A DNA stretch of 64,000 nucleotides, from contig OY997590.1 of NCBI GenBank assembly GCA_963921825.1, positions 43,603,039 to 43,667,038 of the forward strand, written 5' to 3'. Below are positions 1 to 64,000 of the stretch, in pieces. How positions within the stretch are numbered: the stretch's first letter is position 1; each line of letters opens with the position of its first letter. The DNA is from Erodium maritimum. Lineage: Eukaryota > Streptophyta > Magnoliopsida > Geraniales > Geraniaceae. Below the pieces are notes generated by a model, which was not told where the DNA came from, did no database searches, and was given only the letters and a program-made list of their open reading frames with translations. The position numbers and the translations under genes are program-made.

Positions 1-236
1 GTTCGCTAGCGCCCAATGACAGGCCGACAAGTGGAGGTGGAGGAGAAAAAAAATCGGATCGTTGACAAACTGTCTGATTCCGACGGCAACATTTGTTTTT
101 TTTAAATCAAAATAATACAATTTAAATACAACACAATGTTTCTCTACCTATAAATACCCCTCACCCCATTCATCAAACCACCAAAATTTCTCTCTACTTT
201 TCCTCTCCAATTTTCCAAATTTATTTCGATAAAAAA
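1..236 (+). other. 5' leader of a PIF/Harbinger element
   Basis: Non-coding, AT-rich DNA with a TATA box followed by a pyrimidine-rich leader that runs into an A tract at 231-236. Removing Gypsy A (237-9136) and one copy of its AAAAA target duplication joins this leader to the ATG at 9142, which opens a Harbinger transposase frame. I therefore read it as the promoter and 5' UTR of that transposase. The terminal inverted repeat of the Harbinger element would lie left of the window. Confidence 0.65.
149..156 (+). promoter_or_regulatory. TATA box (TATAAATA) of the Harbinger transposase
   Basis: TATAAATA is followed by CCCC and about 75 bases of C/T-rich leader, a typical plant core promoter. 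It lies about 80 bases before the point where Gypsy A inserted. No other promoter motif is clear here. Confidence 0.6.
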
Positions 237-1949
237 TGTAAGAACCACTCCCGGTCAACGACAGTCAAACCTGCGAAAAACCAGAAAATTTAAAAATTTT
301 AAGACAAACACTTAAATTAACCTAAATTGACCCCGAGGGTCATACCGGACTTAAGTTGACCCCGTTATCGACCAAAAGGAGTTCCGGGGGACTCAGGGCA
401 ACTTTCTGATCAATTTGGGAAATGTTGACTTTTCGCTCGAAAAGTCAACCGAGCGACGTTTTGGTCTATTCGAGGACCGTTTTGGATCCAAAAAGCTTAG
501 CCGTCGTCGCAGCGGTCTTACTTGAGCCGTTTCCTTGTAGCCCGCCAAGTTTCGTAATTTCTTGGAAAAAGTGTCTGTTCGGGTCCCGATACGTCCGATT
601 TTCGCGAATCTGATTGGAAAATATCTTCTAGATATTTTTCCAAAAAGGTGTAGGACCCACCTTTCCATTTGTCAACCAAGTGGTGGTGTTAAGTTTTGGG
701 GGGAAAATGAGAGGTGAGGGGTTATAGGGGTGTTCGGCTAGCAATTAATAAAAAGAAAAAGAAAAGAAAAGGAAAACAGTATTTTAGAGAGAGAAGGAGA
801 AGGAGAAGAAGAAGAAGAGAGAAGGGAGAGGAAGTTAGGGTTTTGGAGCACTATTCACGTCATCCCACCTTTGGATCGTCTCAAGGCAAGGAGCAATCTA
901 CTTCCCCTCGTTGGTAAGACCTAAACCGATCATCGTTTTGATAATTTTCTCATGTTAGGGTTTGGTTAAAAATGATGAGTTGGGGTTGTAGTGAGGCTGG
1001 GGGTTTGTTAGAGACGTTTTGGAGGTGTTGGGAGGTGAGATTGGACGTTTTCCGGTGACCTGAAGCTCGGGAGGAGCTCCGGCCACCGTGGGTGGTGGCT
1101 GGCCGGAGCTGGGACTAGCCACCACCATGGTGGCCGAGCCCCATTTGGAACCCTAGGGCCCACGGCCAAGTGGGCTGGGTGGGGCCCACATGCTCGGGTG
1201 CTCGGGTTTAGTGTTCGGGAGGTTTAAAACGTTCCCCGGACCATTTATCCTTAACCGAATCGAAATTTGGAATTAAATTGGAAGAGTTGTAATTAACGGG
1301 TTTTGGAAACTTTAAACGTTAATTAATTGACTCAGAAGTTGGAATTCGATTCCGTCAAGTGAATTGGGATCCTTGAATTATTCTAAGACCGTAGAAACGA
1401 AAACGGGAATTTTGGAGCCCCGGAAGGGCATTTCCAAAACCCGGGCAGATTCGCCATGTCGGGCGAATCGGGCCTTTACGAGTCCTTTATCGACAATGTG
1501 GAGTAATTGGGAAGTTTGGGAGTGATCGACATTGGTGGGGTTACGTTTGGGCGTTAAGTATATTGAATTGCAGTTTATTCCTGCGAGTTTAAAGTGCTTT
1601 GAAAATTGTGTTCTTTTAGATCGTGCCGCGGACTGAGGCAAGGGAAAGCTGGGTGAGTGACTGAGGTCACACCGGAGCTCGTTGGTTGGCTTTTGGAGGA
1701 CTTACTCGAGGTAGGGAAAAGTAGCCGGATCTCGGCCCTGATTAGGGAAAGTTAACTGTAGAATTGCATGTGACACCGGGGTGTCGTGGGTTATTTAGGT
1801 TATCAAATATTAGAAAGGCATGATACGGGAACGTAGCAATGATTAGAAAAGCATGTGACACTTAGTAGTGTCGTAGGAGCAGTGAACTTAGCGAGATTGG
1901 AATTACTGGAGGCATATGACCATGCCCGGAGGTTGTTTGTTATTATTGT

Positions 1950-2170
1950 TGAGTTTTGGGTGGCCATGAGAGCCCGTGTTATTATTGTTGAGTCTTGGGT
2001 GGCCATGAGAGCCCGTGTTATTCTTGTTGGTATCTTGGGTGGCCGTGAGTGCCCGTGGGGTTTTGAACCCGTACTTTACCGTTGGTTTCTTGGGTGGCCA
2101 TGAGGGCCCGTAGGGTTGTTGAACCCGTGTTTTGTTGTTGGTGTCTTGGTGGCCTTGAGTGCCTGTGGAG
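1950..2170 (+). repeat. Diverged 39-40-bp tandem repeat in the Gypsy A LTR
   Basis: Units contain GGCCATGAGAGCC or GGCCGTGAGTGCC, a short stem GGC/GCC around a CRTGAG-type loop, starting near 1961, 2000 and 2040. A second small hairpin, GGTT..AACC, is linked to later units. The array recurs in the other LTRs of this family at about 8075-8290, 53700-54240 and 59985-60260. Confidence 0.7.
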
Positions 2171-2260
2171 TTGGGACTGGTGTCGTTACTGTCTGTTGAA
2201 CTTTGTTTGTGATTGTGTTCGGTTACTTGATCATGGTGGAGGTTGTGTGGTGTAGCTAGC

Positions 2261-2440
2261 CTCCCGACTGGGATCGGGAGAAGCGGAGAGGTGGTGGGCT
2301 AGCTCCCCGACTGGGATCAGGGGAAGGACGCGCGGGTGTGGCTAACCACCCGATTGGGATCGGGTGAAGCGGAGAGGTTGTGGGTTAGCTTCCCGACTGG
2401 GATCGGGAGAAGTTGCGCGACAGGTCGACCGCCTGACCTG
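2261..2440 (+). repeat. Array of hairpins with a CTGGGA-type loop
   Basis: Hairpins at 2261-2280 (CTCCCGA / TCGGGAG), 2304-2324 (TCCCCGA / TCAGGGGA, one bulge), 2347-2366 (CACCCGA / TCGGGTG) and 2391-2408 (TCCCGA / TCGGGA) share the loop ctggga or ttggga. Arm changes compensate each other between units. The 3' LTR has the same array near 8385-8560. Confidence 0.7.
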
Positions 2441-2722
2441 ACTGGGATCGGTAAAGGGCGAGAGACATAGATGGTTACTGAGCAGCTGGTATGCGATCCT
2501 TTGTGATCATGTTTGGTGTGCGATCCTTTGTGATCTTGGGTGTTGCGTGGTTGTCTGTCGTGTCTTTGAAAGAGGTCGTCAATTGTTGTGTGGGGTCTAC
2601 ATCACGTGTCCGAGTGTTGAGTCGGTTGAGGAAAGTATTGGTCGTGTGTGCGTCATTTGAGTCGTTGTTGGTGTCACCGGCTTGTCTGCTAAGTATGTCG
2701 TAGTCAGTCTGTTATCTGTGGT

Positions 2723-2740
2723 GGTGAGCGAACGCTCACC
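2723..2740. other. Perfect 8-bp-arm palindrome upstream of TACAG
   Basis: GGTGAGCG and CGCTCACC flank AA. It is followed by CCTA, a pyrimidine-rich stretch and TACAG at 2756-2760. The other LTRs of the family keep it, near 8850, 54893, 60348 and 62775. Confidence 0.75.
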
Positions 2741-3013
2741 CCTAGCTGCTTTTCCTACAGGTACCGTTCGCAGGCTGGACTAGGTGAGCTTCTGAAGCTT
2801 GAAGAGCTCGAAGCGGGTTTCTGGGTTATTTGGAGTCTAGTGACGTGTACCACGTTTTTGTCCAATTGTTGGGACTTATTTTGAGATGTAAATATTATTT
2901 TGTTGAACATTTGGTGATTTTAAAGTGAATTATAAAAATGGTTTCAAAAGTGTTTATTATTTTAAAACGTTCGCGTCCCGAGTTCGGTTTACTGAAATTG
3001 GGGCGTGACAGCT

Positions 3014-3025
3014 TGGTATCAGAGC
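3014..3025 (+). other. Primer-binding site of Gypsy A
   Basis: TGGTATCAGAGC starts three bases after the LTR end. It is complementary to the 3' end of plant initiator methionine tRNA, the usual primer for plant LTR elements. Confidence 0.9.
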
Positions 3026-4183
3026 TCGAGGTTTCACACCTCGGACTGCACGTCAATTAGGTGGGAGAGTCGAGTCAGTAAAGTCCCGTCGTGCGTTGGG
3101 TACGCAAGTCGGAACTCGTGTGTAGATCCGTTAGGATTTGAGTCCTATTTTGTTATGTGCTTGTGCAGTACGGGGTTACTGGCACAGTGTTTGTGTGTTG
3201 CTGCGTGAAACGTTTTTAAACTGTCGCGACTCGACTCAGGAGCGCTCCTGTGGTCGAGCGTGACGATGTTGATGTCAAGTGGCTACAACATAGTTCGGGG
3301 ACGCCTGGACCGGGTTGTAACTACCTGATGTCAAGAAATGAGGCTTTTAATGGAGTGGAAAAAGTTTTAAAATTGGTTGGCCCTGTGGGCGTGTTTTGGG
3401 TTTGGTTGGCCCGGTGGCGTGTGTGATTTTGGTTGGCCCGGTGGGCGTGTGTGACTTTGGTTGGCCCGGTGAGCGTGTGTTGTTGTTGCTTGGCCGTGTT
3501 GGCTTATGATTGAGGTCGGTCTTGAGTTGTCTTACGTGTGTTTTGTGTTTAGTGGTCGTTTGTCTGCAACGTACTAATGAACGGGTTACTATTAGCAGGG
3601 GAAGTTACGAATGCCCTAGGATAGACATAACGGGTGTACTTAGTGTGAAATCATTACCGCTACGAGATCGAGGTCACTGGTTTGGCCCGGTAGGTGGAAC
3701 GGGACGGTTTGGTTGCCAGCCCGGAAGGTAGCACGGGACGGTTTGGTTTCCGGCCCGGAAGGTAGCACGGGACAGTTTGGTTGCCGGCCCGGTAGGTAGC
3801 ACGGGACGGTTTGGTTTCTGGCCCGGTAGGTGCAACGGGACGGTTCGGTTGCCGGCCCGGTAGGAAGAACGGGGCGGTTTGGTTGCCGGCCCGGTAAGGG
3901 ACACGACACGGGTTAGGTGCCGGCCCGGTAGGGGGCATGGCCCGGCTTGGTTACCGGCCCGGAAGGCGGCACGACCCAGGTCGTGTACCGGCCTGGTCCA
4001 GTGAGCTGCTTTCAAACTTTTGGTTGTTGTTGCTTCGTTGTGTGGTTAGGTTTGTCGTCGCGTGTTTGGTGCACGTTGGTGCGGTCTCTTTGAGGTTTCT
4101 TTTACTAATACAAATATTTAAAGTATTAATAGCGTGAGCGGTGTGACGTATTAGTGATAAGCACGCTAGAGTAAACATAGACC
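3026..4183 (+). other. Non-coding leader of Gypsy A
   Basis: No gag frame can be read here. The leader has four loose repeats of TTGGCCCGGTG-like sequence (3378-3480), then a clean 34-bp array at 3676-3990. It ends abruptly at the start of pol homology at 4184, which I take as the left deletion breakpoint that removed gag, protease and most of RT. Confidence 0.7.
3676..3990 (+). repeat. 34-bp tandem repeat in the Gypsy A leader
   Basis: About nine units carry CCCGG starting at 3686, 3720, 3754 and onward. The unit contains CCCG and CGGG arms about ten bases apart, so each unit can form a small hairpin. The GC-rich repeat opens long proline-rich frames on the minus strand; I regard these as a by-product. 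Confidence 0.85.
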
Positions 4184-6300
4184 GTGTCCCGTGACGGTAT
4201 CCTGGTCGATCCGTCGAAGATCGACGCGGTCTCGAAGTGGGCACGGCCCACGAGTGTCTTCGAGATCCGCAGCTTTCTAGGGTTGGCAGGCTACTATCGA
4301 CGATTTGTCCAGGATTTTGCGCGACTAGTCGTGCCGATGACTCTGTTGACACGCAAGGGAGTCGGGTTTGTGTGGACAGAGGACTGTGAGCGTGCATTCG
4401 CGGAGTTGAAGACTCGGCTGACTACTGCTCCAGTGTTAGTAGTGCCCGAGCGAGGGATCGGTTATGATGTCTACTGTGATGCGTCCGGAGAGGGACTGGG
4501 CTGCGTACTGATGCAGTTGGGCAGAGTTGTGGCTTATGCCTCCAGGTAGTTGAAGACGCACGAGCGCAACTATCCTACCCACGACTTGGAGCTAGCAGCA
4601 GTCGTGTTTGCGCTAAAGGGCTGGCGATATTATCTGTATGGCGAGGGGTTTCAGGTGTTCTCGGATCACAAGAGCCTCAAGTACATATTTTCCCAGCGAG
4701 ACCTGAACATGCGCCAGCGGCGGTGGATGGAGCTACTCCAGGAGTACGACTTCGAGCTACACTACCATCCGGGAAAGGCCAACATGGTCGCCGATGCCTT
4801 GAGTAAGAAGTCGGTTCCGAGCCTCGCCAGCATATCAGTCCGAGAGTGGGACATGATGGGGGAGCTGAGCACGTTCGGGCTTGAGCTAGAGGAGATTACT
4901 GGCGGCATGGCCATGTGCTCATTGGTGGCTCAGCCCTCACTGCTTGCCCAAGTGTTGGAGGCGCAGTCGGAGGACGTCGAGGCGTCAAAGATCCGAGAGA
5001 GAGTCGTCAGGGGTGACGAGGTGGTAGGCTGGGAGGACAGTACTGATTGGGGGTTACGGTACCGCGGGGGGCTGTTCGTGCCGGTTAACTGTAGAGACGA
5101 CGTGTTGCGAGAAGCACATCACTCGCATCTTACAGTGCACCCGGGGGGGCACCAAGATGTACCGTGACCTCAGACGGCATTTCTGGTGGCGCGGGATGCG
5201 GAGAGCAGTAGCCGAATTTGTGTCGAGATGTCTCGTCTTTCAGCAGGTGAAAGCCGAGCATCAGCGTCCCGCGGGATTGTTGCAGCCACTACCGATTGCT
5301 CAGTGGAAGTGGGAGCACATTATGATGGACTTCGTGTGTGGACTACCGAGATCGCCGAAGGGAAACGACGCCGTATGGGTGGTAGTCGACCGGTTGACCA
5401 AGTCGGCCCATTTCCTGGCTATGAGGATGACTGACCCGGTCGACAAGTTGAGCGGCTTGTATATTCAGGAGGTAGTGCGGCTCCATGGGGTCCCGGTGTC
5501 GATAGTGTCTGACAGGGATCCCCGCTTCACGTCCAGATTTTGGCCGAGTCTCCAGAAAGCGTTGGGGACCGAAGTTCTACTCAGTACCGCACATCATCCC
5601 CAGCAGACGGTCAGTCAGAGCGCACTATTCAGATCTTGGAGGACATGCTGCGAGCAGCTACCAGGCCAGTATTGGGATGGCACCGTTCGAAGCGTTGTAT
5701 GGGAGGCCGTGTCGATCACCAGTGTGTTGGGCAGAGGTGGGGGACAAGAGTCTACTGGGGCCGGATCTTGTCAGAGAGACGACAGAGAAGGTCGCGCTGA
5801 TACGCGATCGGTTGAGGACCGCGCAGAGTAGACAGAAGAGTTATGCCGACAGGCTACGTCGACCTCTTGAGTTTGCAGTCGGGGATCACGTGTTCTTGAA
5901 GGTGAGCCCGAGGAAGGGGCTGGTACGGTTCAGACGTAACGGGGGCAAGTTGGCTCCGCGGTACATTGGCCTGTTCGAGATCTTGGGCAGAGTGGGAGCA
6001 GTGGCCTATCGTTTGGCGTTGCCACCGCAACTTGGGAGAGTCCATAACGTCTTCCACGTGTCCCAGTTGCGGCAGTACAACGTAGACCCCTCCCACGTCA
6101 TTGAGTAGACAGATATCGAGGTGGCTGACGATGTCTTCTATGAGGAGCAGCCGATTCGGATCATGGACACACGGGAGTAGGTCCTACGGGGAGGCAAGAT
6201 TATCCGCCTAGTGCGAGTGTAGTGGAAGCATCACAGGGCTGAATCGACTTGGGAGCGCGAGGACGAGGTTCGCGCGAAGTATCCCGCCTTGTTTGTTTCC
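4184..6300 (+). pseudogene. Gypsy pol remnant: RT thumb, RNase H, integrase, chromo-like tail
   Basis: The frame opens inside RT ([15 protein letters not shown]). It then shows RNase H with YCDAS, ELAAV and SDHKSL as the three acidic sites, the integrase zinc region (VHPGG..CLVF, second Cys of the last pair lost), and the catalytic core with MMDFVC, SDRDPRF and DGQSERT. The C-terminal part includes FEILGRVGAVAYRLALPP and WKHHRAESTWERED. Lesions seen are a stop at 4547, an extra G in the run 5143-5149, a one-base loss near 5603, a deletion of part of the integrase core near 5657, and stops at 6106, 6178 and 6220. It is not functional. Confidence 0.92.
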
Positions 6301-6340
6301 CGAGGTACGTCTGTTTTAAATTTCGTGGACGAAATTCCTC

Positions 6341-6353
6341 TAAGGGGGTAGAT
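6341..6353 (+). other. Polypurine tract of Gypsy A
   Basis: TAAGGGGGTAGAT lies directly before the 3' LTR. It follows a GAGGAC-type segment (GTGGACGAAATTCC) common upstream of the tract in plant Gypsy elements. Gypsy C has the same arrangement. Confidence 0.88.
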
Positions 6354-9136
6354 TGTAAGAACCACTCCTAGTCAACGACAGTCAAACCTGCGAAAAACAG
6401 GAAAATTTAAAATTTTTAAGACAGACACTTAAATTAACCTAAATTGACCCCGAGGGTCATACCGGACTTAAGTTGACCCCGTTATCGACCAAAAGGAGTT
6501 CCGGGGGACTCAGGGCAACTTTCTGATCAATTTGGGAAATGTTGACTTTTCGCTAGAAAAGTCAACCGATCGACGTTTTGGTCCATTCGAGGACCGTTTT
6601 GGATCAAAAAAGCTTAGCCGTCGTCGCAGCGGTCTTAGTTGAGCCGTTTCCTTGTAGCCCACCAAGTTTCGTAATTTCTTGGAAAAAGTGCCCGTTCGGG
6701 GCCCGATACGTCCGATGTTCGCGAATCTGATTGGAAAATATCTTCTAGATATTTTTCCAAAAAGGTGTGGGACCCACCTTGCCATTTGTCAACCAAGTGG
6801 TAGTGTTAGGTTTTGGGGGGGAAATGAGAGGTGAGGGGTCATAGGGGGGTTCGGCTAGCACTTAATAAAAAGAAAAAAAGAGAGCAAATGAAGAGAGTAT
6901 TTTAGAGAGAGAAGGAGAAGGAGAAGAAGAGAGAAGGGAGAGGAAGTTAGGGTTTTGGAGCACTATTCACATCATCCCACCTTTGGATCGTCTCAAGGCA
7001 AGGAGCAATCTACTTCCCCTCGTCTTCCTCTTTGGTAAGACCTAAACCGATCGTCGTTTTGATAATTTTCTCATGTTAGGGTTTGGTTAAAAATGATGAG
7101 TTGGGGTTGTAGTGAGGCTGGGGGTTTTTTAGAGACGTTTTGGAGGTGTTGGGAGGTGAGATTGGACGTTTTCCGGTGACCGGAAGCTCGGGAGGAGCTC
7201 CGGCCACCGTGGGTGGTGGCTGGCCGGAGCTGGGACCAGCCACCACCATGGTGGCCGAGCCCCATTTGGAACCCTAGGGCCCACGGCCAAGTGGGCCGGG
7301 TGGGGCTCGGGTGGGGCTCGGGTGCTCGGGTTTAGTGTTCGGGAGGTTTAAAACGTTCCCCGAACCATTTATCCTTAACCGAATCGAAATTTGGAATTAA
7401 ATTGGAAGACTTGTAATTAACGGGTTTTGGAAACTTTAAACGTTAATTAATTGACTCGGAAGTCGGAATTCGATTCCGTCAAGTGCATTGGGATCCTTGA
7501 ATTATTCTAAGACCGTAGAAACGAAAACGGGAATTTTTGGAGCCCCGGAAGGGCATTTCCAAAACCCGGGCAGATTCGCCATGTCGGGCGAATCGGGCCT
7601 TTATGAGTCCTTTATCGACAATGTCGAGTAATTGGGAAGTTTGGGAGTGATCGACATTGGTGGGGTTACATTTGGGCGTTAAGTTTATTGAATTGCAGTT
7701 ATTCCTGCTAGTTTAAAGTGCTTTGAAAATTGTGTTCTTTTAGATCGTGCCGCGGACCGAGGCAAGGGAAAGCTGGGTGAGTGACTGAGGTCACACCGGA
7801 GCTCGTTGTTTGGCTTTTGGAGGACTTACTCGAGGTAGGGAAAAGTAGCCGGATCTCGGCCCTGACTAGGGAAAGTTAACTGTAGAATTGCATGTGACAC
7901 CGGGGTGTCGTGGGTTATTTAGGTTATCAAATATTAGAAAGGCATGATACGGGAACGTAGCAATGATTAGAAAAGCATGTGACACTTAGTAGTGTCGTAG
8001 GAGCAGTGAACTTAGCGAGATTGGAATTACTGGAGGCATACGACCATGCCCGGAGGTTGTTTGTTATTATTGTTGAGTTTTGGGTGGCCATGAGAGCCCG
8101 TGTTATTATTGTTGAGTCTTGGGTGGCTATGAGAGCCCGTGTTATTCTTGTTGGTATCTTGGGTGGCCGTGAGTGCCCGTGGGGTTGTGAACCCGTACTT
8201 TACCGTTGGTTTCTTGGGTGGCCATGAGGGCCCGTAGGGTTGTTGAACCCGTGTTTTGTTGTTGGTGTCTTGGTGGCCTTGAGTGCCTGTGGAGTTGGGA
8301 CTGGTGTCGTTACTGTCTGTTGAACTTTGTTTGTGATTGTGTTCGGTTACTTGATCATGGTGGAGGTTGTGTGGTGTAGCTAGCCTCCCGACTGGGATCG
8401 GGAGAAGCGGAGAGGTGGTGGGCTAGCTCCCCGACTAGGATCGGGGGAAGGACGCGCGGGTGTGGCTAACCACCCGACTGGGATCGGGTGAAGCGGAGAG
8501 GTTGTGGGTTAGCCTCCCGACTGGGATCGGGAGAAGTTGCGCGACAGGTCGACTGCCTGACCTGACTGGGATCGGTAAAGGGCGAGAGACAGAGATGGTT
8601 ACTGAGCAGCTGGTATGCGATCCTTTGTGATCATGTTTGGTGTGCGATCCTTTGTGATCTTGGGTGTTGCGTGGTTGTCTGTCGTGTCTTTGGAAGAGGT
8701 CGTCAATTGTTGTGTGGGGTCTACATCACGTGTCCGAGTGTTGAGTCGGTTGAGGAAAAAGTATTGGTCGTGTGTGCGTCATTTGAGTCGTTGTTGGTGT
8801 CACCGGCTTGTCTGCTAAGTATGCTGTAGTCAGTCTGTTATTTGTGGTGGTGAGCGAACGCTCACCCCTAGCTGCTTCTCCTACAGGTATCGTTCGCAGG
8901 CTGGACTAGGTGAGCTTCTGAAGCTTGAAGAGCTCGAAGCGGGTTTCTGGGTTATTTTGAGTCTAGTGACGTGTACCACGTTTTTGTCCAATTGTTGGGA
9001 CTTATTTTGAGATGTAAATATAATTTTGTTGAACATTTGGTGATTTTAAAGTGACTTATAAAAATGGTTTCAAAAGTTTTTATTATTTTAAAACGTTCGT
9101 GTCCCGAGTTCGGTTTACTAAAATTGGGGCGTGACA
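6354..9136 (+). repeat. 3' LTR of Gypsy A
   Basis: Matches 237-3010 over its whole length with scattered substitutions and small indels, for example loss of purine-leader bases near 6890 and extra bases near 7028. The hairpin arrays, palindrome and candidate splice sites are retained. It is followed by the AAAAA duplication and then the Harbinger ATG at 9142. Confidence 0.92.
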
Positions 9137-9141
9137 AAAAA

Positions 9142-10409
9142 TGTTCTACGACGAGGCTCAAGCGAGGGAGGAGATCGAAGACGAACTTCATGCTTGGGAG
9201 CAACGACTCTGGTCGAAGATCGACATAATGATAGAGAGATATGCAACAAATCAACGCATAGAGGAAAAGTATCAAAAGTGGAGAACTTTTCTGACGATAG
9301 ATTGACAGAGGTCGTCTCGAAGCCCACAACTGAGTGATGTATGATTATTTTATTGAGCACCCAACCTATGAGCCCGATATGTTTAGGCGTCAATTTTGTA
9401 TGTCCCAACCATTCTTTCAATGGGTTATGGATGCGGTAGCGGAGCATGGCAATTACTTTGTACAGGAGTCGGACGATGCAGGATGCTTGGGGTTATCAAC
9501 GCACCATAAATGCACCGTCGCAATACGAATGTTAGCTTATGGGTGTTCAGTCGATTCATTGGACGAAACCCTACATATGGGGGTAAGTACTATACTCAAA
9601 TGAGTAAAACATTTTTGTAAGTCCGTTATTGAGGTTTTCATGGAAGAATACGAGCGGAAGCCAAATGCGAAGGACATGCAGCGATTACTCGAATAGGGAT
9701 ACAACCGAGGGTTCCCCGGTATGATTGGCATTCTTGACTGCATGCATTGGGAGTGGAAGTATTGCCTAACTGCATTGCAAGGACCTTACGGTTAGGGAGA
9801 CCACCACGCGGATCCAACCGTTATACTGGAAGCGGTAGCGTCACGTGATTTGTGGATTTGGTATGTGTTATTCATGATGTCTTACTCGAACAACGACATC
9901 AACATCTTCTACACCGGAAACTTATTCGAAGACGCTTTCCATGGTCGTGACCTTTTCGTGGAGTAAGAGATCAACGGGCGTCGCTATGACCGCCCGTATT
10001 ATTTAGTTGACGGCATTTACCCCTCATGGAGTAGATTCGTGAAGTCGATTCATCATCCCTATACTCGCAAAGAGAAATTGTTTGCTAAGGTCCAAGAAGG
10101 TTCTCGGAAAGATATTGAACTGTCTTTTAGAGTCCTACAAGCACGATGGTACATAATTTCAAGGATAGCTCGTGTTTGGAGCAGGACGACTTTGGTTGAT
10201 ATGATGAATGTTTCTATCATTCTACACAACGATTGTGGGGGATGAACGTGATCGGTACGAGTAGGGGATGACGAATTGTATTACGAGTCCCCTCCAAAAA
10301 TACCAGGTTCAACACCACCTAAACGATGGCATCAAGGAGGGTCGTTGTCCTACCGGGAACGGTTGTGTGCTTGACTCAATTTCACAAATGATGAGACCCA
10401 TCGGCAACA
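9142..10409 (+). pseudogene. PIF/Harbinger transposase remnant, main part
   Basis: A DDE transposase/nuclease of the plant PIF/Harbinger group. The opening (MFYDEAQAREEIEDELHAW) and later blocks YDYFIEHPTYEPDMFRR and IRMLAYGCSVDSLDE fit the family. The catalytic acids are still readable: Asp near 9736 in GILDCMHWEWK, Asp near 9896 in NDIN, Glu near 10118 in KDIELSF. The block RVLQARW follows. Several stops (near 9300, 9601, 9694, 9794 and 9964) and a frame break near 9306 inactivate it. Coding is cut at 10409 by element X and resumes at 48434. Confidence 0.88.
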
Positions 10410-10533
10410 TGTCAGGATCACAGAAACTAATGGACCCGAGCATTGTGTTCATGGGCTTAAGTGTCAAAGCCCATCTAAAGAGAAAGAGTCCAATCCTCTA
10501 TGTGACATCGTTTCCGAAAAGCTAGCATGTATC
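10410..10533 (+). repeat. 5' LTR of X, left part
   Basis: The first 124 bases align with 47926-48049. The LTR is cut after GTATC by the Copia element and continues at 18997. Confidence 0.85.
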
Positions 10534-12221
10534 TGTTAGTCTTAGTGCCCGTAGTTCAATCCTAAATGTCCAAATGTATATATCATCGTTAGCAATAAAA
10601 TTAAAGCGACTTTATATTACTTATGTGTTGGAGTAATATATCGATGTGTGCTCTGATCTATGCCCACCATGCGAATAGAACCATAGATCGAGATAGATCA
10701 CACTCGATGGGTCCCTAGTCAACAAAGCTTCACTAGAAGCGACTAGTATGAAAGATGGCTCTTTATGGCTTACGTTCTGTTAGTCATTGGAATGGGATTC
10801 CGGAGTCTGATCATAGATATCATGTGGGACATGATATTGGACGACCCGCCCTGAATATGTGCCATAGATTAAGTCATGAACATATTCAGTGTTGTAGCTT
10901 GTCATGTATCCTTAGACCAAGGAGTCTTTGTGATCGCTATGTAGTCAACAACCTAGTTTGACCTGAGCCTAACGTTGTCCGTAACAGGGCTTCCATAACG
11001 GCTAGGATTGGCTTGGGGACGGGCTACATGAGTGACACGAAAGACGGCTAAGGGATTTATCCCTCATACTAAGGTATGGGAAAGATATCGGTTCTCGGCC
11101 GCTTGATCGAGAGTGACTGGAAGAATAGCATGGCCATGCACATGATACTGGGTATCATATCTTCAGTCATCTCACATATCAAGGAACGGTGATTGAGAAT
11201 AATAAGGATGACGGCTCTATGCCTTATCTCAATCAGGATATCGGAGATAAAAGGATAATGACAGGGACGACGGAAAGGTTAGAATTGACAGGGTCGATTC
11301 GTTATGTAGTGTCAGGCAATACTAAAGTCTCGTTAGTTGCCACTTAAATAAGATCAAGTAAAATGGGATTTTACGTTGATCTATTGACATGCATAAACCT
11401 AAGGGTCACACCGGAGGATGAAACTCATTGACACATTTATGGAGAATGGCCAAAAGGGAGTTGTCTCGGGACATGACCAAAACTGGGTTTTGGGTCATGT
11501 GCCCGTAAGTGAATAGGACTTTACGGATCGAGACAAGGCTTGGAGTCTTGGGATTGATCGCGTCGGATAATGTTGGACATTTCCGGTATGGAAGGCATGG
11601 AGGCGATGAGCGAATCACGGGACCTCGTTGGAAATGGCCACGGGCCATGTTCCAAGAGGCCCATGAAAGGCCCATGCAACCAAGGCCCATGGAACTAATT
11701 AATCAAGTCTTGATTAATTAGTACTAAGTAAGCAAGACAAGGATTAAGGTGTTGGTGATTCACCACCTAACCCAATCTTGTCTTGCCATACTTTGTCCTA
11801 TTTACACCTTACTTGACACCATACTTGTCCCATGCCTTTAGTTGGACAAGTATGGGTTTTGTTATGTTTAAGTCATCTTTTTTCAACATAACAAACACAA
11901 GACAAGAATAGGAAACACATTTTCTCTCCCTCTTCCATGGCCATTTCGGGTTTGGCTAGTTTCCACCTCCATTTTTGTGTTCTTGAGTCCTCAAAGAGAA
12001 GAACTACGTGGCTTTGATTCCCATGTGGATACGTAGGCGTCTTGGAGACTCAAGCCAATCATTCGTTAACCGGTGTTCTTGTTTTGGTAAGAGATAGTGC
12101 TGAATTTTTCTCTTATGAATCCATTCTTTGTTAGTTGTTTCATGGTTTTAATCGTCTCTTGGTTTGTATTGATTTTCCGCTGCGAGTTGGTTCATCTCCA
12201 ACCCTACCTCGAGACCCAACA
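10534..12221 (+). repeat. 5' LTR of the Copia element
   Basis: TGTTAGTCTTAGTGCC to GAGACCCAACA. It contains four consecutive inverted repeats at 11695-11895. No coding frame is supported; the 60-95 codon frames recur in every copy simply because the LTR recurs. Confidence 0.95.
11695..11895. other. Cluster of four inverted repeats in the Copia LTR
   Basis: Perfect arms at 11695-11707/11709-11721 (13 bp, one-base centre), 11819-11830/11844-11855 (12 bp) and 11858-11868/11885-11895 (11 bp). A fourth pair at 11733-11745/11774-11785 has one bulged base. The cluster is present in the other Copia LTRs in the window. Upstream of a probable transcription start it could form cruciform or RNA structure; function is unknown. 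Confidence 0.85.
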
Positions 12222-12222
12222 G

Positions 12223-12234
12223 TGGTATCAGAGC
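12223..12234 (+). other. Primer-binding site of the Copia element
   Basis: TGGTATCAGAGC one base after the LTR end, complementary to initiator methionine tRNA. Confidence 0.92.
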
Positions 12235-13777
12235 CGTGCTACCTTCGGGATTCACAAGACGGTGTTCAAAGTTTCGGTTTTGCTTGAAAGTTTCGTTTTT
12301 GGCATGTTGTTTTGCTAAATTGTTTGATAACATGTTTTAAATTATTGTTTATGGATTTAATGCATGTAAAATGAATTTTTGAAAATTATTTCAAATCTGG
12401 AAATTTTGAAAAAAAATTGATTTTTCGGGTCTCGGGAGCGGGACTCTCGGGGAGCCGAAACCGGGACCGAATGGGGCTTCGTTGGACGGAGCTAGGCCAA
12501 GCATGACCATTGGATGGTTGATATGCCAAGGCTAAACCGTTTTGTTAGTTATGACGAGTTTGGAACCGTCATGATGAACTCGAAGATCAAATGTTCAAAA
12601 GTTTCATTTTTGAACGGTTTCGATAAACCGAGCATCAAAAAATTTCGAAACTTGGCTATTAATTAAAACCGGAAAATCACATGATGTTTGATAACATGCT
12701 TGTTTGATAACACGATGTGTGATGTGATGTTGGCATGGTGTACATAATAGCCCCGAGCTCGATTTAATTATTTATCGCTTTTCACGGCCTACAAGCCGTT
12801 AGTGTTAGCGTGTAATTATTCTTTCAAGGTGTGGTCGTCGAACCACTTGTTTGTAATATTTATTTATTCCCGACCTGCGAGTCGTGTATTAAATTGTAAT
12901 TTTTTACTCAAGATGAAGAAAGGGCGAAAAGGTCATTTGGTGGCTTTTCGGGTGTTGGCATCGGCTTGGAGTCGGTGGAGCTCAAGAAGCTAGTGGGAGT
13001 TAGTTTAGGGGGCTATTATGTGCACATTTATCGCTTTATGCTTGGTTTAGTTTATGCATGATTAATTCTATGTGCTTTAGAATTGCATGCTTAACTTTAT
13101 TTACCGAGCATATCACCTCACATGCAAAGATAAAATTGGAATTTTAATCCTTGTGTGTGAACCCTTAGAACCGTCATTGCATTGGATGTAGTTGACGGGT
13201 TCAAAGGAAGAATTACATTGGATGTAATTTGAGGCATCATTGCATTTGGAATGTAGTTGATGTGCTCATCGCATCTAGGATGTGCCAAAGTTTTGAACAC
13301 AACTGGACAAGTAAAAGCGGGTCATGTCCGATACCTCCCAATCATCAACACCTTACTACCTCCCCGTCCTATGGGTGTCGTGCGCATTAGCGGAGCATCC
13401 ATGGGAAAGCGGGGTAGTAGGTTTGGACGACATATGTGGGTGTCGTGCGCATTAGCGGAGCACCTACATAGTGACGAGCCATAGTTGAAAATTGGTGGAC
13501 CCGACTACGATTCTCAGCCTGAGGTTGAGCTAGGGTAACAGATAGGGTAAGTCGTGTACATAAGTACATACCCTAGCCAGGGGTCACATTGGATGTGATT
13601 GGATGGATTCCTACCTACATAGCTCGATTAAGTGGTGAGCATTAGTTCAGCTTAATCGAGTGAATCAAGGATCTTGGTTTCAGATTCTAAAGGTTTAGAA
13701 TTGATTGTTGGTGTTTAAGCTTGATCTTCATAAAATTTATTCAGTTTACTGATTGAATTTTATCTGTTGTAGATCAA
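12235..13777 (+). other. Long non-coding leader of the Copia element
   Basis: About 1.5 kb without a convincing frame. A 24-base segment around GTGTCGTGCGCATTAGCGGA is repeated at about 13374 and 13440, and TTGGATGTA-type motifs recur at 13170-13280 and 13590. These may belong to the packaging or dimerisation region; that is speculation. Confidence 0.6.
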
Positions 13778-14482
13778 ATGGCAAATTCAGCGAACATTAA
13801 TAGTTTGTCATTAAAAATCATTCTTGACAGGGTCAAGCTAAATGGGACAAACTATTTGGACTGGTACAGAATTTTGAGGATAGTCCTCAAGTCTGAACGC
13901 AAAGAATATGTCCTTGACAAGGCTGTCTCTAAGACCATATCAGAGTTACATGAAGTGTCATCAGCCGCTGAGAAGAATATCTCAGGGATCTTCCAAGGAT
14001 ATTCTGATGGTCAACAAGGGAATTGGAAGTGGCAAGGGCTGGGCCCATGCGCACTTGGCAGGAAAGATGAGACACCTGAGAATGTCTGCTTCTACTGCCA
14101 ACAGCCTGGTCATTGGAACCGGGATTACAAGAAGTTCACGGCTGATCTGAAGAAGGGCAGTGGGACTGCGCCTTCATCAAATAGCCTGGATGATCTGAAG
14201 AAGGGCAGTAGGACTGCGCCTTCATCAGGAAACCTGGATGATCTAAGGAAGGGCGGTGGGATCGTGCCTTCATTCGGTATTAACTCTATAGAGCTACATC
14301 TCTCTACTTCCAAAGATTCATGGGTATTAGATACCATGACTGAATCTCACACATGCACTAATATATGGTGGCTGAAAGTAGGAGAGATTTGGAAAGCACG
14401 AAATGGACCTCAGAGTTGTGGCAACTGCTGTAGGATCCATGAGTCTTGCTTTGCCAAGAGGCCTTGTCTTAGTATTGTATAA
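13778..14482 (+). pseudogene. Copia gag and protease remnant
   Basis: The start MANSANINSLSLKIILDRV and NGTNYLDWYRILRIVLKSE match Copia gag N-termini. The middle of gag is mostly missing: the frame passes soon to the zinc knuckle CFYCQQPGHWNRDY, where the last Cys is Tyr. Three 48-bp repeats follow. The protease site is WVLDTM rather than the usual DTG, so it would be inactive. The first ATG, 13778, fits the family start. Confidence 0.85.
14144..14275 (+). repeat. 48-bp in-frame tandem repeat in Copia gag
   Basis: Two full units and one partial encode DLKKGSGTAPSSNSLD and variants. The copies differ by a few bases, and the third by more. Confidence 0.85.
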
Positions 14483-14594
14483 TGTATATTGCATACCTAC
14501 TTTTAGTAGGAATATTATATCTGTATCCGTGTTTGACAAGTAAGGATATAATGTTAATATTGGAAATGGAGTTTTCAATGTTCTATGCAATGAT

Positions 14595-15639
14595 ATGTTT
14601 TATACCAGTACTGACATGGTTGGAGGATTGTACATATTAGATATGGGTAACAATGCCTCAAGTTCTATATATTCCGTTAATACCAAGAGGTCTAAATCCA
14701 ACGATTTAAACCTAACTCTGTTATGGTACTGTCATTTGGGTCGCATAAACAAGAAGCGCCTATCAGCACTTCAGAAGTGCGGGCTTTCAGGTTCATTCGA
14801 ATTCCATTCGATCGATAGGTGCAAGGTTTGTTTGATGGGAAAAATGACTAAAGTGCCCTTTATCGATCGCGATGAAAGGGCGGGTGAATTATTGGGGCTG
14901 ATACACTCGAATGTGTGTAGACCAATAAGTTCACTTGCCAGGAGGGGTTTTAGCTACTTTATCACATTTACTGATGATTACAGTAAATATGGTTATGTCT
15001 ATTCGGTGAGACATAAGTCTGAAGCTTTTGATAAATTCAAAGAGTTTAAGACTAAAGTAGAAAACCAGCTCGACAAAGGTATTAAGGAACTTTGATTGGA
15101 TCGAGGTGGAAAATACTTGACCACAGAGTTATTAGATCATCTAAAAGAGAATGGGATCCTTTTGGAATGGACTCCTCCTAGGTCACTGTAGTTGAAAGGT
15201 GTAGCCAAACGGAGAAATCGGACATTGTTAGACAATGGTCTGTTCCATGATTAGTTGGACTGATCTCCCAATCTCTTTTAGGGGTTTTGCTCTAGAGACG
15301 ACCGCATTCATAGTGAATCGGGCTTTGACGAATGGTGTGGAAGGGACACCATTTTAAAAATGGTACGGGATGATGCCCGCTTTGTCCTTCCTAAAGATTT
15401 GTGGTTGCGAGGCTTATGTGAAACATTTGGTTTCGACTAAGCTCGAACCAAGATCTGAGATATGCACCTTCGTGTGGTATCCCAAAACAACAAGGGGATA
15501 CTATTTCTACAATCCCAGTGAGAACATGGTGTTCGTCGCTTGGGGTGGGGTCTTTATGGAAAAGAAGTTTTGTTTCCAAAGACGTCATTGGGAGGACTGT
15601 GCATCTCGAAGAAATTCAGGATGGTACAGATCTGTCTAA
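14595..15639 (+). pseudogene. Copia integrase remnant
   Basis: The zinc region is seen in YCHLGR and CKVCLMGK. In the catalytic core the first acid is Asn (LIHSNVCRP in place of a D), the second is kept in DRGGKYL, and the position usually held by Glu before RRNRTLL is Lys (VAKRRNRTLL). Stops break the frame at 15093 and 15189, and sequence is lost around 15250-15370. The later block LKICGCEAYVKHLV and YYFYNPSENMVFVAW belongs to the integrase C-terminal part. It could not be active. Confidence 0.85.
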
Positions 15640-15727
15640 ACCAATTGGCAGCCCAGTAGAAAGGAGCCAGAGATTGTCGTAGAGTAAGAACCAATTCCTG
15701 TTACAATTCCGGAAGGTCCAAGGCGAT

Positions 15728-16715
15728 TTGAAAGGATCAATCTTCCACCTCCAAGATATGGTATCCGGAGGTGACAATGAAGTCATGGTGGATCACGATG
15801 ATCCAGCCACCTTTCAGGAAGTCGTGGATGGGCCCAACTCCGAGTTATGGCTGGGAGCCATGAGGGAGGAAATGCAATCCATGTTGGACAACCGAGTCTG
15901 GGAACCGGTTGATCCCATCAATGGTGTGAGGACCATAGGATGCAAATGGATCTTCAAGGTGAAGATGGACATGGACGGCAACCCTCTGACCTACAAAGCT
16001 CAACTGGTGGCGAAAGGTTATAGGCAGATCCAATGGATTGACTATGAGGAAACCTTCTCCTTAGTGGCTATGGTCAAAATCGATCCAAATTCTTCTTGAC
16101 ATAACTGCGTATCATAATTACGAGATATGGCAAGTGGATGTCAAAACCGCTTTCCTAAATGGAAATTTGACTGAGTACGTTTGTATGTCTCGGCCCAAAG
16201 GTTTTGACGATCCGAAGAATAAAGGAAAGATTTATAAGTTGTTGAAATCCATTTATGGATTGAAACGAACTTCTCGGAGTTGGATCCTTCGTTTTGATGA
16301 AGCTGTAATTGGATTTGGCTTAATCAAGAACGAGGATGAATCTTGCGTTTATAAGAAGGCTAGTGGGAGCAATATTACCTTTCTGGTTCTCATTGAAAAC
16401 GACATCCCAACCTTGCACGAGACTAAAGCTTGGTTGAGGAAGTGTTTTTCAATAAAGGACTTAGGCGATGCTTCTCATATCTTAAGGATTAAGATATGTA
16501 GAGATCGCACCAAGAGGGTCTTGGATTTAAATCAGGGAACCTATGTGAACAAGGCATTGAGTAGGTTCTTAATGCTCGATTCAAAGAAAGGACTCTTACC
16601 CACTAGTCATGGCATTCATCTCAGCAAGATTCAGTGTCCTAAGACACCTGATGAGCTGAAAAGGATGATGAGAATCCTATGCGCCTGGGGGCAGGATCGA
16701 TCATATATGCCATGA
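15728..16715 (+). pseudogene. Copia reverse transcriptase remnant
   Basis: WLGAMREEMQSMLDNRVWE and GCKWIFKVKMDMDGN are the RT start. DYEETFSLVAMVKI and QVDVKTAFLNGNL carry the first catalytic Asp; the second block follows a frame break near 16090. KLLKSIYGLKRTSRSW follows. At the active site the YVDD motif and neighbouring residues are missing: the text runs FLVLIENDIPTL. The copy is therefore catalytically dead. Confidence 0.88.
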
Positions 16716-16857
16716 CATGTATGAGACCAGACGTCTCGTAAGCCTTATGTTGTACCAGTAGACATCATTCTAACCCGGGGGAAAGATGATGCTGAACTAG
16801 TCGTCGAAGGATGAGTAGACGCTAGTTTTCCAAGACAAATCCAGATGACTTTAGAAG

Positions 16858-17150
16858 TCAATCAGGATATGTGTTTACGCTGAATGGCAGAGCTTTAGCT
16901 GGGAAAGCGTAAAGCAAGATACCATTGCCGAATCTACGACAGAGGCCAAGTACATGGATGCTGCAGAGGCAGCTAAGGAGGCTATGTGGATTTGGAAATT
17001 CATGGCAGGGCTGGGTGTAATTAAAAACCCATCCAGTCCGGTGAATCCATTTTGCGACAACACAAGGGCCATTGCGCAAGCTAAAAGCCTAGATCGCATA
17101 AACAAATCCAAACATGTACTGCGGCGTATCCACCTCATCAGATAAATACT
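16858..17150 (+). pseudogene. Copia RNase H remnant
   Basis: STTEAKYMDAAEAAKEAMWI and FCDNTRAIAQAKS are the typical Copia RNase H blocks, followed by HVLRRIHLIR, where the family normally has an HI..HFIR pattern. The segment upstream (16716-16857) is badly degraded. Confidence 0.82.
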
Positions 17151-17287
17151 GAACTGAGGTGAAGTGAAGATAACCGATATTGCAACAGATAATAACATAG
17201 CCAACCCATTGACTAAGGCAGTGTCACTGCCAGAACATGTTAGACATGTAAAGTCGATGGGGACATATTGGAGTTTAGATTGGAACT

Positions 17288-17303
17288 AGGGCAAGTGGGA
17301 GAT
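17288..17303 (+). other. Polypurine tract of the Copia element
   Basis: GGGCAAGTGGGAGAT directly precedes the 3' LTR, as in other plant Copia elements. Confidence 0.88.
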
Positions 17304-18991
17304 TGTTAGTCTTAGTGCCTGTAGTTCAATCCTAAATGTCCAAATGTATATATCATCGTTAGCAATAAAATTAAAGCGGCTTTATATTACTTATGTGTTG
17401 GAGTAATATATCGATGTGTGCTCTGATCTATGCCCACCATGCGAATAGAACCATAGATCGAGATAGATCACACTCGATGGGTCCCTAGTCAACAAAGCTT
17501 CACTAGAAGCGACTAGTATGAAAGATGGCTCTTTATGGCTTACGTTCTGTTAGTCATTGGAATGGGATTCCGGAGTCTGATCATAGATATCATGTGGGAC
17601 ATGATATTGGACGACCCGCCCTGAATATGTGCCATAGATTAAGTCATGAACATATTCAGTGTTGTAGCTTGTCATGTATCCTTAGACCAAGGAGTCTTTG
17701 TGATCGCTATGTAGTCAACAACCTAGTTTGACCTGAGCCTAACGTTGTCCGTAACAGGGCTTCCATAACGGCTAGGATTGGCTTGGGGACGGGCTACATG
17801 AGTGACACGAAAGACGGCTAAGGGATTTATCCCTCATACTAAGGTATGGGAAAGATATCGGTTCTCGGCCGCTTGATCGAGAGTGACTGGAAGAATAGCA
17901 TGGCCATGCACATGATACTGGGTATCATATCTTCAGTCATCTCACATATCAAGGAACGGTGATTGAGAATAATAAGGATGACGGCTCTATGCCTTATCTC
18001 AATCAGGATATCGGAGATAAAAGGATAATGACAGGGACGACGGAAAGGTTAGAATTGACAGGGTCGATTCGTTATGTAGTGTCAGGCAATACTAAAGTCT
18101 CGTTAGTTGCCACTTAAATAAGATCAAGTAAAATGGGATTTTACGTTGATCTATTGACATGCATAAACCTAAGGGTCACACCGGAGGATGAAACTCATTG
18201 ACACATTTATGGAGAATGGCCAAAAGGGAGTTGTCTCGGGACATGACCAAAACTGGGTTTTGGGTCATGTGCCCGTAAGTGAATAGGACTTTACGGATCG
18301 AGACAAGGCTTGGAGTCTTGGGATTGATCGCGTCGGATAATGTTGGACATTTCCGGTATGGAAGGCATGGAGGCGATGAGCGAATCACGGGACCTCGTTG
18401 GAAATGGCCACGGGCCATGTTCCAAGAGGCCCATGAAAGGCCCATGCAACCAAGGCCCATGGAACTAATTAATCAAGTCTTGATTAATTAGTACTAAGTA
18501 AGCAAGACAAGGATTAAGGTGTTGGTGATTCACCACCTAACCCAATCTTGTCTTGCCATACTTTGTCCTATTTACACCTTACTTGACACCATACTTGTCC
18601 CATGCCTTTAGTTGGACAAGTATGGGTTTTGTTATGTTTAAGTCATCTTTTTTCAACATAACAAACACAAGACAAGAATAGGAAACACATTTTCTCTCCC
18701 TCTTCCATGGCCATTTCGGGTTTGGCTAGTTTCCACCTCCATTTTTGTGTTCTTGAGTCCTCAAAGAGAAGAACTACGTGGCTTTGATTCCCATGTGGAT
18801 ACGTAGGCGTCTTGGAGACTCAAGCCAATCATTCGTTAACCGGTGTTCTTGTTTTGGTAAGAGATAGTGCTGAATTTTTCTCTTATGAATCCATTCTTTG
18901 TTAGTTGTTTCATGGTTTTAATCGTCTCTTGGTTTGTATTGATTTTCCGCTGCGAGTTGGTTCATCTCCAACCCTACCTCGAGACCCAACA
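17304..18991 (+). repeat. 3' LTR of the Copia element
   Basis: Same length as the 5' LTR. The differences I see are a C/T near the 5' end (GTGCCCG versus GTGCCTG) and an A/G in TTAAAGCGACTTT versus TTAAAGCGGCTTT. Both lie in the first 100 bases. Confidence 0.95.
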
Positions 18992-18996
18992 GTATC

Positions 18997-19378
18997 TCGC
19001 GTGAGATAGAAGTTGGGTTAAACGTTGTGGACAGAGAGGTGGTCATTGTGTCTGCAAAGGGAGGGACAACAACAGCTCATGAATTATAGAGAAGAGAGAG
19101 GTACAGGAAGACAGCTCAGCAGGAAGAAGGACCACAAACTCTTCTCACATATATACTCGCTTGTAAGTGCTTTTAGGTTTAGCGAAGATTATAGTGAGAA
19201 GCACCTTGGAGTAAGGCGGCTCAGTGCCTGGAGAAAGCCTGAGTTCTATCTGTAATTTAAGCCAAACACTTTCCATTTCACTCAGTAAAGTTGTTTCATT
19301 TCAGTTGAATTGTTCTTGTTGATCTATTATTGTGAAGTGAGTTAAATTATCAGGTTACATTTTTTTAGAATCCTGACA
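18997..19378 (+). repeat. 5' LTR of X, right part
   Basis: Aligns with 48050-48431 of the 3' LTR and ends in TCCTGACA. It starts after the second GTATC copy (18992-18996) left by Copia insertion. Confidence 0.85.
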
Positions 19379-19379
19379 C

Positions 19380-19392
19380 TGGTATCAGAGCC
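19380..19392 (+). other. Primer-binding site of element X
   Basis: TGGTATCAGAGCC begins one base after the X 5' LTR. It shows that X is an LTR retroelement rather than a DNA transposon. Confidence 0.9.
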
Positions 19393-19407
19393 AACGATTC
19401 AGCAACC

Positions 19408-20271
19408 ATGGGTATGCCAGAACTGATTTCAGAGATTGCTTTGATGGAGAGAGAGATCGAAAGGAGTGACCAAATCCAGGAGGATTTGATTACACATTTG
19501 GGAAAGAAGGAGGAAGAGCTTGGAAGAGTTTCATGGTGGCGGGAACGTTATCTGAGAGATGAGTTGAATGCCATAGTAAATCGTGTTGATGATTGGCGTT
19601 CCTATGAGTATGAAATCAGAGGAGCTCTGGAGGTCGAGAAGCAACAACAAGCACAAATGGAGGCCGAACTCAAAGCAAAGAGAGAGGCCGAACTCGAAGC
19701 AAAGAAGGAGACCAAACTCCGATCAAAAATGGAGGTGGAAATGGAAGCCAAATTGTTCGCTGAAATACAAGCAAAGGTGAAAGCCGTAGTTGAGAAGAGG
19801 AAGCTGCCACAACAAGAACTTGAGGAGTTGCTTGCAAGGGATCATGTTTTGTTGTCACTCCGAAACATGTTTGTAGTTTAACATTATAACAATGGCTATG
19901 AATGGGTTTTAGGCGAACTTATAACCTTATTCAAAGATGAAAAAATGCTCATGGAAGTGAAGCTTGGATCTGGGAGTGAGTTGGATGAAGAAGAACTGGT
20001 GTTCGAGGCAAAACCTAAAGAAATAGATAACAGCTTATTATTGTTCTCCATGGATGCTGATAATATGACTACATACTACAAGGTTGAGGTAATGTTAACT
20101 CAATTTAAGTTATGCCCTTCTAAGCTAGTTAATCAAATTAATTGTCTGAGTGGATGGCCGACTGACATTGGGGTTTCTTTGAGTCCTTATGGATTGTTTT
20201 GGTATGGGCATATGGTAAATCAATTTGTGCAACCTAGGTTTGTGCCAAGCTCGTATCTGGATGGGTCTTAA
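19408..20271 (+). pseudogene. Gag-like coiled-coil frame of element X
   Basis: Starts at ATG 19408, 16 bases after the primer site, in a good context (CAACCATGG). The first 157 codons are charged and heptad-like, with 24-bp repeats (units like EAELKAKR) at about 19661-19756. A TAA at 19879 interrupts the frame, which continues in phase to another TAA at 20269. I recognise no family in either half. Position suggests the gag function of X, but no zinc knuckle is seen. The frame continues in phase into the E1 fragment. Confidence 0.6.
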
Positions 20272-20348
20272 AATATTGGTGCTGAGATTGTCAAGAATCA
20301 TGCTCTTGTTAGTGTTAAGTCAGGAATAGTCTACTATAAAAAAAATGC
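20272..20348 (+). pseudogene. Captured ubiquitin-activating enzyme (E1) fragment, part 1a
   Basis: NIGAEIVKNHALVSVKS corresponds to the E1 region with consensus GLGAEIAKN near the start of the N-terminal adenylation half. It is in the same frame as the upstream gag-like region. The fragment is cut by solo LTR B (TSD AATGC/AATGT) and resumes at 24599. No intron is visible, which suggests capture from a spliced RNA. Confidence 0.75.
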
Positions 20349-20906
20349 TGTAAGAACCTCCCCAGGTCGATCCTGGTCGAACCGGCGGATTCTGACGAAA
20401 GTTGACTTTTTGCCAGAAAAGTCAACCGATGACTCCAGGAGTCATTCGGGACATTTCTGGGACCCAAAATCTTAGCCGTCATTACAGTTAGCTTAGTTGG
20501 GTCGTTTCCTTTCAAACAGCTGTAATCGTGGGAAAAGTCAACCCGGGGTCATTTTCGGTCAAACGCGGTCCAATTAGAAACTAAACCTAATTAATTAATT
20601 GAGCTGGAATTATTTGAGCTAGGAGTGGTCCCCACATGGACATGTGTCCATGTTAGCTTGGAAGGGAAGAAATGGGTGCAAATGGACCATTTTACCCTTA
20701 ATGGTTGAACTTGAGAAGAGAAAGGGCAAAGGGGTATTTTGAGCATCATTTTCTCTAGGTTTAAGACACCAATTTAGACCAATTTCAGCCCATTTCTCAC
20801 TAGTGGCCGAAATTTTCAAGGGAGGAGAGAGAGAGAAGCTCCCATGGAAGCTTGAGGAAGAAGCAAGGAAAAGGAAGGGACTTTTTACTCTTTTCTACCC
20901 CAAAAC

Positions 20907-22594
20907 TGTTGGGTCTCGAGGTAGGGTTGGAAATGAACCAACTCGCAGCGGAAAATCAATGAAAACCAAGAGACGATTAAAACCATGAAACAACTAACAA
21001 AGAATGGATTCACAAGAGAAAAATTCAGCACTAGTTCTTACCAAAACAAGAACACCGGGTAACGAATGATTGGCTTGAGTCTCCAAGACGCCTACGTATC
21101 CACATGGGAATCAAAGCCACGTAGTTCTTCTCTTTGAGGACTCAAGAACACAAAAATGGAGGTGGAAACTAGCCAAACCCGAAATGGCCATGGAAGAAAG
21201 AGAGAAAATGTGTTTCCTATTCTTGTCTTGTGTTTGTTATGTTGAAAAAAGATGACTTGAACATAACAAAACCCATACTTGTCCAACTAAAGGCATGGGA
21301 CAAGTATGGTGTCAAGTAAGGTGTAAATAGGACAAAGTATGGCAAGACAAGATTGGGTTAGGTGGTGAATCACCAACACCTTAATCCTTGTCTTGCTTAC
21401 TTCGTACTAATTAATCAAGACTTGATTAATTAGTTCCATGGGCCTTGGTTGCATGGGCCTTTCATGGGCCTCTTGGAACATGGCCCGTGGCCATTTCTAA
21501 CGAGGTCCCGTGATTCGCTCATCGCCTCCAAGCCTTCCATACCGGAAATGTCCAACATTATCCGACGCGATCAATCCCAAGACTCCAAGCCTTGTCTCGA
21601 TCCGTAAAGTCCTATTCACGTACGGGCACATGACCCAAAACCCAGTTTTGGTCATATCCCGAGACAACTCCCTTTTGGCCATTCTCCATAAATGTGTCAA
21701 TGAGTTTCATCCTCCGGTGTGACCCTTAGGTTTATGCATGTCAATAGATCAACGTAAAATCCCATTTTACTTGATCCTATTTAAGTGGCAACTAACGAGA
21801 CTTTAGTATTGCCTGACACTACATAACGAATCGACCCTGTCGATTCTAACCTTTCCGTCGTCCCTGTCATTATCCTTTTATCGCCGATATCCTGATTGAG
21901 ATAAGGCATAGAGCCGTCATCCTTATTATTCTCAATCACCGTTCCTTGATATGTGAGATGACTGAAGATATGATACCCAGTATCATGTGCATGGCCATGC
22001 TATTCTTCCAGTCACTCTCGATCAAGTGGCCGAGAACCGATATCTTTCCCATACCTTAGTATGAGGGATAAATCCCTTAGCCGTCTTTCGTGTCACTCAT
22101 GTAGCCCGTCCCCAAGCCAATCCTGGCCGTTATGGAAGCCCTGTTACGGACAACGTTAGGCTCAGGTCAAACTCAGTTGTTGACTACATAGCGATCACAA
22201 AGACTCCTTGGTCTAAGGATACATGACAAGCTACAACACTGAATATGTTCATGACTTAATCTATGGCACATATTCAGGGCGGGTCGTCCAATATCATGTC
22301 CCACATGATATCTATGATCAGACTCCGGAATCCCATTCCAATGACTAACAGAACGTAAGCCATAAAGAGCCATCTTTCATACTAGTCGCTTCTAGTGGAG
22401 CTTTGTTGACTAGGGACCCATCGAGTGTGATCTATCTCGATCTATGGTTCTATTCGCATGGTGGGCATAGATCAGAGCACACATCGATATATTACTCCAA
22501 CACATAAGTAATATAAAGCCGCTTTAATTTTATTGCTAACGATGATATATACATTTGGACATTTAGGATTGAACTACGGGCACTAAGACTAACA
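20907..22594 (-). mobile_element. Copia solo LTR nested in solo LTR B
   Basis: A 1688-bp LTR of the same family as 10534-12221, reversed, flanked by AAAAC at 20902-20906 and 22595-22599. No internal DNA remains. It differs from the full element at several sites. Confidence 0.95.
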
Positions 22595-22905
22595 AAAACA
22601 TCTCAAAAACCCTATTTTCTTCATCTACTCTTCACTACCAAGGTAATCATCCAAACCATGAGAAATGCTAGAAATGGTTGAGTTCAAGGTTTGTTGGTGT
22701 TAGATGATGTTTTTTTGTGGATGGAAGTGAAGTTGGATGATGGAAATCTCTTGATTTGAGTAGTTTTGATAAAACCCATTGAGGGTGTTGAAGTATTGGA
22801 GGTTATTGGGTCTGTTTTGGAGGTTTAGGAGTTCATCAATGGAGGTTTGAGGTAGAAATTCGTGGAAAACGAAGTGGAAGAAGGAGGAAGAAGGGTCTGT
22901 CCAGA

Positions 22906-23105
22906 CCAGCACGGAACGCCACACGGACCGGGCCAGGTTCCGGCACGGAACGCCGCATAGACCGTTCCAGGGTCCGGCACGGAGTGCCGCACGCACCGTG
23001 CCTGGTCCCGGGCGGCGTGCCGCATGGACTGTGCCTTGTTCTGGGTCAGTGTGCTGCACGGGCCGGGTCGGGTACTGGGCCGGTGTGTTGCACGGGCCGA
23101 ATCTG
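22906..23105 (+). repeat. 34-bp tandem repeat in LTR B
   Basis: Six diverged units of 33-34 bp built on CCGGCACGGAACGCC-like sequence. Some units form stems such as GGCAC/GTGCC. The period equals that of the array in the Gypsy A leader (3676-3990), though sequence similarity is weak. Confidence 0.75.
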
Positions 23106-23485
23106 TTTACGGGCATGTGCTCCACCCGGATTGGGCCTCATTCCGGCCCATTTCCCGTTTTAGCCCATGTTTGACTTTCGGGCTTAATTTAGTTGTTTCT
23201 CGTTTAAAACGCAACTTAATTGGTATTGATTCGAGTATTTGTTTGTGATCCAAGACTTTGGACCCGAGCTCGACGGAGGAGGAGACCCTTGGACATCGTG
23301 AAGTGACGAGGAGGAAGCTAGTCAGGTCGTCCGCAGGTAGGATTGGATTGCTTTTGAGGTAGGGAAAGTAGCAAATACAGGTTTAATTGCGGAAAGTTAC
23401 GAGTATGCATATAGGTTGTAATTATTTGATTTAATTATTAGAATTTCATGATTAGGATGTGAGAAACGAGTGAAATGAGGGATAG

Positions 23486-23557
23486 CTTACGAGCCATGTC
23501 GAGCCGTAAGTTTGAGATTGTCGTGGTGTAGAAATGCATGCGGGCCATGTCGAGCCC
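23486..23557 (+). other. Hairpin pair with loop CATGTCGA in LTR B
   Basis: 23486-23510 pairs CTTACG with CGTAAG and, inside a one-base bulge, GC with GC around CATGTCGA. 23542-23557 pairs GGGC with GCCC around the same loop. The same loop carries different complementary stems. Confidence 0.65.
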
Positions 23558-24264
23558 TTAGGTTGCGTGTTGATTGAAATTCCATGATCTTTGATTGAGA
23601 TTCATGATGTGTGACTTAACCGTTGTTTGATTGAGAATCATTTTATGATATGCTCGGTGTAATGTGTTGATATTCTTTGGGCATGTGTGCCATGTTTGTT
23701 GTGAAGTGAACCATTGGTTGTGATATGATCGGGTGAGTGATAGACCGATGTGATGTGTTCGGTAAGTTGTGTGGTTGGTATACCGTGGTTGAACTATGAC
23801 ATTGTGATGCGTGAGACCTTCTTGATGCACGTTCCAAGATGAGGTAATCCGGTATGATACCTACACCGAGGGAGTATGCCGATGTAGGGTATCTAGACCG
23901 AGGATGGTGTGATCATTACCCTGATGTTGTGTGGTCGGGAAGACGTACGACCGAGGTATGTGCCGGTCCGGTATGTGTTGTGAGTGAGGCTCCGAGGTTG
24001 TGTGCCGGGAAGATGTCGGTACCGATGTTGTGTGGTCCGGTACGATATAATTAGAACGGGTTGTAATAGTCGGTGATGTTGGGGACTACTATACGGGACA
24101 TGTGTTTGTTCTGATGTGTGTTGTATGTTTGATGATTGGTTGTGTGCGATGACTAAGTGTGGTTATGGTCTTGTGAGAGTGATTAGTGTTGGGTAAATTT
24201 CCGTGGACGTTGTTAGTTGTTATGCCTTGCTAGTATGCCCTAATTGGATGGTTTCTCGTGGTGG

Positions 24265-24338
24265 TGAACAAATGTTCATAACCTTAACTACTTTTCCTAC
24301 TGAGCGAAAGCTCACCCCTTTACATTGTTTTTTTACAG
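24265..24338 (+). other. Two palindromes and a TACAG acceptor-like site in LTR B
   Basis: TGAACA/TGTTCA around AA (24265-24278) aligns in position with the A-family palindrome but with A-T pairs replacing G-C pairs. A second stem, TGAGC/GCTCA around GAAA (24301-24314), is followed by a T-rich run and TTTTACAG ending at 24338. A candidate donor GTAATC lies at 22643. Confidence 0.6.
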
Positions 24339-24598
24339 GTCTTGAGTTGGATCTGTGCTAGCGGGGTTCTCGGCGCTTGGCAGCTAGCGAGGGTCTTGTC
24401 TAGTTGTCTAGAGACGTACTGTTTATTTGCCGTTAAACTTATTTATTTTGTGGATTTTACTGAGCTGTTGACTCATTAGGTTACTTGGAGCTTTTAATCT
24501 GTCATTTGAGACCCCTTTTTGATGTTAAAATTGTTCTATTATTTATTAATTTAAGTTCATGTCTCGAGTTCGGTCAAAACCGGATTTGGGGCGTGACA

Positions 24599-24745
24599 AA
24601 TGTGGAGTTGCTGAAATTGTCTAGCCATCTTATTTTCTCGAAGAGTGATGTGGGTAAGAACAGGGTACTTGTTTTTGTTCAGAAGTTGCGAGAGCTTAAT
24701 AACACAGTCAACATTTATATCTTAACCACAACTATGACAACTCTT
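24599..24745 (+). pseudogene. Captured E1 fragment, part 1b
   Basis: [20 protein letters not shown] and [11 protein letters not shown] match the E1 block that follows part 1a (consensus VEL.DLSS.F.....DVGKNRA...QKL.ELN). Excising solo LTR B makes 1a and 1b contiguous and in frame. The homology stops near 24740, where EPSP synthase-like sequence begins. Confidence 0.82.
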
Positions 24746-24749
24746 TTGG

Positions 24750-25075
24750 GTGAGGAAATTGAGATTATTGGTAAGTCAATCTCAATTCCTTACGTTGAGA
24801 TTATTTTGAAGTTGATGGAACAATTTGGAGTCACCTTGGAGCATCGTGATTCCCTAGACAGGTTCTTGATCCAAAGAGGAAAAAATATATAACTCCTAGA
24901 AATTTTTATGTGAAAGTTGATTCTTCAAGTGCTAGTTATTTCCATAGGGGGCAGCAGTTATTGGTGAAATTGTCATTCTGAATATAAGCAACTCAGAGGA
25001 TGATGTTAAATTTGCTAAGGTTCTCAAAGAAATGGGTTGCCAAGTTACTTGGACAGAGAATAGCGTGGAACTTGT
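24750..25075 (+). pseudogene. Captured EPSP synthase fragment
   Basis: EPSP synthase makes 5-enolpyruvylshikimate-3-phosphate in the plastid shikimate pathway. The fragment reads [34 protein letters not shown], then (after a frame break in the A run near 24883) PRNFYV..SSSASYF, and (after another break near 24943) DVKFAKVLKEMGCQVTWTEN. These follow the order of the plant enzyme over roughly 110 residues. No introns are seen, so a spliced mRNA source is likely. It sits between two E1 fragments. It is too short and broken to be an enzyme. Confidence 0.88.
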
Positions 25076-25154
25076 TGATTATGGGAGAAGTGTTTCTACT
25101 ATGCTTAAGATACTGACTGAGCTCCTTGAAAAAGAGCCTACGCCTAATTATTAT

Positions 25155-25410
25155 TGTTACAATCATAAGCCATCAAATGTCCTCATCAAGGTTGAAATTA
25201 AAGGTCTTTAAGGCTATGTGTTTTTTGACTTTGGAGCCAAGTTCATTGTTCTTGAAGTTGAGGAGGAGGAATCTCACACAGGTATAATTGCTTCAATTAA
25301 TAATGACAATCCATTACCAATTTCATGTGTTGATGATAAAAGACTAGAGTTCCAGGATGGGGATGTGGGTGTATTCTCCAAAATTAATGGGAAGCTTAGA
25401 AAGGTTAAGT
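25155..25410 (+). pseudogene. Captured E1 fragment, part 2
   Basis: The segment reads HKPSNVLIKVEIKGL, then after a TAA at 25209 [32 protein letters not shown] and [15 protein letters not shown]. This is the E1 block that lies about 20-30 residues beyond part 1b in the normal enzyme. It shows that the EPSP synthase piece separates two parts of one E1 fragment. The frame continues downstream into unidentified sequence. Confidence 0.88.
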
Positions 25411-26231
25411 TATTCCCTTTTCCACACCTAGCAAGAAGAAAGGTAGATTCATAGATGGGTGGCTCAAGAGTTTCATTGAAAGTGGAAGACTATCAGAAGC
25501 TTCCAAAGGATAAGTTCATCACCATGATCACTCTTGAAGGTTGTCGGGGTGAGATCAAACCCGATCAGTACAATAATAACTTGTGGGAGATCATTCTATT
25601 GAGGGCTTATGGAAAGATCATTGGTGGCTATGTATTACAAGGAACAGTCTATGTTGACATCTTTAACCGGCTTGATGTGCTAAATATTTTTATGCATGGA
25701 GGAACCAACCTTGGTTGTCCTAAAATCTCAGATACACTTATTTTGGAGTTCCCATATCAGCCCCTTATTCCAAATGATTATGCTTGTAATTTTGCAAAGG
25801 CATTTGTTCCATCATTATGAACTTGTGTTCTGATGCAATGGCAAATAAGTAGTACGGATGCTGAGGAAGGCACGATTGTTAGCATTATTGGTGTTTGTGT
25901 CCATTTGGGTGCATTAGAAACATGCAAAGGTTTCTTGGTGGATGGCTTTATAGTCTTCAGTGGCTCATTCAATATAATTGCGGAGTCAAGAGCATGTTTC
26001 GCGACAAAGGAAGCACTGGGTGGCAAGGGTATTGATATGATGAACAAAGGTGATGGTGCATGAGAAAGTTCTTGTGGAAAATTGAGAATTTCTCAAAACT
26101 GAGAATCTTGTTTTGAAGAAGAAGAAAATCAACCATGGTGTTAAAGACAAGTACAGGGTGGTTGTGGTGAATCAAAAGGGCTCTGCTAAAAGTTGGTGGA
26201 AAGAGCTATCCAATTGTACCAGCTCTCACAG
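25411..26231 (+). pseudogene. Unidentified reading frame of element X
   Basis: In the same frame as E1 part 2, broken by TAG 25452 and TGA 25818, an open frame runs to 26063. Blocks such as VSLKVEDYQKLPKDKFITMI, YVDIFNRLDVLNIFMHGG and IIGVCVHLGALETCKGFLVD look like real protein, but I do not recognise them. After 26063, in another frame, FLWKIENFSKL resembles the start of a MATH domain; this is weak. Element Y interrupts at 26241. It could be further host gene pieces or a diverged element-specific protein. Confidence 0.5.
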
Positions 26232-26433
26232 TAATGCTAAGGGTAAATTGCAAATGCCTACCCCAAACTTGTAGCGTTTAACTGATACTTACCCTAAAGT
26301 TTTTTTTAACTGATACCCACTCAAATGTTTAGTTATATAACAAATAGCCCAAGCCGTCAGCTAAAATTACGAAAATACCCTCAACTACACTTCAATAATT
26401 ATTTCAAAAAAATTATTTAAAAATCACTTTTGT

Positions 26434-26470
<37 letters not shown>

Positions 26471-26928
26471 TTGGTATCAGGTACAAACCATCCCTTATTG
26501 TGCAAACTACGAACCAATATGAGCCATAAGATCCCCCAAAGTGATGTCAGTAGAGTGCACCAGATGCTGACACGTGGGCAATAAATATATAAAACACTGC
26601 ACCTTATTGTGCAAACTACGAACTCACCAGGTGCTGACACGTGGGCGCGCGCGCTGCTAGTGCGCGCGCGCACAGTGCTGATCGTTTTGCGCGCACAGTG
26701 CTGATCGTTTGCGCGCACAGTGCTGATAGTTTGCATTTATACCAAACTATCGGCACTCGCGCGCGCAAACGATCAGCACTGTGCACGCGCGTGGTCAACA
26801 CGCTCACGCGCACGGGCAGAGGCGCGCGCGAAGCTGCCACGTGTCAGCATCGCGCGCGCTCTGCTGACGTCACTATGACCGCATCCTGTGGCTTAGATTG
26901 GTTCGTAAGGGTGGTTTTTACTGGATAG

Positions 26929-26990
<62 letters not shown>
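26434..26990. mobile_element. Fold-back element embedded in TA microsatellite
   Basis: TA and GA repeats (26434-26470) lead into 26471-26934, whose two halves are imperfect inverted repeats. The segments ACGAACCAATATGAGCC, GATGTCAG and GATGCTGACACGTGG on the left all have reverse partners near 26905, 26870 and 26848. The centre is rich in GCGCGC and GTGCTGATCGTTT motifs in both orientations. A TA repeat follows to 26990. It has no coding capacity. TA flanks could be the target duplication expanded by slippage. Confidence 0.65.
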
Positions 26991-26991
<1 letters not shown>

Positions 26992-27160
26992 TTATTAAAT
27001 CACTTCATTTTTATTTGAAATATCACTTTATTTTTATTTTAAAAAAATTATTTAAAAAATCACTACGGGCATTTTCATGTTTTTAGCTTACATATATACT
27101 TATTAAATCACTTCATTTTTATTTGAAATATCACTTTAGTTTTATTTTTAAAAAAATATT
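26991..27160 (+). repeat. Direct duplication of about 100 bp inside element Y
   Basis: CTTATTAAATCACTTC and the following AT-rich sequence occur at about 26991 and 27097. The second copy is cut by Gypsy C at 27161 and continues at 46892 into the right arm of Y. Otherwise nothing is seen here. Confidence 0.7.
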
Positions 27161-29694
27161 TGTAAAACCCCACTCTTTCATTAGGGTAATGTTCTGAGAT
27201 ATGAAAAGGTTGGGTTTGTTTTTGCAACGAGTAGTGTCGAAAAGAAAGAAGAAAAAAAAAGAGAAAGGAGGGAAATTGGGCTGGACAGGTTGACCAGGCC
27301 GGCCAGAACCTCGGCCCAGTACAAATCTGCTGCTCAGGCCCAATTCCCCAGCGTGGCCCAACCCTAGGATCAAAACCAACGCGCAGCCTCTTCAGATCCG
27401 CACTTTCTCGCACGATTCCCGAGGAGCTTCTCCCTCATCGAGCTTCCCCCTCTCTCGTTCCGCTCGGAAGCGAACCAGAGCAGCGGTGTCTCCGGCCAAC
27501 GTCACGGCTCCTCTCTCCCTTCACCTCCGTCTACTGCTACCTCACCAACGCCCTCACCTCCCTCTTCTTCTCCATCCTCGGCAGAGACACGCGAGTTCGA
27601 ACTGACGCCGGAGATCTCTCCCCTCGGTTTCGTCCTTCCCAAGCTCGAAACGAGCCCAACCTTGCCCTTTTCCGTTCTCCCAGACCTCGAATCGATCGGA
27701 TTCCTCAGTTCCGTGCTCGATTCAAGGGTTTTCAGTCAGAAGCACCGGCGGCGAACTCCGTCTCCTCCAGATCTGCACGGGAACAGATACACACAGTGTT
27801 CCAGCCAACGCCGCAGCGGTTCCGACCTCGCCAAGCCCTGACGCCGCCTCCCCACTCTTGTTTCTCCCTCCACGACCTCACCTGACGCCGTGGGCGGTGG
27901 CCGGAGCGATGCTGTCTCGCCGGAGGGCCACAACTCAGGCACGGACAGGGTTGGGCCAGAAGAGACCTGGGCTGAAAAGGCGTTGGGCCTGGGGGAAAGA
28001 TCGGGCCGGACAGAACAGAAGACGGGCCTTGGCCCATTGTGGACTCGGGCCTTGGGCCAAGTTGGACTTCAGGACCGGGTCTGGACCGGGTTCGGGTTCG
28101 GATCCAGGTCAACCCGACTGTAAAAGAAACCGTTTTAAAATCAGATTTAATTAACTGGTTTAACTGATTCAAGGTGAGAATCTAAAAGATAATTTTGGTT
28201 AAATCGGTGGACCTTTGGACATCTATTGGTTTTGACTGGATATTTTATGTGTCGAACTTAGGCGGGACTTCGCCCGAGAACAAGGGCTTGGAACCAAGCT
28301 AGATGAGCAAAATCACGCCGGAACCCGTGTGAAGAACGGAGTTTTATCTACCAAGCGCGACAACAGAGTGTTAGAGGAAGACCGCGAGGTAGGGAAAGTC
28401 TTAACTTCTCGTTTAAATGCTTAGTATGCATGTTAGGCTAATAAAAGCGGAAAGGTCCTAGAAATGCCTATAGAATGCGAATAACTAGAATAATTGTCTT
28501 TCATTTACTAATAACCGGACGTGTCTAGTAATGCTTGCGTAGGATGCTAATCACTAGTGTAACTCGCTTTCAATACTTGGGAATTGATTTACTGGTAGAG
28601 CGGCCTTGGCAAAGCCCTCGGATTAGTTGTGTGTTAGGATCACATGCTTGGTTGTTTGGTTGCTTAGTGGATAGGCTAAAGAGTCTAATGGAACTAGTTG
28701 AATTGCATGCTTGAATGCTCGATGGAAGGTTTACATGACTGGTTGATTGAACTCGTACTTGCTTGTTGAATGTATTTAAGTGATTGCTTTATTTCCTTAA
28801 ATGGTTGATTGGAGAATCGAGTATGACTGGTTGTACCAAGCGGTGCAATCAGGTGATCGATGGACCGATGGGTCATGACGGGTAAGTAAACGGTAAGTTG
28901 TGGTTATGTGATTCGTGTGCTGTGGTTATGAGATTCGTGTGCTGTGTGTTGTGGTGAAACGGTGATTCGTGAGTTATGTGTGATAGTGGAATGGTGTTCA
29001 TTGGGAATGGATTGCTTCGTGTTTCGTTTGAGTGTGTTACTCAATTATATCTGTTTATTATTGAATTGCCCAAGTGTATGCTTCCTATGGAAGTAATACC
29101 TTGGTTCCCGAGGACATATAGCCCTTTGGAGACGTTTCTGAGAATCCCGATGATAAGCGCCCTCAGGGGGTTGTTTCCGGTAGCCTCAATGATATGCGTC
29201 GCCTCTGGACTTGAGGGAAAATCCGAGAGGACACATCATAGGTGGATCGGAGGGTGGTGACTTCATGTGACACGACATTGTTTGGATTACCTATTGCCCG
29301 TAATTGTTAAGAGTTACCTTGTTGACTTGTTGATGAAATTATTGAGTTTAAAGTCCACCTTGTTATGTATTTTCCCTACTGAGCGCGAGCTCACCCCTTT
29401 GAGTTTATTGTTGTGATTACAGGCTTGATTAAGGAGTAGAGGCTCGGGAGCTTCTTGGTGTGGGTGTCTTATTAGAGACTTCGTTTAGGTTTTTATTTCA
29501 GTTTTTGAACAAACCATGTTGGAGGATTATTATTACACCCCTGGAGGGTTTTATTCATGTTTTGAACCGAGTTATTCTGATTTGAGACTTAATTGGAGGA
29601 TTTATGAAATTGTTGTTGGATGAATAGCGTTGAAAACCGTTTTTACTCAAGTCACGTCTCGAGTCCGGGTAAGAACCGGATTTGGGGCGTGACA
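27161..29694 (+). repeat. LTR 1 of Gypsy C
   Basis: TGTAAAACCCCACTC to GGGGCGTGACA, 2534 bp. It differs from LTR 2 at many positions in its first 1.84 kb but shows none that I can find in the last 690 bp. It contains a GC-rich segment (27290-28130), a candidate donor at 28174, the TGAGC/GCTCA hairpin at 29380-29393 and TTACAG at 29422. Confidence 0.93.
29380..29422 (+). other. GCGA-loop hairpin and acceptor-like site in LTR C
   Basis: TGAGC and GCTCA enclose GCGA, a GNRA-type tetraloop if transcribed. ACCCC and a T-rich run lead to TTACAG at 29422. Copies lie near 37982 and 46576. Confidence 0.65.
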
Positions 29695-29696
29695 AT

Positions 29697-29710
29697 TTGT
29701 TATCAGAGCC
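29697..29710 (+). other. Primer-binding site of Gypsy C, first unit
   Basis: TTGTTATCAGAGCC two bases after the LTR, a variant of the initiator-Met site (usual TGGTATCAGAGC). The second copy is at 38299-38312. Confidence 0.8.
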
Positions 29711-30125
29711 TGGTTTCATTTGAAACAGGTGTCTTTGCGAACTTGTTTTCAAACCTCGGACCGAAGTCAATTAGGTGGGTAGGGTTAGGGAGTCTGAGTC
29801 GTGATACTCAGTGACGCGATTTGGAAACATTGACGCGGAGAGTTCGAACGACATGAGTCGTGAGTCGCTTTAATGTTTTTCTTAAATGGAATCTTTTACA
29901 CTACAATGATTGCGTTACTTGATTGGTATCCTCTCCCTAGTGATCGGTGAAGCCGAATGGTTGAGATCGGAATTGAATTAACGGGCGGTGATCGACCCGC
30001 TATGCATTCGTTGTAGAGTGAGCCAATTGTTGGTGGTGTTGCCATTGTGGTGGATCATTTCTAAAATCTTCAAGTTGAAGTATGGTCTTATTCAATTGTT
30101 GACTTGTTTAATTGACCGCTGTTCT

Positions 30126-30570
30126 GGAGCATGAGAACTCCATGTATGCTTGTATTGAGTGTTTTGGGTGGGGCACGAGAACCCCGTATCCCGTTGTGTG
30201 AGAACTTTGGGTGGGGCACGAGAATCCCTTATACTGTTGTGTGAGCATGTTGGTGGGGCACGAGGACCCCGTATGTCGTTTGTGTTGAGTATGTTGGTGG
30301 GGCACGAGAACCCCGTGTGCCCAGTGTGTGGCGAATTTGGGACACGAGCACCCCGTGGTATTTGGGAGCACGAGCACTCCGCATACCGAGGATAGTGAGT
30401 TTGTGGGGAGCACGAGGACTCCGTTTATTGATTGTGTTGTGTACTTTGGGGAGCACGAGAACTCCGTTTATTGACTTTGTTGTGTAACTTGAAGAGCATG
30501 ACCACTCTATGTTTTGACTGTGTGGTGTATTTGGCCGAGCATGAGAACTCTGCGTACTTCTTGTCTTGTG
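30126..30570 (+). repeat. Hairpin array with CACGAGAA loops, first copy
   Basis: About eleven units every 42-44 bp. Each is a 3-4-bp stem around CAYGAGNN: GGGG/CCCC, GGAG/CTCC and AGAG/CTCT versions occur, so the arms change together. It lies in the leader between the primer site and gag, like the array in Gypsy A. Long frames on both strands across it are artefacts of the repeat. Confidence 0.8.
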
Positions 30571-31041
30571 ATTTTTGTTTGTAAATGTCCCGCTTAAGCG
30601 GAGGGTTAAGGGAAAATACGAATAGATCATGCCGAAATTTTGGTAGAACTAAAGTTGTCGCACTATCACGGGCTGACTCAGGGGCACCACTGTAGTCGAG
30701 TGTGATGGTTTGATGTCAAGTTGTTACAATGAGGTTCGGGGATGCCTGAATCGGGTTGTAACGACATGAGATCGACATGAAAAGGTTTGGGTAAAAGTTA
30801 ATAAATGGGAATCTTTGGAAGGGAAGGAAGGGCTAAGGGTGATTATTGAATTGAATTGTGTTAAGTGATAAACCCCTCTTTGTGAAAGGATACCCGAGCA
30901 AGGGGTATGCCTGTTGACTTGTGCTCTGTGTGGTGTGCTTGAGTTGGAACCTTCCTGTGGGAGTTGGTGGTGGATTGCTTAAATCGCTGGTTGTTGTTGT
31001 GAGACGCATAGAGATGCGAAATTGTGTGCTATTATATATGA

Positions 31042-31042
<1 letters not shown>

Positions 31043-31078
<36 letters not shown>
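31043..31078. repeat. TA microsatellite, long allele
   Basis: A TA run in the first internal copy. The run at 39645-39672 in the second copy is 8 bases shorter, the only indel seen between the internal copies. Confidence 0.9.
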
Positions 31079-31079
<1 letters not shown>

Positions 31080-31634
31080 ACTAAGCTTAAGAGCTGTAAA
31101 CTTGGGTGACTTGTGAGACGCGCGTGAACGTCCTTGTACTTGATCGAACCTTTGATTTATGTGTGAGACGCACGAGGTGCGGGTCTCTTGTCTACATAAG
31201 TGCTACTTATGACTTTACGACTTGCTTTTGATCCAAGTGGGATCCGGTGAAGACGCACGAGAACGTCATGCTTGGGTGAATCGAACCGATTAGGTTAAAC
31301 TGATTTATGAACCTATAGGTTCTAAATGCAGTGAGCTTACGAGATGTCACGTGTCTACATCCTGGAGAGTACCAAGAGCCGTCCAGTGTGGGGGCAGAGC
31401 CAGACACCAGCTGTTGTTCTGGCAGGGACAGTGAGCTCCCAGGATGCTGCTCCCACAGAGCACCAGAGTTTTGGGGATAGACCAGTAGGGTCACACCAAG
31501 AGTTTCCCCAGTCGTAGAGCCGACTCAAGCGGCCCTATTGATGAGGTGGTTCGCGCAGTGTTAGCTGCGCTCAGCATGAGACTACAGCACCGACAGAAGA
31601 GTCTGTACCTACTGCCGACGCAACCACTACCGAG

Positions 31635-31994
31635 ATGCCAGGCCAGGTGGACGGTTACACGACCCAGGCACTCAGGAGTTTTCTTACGTTGAGTACACCA
31701 GTTTATTCTGGGAATTTAGACCCAGAGGCAGTTGTATTATGGTTGGAGCGGATTACCCACAACCTTAATACGTTTAGAGTATTCTGGTATTCGTTGGAGA
31801 ATGTGTTCCCCAACCTACCAGCTGAGGGAGAAGCTCGATACTGGAAGCAACGGGTGCAGACCAGACCTGGAAATGACTTCCAGCCGTTCAGCGGACTGTC
31901 CTTGGGACAGTGTTTCCTTCGATCTATTCGAGATGACCGACACCAGCAGTTTTGGATCTGCAGTGGAAAAAGGGTGACCGTTTATGAGTATTAG
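31635..31994 (+). pseudogene. Gypsy C gag remnant, first copy
   Basis: LRSFLTLSTPVYSGNLDPE followed by VVLWLERITHNLNTF matches the start of plant Gypsy capsid (usual pattern F..L.PP.F.G..DP..A..WL). The rest of gag is frameshifted: ESVFPNLPAEGEARYWK-like similarity continues, then breaks at TAG 31992. Downstream sequence to about 34500 shows only traces of gag and pol, and I cannot place domains. Confidence 0.7.
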
Positions 31995-34900
31995 GCGAGG
32001 TTCATGTCCATGTATCGTTTCGCACCGGGATGGTGCCGACCGAGGAGAGCGCCGCAGGCGTTTTGGAGAAGAGACTCAGTTCGTCTAGCACAATTTAAGT
32101 CATTGCAGTCAGACCCGAGGAATATTCTGTATTAGTGGAACAAACTTTAGCTTTAGGGAGACTTTTGGGGAAACCACCAAGGCGCGGAAGATCAGGCCAA
32201 GGCCGAGGGGCTTCTTGAGGCCGTCAGAGAGTCGCAATCCGAGGAGGCAGGGGACCCCAGGATTCTGTCTGTCACATAACCAGTCCCGTGAGACACGACT
32301 GGTTGGAGAAGTAGTGTCCGTTGGACCTGCCCCGGTGGCATAGTTTGCCCTCGAGCAAACAGTTGGAACGTCTAGGCCGAGAAGGCCAGTTGAGTGATGG
32401 ATCTACAAACCGTCCCACAGGTCGATCTACGAGAGTCGATAAGAGAACCTGCCGCTATAGCATCAAATTATTCCAACCCCATCGAGAGGAGGACCTCCGA
32501 TGTGGCAGGGGCGAACGTACCTGATTACCGAGCCCCGAGTGAGGACTTGTTACCGATCTTGAGATCGAGTAGAGTACTGGTTACCATTTCCACGTTGGAT
32601 TTCGTGTCAGCTGACACTTGAGCATTACACTGGTGTATTGGTTCGTGGTGGCATATAGATCGAGCGAGTTGAACACTGTTAAGCCCACCGGTACTTTAAC
32701 CACATCGACTAGAGGTATGGTAGTACCGACTAGCATTAGTGGGAGTTGGAAAGTGGAGTAACAGACTTGGCCTTACTGAAGGTTCTTTTCATTCTCCGAT
32801 TGTATGGATCGAATTTTGAGAACCGATTGTTGAAACAGCAAGCGTTCATCGAGTGACATCAGCAGGGAATGCCGAGCAGTGAAAGGCTACAGCCTTGACC
32901 AGTAAACGGTTCGACTAGTCGCAGGAGATGACCGAGCTACGACTAGATCATAGTAGCGCAGCAGAAGCGTGGTGGGCCCATACCCACAGGAGTATATAGT
33001 TCCTTTTAACCCCGCTACAAGACTAAGGTTATTAGATTCGAACCATCGAGACGATGTTGTTCCAAATCCTTGTTAGCGAGCGAAGGTTGCACGAGTGTGT
33101 GTCGTACGTGAGAAACTAAATCAAGGTGTGTTTCTTACGTTTTTTCCAGAAGGACTAAGCGGCTTACCGCCAATTCACACGGAACAAACGGACAACATTA
33201 AGAGTTAACCAAACGACCTTCCCAGAGGAGAAGAATACGAAGAACGCGAGCCGAGTACCAAGGCAGATCTCCATCAGCAGGAGAAGAACGAACACTAGTG
33301 TCCCGCAAGGACTAAGCATAACCATGAGGTTACGTCCTAGAAGTGAGAGCACATCTTGTTGAAATCGAGCTACAGATAGCTGAGGGTGACTACCACAAGC
33401 TTTCAGGCCAATAACAAGATGGCACCGAGCGAGTAATCGTATGGTAAGTCGGATTTTGTGCCATGCATGGGCACGGGAAAAGTTAAGAGCTAACCATTGT
33501 CGGTTTTAATTTATCAGGTAACGAATGAAGGAACCATACGGGTTTCTGAACCGTTCAATTTATCGAGATCTCAGTACGTGTTGATTACTCCTTAAAGGGC
33601 AACTTGGGTGGACTTGATTTTAAGTTGTTTTGATTGGTAACTCGTGAGCGGGTGTCAACGGTATAAGAAATACCGTCGGTTGGGATGACCTTGGGCAATC
33701 GATCTTGGATCGTTGTTCACAGTCGAGTGTAATTTCGTGCGTTCAATTTTGGTGTCTTGAAGGACGCCTACTTTCGACCAAGTGCCAGTAAGAGGTTTTA
33801 TTGGTCCGTATTGTTGTACGTCGTTCGTCTGACTAGGTATCGGTAGAGTTCATGGTGGTACTGAACCATGCACCGGTTTTGAGAACCATTATCTCGTGAT
33901 AGGATGATTCAGGTAAGATGACTTGTGAGGTGGTTGGATCAGGTGTTGAGAACTGGTATCGATGTCAAGAGAAGTATCGCGAGTTGGATAACCTTCTCGT
34001 TTGATCACAGTGAGAGGTGGATAGCTTACCGCGAGTTAAGTTTGTGGTACGTGATGTGTAACTGACCCGTACCAGGTTGAGAACCGTGTTAAGGTTTAAC
34101 CGTTGTGATAGATGTGTGTGATGTTGGTTGTGTGCGAGACACGTTTGTGCTTTATCGTTTACCATGTGTGTGATGACATGTTAAGTGATGTGGTTGCAGT
34201 TGGTGTTGGTTCGTTCGATTATGTTTTGTGAGTGTGATGGGATCTTGAGTTGAGGAGTGTGGTTACGAGTTCCGTTGGAAATTAATTGTGTGATGTACCC
34301 GGATGCCAGGCTTAGTATGACGGGAGGTTGTGATTAAGTTATGTTTTGAGGCATGCCACATTTCGACTATATGCCGGTACGTTGTACCATTTACGTGATT
34401 GAGGTGCGTCTACCTTCCCTCGAGATGTGATGAAACGAGCGGTTGTCCAAACCCCGTAGTGATTATGAGAACCTTTGATTGGATGATTACATTTGTGTGT
34501 TGCTTACTCGTCTTGTGTGTGTTAGGTCGTGACAAGACCTTTTTGGCGTTCTAGTGTGAACTTTTCGGGAGACAGTTACTAAAGAGAAATTGAGGAGTTA
34601 CACCTACGGATGGCTCCGTCCTTGTCCGATTTTCGGAGTTTTCCAGTGAGACACCCATACCGAAGAAAGATCCCGGTATGGCATGTTTGACCCGAGGCCG
34701 TTCTATCCGGTCCGATACTGGTACCAGTGAGGATTCTGATAAGAAGTATCTACATCGAAGTTGTTGATGACGGTCCGCCGTCTACACTAAAATTGGAGTC
34801 TGTTGGAGGTTACCAAGATCGTTTCTGGCATCCCTCAGGATCTGAGGTGGGTACGATTACCCTTTTGAGTTGCGCCTAGTAGTCCACCGGAGGTGGTAAA

Positions 34901-35379
34901 TAGGATGGGCATTCCGGACCGTGCAATGATCATGAGATCCTGGGTCTCGAGGAAGTGGTTTATGTGTTACTTGATCGTGTAATCGTTTGTAGTTGGTCTT
35001 AACACGAAGAATTTCGGATTTCTGGGTAAGCTGTCCCTGTAACGGTTACTAAGAAGGAAACTGAGTGGTCATGCCTACGTGTAATTTCCTACTTCAGTTC
35101 GCCTTGCGAGGTGTTCCGGCGCGATACCTATGACCGACGAGAGATTCCGGTCTAGAGTATCTAGACCGATTTAGAGTATTTCAGTACGAGGTCTATACCG
35201 AGGTGGGATTCCGGTATAGGATGTTTTATAGTGTCATCTGGTATTCCTTAACGTTTCAGTGTTCTTTGACATGTTGGGTCCAGCAGTGGTTCTTGAGTTA
35301 TGGTTGCATGATGAAACTGCGAACTGTTAAGAAAGACTGTTTTTCACCGCCCAGTGTGGCTCTTGAGTAACTAGCGGGA

Positions 35380-35764
35380 TCTAGTGAAACACGAGTAAGT
35401 GAAGGTCGCGCAAATGCGGAAACGGGTGAAAGCCGAGTAGAGCCGACAGAAGAATTACACAGGCGAAAGGCGCAGGCCTATTGAGTTTCATTGCGGGATC
35501 AGATATTCTGAGAGTGAGCCTAAGAGGGGCCTTAGCGGATCGACAGAGACGGAGGCAAGTTGGCCCCGCAGTTTATCAAACGTTTTGAGATCTTCAGGCA
35601 GGACTAGAGTCGTTGCCTAGCAGCTTCCGTGTGTTCCCAAACTACGGGAGTACAACGCGGATCCCTCGCTTGTGAGTCTTGAGCAGGACGTTCCCTGAGA
35701 TAGGATCAAGAGGAGCGCGTGCGTTTTAAATTTTGAGGACAAAATTTCTTTAAGGGGGGTAGAC
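35380..35764 (+). pseudogene. Gypsy C pol 3' end, first copy
   Basis: Shifted pieces such as GGKLAPQFIKRFEIF correspond to the integrase tail seen intact in Gypsy A (KLAPRYIGLFEIL). Then comes the GAGGACAAAATTTC segment and the purine tract at about 35751-35764. Between 32000 and 35380 I see no readable domain. Confidence 0.65.
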
Positions 35765-38296
35765 TGTAAAACCCCACTTTTTCATTAGGGTAATGTTCTG
35801 AGATATGAAAAGGTTGGGTTTGTTTTTGCAACGAGTAGTGTCGAAAAGAAAGAAAAAAAAGAGAAAGGAGGGAAATTGGGCTGGACAGGTTGACCAGGCC
35901 GGCCAGAACCTCGGCCCAGTACCAATCTGCTGCCCAGGCCCAATTCCCCAGCGTGGCCCAACCCTAGGATCAAAACCAACGTGCAGCCTCTTCAGATCCG
36001 CACTTTCTCGCACGATCCCCGAGGAGCTTCTCCCTCATCGAGCTCCCCCCCCCCTCTCGTTCCGCTCGGACGCGAACCAGAGCAGCGGTGTCTCCGGCCA
36101 GCGTCACGGCTCCTCTCTCCCTTCACCTCCGTCTACTGCTACCTCACCAACGCCCTCACCTCCCTCTTCTTCTCCATCCTCGGCAGAGACACGCGAGTTC
36201 GAACCGACGCCGGAGATCTCTCCCCTCGGTTTCGTCCTCCCCAAGCCTGAAACGAGCCCAACATTGCCCTTTTCCGTTCTCCCAGACCTCGAATCGATCG
36301 GATTCCTCAGTTCCGTGCTCGATTCAAGGGTTTTCAGTCAGAAGCACCGGCGGTGAACTCCGTCTCCTCCAGATCTGCACGAGAACGGATACACATAGTG
36401 TTCCAGCCAACGCCGCAGCGGTTCTGACCTCGCCAAGCCCTGACGCCGCCTCCCCACTCTCGTTTCTCCCTCCACGACCTCACCTGACACCGTGGGCGGT
36501 GGTCGGAGCGATGCTGTCTCGCCGGAGGGCCACAGCTCAGGCACGGACAGGGTTGGGCCAGAAGAGACCTGGGCTGAAAAGGCGTTGGGCCTGGGGGAAA
36601 GATCGGGCCGGACAGAACAGAAGACGGGCCTTGGCCCATTATGGACTCGGGCCTTGGGCCCAGTTGGACTTCAGGACCGGGTCTGGACCGGGTTCGGGTT
36701 CGGATCCGGGTCAACCCGAATGTAAAAGAAACCGTTTTAAAATCAGATTTAATTAACTGGTTTAACTGATTCAAGGTGAGAATCTAAAAGATAATTTTGG
36801 TTAAACCGGTGGACCTTTGGACATCTATTGGTTTTGACTGGATATTTTATGTGTCGAACTTAGGCGGGACTTCGCCCGAGAACAAGGGCTTGGAACCAAG
36901 CTAGATGAGCAAAATCACGCCGGAACCCGTGTGAAGAACGGAGTTTTATCTACCAAGCGCGACAGCAGAGTGTTAGAGGAAGACCGCGAGGTAGGGAAAG
37001 TCTTAACTTCTCGTTTAAATGCTTAGTATGCATGTTAGGCTAATAAAAGCGGAAAGGTCCTAGAAATGCCTATAGGATGCGAATAACTAGAATAATTGTC
37101 TTTCATTTACTAATAACCGGACGTGTCTAGTAATGCTTGCGTAGGGTGCTAATCACTAGTATAACTCGCTTTCAATACTTGGGAATTGATTTACTGGTAG
37201 AGCGGCCTTGGCAAAGCTCTCGGATTAGTTGTGTGTTAGGATCACATGCTTGGTTGTTTGGTTGCTTAGTGGATAGGCTAAAGAGTCTAATGGAACTAGT
37301 TGAATTGCATGCTTGAATGCTCGATGGAAGGTTTACATGACTGGTTGATTGAACTCGTACTTTCTTGTTGAATGTATTTGAGTGATTGCTTTATTTCCTT
37401 AAATGGTTGATTGGAGAATCGAGTATGACTGGTTGTACCAAGCGGTGCAATCAGGTGATCGATGGACCGATGGGTCATGACGGGTAAGTAAACGGTAAGT
37501 TGTGGTTATGTGATTCGTGTGTTGTGGTTATGAGATTCGTGTGCTGTGTGTTGTGATGAAACGGTGATTCGTGAGTTATGTGTGATCGTGGAATGGTGTT
37601 CGTTGGGAATGGATTGCTTCGTGTTTCGTTTGAGTGTGTTACTCAATTATATCTGTTTATTATTGAATTGCCCAAGTGTATGCTTCCTATGGAAGTAATA
37701 CCTTGGTTCCCGAGGACATATAGCCCTTTGGAGACGTTTCTGAGAATCCCGATGATAAGCGCCCTCAGGGGGTTGTTTCCGGTAGCCTCAATGATATGCG
37801 TCGCCTCTGGACTTGAGGGAAAATCCGAGAGGACACATCATAGGTGGATCGGAGGGTGGTGACTTCATGTGACACGACATTGTTTGGATTACCTATTGCC
37901 CGTAATTGTTAAGAGTTACCTTGTTGACTTGTTGATGAAATTATTGAGTTTAAAGTCCACCTTGTTATGTATTTTCCCTACTGAGCGCGAGCTCACCCCT
38001 TTGAGTTTATTGTTGTGATTACAGGCTTGATTAAGGAGTAGAGGCTCGGGAGCTTCTTGGTGTGGGTGTCTTATTAGAGACTTCGTTTAGGTTTTTATTT
38101 CAGTTTTTGAACAAACCATGTTGGAGGATTATTATTACACCCCTGGAGGGTTTTATTCATGTTTTGAACCGAGTTATTCTGATTTGAGACTTAATTGGAG
38201 GATTTATGAAATTGTTGTTGGATGAATAGCGTTGAAAACCGTTTTTACTCAAGTCACGTCTCGAGTCCGGGTAAGAACCGGATTTGGGGCGTGACA
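35765..38296 (+). repeat. LTR 2 (middle) of Gypsy C
   Basis: Nearly identical to LTR 3, differing by one base in a C run. It is preceded by the purine tract TAAGGGGGGTAGAC and followed directly by a second primer site. It serves as 3' LTR of the first unit and 5' LTR of the second. Long frames in its GC-rich part (about 36000-36750) lack family similarity. Confidence 0.93.
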
Positions 38297-38727
38297 ATTT
38301 GTTATCAGAGCCTGGTTTCATTTGAAACAGGTGTCTTTGCGAACTTGTTTTCAAACCTCGGACCGAAGTCAATTAGGTGGGTAGGGTTAGGGAGTCTGAG
38401 TCGTGATACTCAGTGACGCGATTTGGAAACATTGACGCGGAGAGTTCGAACGACATGAGTCGTGAGTCGCTTTAATGTTTTTCTTAAATGGAATCTTTTA
38501 CACTACAATGATTGCGTTACTTGATTGGTATCCTCTCCCTAGTGATCGGTGAAGCCGAATGGTTGAGATCGGAATTGAATTAACGGGCGGTGATCGACCC
38601 GCTATGCATTCGTTGTAGAGTGAGCCAATTGTTGGTGGTGTTGCCATTGTGGTGGATCATTTCTAAAATCTTCAAGTTGAAGTATGGTCTTATTCAATTG
38701 TTGACTTGTTTAATTGACCGCTGTTCT

Positions 38728-39172
38728 GGAGCATGAGAACTCCATGTATGCTTGTATTGAGTGTTTTGGGTGGGGCACGAGAACCCCGTATCCCGTTGTG
38801 TGAGAACTTTGGGTGGGGCACGAGAATCCCTTATACTGTTGTGTGAGCATGTTGGTGGGGCACGAGGACCCCGTATGTCGTTTGTGTTGAGTATGTTGGT
38901 GGGGCACGAGAACCCCGTGTGCCCAGTGTGTGGCGAATTTGGGACACGAGCACCCCGTGGTATTTGGGAGCACGAGCACTCCGCATACCGAGGATAGTGA
39001 GTTTGTGGGGAGCACGAGGACTCCGTTTATTGATTGTGTTGTGTACTTTGGGGAGCACGAGAACTCCGTTTATTGACTTTGTTGTGTAACTTGAAGAGCA
39101 TGACCACTCTATGTTTTGACTGTGTGGTGTATTTGGCCGAGCATGAGAACTCTGCGTACTTCTTGTCTTGTG
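38728..39172 (+). repeat. Hairpin array with CACGAGAA loops, second copy
   Basis: Duplicate of 30126-30570 from tandem duplication of the internal region; no difference seen. Confidence 0.8.
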
Positions 39173-40228
39173 ATTTTTGTTTGTAAATGTCCCGCTTAAG
39201 CGGAGGGTTAAGGGAAAATACGAATAGATCATGCCGAAATTTTGGTAGAACTAAAGTTGTCGCACTATCACGGGCTGACTCAGGGGCACCACTGTAGTCG
39301 AGTGTGATGGTTTGATGTCAAGTTGTTACAATGAGGTTCGGGGATGCCTGAATCGGGTTGTAACGACATGAGATCGACATGAAAAGGTTTGGGTAAAAGT
39401 TAATAAATGGGAATCTTTGGAAGGGAAGGAAGGGCTAAGGGTGATTATTGAATTGAATTGTGTTAAGTGATAAACCCCTCTTTGTGAAAGGATACCCGAG
39501 CAAGGGGTATGCCTGTTGACTTGTGCTCTGTGTGGTGTGCTTGAGTTGGAACCTTCCTGTGGGAGTTGGTGGTGGATTGCTTAAATCGCTGGTTGTTGTT
39601 GTGAGACGCATAGAGATGCGAAATTGTGTGCTATTATATATGAGTATATATATATATATATATATATATATCTACTAAGCTTAAGAGCTGTAAACTTGGG
39701 TGACTTGTGAGACGCGCGTGAACGTCCTTGTACTTGATCGAACCTTTGATTTATGTGTGAGACGCACGAGGTGCGGGTCTCTTGTCTACATAAGTGCTAC
39801 TTATGACTTTACGACTTGCTTTTGATCCAAGTGGGATCCGGTGAAGACGCACGAGAACGTCATGCTTGGGTGAATCGAACCGATTAGGTTAAACTGATTT
39901 ATGAACCTATAGGTTCTAAATGCAGTGAGCTTACGAGATGTCACGTGTCTACATCCTGGAGAGTACCAAGAGCCGTCCAGTGTGGGGGCAGAGCCAGACA
40001 CCAGCTGTTGTTCTGGCAGGGACAGTGAGCTCCCAGGATGCTGCTCCCACAGAGCACCAGAGTTTTGGGGATAGACCAGTAGGGTCACACCAAGAGTTTC
40101 CCCAGTCGTAGAGCCGACTCAAGCGGCCCTATTGATGAGGTGGTTCGCGCAGTGTTAGCTGCGCTCAGCATGAGACTACAGCACCGACAGAAGAGTCTGT
40201 ACCTACTGCCGACGCAACCACTACCGAG

Positions 40229-40588
40229 ATGCCAGGCCAGGTGGACGGTTACACGACCCAGGCACTCAGGAGTTTTCTTACGTTGAGTACACCAGTTTAT
40301 TCTGGGAATTTAGACCCAGAGGCAGTTGTATTATGGTTGGAGCGGATTACCCACAACCTTAATACGTTTAGAGTATTCTGGTATTCGTTGGAGAATGTGT
40401 TCCCCAACCTACCAGCTGAGGGAGAAGCTCGATACTGGAAGCAACGGGTGCAGACCAGACCTGGAAATGACTTCCAGCCGTTCAGCGGACTGTCCTTGGG
40501 ACAGTGTTTCCTTCGATCTATTCGAGATGACCGACACCAGCAGTTTTGGATCTGCAGTGGAAAAAGGGTGACCGTTTATGAGTATTAG
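40229..40588 (+). pseudogene. Gypsy C gag remnant, second copy
   Basis: Identical at protein level to 31635-31994 and broken at the same codon, which shows that the damage predates duplication. Confidence 0.7.
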
Positions 40589-43500
40589 GCGAGGTTCATG
40601 TCCATGTATCGTTTCGCACCGGGATGGTGCCGACCGAGGAGAGCGCCGCAGGCGTTTTGGAGAAGAGACTCAGTTCGTCTAGCACAATTTAAGTCATTGC
40701 AGTCAGACCCGAGGAATATTCTGTATTAGTGGAACAAACTTTAGCTTTAGGGAGACTTTTGGGGAAACCACCAAGGCGCGGAAGATCAGGCCAAGGCCGA
40801 GGGGCTTCTTGAGGCCGTCAGAGAGTCGCAATCCGAGGAGGCAGGGGACCCCAGGATTCTGTCTGTCACATAACCAGTCCCGTGAGACACGACTGGTTGG
40901 AGAAGTAGTGTCCGTTGGACCTGCCCCGGTGGCATAGTTTGCCCTCGAGCAAACAGTTGGAACGTCTAGGCCGAGAAGGCCAGTTGAGTGATGGATCTAC
41001 AAACCGTCCCACAGGTCGATCTACGAGAGTCGATAAGAGAACCTGCCGCTATAGCATCAAATTATTCCAACCCCATCGAGAGGAGGACCTCCGATGTGGC
41101 AGGGGCGAACGTACCTGATTACCGAGCCCCGAGTGAGGACTTGTTACCGATCTTGAGATCGAGTAGAGTACTGGTTACCATTTCCACGTTGGATTTCGTG
41201 TCAGCTGACACTTGAGCATTACACTGGTGTATTGGTTCGTGGTGGCATATAGATCGAGCGAGTTGAACACTGTTAAGCCCACCGGTACTTTAACCACATC
41301 GACTAGAGGTATGGTAGTACCGACTAGCATTAGTGGGAGTTGGAAAGTGGAGTAACAGACTTGGCCTTACTGAAGGTTCTTTTCATTCTCCGATTGTATG
41401 GATCGAATTTTGAGAACCGATTGTTGAAACAGCAAGCGTTCATCGAGTGACATCAGCAGGGAATGCCGAGCAGTGAAAGGCTACAGCCTTGACCAGTAAA
41501 CGGTTCGACTAGTCGCAGGAGATGACCGAGCTACGACTAGATCATAGTAGCGCAGCAGAAGCGTGGTGGGCCCATACCCACAGGAGTATATAGTTCCTTT
41601 TAACCCCGCTACAAGACTAAGGTTATTAGATTCGAACCATCGAGACGATGTTGTTCCAAATCCTTGTTAGCGAGCGAAGGGTGCACGAGTGTGTGTCGTA
41701 CGTGAGAAACTAAATCAAGGTGTGTTTCTTACGTTTTTTCCAGAAGGACTAAGCGGCTTACCGCCAATTCACACGGAACAAACGGACAACATTAAGAGTT
41801 AACCAAACGACCTTCCCAGAGGAGAAGAATACGAAGAACGCGAGCCGAGTACCAAGGCAGATCTCCATCAGCAGGAGAAGAACGAACACTAGTGTCCCGC
41901 AAGGACTAAGCATAACCATGAGGTTACGTCCTAGAAGTGAGAGCACATCTTGTTGAAATCGAGCTACAGATAGCTGAGGGTGACTACCACAAGCTTTCAG
42001 GCCAATAACAAGATGGCACCGAGCGAGTAATCGTATGGTAAGTCGGATTTTGTGCCATGCATGGGCACGGGAAAAGTTAAGAGCTAACCATTGTCGGTTT
42101 TAATTTATCAGGTAACGAATGAAGGAACCATACGGGTTTCTGAACCGTTCAATTTATCGAGATCTCAGTACGTGTTGATTACTCCTTAAAGGGCAACTTG
42201 GGTGGACTTGATTTTAAGTTGTTTTGATTGGTAACTCGTGAGCGGGTGTCAACGGTATAAGAAATACCGTCGGTTGGGATGACCTTGGGCAATCGATCTT
42301 GGATCGTTGTTCACAGTCGAGTGTAATTTCGTGCGTTCAATTTTGGTGTCTTGAAGGACGCCTACTTTCGACCAAGTGCCAGTAAGAGGTTTTATTGGTC
42401 CGTATTGTTGTACGTCGTTCGTCTGACTAGGTATCGGTAGAGTTCATGGTGGTACTGAACCATGCACCGGTTTTGAGAACCATTATCTCGTGATAGGATG
42501 ATTCAGGTAAGATGACTTGTGAGGTGGTTGGATCAGGTGTTGAGAACTGGTATCGATGTCAAGAGAAGTATCGCGAGTTGGATAACCTTCTCGTTTGATC
42601 ACAGTGAGAGGTGGATAGCTTACCGCGAGTTAAGTTTGTGGTACGTGATGTGTAACTGACCCGTACCAGGTTGAGAACCGTGTTAAGGTTTAACCGTTGT
42701 GATAGATGTGTGTGATGTTGGTTGTGTGCGAGACACGTTTGTGCTTTATCGTTTACCATGTGTGTGATGACATGTTAAGTGATGTGGTTGCAGTTGGTGT
42801 TGGTTCGTTCGATTATGTTTTGTGAGTGTGATGGGATCTTGAGTTGAGGAGTGTGGTTACGAGTTCCGTTGGAAATTAATTGTGTGATGTACCCGGATGC
42901 CAGGCTTAGTATGACGGGAGGTTGTGATTAAGTTATGTTTTGAGGCATGCCACATTTCGACTATATGCCGGTACGTTGTACCATTTACGTGATTGAGGTG
43001 CGTCTACCTTCCCTCGAGATGTGATGAAACGAGCGGTTGTCCAAACCCCGTAGTGATTATGAGAACCTTTGATTGGATGATTACATTTGTGTGTTGCTTA
43101 CTCGTCTTGTGTGTGTTAGGTCGTGACAAGACCTTTTTGGCGTTCTAGTGTGAACTTTTCGGGAGACAGTTACTAAAGAGAAATTGAGGAGTTACACCTA
43201 CGGATGGCTCCGTCCTTGTCCGATTTTCGGAGTTTTCCAGTGAGACACCCATACCGAAGAAAGATCCCGGTATGGCATGTTTGACCCGAGGCCGTTCTAT
43301 CCGGTCCGATACTGGTACCAGTGAGGATTCTGATAAGAAGTATCTACATCGAAGTTGTTGATGACGGTCCGCCGTCTACACTAAAATTGGAGTCTGTTGG
43401 AGGTTACCAAGATCGTTTCTGGCATCCCTCAGGATCTGAGGTGGGTACGATTACCCTTTTGAGTTGCGCCTAGTAGTCCACCGGAGGTGGTAAATAGGAT

Positions 43501-43973
43501 GGGCATTCCGGACCGTGCAATGATCATGAGATCCTGGGTCTCGAGGAAGTGGTTTATGTGTTACTTGATCGTGTAATCGTTTGTAGTTGGTCTTAACACG
43601 AAGAATTTCGGATTTCTGGGTAAGCTGTCCCTGTAACGGTTACTAAGAAGGAAACTGAGTGGTCATGCCTACGTGTAATTTCCTACTCCAGTTCGCCTTG
43701 CGAGGTGTTCCGGCGCGATACCTATGACCGACGAGAGATTCCGGTCTAGAGTATCTAGACCGATTTAGAGTATTTCAGTACGACGTCTATACCGAGGTGG
43801 GATTCCGGTATAGGATGTTTTATAGTGTCATCTGGTATTCCTTAACGTTTCAGTGTTCTTTGACATGTTGGGTCCAGCAGTGGTTCTTGAGTTATGGTTG
43901 CATGATGAAACTGCGAACTGTTAAGAAAGACTGTTTTTCACCGCCCAGTGTGGCTCTTGAGTAACTAGCGGGA

Positions 43974-44358
43974 TCTAGTGAAACACGAGTAAGTGAAGGT
44001 CGCGCAAATGCGGAAACGGGTGAAAGCCGAGTAGAGCCGACAGAAGAATTACACAGGCGAAAGGCGCAGGCCTATTGAGTTTCATTGCGGGATCAGATAT
44101 TCTGAGAGTGAGCCTAAGAGGGGCCTTAGCGGATCGACAGAGACGGAGGCAAGTTGGCCCCGCAGTTTATCAAACGTTTTGAGATCTTCAGGCAGGACTA
44201 GAGTCGTTGCCTAGCAGCTTCCGTGTGTTCCCAAACTACGGGAGTACAACGCGGATCCCTCGCTTGTGAGTCTTGAGCAGGACGTTCCCTGAGATAGGAT
44301 CAAGAGGAGCGCGTGCGTTTTAAATTTTGAGGACAAAATTTCTTTAAGGGGGGTAGAC
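43974..44358 (+). pseudogene. Gypsy C pol 3' end, second copy
   Basis: Duplicate of 35380-35764, ending in the same purine tract before LTR 3. Confidence 0.65.
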
Positions 44359-46891
44359 TGTAAAACCCCACTTTTTCATTAGGGTAATGTTCTGAGATAT
44401 GAAAAGGTTGGGTTTGTTTTTGCAACGAGTAGTGTCGAAAAGAAAGAAAAAAAAGAGAAAGGAGGGAAATTGGGCTGGACAGGTTGACCAGGCCGGCCAG
44501 AACCTCGGCCCAGTACCAATCTGCTGCCCAGGCCCAATTCCCCAGCGTGGCCCAACCCTAGGATCAAAACCAACGTGCAGCCTCTTCAGATCCGCACTTT
44601 CTCGCACGATCCCCGAGGAGCTTCTCCCTCATCGAGCTCCCCCCCCCCCTCTCGTTCCGCTCGGACGCGAACCAGAGCAGCGGTGTCTCCGGCCAGCGTC
44701 ACGGCTCCTCTCTCCCTTCACCTCCGTCTACTGCTACCTCACCAACGCCCTCACCTCCCTCTTCTTCTCCATCCTCGGCAGAGACACGCGAGTTCGAACC
44801 GACGCCGGAGATCTCTCCCCTCGGTTTCGTCCTCCCCAAGCCTGAAACGAGCCCAACATTGCCCTTTTCCGTTCTCCCAGACCTCGAATCGATCGGATTC
44901 CTCAGTTCCGTGCTCGATTCAAGGGTTTTCAGTCAGAAGCACCGGCGGTGAACTCCGTCTCCTCCAGATCTGCACGAGAACGGATACACATAGTGTTCCA
45001 GCCAACGCCGCAGCGGTTCTGACCTCGCCAAGCCCTGACGCCGCCTCCCCACTCTCGTTTCTCCCTCCACGACCTCACCTGACACCGTGGGCGGTGGTCG
45101 GAGCGATGCTGTCTCGCCGGAGGGCCACAGCTCAGGCACGGACAGGGTTGGGCCAGAAGAGACCTGGGCTGAAAAGGCGTTGGGCCTGGGGGAAAGATCG
45201 GGCCGGACAGAACAGAAGACGGGCCTTGGCCCATTATGGACTCGGGCCTTGGGCCCAGTTGGACTTCAGGACCGGGTCTGGACCGGGTTCGGGTTCGGAT
45301 CCGGGTCAACCCGAATGTAAAAGAAACCGTTTTAAAATCAGATTTAATTAACTGGTTTAACTGATTCAAGGTGAGAATCTAAAAGATAATTTTGGTTAAA
45401 CCGGTGGACCTTTGGACATCTATTGGTTTTGACTGGATATTTTATGTGTCGAACTTAGGCGGGACTTCGCCCGAGAACAAGGGCTTGGAACCAAGCTAGA
45501 TGAGCAAAATCACGCCGGAACCCGTGTGAAGAACGGAGTTTTATCTACCAAGCGCGACAGCAGAGTGTTAGAGGAAGACCGCGAGGTAGGGAAAGTCTTA
45601 ACTTCTCGTTTAAATGCTTAGTATGCATGTTAGGCTAATAAAAGCGGAAAGGTCCTAGAAATGCCTATAGGATGCGAATAACTAGAATAATTGTCTTTCA
45701 TTTACTAATAACCGGACGTGTCTAGTAATGCTTGCGTAGGGTGCTAATCACTAGTATAACTCGCTTTCAATACTTGGGAATTGATTTACTGGTAGAGCGG
45801 CCTTGGCAAAGCTCTCGGATTAGTTGTGTGTTAGGATCACATGCTTGGTTGTTTGGTTGCTTAGTGGATAGGCTAAAGAGTCTAATGGAACTAGTTGAAT
45901 TGCATGCTTGAATGCTCGATGGAAGGTTTACATGACTGGTTGATTGAACTCGTACTTTCTTGTTGAATGTATTTGAGTGATTGCTTTATTTCCTTAAATG
46001 GTTGATTGGAGAATCGAGTATGACTGGTTGTACCAAGCGGTGCAATCAGGTGATCGATGGACCGATGGGTCATGACGGGTAAGTAAACGGTAAGTTGTGG
46101 TTATGTGATTCGTGTGTTGTGGTTATGAGATTCGTGTGCTGTGTGTTGTGATGAAACGGTGATTCGTGAGTTATGTGTGATCGTGGAATGGTGTTCGTTG
46201 GGAATGGATTGCTTCGTGTTTCGTTTGAGTGTGTTACTCAATTATATCTGTTTATTATTGAATTGCCCAAGTGTATGCTTCCTATGGAAGTAATACCTTG
46301 GTTCCCGAGGACATATAGCCCTTTGGAGACGTTTCTGAGAATCCCGATGATAAGCGCCCTCAGGGGGTTGTTTCCGGTAGCCTCAATGATATGCGTCGCC
46401 TCTGGACTTGAGGGAAAATCCGAGAGGACACATCATAGGTGGATCGGAGGGTGGTGACTTCATGTGACACGACATTGTTTGGATTACCTATTGCCCGTAA
46501 TTGTTAAGAGTTACCTTGTTGACTTGTTGATGAAATTATTGAGTTTAAAGTCCACCTTGTTATGTATTTTCCCTACTGAGCGCGAGCTCACCCCTTTGAG
46601 TTTATTGTTGTGATTACAGGCTTGATTAAGGAGTAGAGGCTCGGGAGCTTCTTGGTGTGGGTGTCTTATTAGAGACTTCGTTTAGGTTTTTATTTCAGTT
46701 TTTGAACAAACCATGTTGGAGGATTATTATTACACCCCTGGAGGGTTTTATTCATGTTTTGAACCGAGTTATTCTGATTTGAGACTTAATTGGAGGATTT
46801 ATGAAATTGTTGTTGGATGAATAGCGTTGAAAACCGTTTTTACTCAAGTCACGTCTCGAGTCCGGGTAAGAACCGGATTTGGGGCGTGACA
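44359..46891 (+). repeat. LTR 3 of Gypsy C
   Basis: 2533 bp, ends GCGTGACA and is followed by the ATATT duplication. It carries one more C than LTR 2 near 44640. Confidence 0.93.
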
Positions 46892-47059
46892 ATATTTAAA
46901 AAATCACTATGGGCATTTTCGTCTTTTTAGCTGACGGCTTGGGCTATTTGTTATATTACTAAACATCTGAGTAGGTATCAGTTAAAAAAAACTTTAGGGT
47001 AAGTATCAGTTAAATGCTACAAGTTTGTGGTGGATATTTGTAGTTTACCCTAATGTTAA

Positions 47060-47925
47060 TGTCAAATTCATCAGATTAGCAAACACATAGGAAGTGGTGA
47101 TGGTTCTTGCTTGTGAGATCCTTGATCACTGTCAGTAGGTTGATTTTCTAATACTAGAGTTTCTTGAGCTGGGTGATGACAGACATGTTTCGTTAAAAGA
47201 CCAGATAGAACATATTAATTGCAGAGGCAATGGAGTGACAAGAAGAATTCAAGAAAAGGTTGTGCATACATCCCAAGAGCAATTCAGTAACAATATCAAG
47301 GTCAATGGGACAAGGGAAATGATGAATATTCATTTTCAGAGGATGGAGGATAGGGAACGTATAGCCACGGGAATGGGGACTCACGACATCAAGGATCCAA
47401 TCGTTAGTATTTGGGTTCAATTGAGCGAAATTGTTGCAATGTTGGAAGCCTTATTTCCAGCATATCCGACCCACCTGATGATGTTTGGATACTCACTTCG
47501 GAAGGAAAATATTTTGATGGAGATAGAGGGTCTGATGAAATGCAAGTGCCATATATCAAGAGGTCAGGGTTAGGAGATACCGTAAGGGCTTATGGTCTTG
47601 ATGGTGTTTCTAGTGAAGATAAAGAAGGCATTGGAGTATTTTCTTCCAGGAGAAATTCAGTCAAGGCAAGTTATGACCTTGCAATGGAGCACCCTGTTGT
47701 CTTTTTGGGTTGTAGGTCTGTTGAAATTATGGGAGTAGATGATGCAGACCTTATTATTTTTGTTGTTCCTAAGGATGATGCTGACTATTCTTGGTATCAG
47801 TGGACTAATGAGGAGTTGGACGGCACAAAACTCATGAACGGGTCATGGATAATGCACTTAGCTAAAGGATCCGGTCAGCAACCAAAGGAAGACTTGAGGA
47901 CAAGTCTTGCTGAAGGGGAAGGCAT
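47060..47925 (+). pseudogene. 3' part of element X interior, unidentified frames
   Basis: Two overlapping open frames cover most of it: 47235-47573 and one from 47411 that runs into the LTR. The second reads DDVWILTSEGKYFDGDRGSD, VVFLGCRSVEIMGVDDADLI and DADYSWYQWTNEELDG, which look protein-like. I do not recognise them, and they are not RT or integrase. They could be more captured host sequence. Stops near 47138 and 47152 break the 5' part. The segment ends in the purine tract AAGGGGAAGGCAT before the 3' LTR. Confidence 0.5.
47911..47925 (+). other. Polypurine tract of element X
   Basis: TGAAGGGGAAGGCAT directly precedes the 3' LTR start at 47926. Confidence 0.75.
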
Positions 47926-48431
47926 TGTCAGGATCACAGAAACTAATGGGCCCGAGCACTATGTTCATGGGCTTAAGTGTCAAAGCCCATCTGAAGAGAA
48001 AGAGTTTGATCTTCTATGCGTCGTCGTTTCCGAAAGGCTAGCATGTATCTCACGTGAGGAAGAAGCTGGGTCACACGTTGTAGACAGAGAGGTGGTCATC
48101 GTGTCTACAAAGGGAGGGACAACAGCAGCTCGTGAATTACAGAGAAGAGAGAGGTATAGGAAGACGGCTCAACAGGAAAAAGGACCACAAACTCTTCTCA
48201 CATATATACTCGCTTGTAAGTGCTTTTAGGGTTAGCGAAGATTATAGTGAGAAACGCCTTGGAGCAAGGCGACTCAGTGCTTGGAGCAAGCCTGAGTTCT
48301 ATCTGTAATTTAAGCCAAACACTTTCTATTTCATTCAGTAAAGTTGTTTCGTTTCAGTTGAATTGTTCTTGTTGATCTATTATTGTGAAGTGAGTTAAAT
48401 TATCAGGTTACATTTTTTGAGAATCCTGACA
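47926..48431 (+). repeat. 3' LTR of element X
   Basis: 506 bp, TGTCAGGATC to AATCCTGACA. It differs from the split 5' LTR at many sites (for example GGGCCC versus GGACCC and CACGTGAGGA versus CGCGTGAGAT near its middle). The long frame ending at 48229 enters it by chance. Confidence 0.88.
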
Positions 48432-48433
48432 CA

Positions 48434-48517
48434 CTCCAACATGACCTTATTGAGCACATATGGGGTCGGTTTGGAGCGACTTACCATGACTTAGACGAAG
48501 ACGAAGGCGATTTGTGA
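48434..48517 (+). pseudogene. PIF/Harbinger transposase remnant, C-terminal end
   Basis: Reads LQHDLIEHIWGRFG and an acidic end to a TGA at 48515-48517. This is the usual C-terminus of plant Harbinger transposases and completes the frame interrupted at 10409. It fixes the 38-kb block 10410-48431 as an insertion. Confidence 0.82.
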
Positions 48518-48680
48518 GATGAGTTAATAAATTTAATATACCAAAAACATTGTAGTTTGATGTACTATTCGGGGAGTGATGAAATTTCAATTTTAATCCT
48601 CCATTTTAGTTAGTTAATTTTTCGTTTTAGTTAATTCATTTATTTATTTATTAATTTTACATAAAAAATAAAAAAAAAAT
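48518..48680 (+). other. 3' flank of the Harbinger transposase
   Basis: AT-rich non-coding sequence after the transposase stop, probably its 3' UTR. No terminal inverted repeat is identified. It ends where MULE-like terminal sequence begins. Confidence 0.55.
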
Positions 48681-49466
48681 TGGGTTAAATACTTAATACT
48701 TTTTGGTACCCTTATGTTCAGTCCACGAACGATTTGGTACCCTTATGTTTTAAATGACCAATTTGGTACCCTTTTGTTCGGTCCACGGACGGAAGTGGCA
48801 TATTCCCTTAGAAACTTAACGGAATATTCCTTTAATGAAATCATGTGACCCTCATGTGACTATTGGACATTTTTTTTTCATTTTTACCCTTATGAATCTT
48901 GAACATTGATTTGTAGATTCCCAAATGCCCATAATACCCATCCTGACCATTTGTTCCACTAGATTGCTTCCTGATGTACGAAAGTCCAATCATCTCTCCT
49001 TAATTATTTCCATGACTCAGGCCACAACGCCATTAAAGCTCGACTAAAGCTCAGACGATGAGAAGTTGAAGTGGAGAGGCACGTTCACGAAGTGGGGGAA
49101 TCAACAAAGAAAAGGGCCGAGGCACAGATTTGAGGAAGGGACGAGAAGTTGAAGTGGAGAGCCAAAATTATCGTGTCTGCAACTGTCGAATTCGAGGTTA
49201 TGGTTTCAAAAGCATGCATTTTCTTGTATTCGTTTCTTTGAATCTGAGTCTATTAGGGGCAAAGTTCATATTCGATTGAAGCACCAAACTTTAGGGTTTT
49301 GATTTTTTTTTGTACTATGACCGTAGAAGCCCCAAATTTGAGGGTTTTTATTTTATTTTATTTTTGTTCATCCTCAGTTAAATCTCATAGGCTACTATGC
49401 CGATGGGTAGTGATTGTGGTTTCACGAAATCCATGGTATGTTTCTATGTAATTTCTGTGTCTACAG

Positions 49467-49855
49467 AAACATCATGGAGCAAGGATAACCCTAGTAGACG
49501 ATACGCAGGGTGTGGGATTTTGAATTCGAAGGTATGCAATAGATTGGTGTAATATCTTCATATAGCATCCTTACTATTAATCTTAATTTGACATTGTAAA
49601 GGGTTTATCAATGTTATGCTATTGTGGATTCAGGGTGGTCACAAATGTAATTTTTTTGACTGGGTAGAGCCAAAGGTTGAGGTGAATGTCTTAGTATCAC
49701 ACATGAAGGATGTGGAAAGAAGCAGCGAGGCATTACAAGAAACGAACAAATGTTTGGAGGATGAGTTGAATTCCATGACAGTGTTAATGAAAGAATCAGA
49801 AAAACAAGCATCACTCAAAGAAGTTGAAGTTCAAAGTTTAGTTGGAAACGGTTAG
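49467..49855 (+). pseudogene. GRF-type zinc-finger protein gene, possibly broken
   Basis: Exon 1 (49467-49531) reads TSWSKDNPSRRYAGCGIL, and after a GT-AG intron (49532-49633, 102 nt) exon 2 (49634-49855) reads GGHKCNFFDWVEP. Together this is the GRF zinc finger, a nucleic-acid-binding module. A charged, probably coiled-coil tail of about 60 residues ends at TAG 49853. Small GRF proteins of this shape are multicopy in plants and often linked to transposons. The upstream part (DCGF near 49411) is out of phase with exon 1, and no clear start exists, so I mark it as possibly broken. Confidence 0.65.
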
Positions 49856-50189
49856 AAGGAGTAATAGTAGATTAGTTTTGTTGTTGTGCAACCTGTATGC
49901 GCTTTTTGTGGTTATGTGGTTTTGTAGTCAGTAGGGTTTGTAACAATTTGAAACTTCAACGTTATGTGAAATTTGAATTATGGTCTTCTACATTCCTATT
50001 ATGTCTATTTAAGTTCTTGATTGTTTGATCTTCATGAATTGGTCACAGATGACCAAAAAAGTTCATTATTTGGTTACAGTAATGTCATTTTGCTCATGAA
50101 TGGGACGTAGTTTGTTTAAGCATTCCTATTATGTCCACTTGTTGTACATTGTATGTGAAACTAGACGTGTCAGTGTTGAATGTTTGGTC

Positions 50190-50281
50190 TTCATGATTTG
50201 GTCACAGATGGCCAAGTCAGTTCATGAATTGGGCACAGATGGCCAAATCTATTCATGATTTGGACACGGATGGCCAAGTTC
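50190..50281 (+). repeat. 31-bp tandem repeat, three units
   Basis: Units start TTCATGATTTGG or TTCATGAATTGG and contain CACAGATGGCCAA; a looser copy lies near 50033. The surrounding 49856-50700 shows no coding frame. Confidence 0.75.
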
Positions 50282-50736
50282 TTCAATGCGTTTGAGTTAG
50301 TCTGAATTTGGTTTGATTTATCTATTTTAGATTATTTAGCCACATTCCAATCAATGACATTTGTGAATTGGGCAGTGTTTTTTTTTTTGAGTTAATGAAT
50401 TGTACACAAGATAGACTTAGTACCTCATGTTTTGGTAACAGAACATTTTGGACCTTCATGATATGGTAACAGACAGTGTAACACTACATGAATTGGAAAC
50501 ATGACAGAGAGAATGAACATCAAACATCCAAGAACATGTTCAAACATCATTACATTCCAAATTTGAATTTCCAGTTGCCAAACACTTTCATTCCAAACAT
50601 GTCTAAAAACTATCCCAGAAAAACTTCAAAAAGGTCACAATCCAAAAATATACATATGTATCACAATCCAAAAAAATGGTATCCCATTGTATGTTTAATG
50701 CGACCAACAAAATCTGAAACTTTTGAAGACACGTTT

Positions 50737-50842
50737 TCAGTTTGAGGCTCCGGCTGCTGCACGTGCCCTGCTCTTAGTTTGGTGACCAACATAAGTTATG
50801 CCCCCGAACCTTGATGTTTCTCCCCTTTCCATTTGAGACTGC
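50737..50842 (-). pseudogene. C-terminal exon of the MULE-derived gene
   Basis: On - the frame reads MQSQMERGETSRFGGITYVG and ends TKSRARAAAGASN before a TGA. It resembles the basic, Gly/Arg-rich ends of plant MULE proteins; that likeness is modest. Confidence 0.4.
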
Positions 50843-51065
50843 ATGAAATATTAAAGTGTGGGCATCCTACATATATGCAAATACATGAATATACACGTAA
50901 TTGATGTGTAATGGAACAAGTTGAAGTCAGTTTACAAGATGAGCTGCCAAGTCAGCGTCGAGCTCCTGTTAGGCAATACCAACTCCATGCACGGTATTTT
51001 CATCCTGGATTATAAGAGTTTGGGGTTCAATGAATAATCGAATTTCAATAACAAAATATTATATA

Positions 51066-51310
51066 GTATCTCAAATCCTTTACCTGCGAAGCCGGAACTT
51101 GGGTTTGGGGTTCAGATGTTGTACACTTTTGTTTCTTCCGCTTCAACTTCTGAAGTGCTGCTCGTAGACTAGTTTCTATGCGTTCCAGTTCTGGCCCTGT
51201 TAGAGGAGATTCGATGGCCTTCCTCTTGTTGGATGAGCATCCACTCTTCCTTTTCGGATGATTGTGCATCTTCACCCACAATTTTAGGCATACTCTTCGG
51301 ACCTGCATTC
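51066..51310 (-). pseudogene. Basic exon of the MULE-derived gene
   Basis: An open frame on - with RKSGCSSNKRKAIESP, GPELERIETSLRAALQKLKR and KKQKC, strongly basic. An acceptor-like site sits at its upstream edge after a T-rich run near 51310. It lies between the acidic exons and the C-terminal exon. No SWIM or DDE region is seen, so the catalytic core appears deleted. Confidence 0.45.
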
Positions 51311-51339
51311 ACAAAAAAAGATTTCATTTTACCAACTAA

Positions 51340-51917
51340 CGCACACAAATACAAGAATATGGGACAAATCAGTTAACTTTACCTACAGCCTGTTCACCTT
51401 CATCCACATCTTCGTGAATCTCCTCATTCACAGTCTGCGAACCTTCATTTCTAATTTCCTCATCCATACTCTTAGGACTTGCTTTCAAAAAATTAGTTAA
51501 TCTAACAAAAAACTTAAACACATACAACAATAATGAACTGATCACTTTCTTTTACCTTGATCGACGTCACCTACATCTACATCACGTTCAACAGGTACAC
51601 CTTCATTTCTAACCCTCTCATCCATACTCTTAGAACATGCTTTCAAAAAAAACATTTAATTTAACAAATAACTCAAACACATACCTTAATAATGAACTGA
51701 TCATTATCTTTTACCTTGTTCCACATCAACTTCAACAATTTCACCATCAGCTCTATTGTCCTCATCCATACTATTAGGACATGCATTGCAAAACAAAAAA
51801 TTAATTTTAAACGACACCAAACACATACAACAATATCCAAAAGTTTTAAATGTGACCATGGTCCACATCGACTTCAACATGTATAGCATCATCTGTAATG
51901 TTCGCATTCATAGTACT
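51340..51917 (-). pseudogene. Tandemly duplicated small acidic exons
   Basis: On -, about five exon-like units repeat every 120-170 bases. Each begins after a T-rich tract and AG with a (S)MDE-type motif and an acidic stretch (for example MDEDNRADGEIVEVDVEQG) and ends at GGTAAA, a good donor. Units lie at roughly 51841-51915, 51715-51790, 51555-51645 and 51385-51490, with a fifth related start near 51300. They appear to encode an extendable acidic linker. LTR E splits the first. Confidence 0.6.
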
Positions 51918-54900
51918 TGTGATAACCACTCCCGGTCAACGCCAGTCAAACCTGCGAAAAACAGGAAAATTTTAAAAATTTGAGTAGACACTGAATTGAA
52001 CCGGAATTGGACCCCGAGGGTCATACCGGACTTAAGTTGACCTCGATATTGACCAAAGTGAGTTCCTGGGGACTCAGGGCAACTTTCTGATCAGTTTGGG
52101 AAATGTTGACTTTTCGCTGGAAAAGTCAACCGAGCGACGTTTTGGTCCATTCGAGGACCGTTTTGGATCCAAAAAGCTTAGCCGTCATCGCAACGGTCTT
52201 AGTTGATCCGTTTCCTTGTAGCCCGTGAAGTTTCGTAATTTCTTGGAAAAAGTGCCCGTTCGGGGCCCGAAACGTCCGAATTTCGCGAATCTGATCGGAA
52301 AACATCTAGGAGATATTTTCCCAAAAAGGTGTGGGACCCACCTTGCCACTTGTCAATTATGTGGTGGTGTTAGGTTTCTTGAACAAAACAAAAAGAAGAA
52401 TGAGCGGTAGTTTGTAAATAAGAGTTTGGTGTGTTTTTAAAAAAACAAAATAAAAAGAAGGAAGATAAAAAGTGTCGGCCACACTTTGAAAAGAAAAGGA
52501 GAATTAGAGAGAGAAAGTGGAGAGAGGAAAGAGAAGGAGAAAATGGAGAAAAAGAGAAGAAAGTGTTGGAGTTTTGTGATTTCCCGACGATCCGACCGAC
52601 GGATCGTCTTAACGATCGAAGAATCGAGTTCCCGTCATCATTCCCTACGATGAGCACCTAATCGATTTTCGTTTTGATACGTTTGAATTTTAGGGTTTGA
52701 GTTTAAACGGTTTGATTAAGGTTGGGTTTTGATTAAGATTGGTTTAAAGATGAATGGTTGAGGTTTGGGGTTCGTTAGGAACGTTTTGGGGCAAAAAGGG
52801 AATTTTGCCATTGTGGCCGTGTGGGGCCCACATGCCTGGGTATCGGTTTTTTGTGTTCGGGTGGTTTAGAACGTTCCCCGGACCATTTATCCATAACCGA
52901 ATCGAAATTTGGAATTAAATTGGAAAAGTTGTAATTGACGGGTTTTAGAAACTTTAAACGTTAATTAATTGACTCGAAAGTCGGAATTCGATTCCGTCAA
53001 GTGCATTGGGATCCTTGAATTATTCTAAGACCGTAGAAACGAAAACGGGAATTTTTGGAGCCTCGGAAGGGCATTTCCAAAACCCGGGCAGATTCGCCAT
53101 GTCGGCCGAATCGGGCCTTTACGGGTCCAATATCGACAATGTCGAGTAATTGGGGAGTTCGGGAGTGATCGACATTGTCGGGGTTACTTTTGGGCGTCAG
53201 GTTTATTAAAATTCAGCATTATGCCTGCAAGCTTAAAAGCGTTTAAAATTGTGTTCTTTTAGATCGTGCTGCGGACCGAGGCAAAGGAAAGCTAGGCGAG
53301 TGACGGAGATCACGCCGGGGCTTATTTGGGCATTTTTGGAGAACACGCACGAGGTAGGGAAAAGTAGCCGGATCTCGGCCCTGTCTAGGGAAAGTTAACA
53401 GTAGAATTGCATGTGACACCGGGGTGTCGTGGGTTAAGTAGATTTATCGAATAGTAGAAAGGCATGATACGGGAACGTAGCGAATATTGGAAATGCATGT
53501 GACACTTAGTAGTGTCGTAGGAGCAGAGAACTTAGCGTTATTAGAATTACTGGAGGCATATGACCATGCCCGGAGGTTGATTGCGAACTTATCGAAATTA
53601 GGTGTACTGGAGGCATATGACCATGCCCGGAGGTTGATTGTGAAACTATTGATATTAGGACTGCTGGAGGCATTGGTTATGCCCGGAGGTTGTTCGTGTA
53701 TTATTGTTGGTGTCTTGGGTGGCCATGAGAGCCCGTGTATTATTGTTGGTGTCTTGGGTGGCCATGAGAGCCCGTGTTGTTATTATTGAGTTTGGGTGGC
53801 CATAAGAGCCCGTGTTATTATTGTCGAGTCTTGGTTGGCCATGAGAGCCCGTGGTATTATTATTGGTGTTTTGGGTGGTCGTGAGTGCCCGTGGGGTTGT
53901 GAACCCGTACTTTACCGTTGGTGTCTAGGGTGGCCATGAGGGCCCGTGGGGTTGTTGAACCCGTGTTACTTTATTATTGGTGTCTTGGGTGGCCGTGAGT
54001 GCCGTTGGGTTGTTGAACCCGTGTTGCTTCGTTGTTGGTGTCTTGAGTGGCCGTGAGTGTCGTGGGGTTGTTGAGCCCGTGAGTTACTTGTGGTGTGTCT
54101 TGGGTGGCCGTGAGTGCCATGGGGTTGTTGAGCCCATGAGTTACTGTTGGTGTGTCTTGGGTGGCCGTGAGTGCCCGTGAATGGTTTGGGGTTGTTGAGT
54201 CCGTGTTTTACTGTCGGTGTCTTATGTGGCCATGAGTGCCTGTGGAGTGTTGAACTGGTCTTGTTACTGGTTGTTGAACTTGCTTGTGATTGTGATTGTG
54301 ATTGTGCTTGTGATTGTGGTTGCGGATCCCGGTAGGTTGCAAGCATTCTTTGGCTGGCCTGACACAGTTTGAGTATCAACAGGTTGCAAGCATTCTTTGG
54401 CTGGCCTGACACAGTTTGAGTATCAACAGGTTGTAAGCATTCTTGGGCTAGCCTGATCCGATTTTGAGTATCAACAGGTTGCAAGCATTCTTTGGCTGGC
54501 CTGGTCCGAGTTTGAGTATCACAGGTTGTAAGCATTCTTTGGCTAGCCTGATCCGTGTTCGTGTGAGTGGGAGAGGTTACTGAGCAGCTGGTATGCGATC
54601 CTTTGTGATCTTGTTTGGTGTGCGATCATTTGTGATCTTGTTTAGTGTGCGATCCTTTGTGATCTTGTTTGGTGTTGCGTAGCTTTCGTTTGAGTCCTTG
54701 GAAGAGGTCGTGATCGTTGTGTCGGGTCTACTTTACGTGTCAGGGTGTCGAGTTGGTCAAGGAAGGTAACTGTGGGTGTGTGTTCAGTCGGAGTACTTGG
54801 GTTGGGGACAGTGATCCCCGGAGTCGAGTTTGTTGTGGGTGTTACCGGCATTGTCTGCTAATTATGCCGTAGTCAGTCTGTTATCTGTGGTGGTGAGCGA

Positions 54901-55185
54901 ACGCTCACCCCTAGCTGCTTTTCCTACAGGTACTGATCACAGGACGGCCTAGGTGAGCTCTCGAAGCTTGTGGAGCTAGGGGCGGAGTCCGGGTTTTTGT
55001 CTTTTGAGTCTAGTGACGGATACCTTGTACTTTTGTCCACGTGTTGGGACATATTTTTAAGTTGTAAATATTATTTTGATTAATTAAATGGAGATTTTAA
55101 AGTGTTTATCCAAAACAGGTTTCATTGTTTTATTATTTTAAAGATTCACGTCCTGAGTTCGGTTTACTGAAATTGGGGCGTGATA
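51918..55185 (+). mobile_element. Gypsy solo LTR E (A family)
   Basis: TGTGATAACCACTCCC to GGGGCGTGATA, 3268 bp, flanked by GTACT (51913-51917 and 55186-55190). It carries the family's hairpin repeats, palindrome (near 54893) and TACAG. Both terminal dinucleotide regions have mutated (CA to TA at the end), and the donor-like site is ATGAGC instead of GTGAGT-like, so it is old. It is longer than other copies because of an added 47-bp repeat. Confidence 0.9.
54335..54560 (+). repeat. 47-bp tandem repeat within LTR E
   Basis: About five units, each with GCAAGCATTCTTTGGCTGGCC and GTTTGAGTATCA, start near 54340, 54387 and 54434. It is absent from LTRs A and D, so it expanded in this copy. An ATTGTG run precedes it. 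Confidence 0.85.
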
Positions 55186-55190
55186 GTACT

Positions 55191-55990
55191 AGGCCCTACA
55201 TTGTTAGAAATGATATTAATGAGTTAACAAGTGCATATATATGATAATAAAAGAACAAAACAGGAAAACAAATTCTTTGAATCCAATATTACCTTCAGCA
55301 TTGATTTCTTCTTCGGAAGCTTCATGTACCATTCCCTTTTAAATTTTCTTTATGAACTTGTCAAGCCTTGCCCTATCAGCTTTACTCATCATCCAATCTT
55401 CCTCTTCGGATGATGCACCATCTTCATCCATAGTTTTAGTGGTTGCAGCTTCAGCACTTGGTGATCCTTCAATATCAGCTACTGCATTAACTCCTTTAAC
55501 ATCAGCTGTTGTATCAGCTCTTTCATGTGAATCGTTCGATTTACCGTCAACTTCCACTTCAGATTTGGAATCATTGTCCAGAAAAACCCTAAATGGAATT
55601 TCATCTGCTTTCTGCATCTTTGGCATATCCTCCTTCCGCATTAGTGGTGGCACAGGGCAAGGCATGGTCTGCCCACCTCCTTTCATTAGGATTGTCACCT
55701 TCCCCCTCGGTGTTACCAAAGTGTATGGCAACGCTTCGGAGGTCCCACTAATGTATATGAGGATAACCTGCCTTCCTCATATAAGCTCAAAAGAATATCC
55801 AGTTCATCTTCTATCAATTTCTCCCGCCCATTCTTTAGGCTCATCCCCGGCACTTGATATTCCAAAGTTTACGTGGTGTCACATCCCACCAGACAAATTA
55901 GTTCCATCACGTTGTCCCACGACATCCTATCTGGCTCTATGGTGAACAACTCAACTTGTCCCTCGACATATTGACATGTCGGTTGCTCAA
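55191..55990 (-). pseudogene. MULE transposase N-terminal domain, degraded
   Basis: On - from about 55990 the frame reads LNYGGDFVEQPTCQYVEGQV, then IEPDRMSWDNVMELICLVG, the plant MuDR N-terminal pattern (HxGG.F.....Y.GG.....D.D..S). After TAA near 55896 it continues VPGMSLKNGREKLIEDELD and LYEEGRLSSYTLVGP. A frame break near 55735 leads to an acidic, Ser-rich region ending DKFIKKI, with a donor-like GGTAA near 55292. The acidic exons at 51340-51917 are its probable continuation. Confidence 0.72.
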
Positions 55991-56009
55991 CAAAATCCCC
56001 TCCATAATT

Positions 56010-56515
56010 TAAAAGGTTGGTGTTGTGTTTTTAAAACAAATAAAAGGGAAGGTGTTGTGTGGTTTCGGCAAAACAGAAACAAAGAGAGAAAACAAGAGAG
56101 AGAAAGTGGAGAGAGGAAAGAGAAGGAAAAAAGGGAGAAAAAGAGAAGAAGGGTTGGGGTTTTGTGATTTTCCCGACGATCCAATCGGTGGATCGTCTCA
56201 ACGATCAAGGAATCGAGCTCCCATCGTCATTCCCTACGGTGAGTACCCTTTCGATTTTTGTTTTGGTACGTTTGAAGTTTAGGGTTTGGGTTAAAACGAG
56301 TAGAATATGGGTGAGTTGAGGTGTGGGGTTCGTTGGGGAGGTTTTGGAGCGAAAGGTGAACGTTTTTCGGTGACCGGAGGCTCGGGGGAGCTCCGGCCAC
56401 CGTGTACGGTGGCTGCCGGAGTTGGGATGGTGGCTGGCCGGAGCTAGGACCGGCCACCTCCATGGTGAACCGGCCCAAAACCGGCCCAACCACCCTCGGG
56501 TCTTAAGGGTCGGGT
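56010..56515 (+). repeat. Truncated Gypsy LTR fragment (A family)
   Basis: Matches the purine-rich leader and the following GC-rich part of the family LTR (compare 52430-52850). It includes a strong donor-like site, TACGGTGAGT, near 56228. Its left part is missing, and it is cut at 56515 by LTR D. The remainder may lie beyond the window. Confidence 0.7.
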
Positions 56516-59500
56516 TGTAAGAACCACTCCCAGTCAACGCCAGTCAAACCTGCGAAAAACAGGAAAATTTAAAAATTTTAAGGCAGACACTAAATTAAAC
56601 CCAAAATTGACCCCGAGGGTCATACCGGACTTAAGATGACCCTGATATCGACCAAAGTGAGTTCCGGGGGACTCAGGGCAATCAATTTGGGAAATGTTGA
56701 CTTTTAGCTGGAAAAGTCAACCGAGCGACGTTTTGGTCCATTCGAGGACCGTTTTGGATCCAAAAATCTTAGCCGTCGTCGCAACGGCTTAGTTGAGCCA
56801 TTTCCTCGTAGCCCGACAAGTTTCGTAATTCCTTGGAAAAAGTGCCCGTTCGGGGCCCGAAACGTCCGATTTTCGCGAATCTGATTGGAAAATATCTAGT
56901 AGATATTTTCCCAAAAGGTGTGGGACCCACCTTGCCACTTGTCAAACAAGTGGTGGTGTTAGTTTTGGGGGGGAAATAAAGAAGACACCTTATGGGGTTC
57001 GGCCACACCTAAAAAGAAAAGAAAAAAAATAGAAAAAGGAAGAGAGTGGTTTAGAGAGATAAGGAGAAGGAGAAGAAGAGAGAAGGGAGAGAAAGTTAGG
57101 GTTTGGAGGCACTATTCACGTCATCTAACCCTTGGATCGTCTCAAAGTTCGAAGAATCAAACTCTCCTCGTCTTCCTCTACGGTATATACCAAACCGATC
57201 TTCGATTTGTCATTTTCTAAATTTAGGTTTTGGTTCGAAACTATTATTTTAAGGTTGTTTTGATGTTGGGGGAGTGTTGGATACGTTTTGGACACGTTTG
57301 GAGGTGAAGGAGAACGTTTTCCGACGACCGGGAGCTCGGGAGGAGCTCCGGCCACCATGGGGGTGGCCGGCCACCATGAGGGGTGGCTGGCCAGAGCTAG
57401 GGCCGGCCACCACCATGGTGGGCCGGGCCCACTTGAACCCTAGGACCCACGGCCAAGTTGGGCCGGGTGGGGCCCACGTGCTCGGGTGATCGGGTTTTGT
57501 GTTTGGGTGGTTTAGAACGTTCCCCGGACCATTTATCCACAACCGAATCGAATTTTGGAATTAAAATGTGAAAGTTGTAATTGACGGGTTTAGAAACATT
57601 AAACGTTAAATAAATGACTCGGAAGTCGGAATTCGATTCCGTCGAGTGCCTAGGAACCTTTGAATTATTCTAAGACCGTAGGAACGAAAACGGGAATTTT
57701 CGGAGCCCCGGAAGGGCGTTTCCAAAACCCGGGCAGATTCGCCACGTCGGGCGAATCGGGCCTTTCCGGGTCCAATATCGACAATGTCGAGTAATTGGGG
57801 AGTTTGGGAGTGATCGACATTGTCGGGGTTACTTTTGGGCGTTAAGTTTGTTAAATTCCAGTTTTTGTCTGCGAACTTAAAAGTACTTAAAATTGTGTTC
57901 TTTTAGATCGTGCTGCAGACAGAGGGAAAGGAAAGCTAGGCGAGTGACTGAGATCACGCCGGAGCTTGTTGGTTGTCTTTTGGAGAACACGCACGAGGTA
58001 GGGAAAAGTAGCCGGATCTCGGCCCTAACTAGGGAAAGTTAACAGTAGAATTGCATGTGACATCGGGGTGTCGTGGGTTAAGTAGGTTTATCGAATGTTA
58101 GAAAGGCATGATACGGGAATGTAGCGAATATTAGAAAAGCATGTGACACTTAGTACTATCGTAGGAGTAGAGAACTTATCGATATTAGGAGTACTGGAGG
58201 CATATGACCATGCCTGGAGGTTGATTGTGAAACTGTTGATATTAGGACTGTTGGAGGCATTGGTTATGCCGGAGGTTGATTGTGTTGTTGGGTCTCGAGG
58301 TAGGGTTGGAGATGAACCAACTCGCAGCGGAAAATCAATGAAAACCAAGAGACAATTAAAACCATGAAACAACTAACAAAGAATGGATTAACAAGAGAAA
58401 AATCCAGCACTAGTTCTTACCAAAACAAGAACACCGGTTAACGAATGATTGGCTTGAGTCTCCAAGACGCCTACGTATCCACATGGGAATCAAAGCCACG
58501 TAGTTCTTCTCTTTGAGGACTCAAGAACACAAACATGGAGGTGGAAACTAGCCAAACCCGAAATGGCCATGGAAGAGGGAGAGAAAAATGTGTTTCCTAT
58601 TCTTGTCTTGTGTTTGTTATGTTGAAAAAAGATGACTTAGACATAACAAAACCCATACTTGTCCAACTAAAGGTATGGGACAAGTATGGTGTCAAGTAAG
58701 GTGTAAATAGGACAAAGTATGGCAAGACAAGATTGGGTTAGGTGGTGAATCACCAACACCTTAATCCTTGTCTTGCTTGCTTAGTACTAATTAATCAAGA
58801 CTTGATTAATTAGTTCCATGGGCCTTAGTTGCATGGGCCTTTCATGGGCCTCTTGGAACATGGCCCGTGGCCATTTCCAACGAGGTCCCGTGATTCGCTC
58901 ATCGCCTCCAAGCCTTCCATACCGGAAATGTCCAACATTATCCGACGCAATCAATCCCAAGACTCCAAGCCTTGTCTCGATCCGTAAAGTCCTATTCACT
59001 TACGGGCACATGACCCAAAACCCAGTTTTGGTCATGTCCCGAGACAACTCCCTTTTGGCCATTCTCCATAAATGTGTCAATGAGTTTCATCCTCCGGTGT
59101 GACCCTTAGGTTTATGCATGTCAATAGATCAACGTAAAATCCCATTTTACTTGATCCTATTTAAGTGGCAACTAACGAGACTTTAGTATTGCCTGACACT
59201 GCATAACGAATCGACCCTGTCGATTCTAACCTTTCCGTCATCCCTGTCATTATCCTTTTATCTCCGATATCCTGATTGAGATAAGGCATAGAGCCGTCAT
59301 CCTTATTATTCTCAATCACCATTCCTTGATATGTGAGATGACTGAAGATATGATACCCAGTATCATGTGCATGGCCATGCTATTCTTCCAGTCACTCTCG
59401 ATCAAGTGGCCGAGAACCGATATCTTTCCCATACCTTAGTATGAGGGATAAATCCCTTAGCCGTCTTTCGTGTCACTCATGTAGCCCGTCCCCAAGCCAA

Positions 59501-60640
59501 TCCTGGCCGTTATGGAAGCCCTGTTACGGACAACGTTAGGCTCAGGTCAAACTCAGTTGTTGACTACATAGCGATCACAAAGACTCCTTGGTCTAAGGAT
59601 ACATGACAAGCTACAACACTGAATATGTTCATGACTTAATCTATGGCACATATTCAGGGCGGGTCGTCCAATATCATGTCCCACATGATATCTATGATCA
59701 GACTCCGGAATCCCATTCCAATGACTAACAGAACGTAAGCCATAAAGAGCCATCTTTCATACTAGTCGCTTCTAGTGAAGCTTTGTTGACTAGGGACCCA
59801 TCGAGTGTGATCTATCTCGATCTATGGTTCTATTCGCATGGTGGGCATAGATCAGAGCACACATCGATATATTACTCCAACACATAAGTAATATAAAGCC
59901 GCTTTAATTTTATTGCTAACGATGATATATACATTCGGACATTTAGGATTGAACTACGGGCACTAAGACTAACATGTGTATTTGTGTCTTGGGTGGCCAT
60001 GAGAGCCCGTGTTTTATTGTTATGTCTTGGGTGGCCATGAGAGCCCGTGTTTTACAGTTGTGTCTTGGGTGGCCATGAGAGCCCGTGTTTTACTGTTCGT
60101 GTCTTGGGTGGCCATGAGTGCCCGTGGGGTGTTGAACCCGTGTCTTTAATGTTGGTGTCTTGGGTGGCCATGAGTGCCTGTGGGGTTGTTGAACCCGTGT
60201 CTTTACTGTTGGTGTGTCTTGGTTGGCCATGAGTGCCCGTGGGGTTGTTGAACCCGTGTTGGGGATAGTGTTCCCCGGTGTGAGTTTGTTATTGGTGTTA
60301 CCGGCATTGTCTGCTAATTATGTCGTAGTCATTCTATTATCTGTGGTGGTGAGCGAACGCTCACCCCTAGCTGCTTTTCCTACAGGTACCGATCACGGGA
60401 TGGACTAGGTGAGCTCTCGAAGCTTGAGGAGCTAGGAGCGGAGTCCGGGTTTTATCTTTTGAGTCTAGTGACGGATACCTTGTACTTTGTCCAATTGTTG
60501 GGACGTTTTTTGAGTTGTAAATATTACTTTGATTAACTAAATGGTGTTTTTAAAGAGTTTATTCAAAACAGGTTTCAATTGTTTTATTATTTTAAACGTT
60601 CGCGTCCCGAGTTCGGTTTTACTGAAATTGGGGCGTGACA
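56516..60640 (+). repeat. Gypsy LTR D (A family), split by a Copia LTR
   Basis: TGTAAGAACCACTCCC to GGGGCGTGACA. The pieces are 56516-58285 and 59980-60640. A primer site (TTGGTATTAGAGC, one change from usual) follows at 60643, so this was a 5' LTR with internal DNA. It carries fewer copies of the hairpin repeats than A or E. Confidence 0.88.
58286..59974 (-). mobile_element. Copia solo LTR in LTR D
   Basis: 1689 bp, reversed, flanked by TGTGT at 58281-58285 and 59975-59979. It shares the variant ACATTCGGAC near its right end with the copy at 60714 and not with the copies at 10534 or 20907. Confidence 0.95.
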
Positions 60641-60713
60641 GCTTGGTATTAGAGCTCGAGGTTTCACACCTCGGACTGTACGTCAATTAGGTGGGGAGAG
60701 TCGAGTTAGTTAA
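60641..60713 (+). other. Start of the Gypsy D internal region
   Basis: Primer site and about 70 bases matching 3011-3085 of Gypsy A, then interrupted by a Copia LTR. Confidence 0.8.
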
Positions 60714-62401
60714 TGTTGGGTCTCGAGGTAGGGTTGGAGATGAACCAACTCGCAGCGGAAAATCAATGAAAACCAAGAGACGATTAAAACCATGAAACAA
60801 CTAACAAAGAATGGATTCACAAGAGAAAAATTCAGCACTAGTTCTTACCAAAACAAGAACACCGGTTAACGAATGATTGGCTTGAGTCTCCAAGACGCCT
60901 ACGTATCCACATGGGAATCAAAGCCACGTAGTTCTTCTCTTTGAGGACTCAAGAACACAAACATGGAGGTGGAAACTAGCCAAACCCAAAATGGCCATGG
61001 AAGAGGGAGAGAAAATGTGTTTCCTATTCTTGTCTTGTATTTTTTATGTTGGAAAAAGATGACTTAAACATAACAAAACCCATACTTGTCCAACTAAAGG
61101 CATGGGAAAAGTATGGTGTCAAGTAAGGTGTAAATAGGACAAAGTATGGCAAGACAAGATTGGGTTAGGTGGTGAATCACCAACACCTTAATCCTTGTCT
61201 TGCTTACTTAGTACTAATTAATCAAGACTTGATTAATTAGTTCCATGGGCCTTGGTTGCATGGGCCTTTCATGGGCCTCTTGGAACATGACCCGTGGCCA
61301 TTTCCAACGAGGTCCCGTGATTCGCTCATCGCCTCCATGCCTTCCATACCGGAAATGTCCAACATTATCCGACGCGATCAATCCCAAGACTCCAAGCCTT
61401 GTCTCGATCCGTAAAGTCCTATTCACTTACGGGCACATGACCCAAAACCCAGTTTTGGTCATGTCCCGAGACAACTCCCTTTTGGCCATTCTCCATAAAT
61501 GTGTCAATGAGTTTCATCCTCCGGTGTGACCCTTAGGTTTATGCATGTCAATAGATCAACGTAAAATCCCATTTTACTTGATCCTATTTAAGTGGCAACT
61601 AACGAGACTTTAGTATTGTCTGACACTGCATAGCGAATCGACCCTGTCGATTCTAACCTTTCCGTCGTCCCTGTCATTATCCTTTTATCTCCGATATCCT
61701 GATTGAGATAAGGCATAGAGCCGTCATCCTTATTATTCTCAATCACCGTTCCTTGATATGTGAGATGACTGAAGATATGATACCCAGTATCATGTGCATG
61801 GCCATGCTATTCTTCCAGTCACTCTCGATCAAGTGGCCGAGAACCGATATCTTTCCCATACCTTAGTATGAGGGATAAATCCCTTAGCCGTCTTTCGTGT
61901 CACTCATGTAGCCCGTCCCCAAGCCAATCCTGGCCGTTATGGAAGCCCTGTTACGGACAACGTTAGGCTCAGGTCAAACTCAGTTGTTGACTACATAGCG
62001 ATCACAAAGACTCCTTGGTCTAAGGATACATGACAAGCTACAACACTGAATATGTTCATGACTTAATCTATGGCACATATTCAGGGCGGGTCGTCCAATA
62101 TCATGTCCCACATGATATCTATGATCAGACTCCGGAATCCCATTCCAATGACTAACAGAACGTAAGCCATAAAGAGCCATCTTTCATACTAGTCGCTTCT
62201 AGTGAAGCTTTGTTGACTAGGGACCCATCGAGTGTGATCTATCTCGATCTATGGTTCTATTCGCATGGTGGGCATAGATCAGAGCACACATCGATATATT
62301 ACTCCAACACATAAGTAATATAAAGCCGCTTTAATTTTATTGCTAACGATGATATATACATTCGGACATTTAGGATTGAACTACGGGCACTAAGACTAAC
62401 A
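60714..62401 (-). mobile_element. Copia LTR with mismatched flanks (probable crossover chimera)
   Basis: 1688 bp, reversed. The left flank is GTTAA and the right flank TGTGT, so they do not form a duplication. TGTGT is the flank of the copy at 58286. Its left part differs from that copy (for example at CCAAACCCAAAATGG), while its last 600 bases look identical to it. This is what unequal exchange between two Copia LTRs would leave. Confidence 0.85.
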
Positions 62402-63140
62402 TGTGTATTTGTGTCTTGGGTGGCCATGAGAGCCCGTGTTTTATTGTTATGTCTTGGGTGGCCATGAGAGCCCGTGTTTTACAGTTGTGTCTTGGGTGGC
62501 CATGAGAGCCCGTGTTTTACTGTTCGTGTCTTGGGTGGCCATGAGTGCCCGTGGGGTGTTGAACCCGTGTCTTTAATGTTGGTGTCTTGGGTGGCCATGA
62601 GTGCCTGTGGGGTTGTTGAACCCGTGTCTTTACTGTTGGTGTGTCTTGGTTGGCCATGAGTGCCCGTGGGGTTGTTGAACCCGTGTTGGGGATAGTGTTC
62701 CCCGGTGTGAGTTTGTTATTGGTGTTACCGGCATTGTCTGCTAATTATGTCGTAGTCATTCTATTATCTGTGGTGGTGAGCGAACGCTCACCCCTAGCTG
62801 CTTTTCCTACAGGTACCGATCACGGGATGGACTAGGTGAGCTCTCGAAGCTTGAGGAGCTAGGAGCGGAGTCCGGGTTTTATCTTTTGAGTCTAGTGACG
62901 GATACCTTGTACTTTGTCCAATTGTTGGGACGTTTTTTGAGTTGTAAATATTACTTTGATTAACTAAATGGTGTTTTTAAAGAGTTTATTCAAAACAGGT
63001 TTCAATTGTTTTATTATTTTAAACGTTCGCGTCCCGAGTTCGGTTTTACTGAAATTGGGGCGTGACAGCTTGGTATTAGAGCTCGAGGTTTCACACCTCG
63101 GACTGTACGTCAATTAGGTGGGGAGAGTCGAGTTAGTTAA
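62402..63140 (+). repeat. Second copy of the LTR D end and internal start
   Basis: Repeats 59975-60713: LTR end at 63067, primer site near 63070, then a cut by a Copia LTR at 63141. Confidence 0.93.
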
Positions 63141-64000
63141 TGTTGGGTCTCGAGGTAGGGTTGGAGATGAACCAACTCGCAGCGGAAAATCAATGAAAAC
63201 CAAGAGACGATTAAAACCATGAAACAACTAACAAAGAATGGATTCACAAGAGAAAAATTCAGCACTAGTTCTTACCAAAACAAGAACACCGGTTAACGAA
63301 TGATTGGCTTGAGTCTCCAAGACGCCTACGTATCCACATGGGAATCAAAGCCACGTAGTTCTTCTCTTTGAGGACTCAAGAACACAAACATGGAGGTGGA
63401 AACTAGCCAAACCCAAAATGGCCATGGAAGAGGGAGAGAAAATGTGTTTCCTATTCTTGTCTTGTATTTTTTATGTTGGAAAAAGATGACTTAAACATAA
63501 CAAAACCCATACTTGTCCAACTAAAGGCATGGGAAAAGTATGGTGTCAAGTAAGGTGTAAATAGGACAAAGTATGGCAAGACAAGATTGGGTTAGGTGGT
63601 GAATCACCAACACCTTAATCCTTGTCTTGCTTACTTAGTACTAATTAATCAAGACTTGATTAATTAGTTCCATGGGCCTTGGTTGCATGGGCCTTTCATG
63701 GGCCTCTTGGAACATGACCCGTGGCCATTTCCAACGAGGTCCCGTGATTCGCTCATCGCCTCCATGCCTTCCATACCGGAAATGTCCAACATTATCCGAC
63801 GCGATCAATCCCAAGACTCCAAGCCTTGTCTCGATCCGTAAAGTCCTATTCACTTACGGGCACATGACCCAAAACCCAGTTTTGGTCATGTCCCGAGACA
63901 ACTCCCTTTTGGCCATTCTCCATAAATGTGTCAATGAGTTTCATCCTCCGGTGTGACCCTTAGGTTTATGCATGTCAATAGATCAACGTAAAATCCCATT
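63141..64000 (-). mobile_element. Copia LTR, cut by the window end
   Basis: The first 860 bases of the reversed LTR, matching 60714-61573. If it is the original insertion, GTTAA should follow its far end outside the window; TGTGT there would mean another tandem unit. Confidence 0.9.

Follow-up and report, generated by a model that had tools for sequence, protein, structure and literature searches.

How did fragments of two unrelated host genes, E1 (UBA1) and EPSP synthase (EPSPS), come to lie between a primer binding site and a purine tract in Erodium maritimum? The initial annotation of this 64,000-nt window (contig OY997590.1; positions below are those of the window) proposed that the fragments belong to an LTR element, X, whose ancestor encoded a gag-host fusion protein and captured the genes at the RNA level. 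We compared X with its relatives in the same genome. Our reading, to which we give a probability of roughly 0.8, is that X has decayed and belongs to a non-autonomous LTR family, which serially captures spliced host mRNAs and recombines them by template switching.

Structure of element X

X is a real LTR element and extends from 10410 to 48431 (Table 1). The initial annotation had correctly placed a primer binding site at 19380 and a purine tract at 47911, and both were located in the sequence, but the limits that it gave (19379 to 47925) are too narrow. The primer binding site, TGGTATCAGAGCC, is presumably complementary to initiator tRNAMet. Alignment of the two LTRs shows 39 differences in 507 positions, and a younger insertion interrupts the 5′ LTR. 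The flanks of X (CAACA and CACTC) do not contain a matching 5-bp target duplication. Three later insertions break up the element. Without them, its internal part consists of three pieces with a sum of about 3.5 kb; this part is 3.2–3.8 kb in ten other copies. The three insertions and the missing target duplication would suit an artefact, in which chance neighbours in a nested-repeat region are taken for one element. This idea is refuted by uninterrupted copies on other chromosomes, whose parts follow a comparable order from LTR to LTR.

Profile, structure and sequence searches agree on an E1 fragment in two parts with EPSPS between them, as the initial annotation had claimed. The Pfam matches of E1 in X (ThiF, 7e-5; E1_FCCH, 1.3e-3) are both below Pfam's own cut-off, and UBA1 structures were matched at 4e-6. 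EPSPS stands in place of approximately 17 residues of E1, and an exon border of the parent lies within the stretch replaced. X itself therefore gives no intron-loss test for E1. Two blocks that had been called unidentified are now assigned, to the N-terminus of iPGM (phosphoglycerate mutase) and to a glycine-rich-protein-like gene. A PDB search with the piece of X that carries these two blocks matched nothing. The iPGM identity is backed by the translation of its parent, L007, and by searches with copy L076; the other parent, L008, we take to be a glycine-rich-protein-like gene. Parents are the best matches within this genome, and are candidates rather than proven sources. The block at 26064–26240, read from its translation, is tentatively taken by us to be a MATH-domain fragment. 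Toward the 3′ end, tblastx connects a block at about 47357–47467 with the VAC14-NABP region of L053 and L056, and the tail at about 47826–47924 with L061. As initially annotated, X carries no recognizable reverse transcriptase (RT) or integrase: no Pfam model of either matched in the 9 pieces of X scanned.

Table 1. Features of element X and of the insertions within it (window positions)
Feature	Position	Strand	Evidence
5′ LTR of X, first part	10410..10533	+	TGTCAGG start; 90% to 3′ LTR (12/125 differ)
Younger LTR element in 5′ LTR of X	10534..18991	.	Same-orientation 1.69-kb terminal repeats; GTATC at both flanks
5′ LTR of X, second part	18992..19378	+	CTGACA end; 93% to 3′ LTR (27/382 differ)
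Primer binding site	19380..19392	+	TGGTATCAGAGCC
Coiled-coil frame, conserved N-terminal module of the family	19408..19881	+	157 codons
Continuation of N-terminal module	19945..20271	+	Same frame past a stop
Later insertion ("solo LTR B")	20349..24598	+	Own termini; flanks aatgc/aatgt; end high-copy
Inner solo LTR within 20349–24598	20907–22594		Flanks aaaac/aaaac
E1 (UBA1) fragment, first part	24599..24739	+	Pfam ThiF 7e-5; parent exon in L004
EPSP synthase fragment, internal frameshift	24760..25070	+	Its two parts match plant EPSPS structures (PDB) at 1.3e-12 and 6e-8
E1 (UBA1) fragment, second part	25128..25391	+	PDB 3.9e-6; matches L003, L004, L006
iPGM N-terminus	25438..25573	+	In-frame 5′ UTR codons; 81% nt to parent L007
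Glycine-rich-protein-like fragment	25641..25830	+	83–91% nt to parent L008
Possible MATH-domain fragment, broken frame	26064..26240	+	Translation alone; no search confirmed
Inverted-repeat element	26241..47050	.	TAA both flanks; 141-nt inverted repeat I11; own termini
Tandem LTR element within 26241–47050	27161–46891		Three LTRs; ATATT flanks
3′ internal part of X	47051..47925	+	tblastx to other copies
Polypurine tract	47911..47925	+	Sequence; position same in copies displayed
3′ LTR of X	47926..48431	+	TGTCAGG...CTGACA

X belongs to a family of apparently non-autonomous elements

A search with positions 19380–20340 of X gave 40 scored places that match in the genome, X included, of 79 candidates. 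We delimited 14 family regions (L053–L065 and L076) in this one genome, picked by their similarity to X; the cargo analysis covered 11 of them (L053–L057, L059–L063 and L076). All 11 possess an LTR pair, in L055 over 128 nt only and in L061 in two pieces, and some copies deviate from the TG...CA ends by one or two bases. Exact 5-bp target duplications flank 8 of the 11; of the other two whose flanks were resolved, L062 has 4 of 5 bp in agreement and L053, like X, has no duplication. In the ten copies other than L055, the primer binding site follows the 5′ LTR, exactly in eight (L054, L056, L059–L063 and L076) and with a single substitution or other change in two (L053 and L057). A purine tract is present in X and in the copies displayed.

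In 95 sense ORFs (at least 50 codons) of ten copies, 22 Pfam models were matched, and RT, RNase H, integrase, protease and Gag were not among them. None of these was found in the frame of L076 or in the 9 pieces of X. Thus, by its enzymes and Gag, the family does not qualify as an autonomous LTR retrotransposon. Many copies are without E1-EPSPS, but an ordinary gag-pol was not seen there either: those read carry other cargo, and L057 carries none that could be assigned. No autonomous partner of the family was identified. One candidate for such a partner lies on C6, where matches to the LTR are spaced by about 10 kb. The LTRs, the primer binding site, the purine tract, the coiled-coil N-terminus and a short tail beside the 3′ LTR belong to the family itself. 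The coiled-coil frame showed no Gag homology in Pfam across X and the copies scanned, and no homologue among 644 candidates; a structure model of the L054 coiled coil consists of helices only, with low confidence elsewhere. With no Gag homology detectable and a helices-only model, the proposed gag-host fusion ancestor is unproven.

The cargo is in sense orientation and differs between copies

Host fragments were assigned in 11 of 12 copies (X and the 11 others; the exception is L057), in different combinations and from 18 host gene families in total. For example, NUP96, VAC14, Pumilio, invertase, RPL5, SRP54, WNK, NDC1, RPN1 and CDC48 are represented. E1 and EPSPS are thus present as first described, but the cargo list is far longer and differs between copies. 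Several assignments are weak taken alone (HECT in L053, 0.035; NUP96 in L056, 0.018; PPR in L062, 0.0096). The E1-EPSPS combination, which had appeared new, is real, yet it is not unique to X: the fusion was found at six other loci, partial at some of them. X may record the capture of one gene inside the other, but in L053 and L054 the first E1 part and EPSPS are followed by NUP96, and no second E1 part was seen.

The cargo is in sense orientation only. In contrast to the 22 models on the sense strand, 133 antisense ORFs gave one Pfam match (E 0.0076), which is chance level. Moreover, gaps between exon matches of the parents are absent from the elements: 94 and 541 nt for EPSPS (parents on C1 and C6, query L054), 641 and 70 nt for iPGM, 579 and 83 nt for E1, and 2.1 kb at two parents for VAC14. 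The glycine-rich parent L008 likewise has 513 nt between two matches that the element does not possess. These comparisons support the idea that the cargo is spliced, parental introns apparently being missing for the five genes tested. Because the cargo is sense-only and the intron-sized parental gaps are absent, we propose capture at the RNA level in several steps, as initially suggested.

In Pack-MULEs and Helitrons, the cargo retains introns, lies in either orientation and is enclosed by TIRs or by Helitron ends. DNA elements with host gene fragments are known, as outlined in PMC1947982, and a Pack-MULE or Helitron-like pick-up, with LTRs enclosing the fragments later, could be imagined here. 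We consider it very improbable, given the single chance-level match in the antisense ORFs, the loss of parental gaps for five genes, and whole units that end in LTRs, 8 of 11 of which lie between exact 5-bp duplications.

The modules have been reshuffled between copies, and the structure is a mosaic. By tblastx, X is like L053 in the greater part of its N-terminal region, like L054 in its middle and like L056 at its 3′ end.

Reading frames often cross the junctions, and the cargo sequence is nearly neutral

Neighbouring fragments were in the same frame in 25 of 35 pairs, against an expectation of 1/3 (p 5e-6), and in 11 of 13 pairs in the five copies with an LTR identity of at least 93.6%. When each gene pair was counted once, 21 or, strictly, 18 of 28 shared a frame (p 8e-4 for 18/28). 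Copies with an intact frame, which the initial annotation had advised looking for, do exist: a single frame of 883 codons contains WNK, NDC1 and E1 (PMD weak, E 0.02), and in another copy a frame of 1174 codons contains iPGM and CDC48 (PMD weak, E 0.003). A protein search with the 1174-codon frame, in which scores were computed only for the 7989 candidates that had the most words in common with it, gave two matches: a protein named iPGM and a hypothetical protein that contains the same iPGM domains. An annotated relative of this chimera was not among the 7989, which does not imply absence elsewhere. An argument from age, that selection kept the 1174-codon frame open, was rejected: the probability of its being open by chance since insertion is 0.21, considering substitutions only.

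The frame excess may be a by-product of RNA-level capture, for example if a few in-frame joins were inherited and spread by recombination instead of through selection on translation. Indeed, some joins are common by descent, the strict count drops to 18/28 when each gene pair is taken once, and all tested neighbours are out of frame in L062 (3/3) and L063 (2/2). However, even the strict count exceeds 1/3, and L053, L060, L061 and L076 possess distinct in-frame joins. We regard the by-product as rather unlikely.

In the same copies, omega for the coiled coil was 0.21–0.47 in 7 of 8 rows, whereas cargo and PMD gave 0.58–1.44 in 9 rows, with codon positions flat or nearly flat. Cargo omega overall (0.54–1.44) overlaps with wrong-frame readings (0.43–1.76). 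Thus, the coiled coil is constrained and the cargo is nearly neutral. Some longer N-terminal comparisons (L053-X, L056-X, L054-L060 and L053-L056) showed weak constraint (0.52–0.69). The cargo omega of L053-L054 and L053-L056 (0.54–0.72) was set aside as selection evidence because LTR divergence puts most of the difference after insertion; the same-pair contrast of coiled coil and cargo was used in its place. These values bear on the idea that element or host benefits from the chimeric protein, the cargo being kept for protein function, as has been proposed for Bs1. The 883- and 1174-codon frames, the preservation of frame over junctions and a cargo omega below 1 in most rows are consistent with it. 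However, the flat codon positions and higher omega of cargo beside the coiled coil, the overlap with wrong frames, and cargo that is unrelated from copy to copy make this idea improbable.

Proposed mechanism and comparison with known LTR elements

In the serial capture that we propose, the element RNA would be packaged and reverse-transcribed by proteins of another element. During minus-strand synthesis, the enzyme would jump onto a co-packaged host mRNA and back, and a sense, intronless piece would be added. Switching between two family RNAs would reshuffle the pieces. A single frame left open across the cargo appears to favour the spread of a copy, whereas the cargo is largely free in its amino-acid sequence. 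Tentatively, and with slightly more doubt than belief, we suggest that the family is a running protein-fusion machine. It would need an open frame from the coiled coil to the tail, not a particular sequence, would fill this frame with in-frame pieces of co-packaged spliced host mRNAs and would trade pieces between copies. The selected trait would be the open frame itself, perhaps because packaging is coupled to translation or because the RNA escapes nonsense-mediated decay. Judged by titles and the first lines of abstracts, none of the papers that a search of open-licence literature gave on nonsense-mediated decay and LTR elements addresses this point.

The three-gene Bs1 often serves as the example of how plant LTR elements transduce genes. 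Here, one family shows many cases, and splicing, orientation, frame and reshuffling are all legible from one genome. Since the family contains many readable captures, two matters become testable: the frequency with which host mRNAs become joined during reverse transcription in plants, and the reason why a non-autonomous element keeps a long frame. Judged from its sequences, the family may be a natural generator of gene fusions, supplying multi-gene fusions of housekeeping proteins.

LARDs have a conserved internal region without coding capacity, and TR-GAGs retain Gag as their only coding part. TRIMs are small non-autonomous LTR elements, as outlined in PMC4717578. On these outlines, the family is like all three in possessing LTRs, a primer binding site and a purine tract without RT or integrase. 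It differs in the long chimeric frame of some copies, 883 and 1174 codons being unlike a LARD, and in its undetectable Gag: unlike a TR-GAG, it matched no Gag model in Pfam, and its structure model has helices only. In Arabidopsis, co-packaged Onsen RNAs are described as recombining pairwise into mosaic new copies (PMC5668417). The family likewise has mosaic copies, but Onsen, as described there, mixes element sequences, whereas here host cargo modules are mixed too. The genes captured in rice and sorghum are summarized as annotated genes inside full-length LTR elements (PMC3726574). Host genes within such elements are common to both cases; here, in contrast, many genes have contributed short fragments, which often share a frame and follow a common coiled-coil start. 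In maize Bs1, an LTR retroelement, segments of three host genes are reported to form a hybrid gene (PMC13317346). The same feature is seen in our sequences: between the LTRs, pieces of several host genes, apparently spliced, are joined in a single hybrid frame. On that account of Bs1, the difference lies in extent, three host genes against 18 families in 11 of 12 copies with modules exchanged. Thus, the parallel drawn in the initial annotation holds, and on our reading we are dealing with a family-wide counterpart of Bs1.

Element X and its relatives

The genome has 763 Mb in 40 contigs, at least nine of which exceed 60 Mb, and it encodes the genes of a plant. The LTRs of X begin with TGTCAGG, end with CTGACA and differ from each other at 39 of 507 aligned positions. 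Without its insertions, the internal sequence of X totals about 3.5 kb. The flanks of X were compared and no matching target duplication was found.

Element X and the insertions that it contains (window positions)
Feature	Position	Remarks
X, whole LTR element	10410-48431	
LTR element splitting the 5′ LTR of X	10534-18991	GTATC on either flank
Insertion inside X	20349-24598	contains solo LTR 20907-22594
Inverted-repeat element inside X	26241-47050	houses tandem LTR element with three LTRs

At 27161-46891, three LTRs and two internal regions, near-identical and spaced at about 8.6 kb, lie head to tail between ATATT flanks; this is a recombination product or a tandem insertion. The inverted 141-nt arms around it (26241-26380 and 46911-47050, TAA on either side) apparently belong to a small inverted-repeat transposon that took in the tandem element. 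Tandem units of about 2427 bases at 58286-64000 contain an LTR identical in kind to the solo LTR within X.

The coiled-coil start of X (window 19380-20340), used as query, gave 40 scored matching places in the genome, X among them, out of 79 first-look candidates. The X LTR matched additional places. Fourteen regions were fetched and 11 copies were analysed (L053-L057, L059-L063 and L076). All 11 have an LTR pair, visible over 128 nt only in L055, and the internal region measures 3.2-3.8 kb in the first ten. Exact 5-bp target duplications flank L054, L056, L057, L059, L060, L061, L063 and L076; for L059 and L063 the LTR start was read allowing one or two changes. L062 has a duplication matching at 4 of 5 bp, and comparison of the L053 flanks gave none.

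Further places bear related sequence. Seven of the 40 matches lie at C6:35499912-35524355, spaced at multiples of about 2660 bases, and look like a tandem array of one copy. A rearranged copy at C8:38343698-38344212 holds the E1-EPSPS block in several short pieces, one inverted. A 335-codon frame on the reverse strand of C2:58845336-58848520, with a longer piece of the glycine-rich gene and an end like the family tail, probably represents a further copy that carries cargo of its own. At C2:71926335, a 1208-codon frame holds the region that follows the coiled coil in the family.

Host gene fragments in the family

The initial annotation had described two E1 parts in X with an EPSPS part between them, and profile and structure-sequence searches upheld this. 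We call the best-matching non-element loci of this genome parents, as candidate sources. In the E1 parent (L004), an exon stops a few residues past the point matching the first E1 part; an intron of about 1 kb with GT and AG borders follows, and the second part starts shortly downstream. In X, about 17 E1 residues around this border are replaced by EPSPS. After E1 comes iPGM, represented by its start together with in-frame codons 5′ of the ATG (parent L007), and then a piece of a glycine-rich-protein-like gene (parent L008), without a 513-nt stretch and a further 74 nt of the parent. Judging from its translation, 26064-26240 is possibly a MATH-like piece.

Pfam was run, at E up to 0.01, on stop-to-stop frames of 50 codons or more from the ten internal regions other than that of L076. 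The 95 sense frames matched 22 models, against one (E 0.0076) from 133 antisense frames; the 22 models are not 22 genes, since they include three PPR, four translation-GTPase and two coiled-coil-like models. No model for RT, integrase, protease or Gag matched in the copies scanned.

Cargo assigned to the copies (E values in brackets; PMD, a Pfam domain found in several copies)
Copy	Cargo
L053	PMD, E1, EPSPS, NUP96, HECT (0.035), VAC14, NABP/Pumilio, DUF7477
L054	PMD, E1, EPSPS, HECT (0.0035), PPR (0.0011)
L055	PMD, E1, EPSPS, E1_FCCH (0.026), invertase, RPL5, SRP54
L056	PMD, NUP96 (0.018), HECT (1.5e-6), VAC14, NABP, DUF7477
L057	none assigned in the internal region scanned
L059	PMD, E1, mTERF
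L060	translation GTPase, PPR, RPL5
L061	PMD (0.02), WNK, NDC1, E1_SCCH
L062	PMD, PPR (0.0096), RPN1, eEF1A
L063	PPR, SRP54
L076	PMD (0.003), iPGM, CDC48

With translation GTPases counted as one, and with the glycine-rich gene and PMD set aside, 18 host gene families are represented: E1, EPSPS, iPGM, NUP96, HECT, VAC14, NABP, DUF7477, invertase, RPL5, SRP54, mTERF, PPR, translation GTPase, RPN1, WNK, NDC1 and CDC48. VAC14 and iPGM were also identified by whole-database searches. Open frames of 652-694 codons at C3:29024216, C5:67417763 and C5:5366743 share 58-60% identity with part of the L061 frame between residues 256 and 416, and may represent the parent of a further captured piece.

Probable origin of the cargo from spliced mRNA

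We compared gaps between exon matches in the parents with the uninterrupted element sequence. Gaps of 94 nt (C1) and 541 nt (C6) in the EPSPS loci are absent from L054, gaps of 579 nt (C9) and 83 nt (C3) in the E1 loci from L061, a 2.1-kb gap in the VAC14 loci on C7 and C1 from L053, gaps of 641 and 70 nt in the iPGM locus from L076, and a gap of 513 nt in the glycine-rich gene locus from X. We take these gaps as introns; splice borders were read in L004 only. The Pumilio parents match within a single exon and are therefore uninformative. Sense orientation and loss of the parental gaps jointly point to cargo that came via RNA. X and L061 hold different regions of E1, and each of these regions is matched by the E1 genes on C9 and C3; E1 mRNA thus supplied two regions, through either a single long capture or two independent ones.

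Reading frames and exchange between copies

Adjoining fragments share a frame in 25 of 35 pairs (p 5e-6 against 1/3). With each gene-name pair counted once, 21 of 28 share a frame in at least one copy and 18 of 28 do so in every copy. In L054, L060, L061, L063 and L076, which have at least 93.6% LTR identity and at least two assigned fragments, the count was 11 of 13; L055 was excluded, its LTR comparison being limited to 128 nt. All three pairs of L062 and both pairs of L063 are out of frame. A single 883-codon frame of L061 spans WNK, NDC1 and E1, and a single 1174-codon frame of L076 spans iPGM and CDC48 and extends into the 3′ LTR. The latter could have remained open since insertion by chance (P 0.21); thus, its openness says no less about the frame as it was inserted than about any subsequent selection.

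The nearest relative of L053 changes along its internal region: X at 125-838 (79% at the amino acid level; L056 61% and L057 70% over similar stretches), L054 at 796-2108 (84-86%) and L056 at 1954-3564 (80-90%). In its opening 138 bases, L053 is no more distant from L056 and other copies than from X (83% vs 78%). Synonymous divergence within one pair is up to several-fold higher in the coiled coil than in the cargo (L054-L061, 0.87 vs 0.22), a pattern that transfer of cargo between lineages with already diverged coiled coils would produce. For Onsen, pairwise recombination at a high rate in the course of retrotransposition is documented (PMC5668417).

Constraint on the coiled coil

In matched-pair comparisons, omega (a dN/dS-type measure) for the coiled coil was 0.21-0.47 with excess third-position changes in seven of eight rows and 0.62 in the eighth (L054-L060), against 0.58-1.44 in nine rows of cargo and PMD, where codon positions were flat or nearly flat. 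In a separate comparison, N-terminal rows gave 0.21-0.69; the high ones (L053-X 0.52, L056-X 0.59, L054-L060 0.62, L053-L056 0.69) argue against strong constraint, although three of these four extend well beyond the coiled coil. For cargo, this second comparison gave 0.54-1.44, a range overlapping the 0.43-1.76 that those alignments yield when read in wrong frames. Because the two parts of a copy are equally exposed to decay once it has inserted, the within-pair contrast dates to the period of retrotransposition. We read these values as a constrained coiled coil and cargo with little or no constraint. AlphaFold predicts a helix at 48-150 (pLDDT about 90 or above over 61-140); the later part has low confidence (pTM 0.38). 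A search for homologues of the coiled coil found none.

Proposed mechanism and comparison with known elements

We think that the following scheme accounts for all observations. Element RNA would be reverse-transcribed in trans; template switching, the step that we infer, would occur onto co-packaged host mRNAs and also between family RNAs; and an open frame would give some advantage. Plant elements are described as switching accidentally among unrelated RNAs that share a particle (PMC13317346). Genes transduced by retrotransposons are reportedly usually in sense orientation (PMC7264820), which fits the sense-only cargo here. In the open-licence literature, as far as its accessible text goes, we found no description of a family with many copies of differing, recombined, in-frame sets of host fragments. 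The nearest known case is maize Bs1, described with three host genes (PMC13317346).
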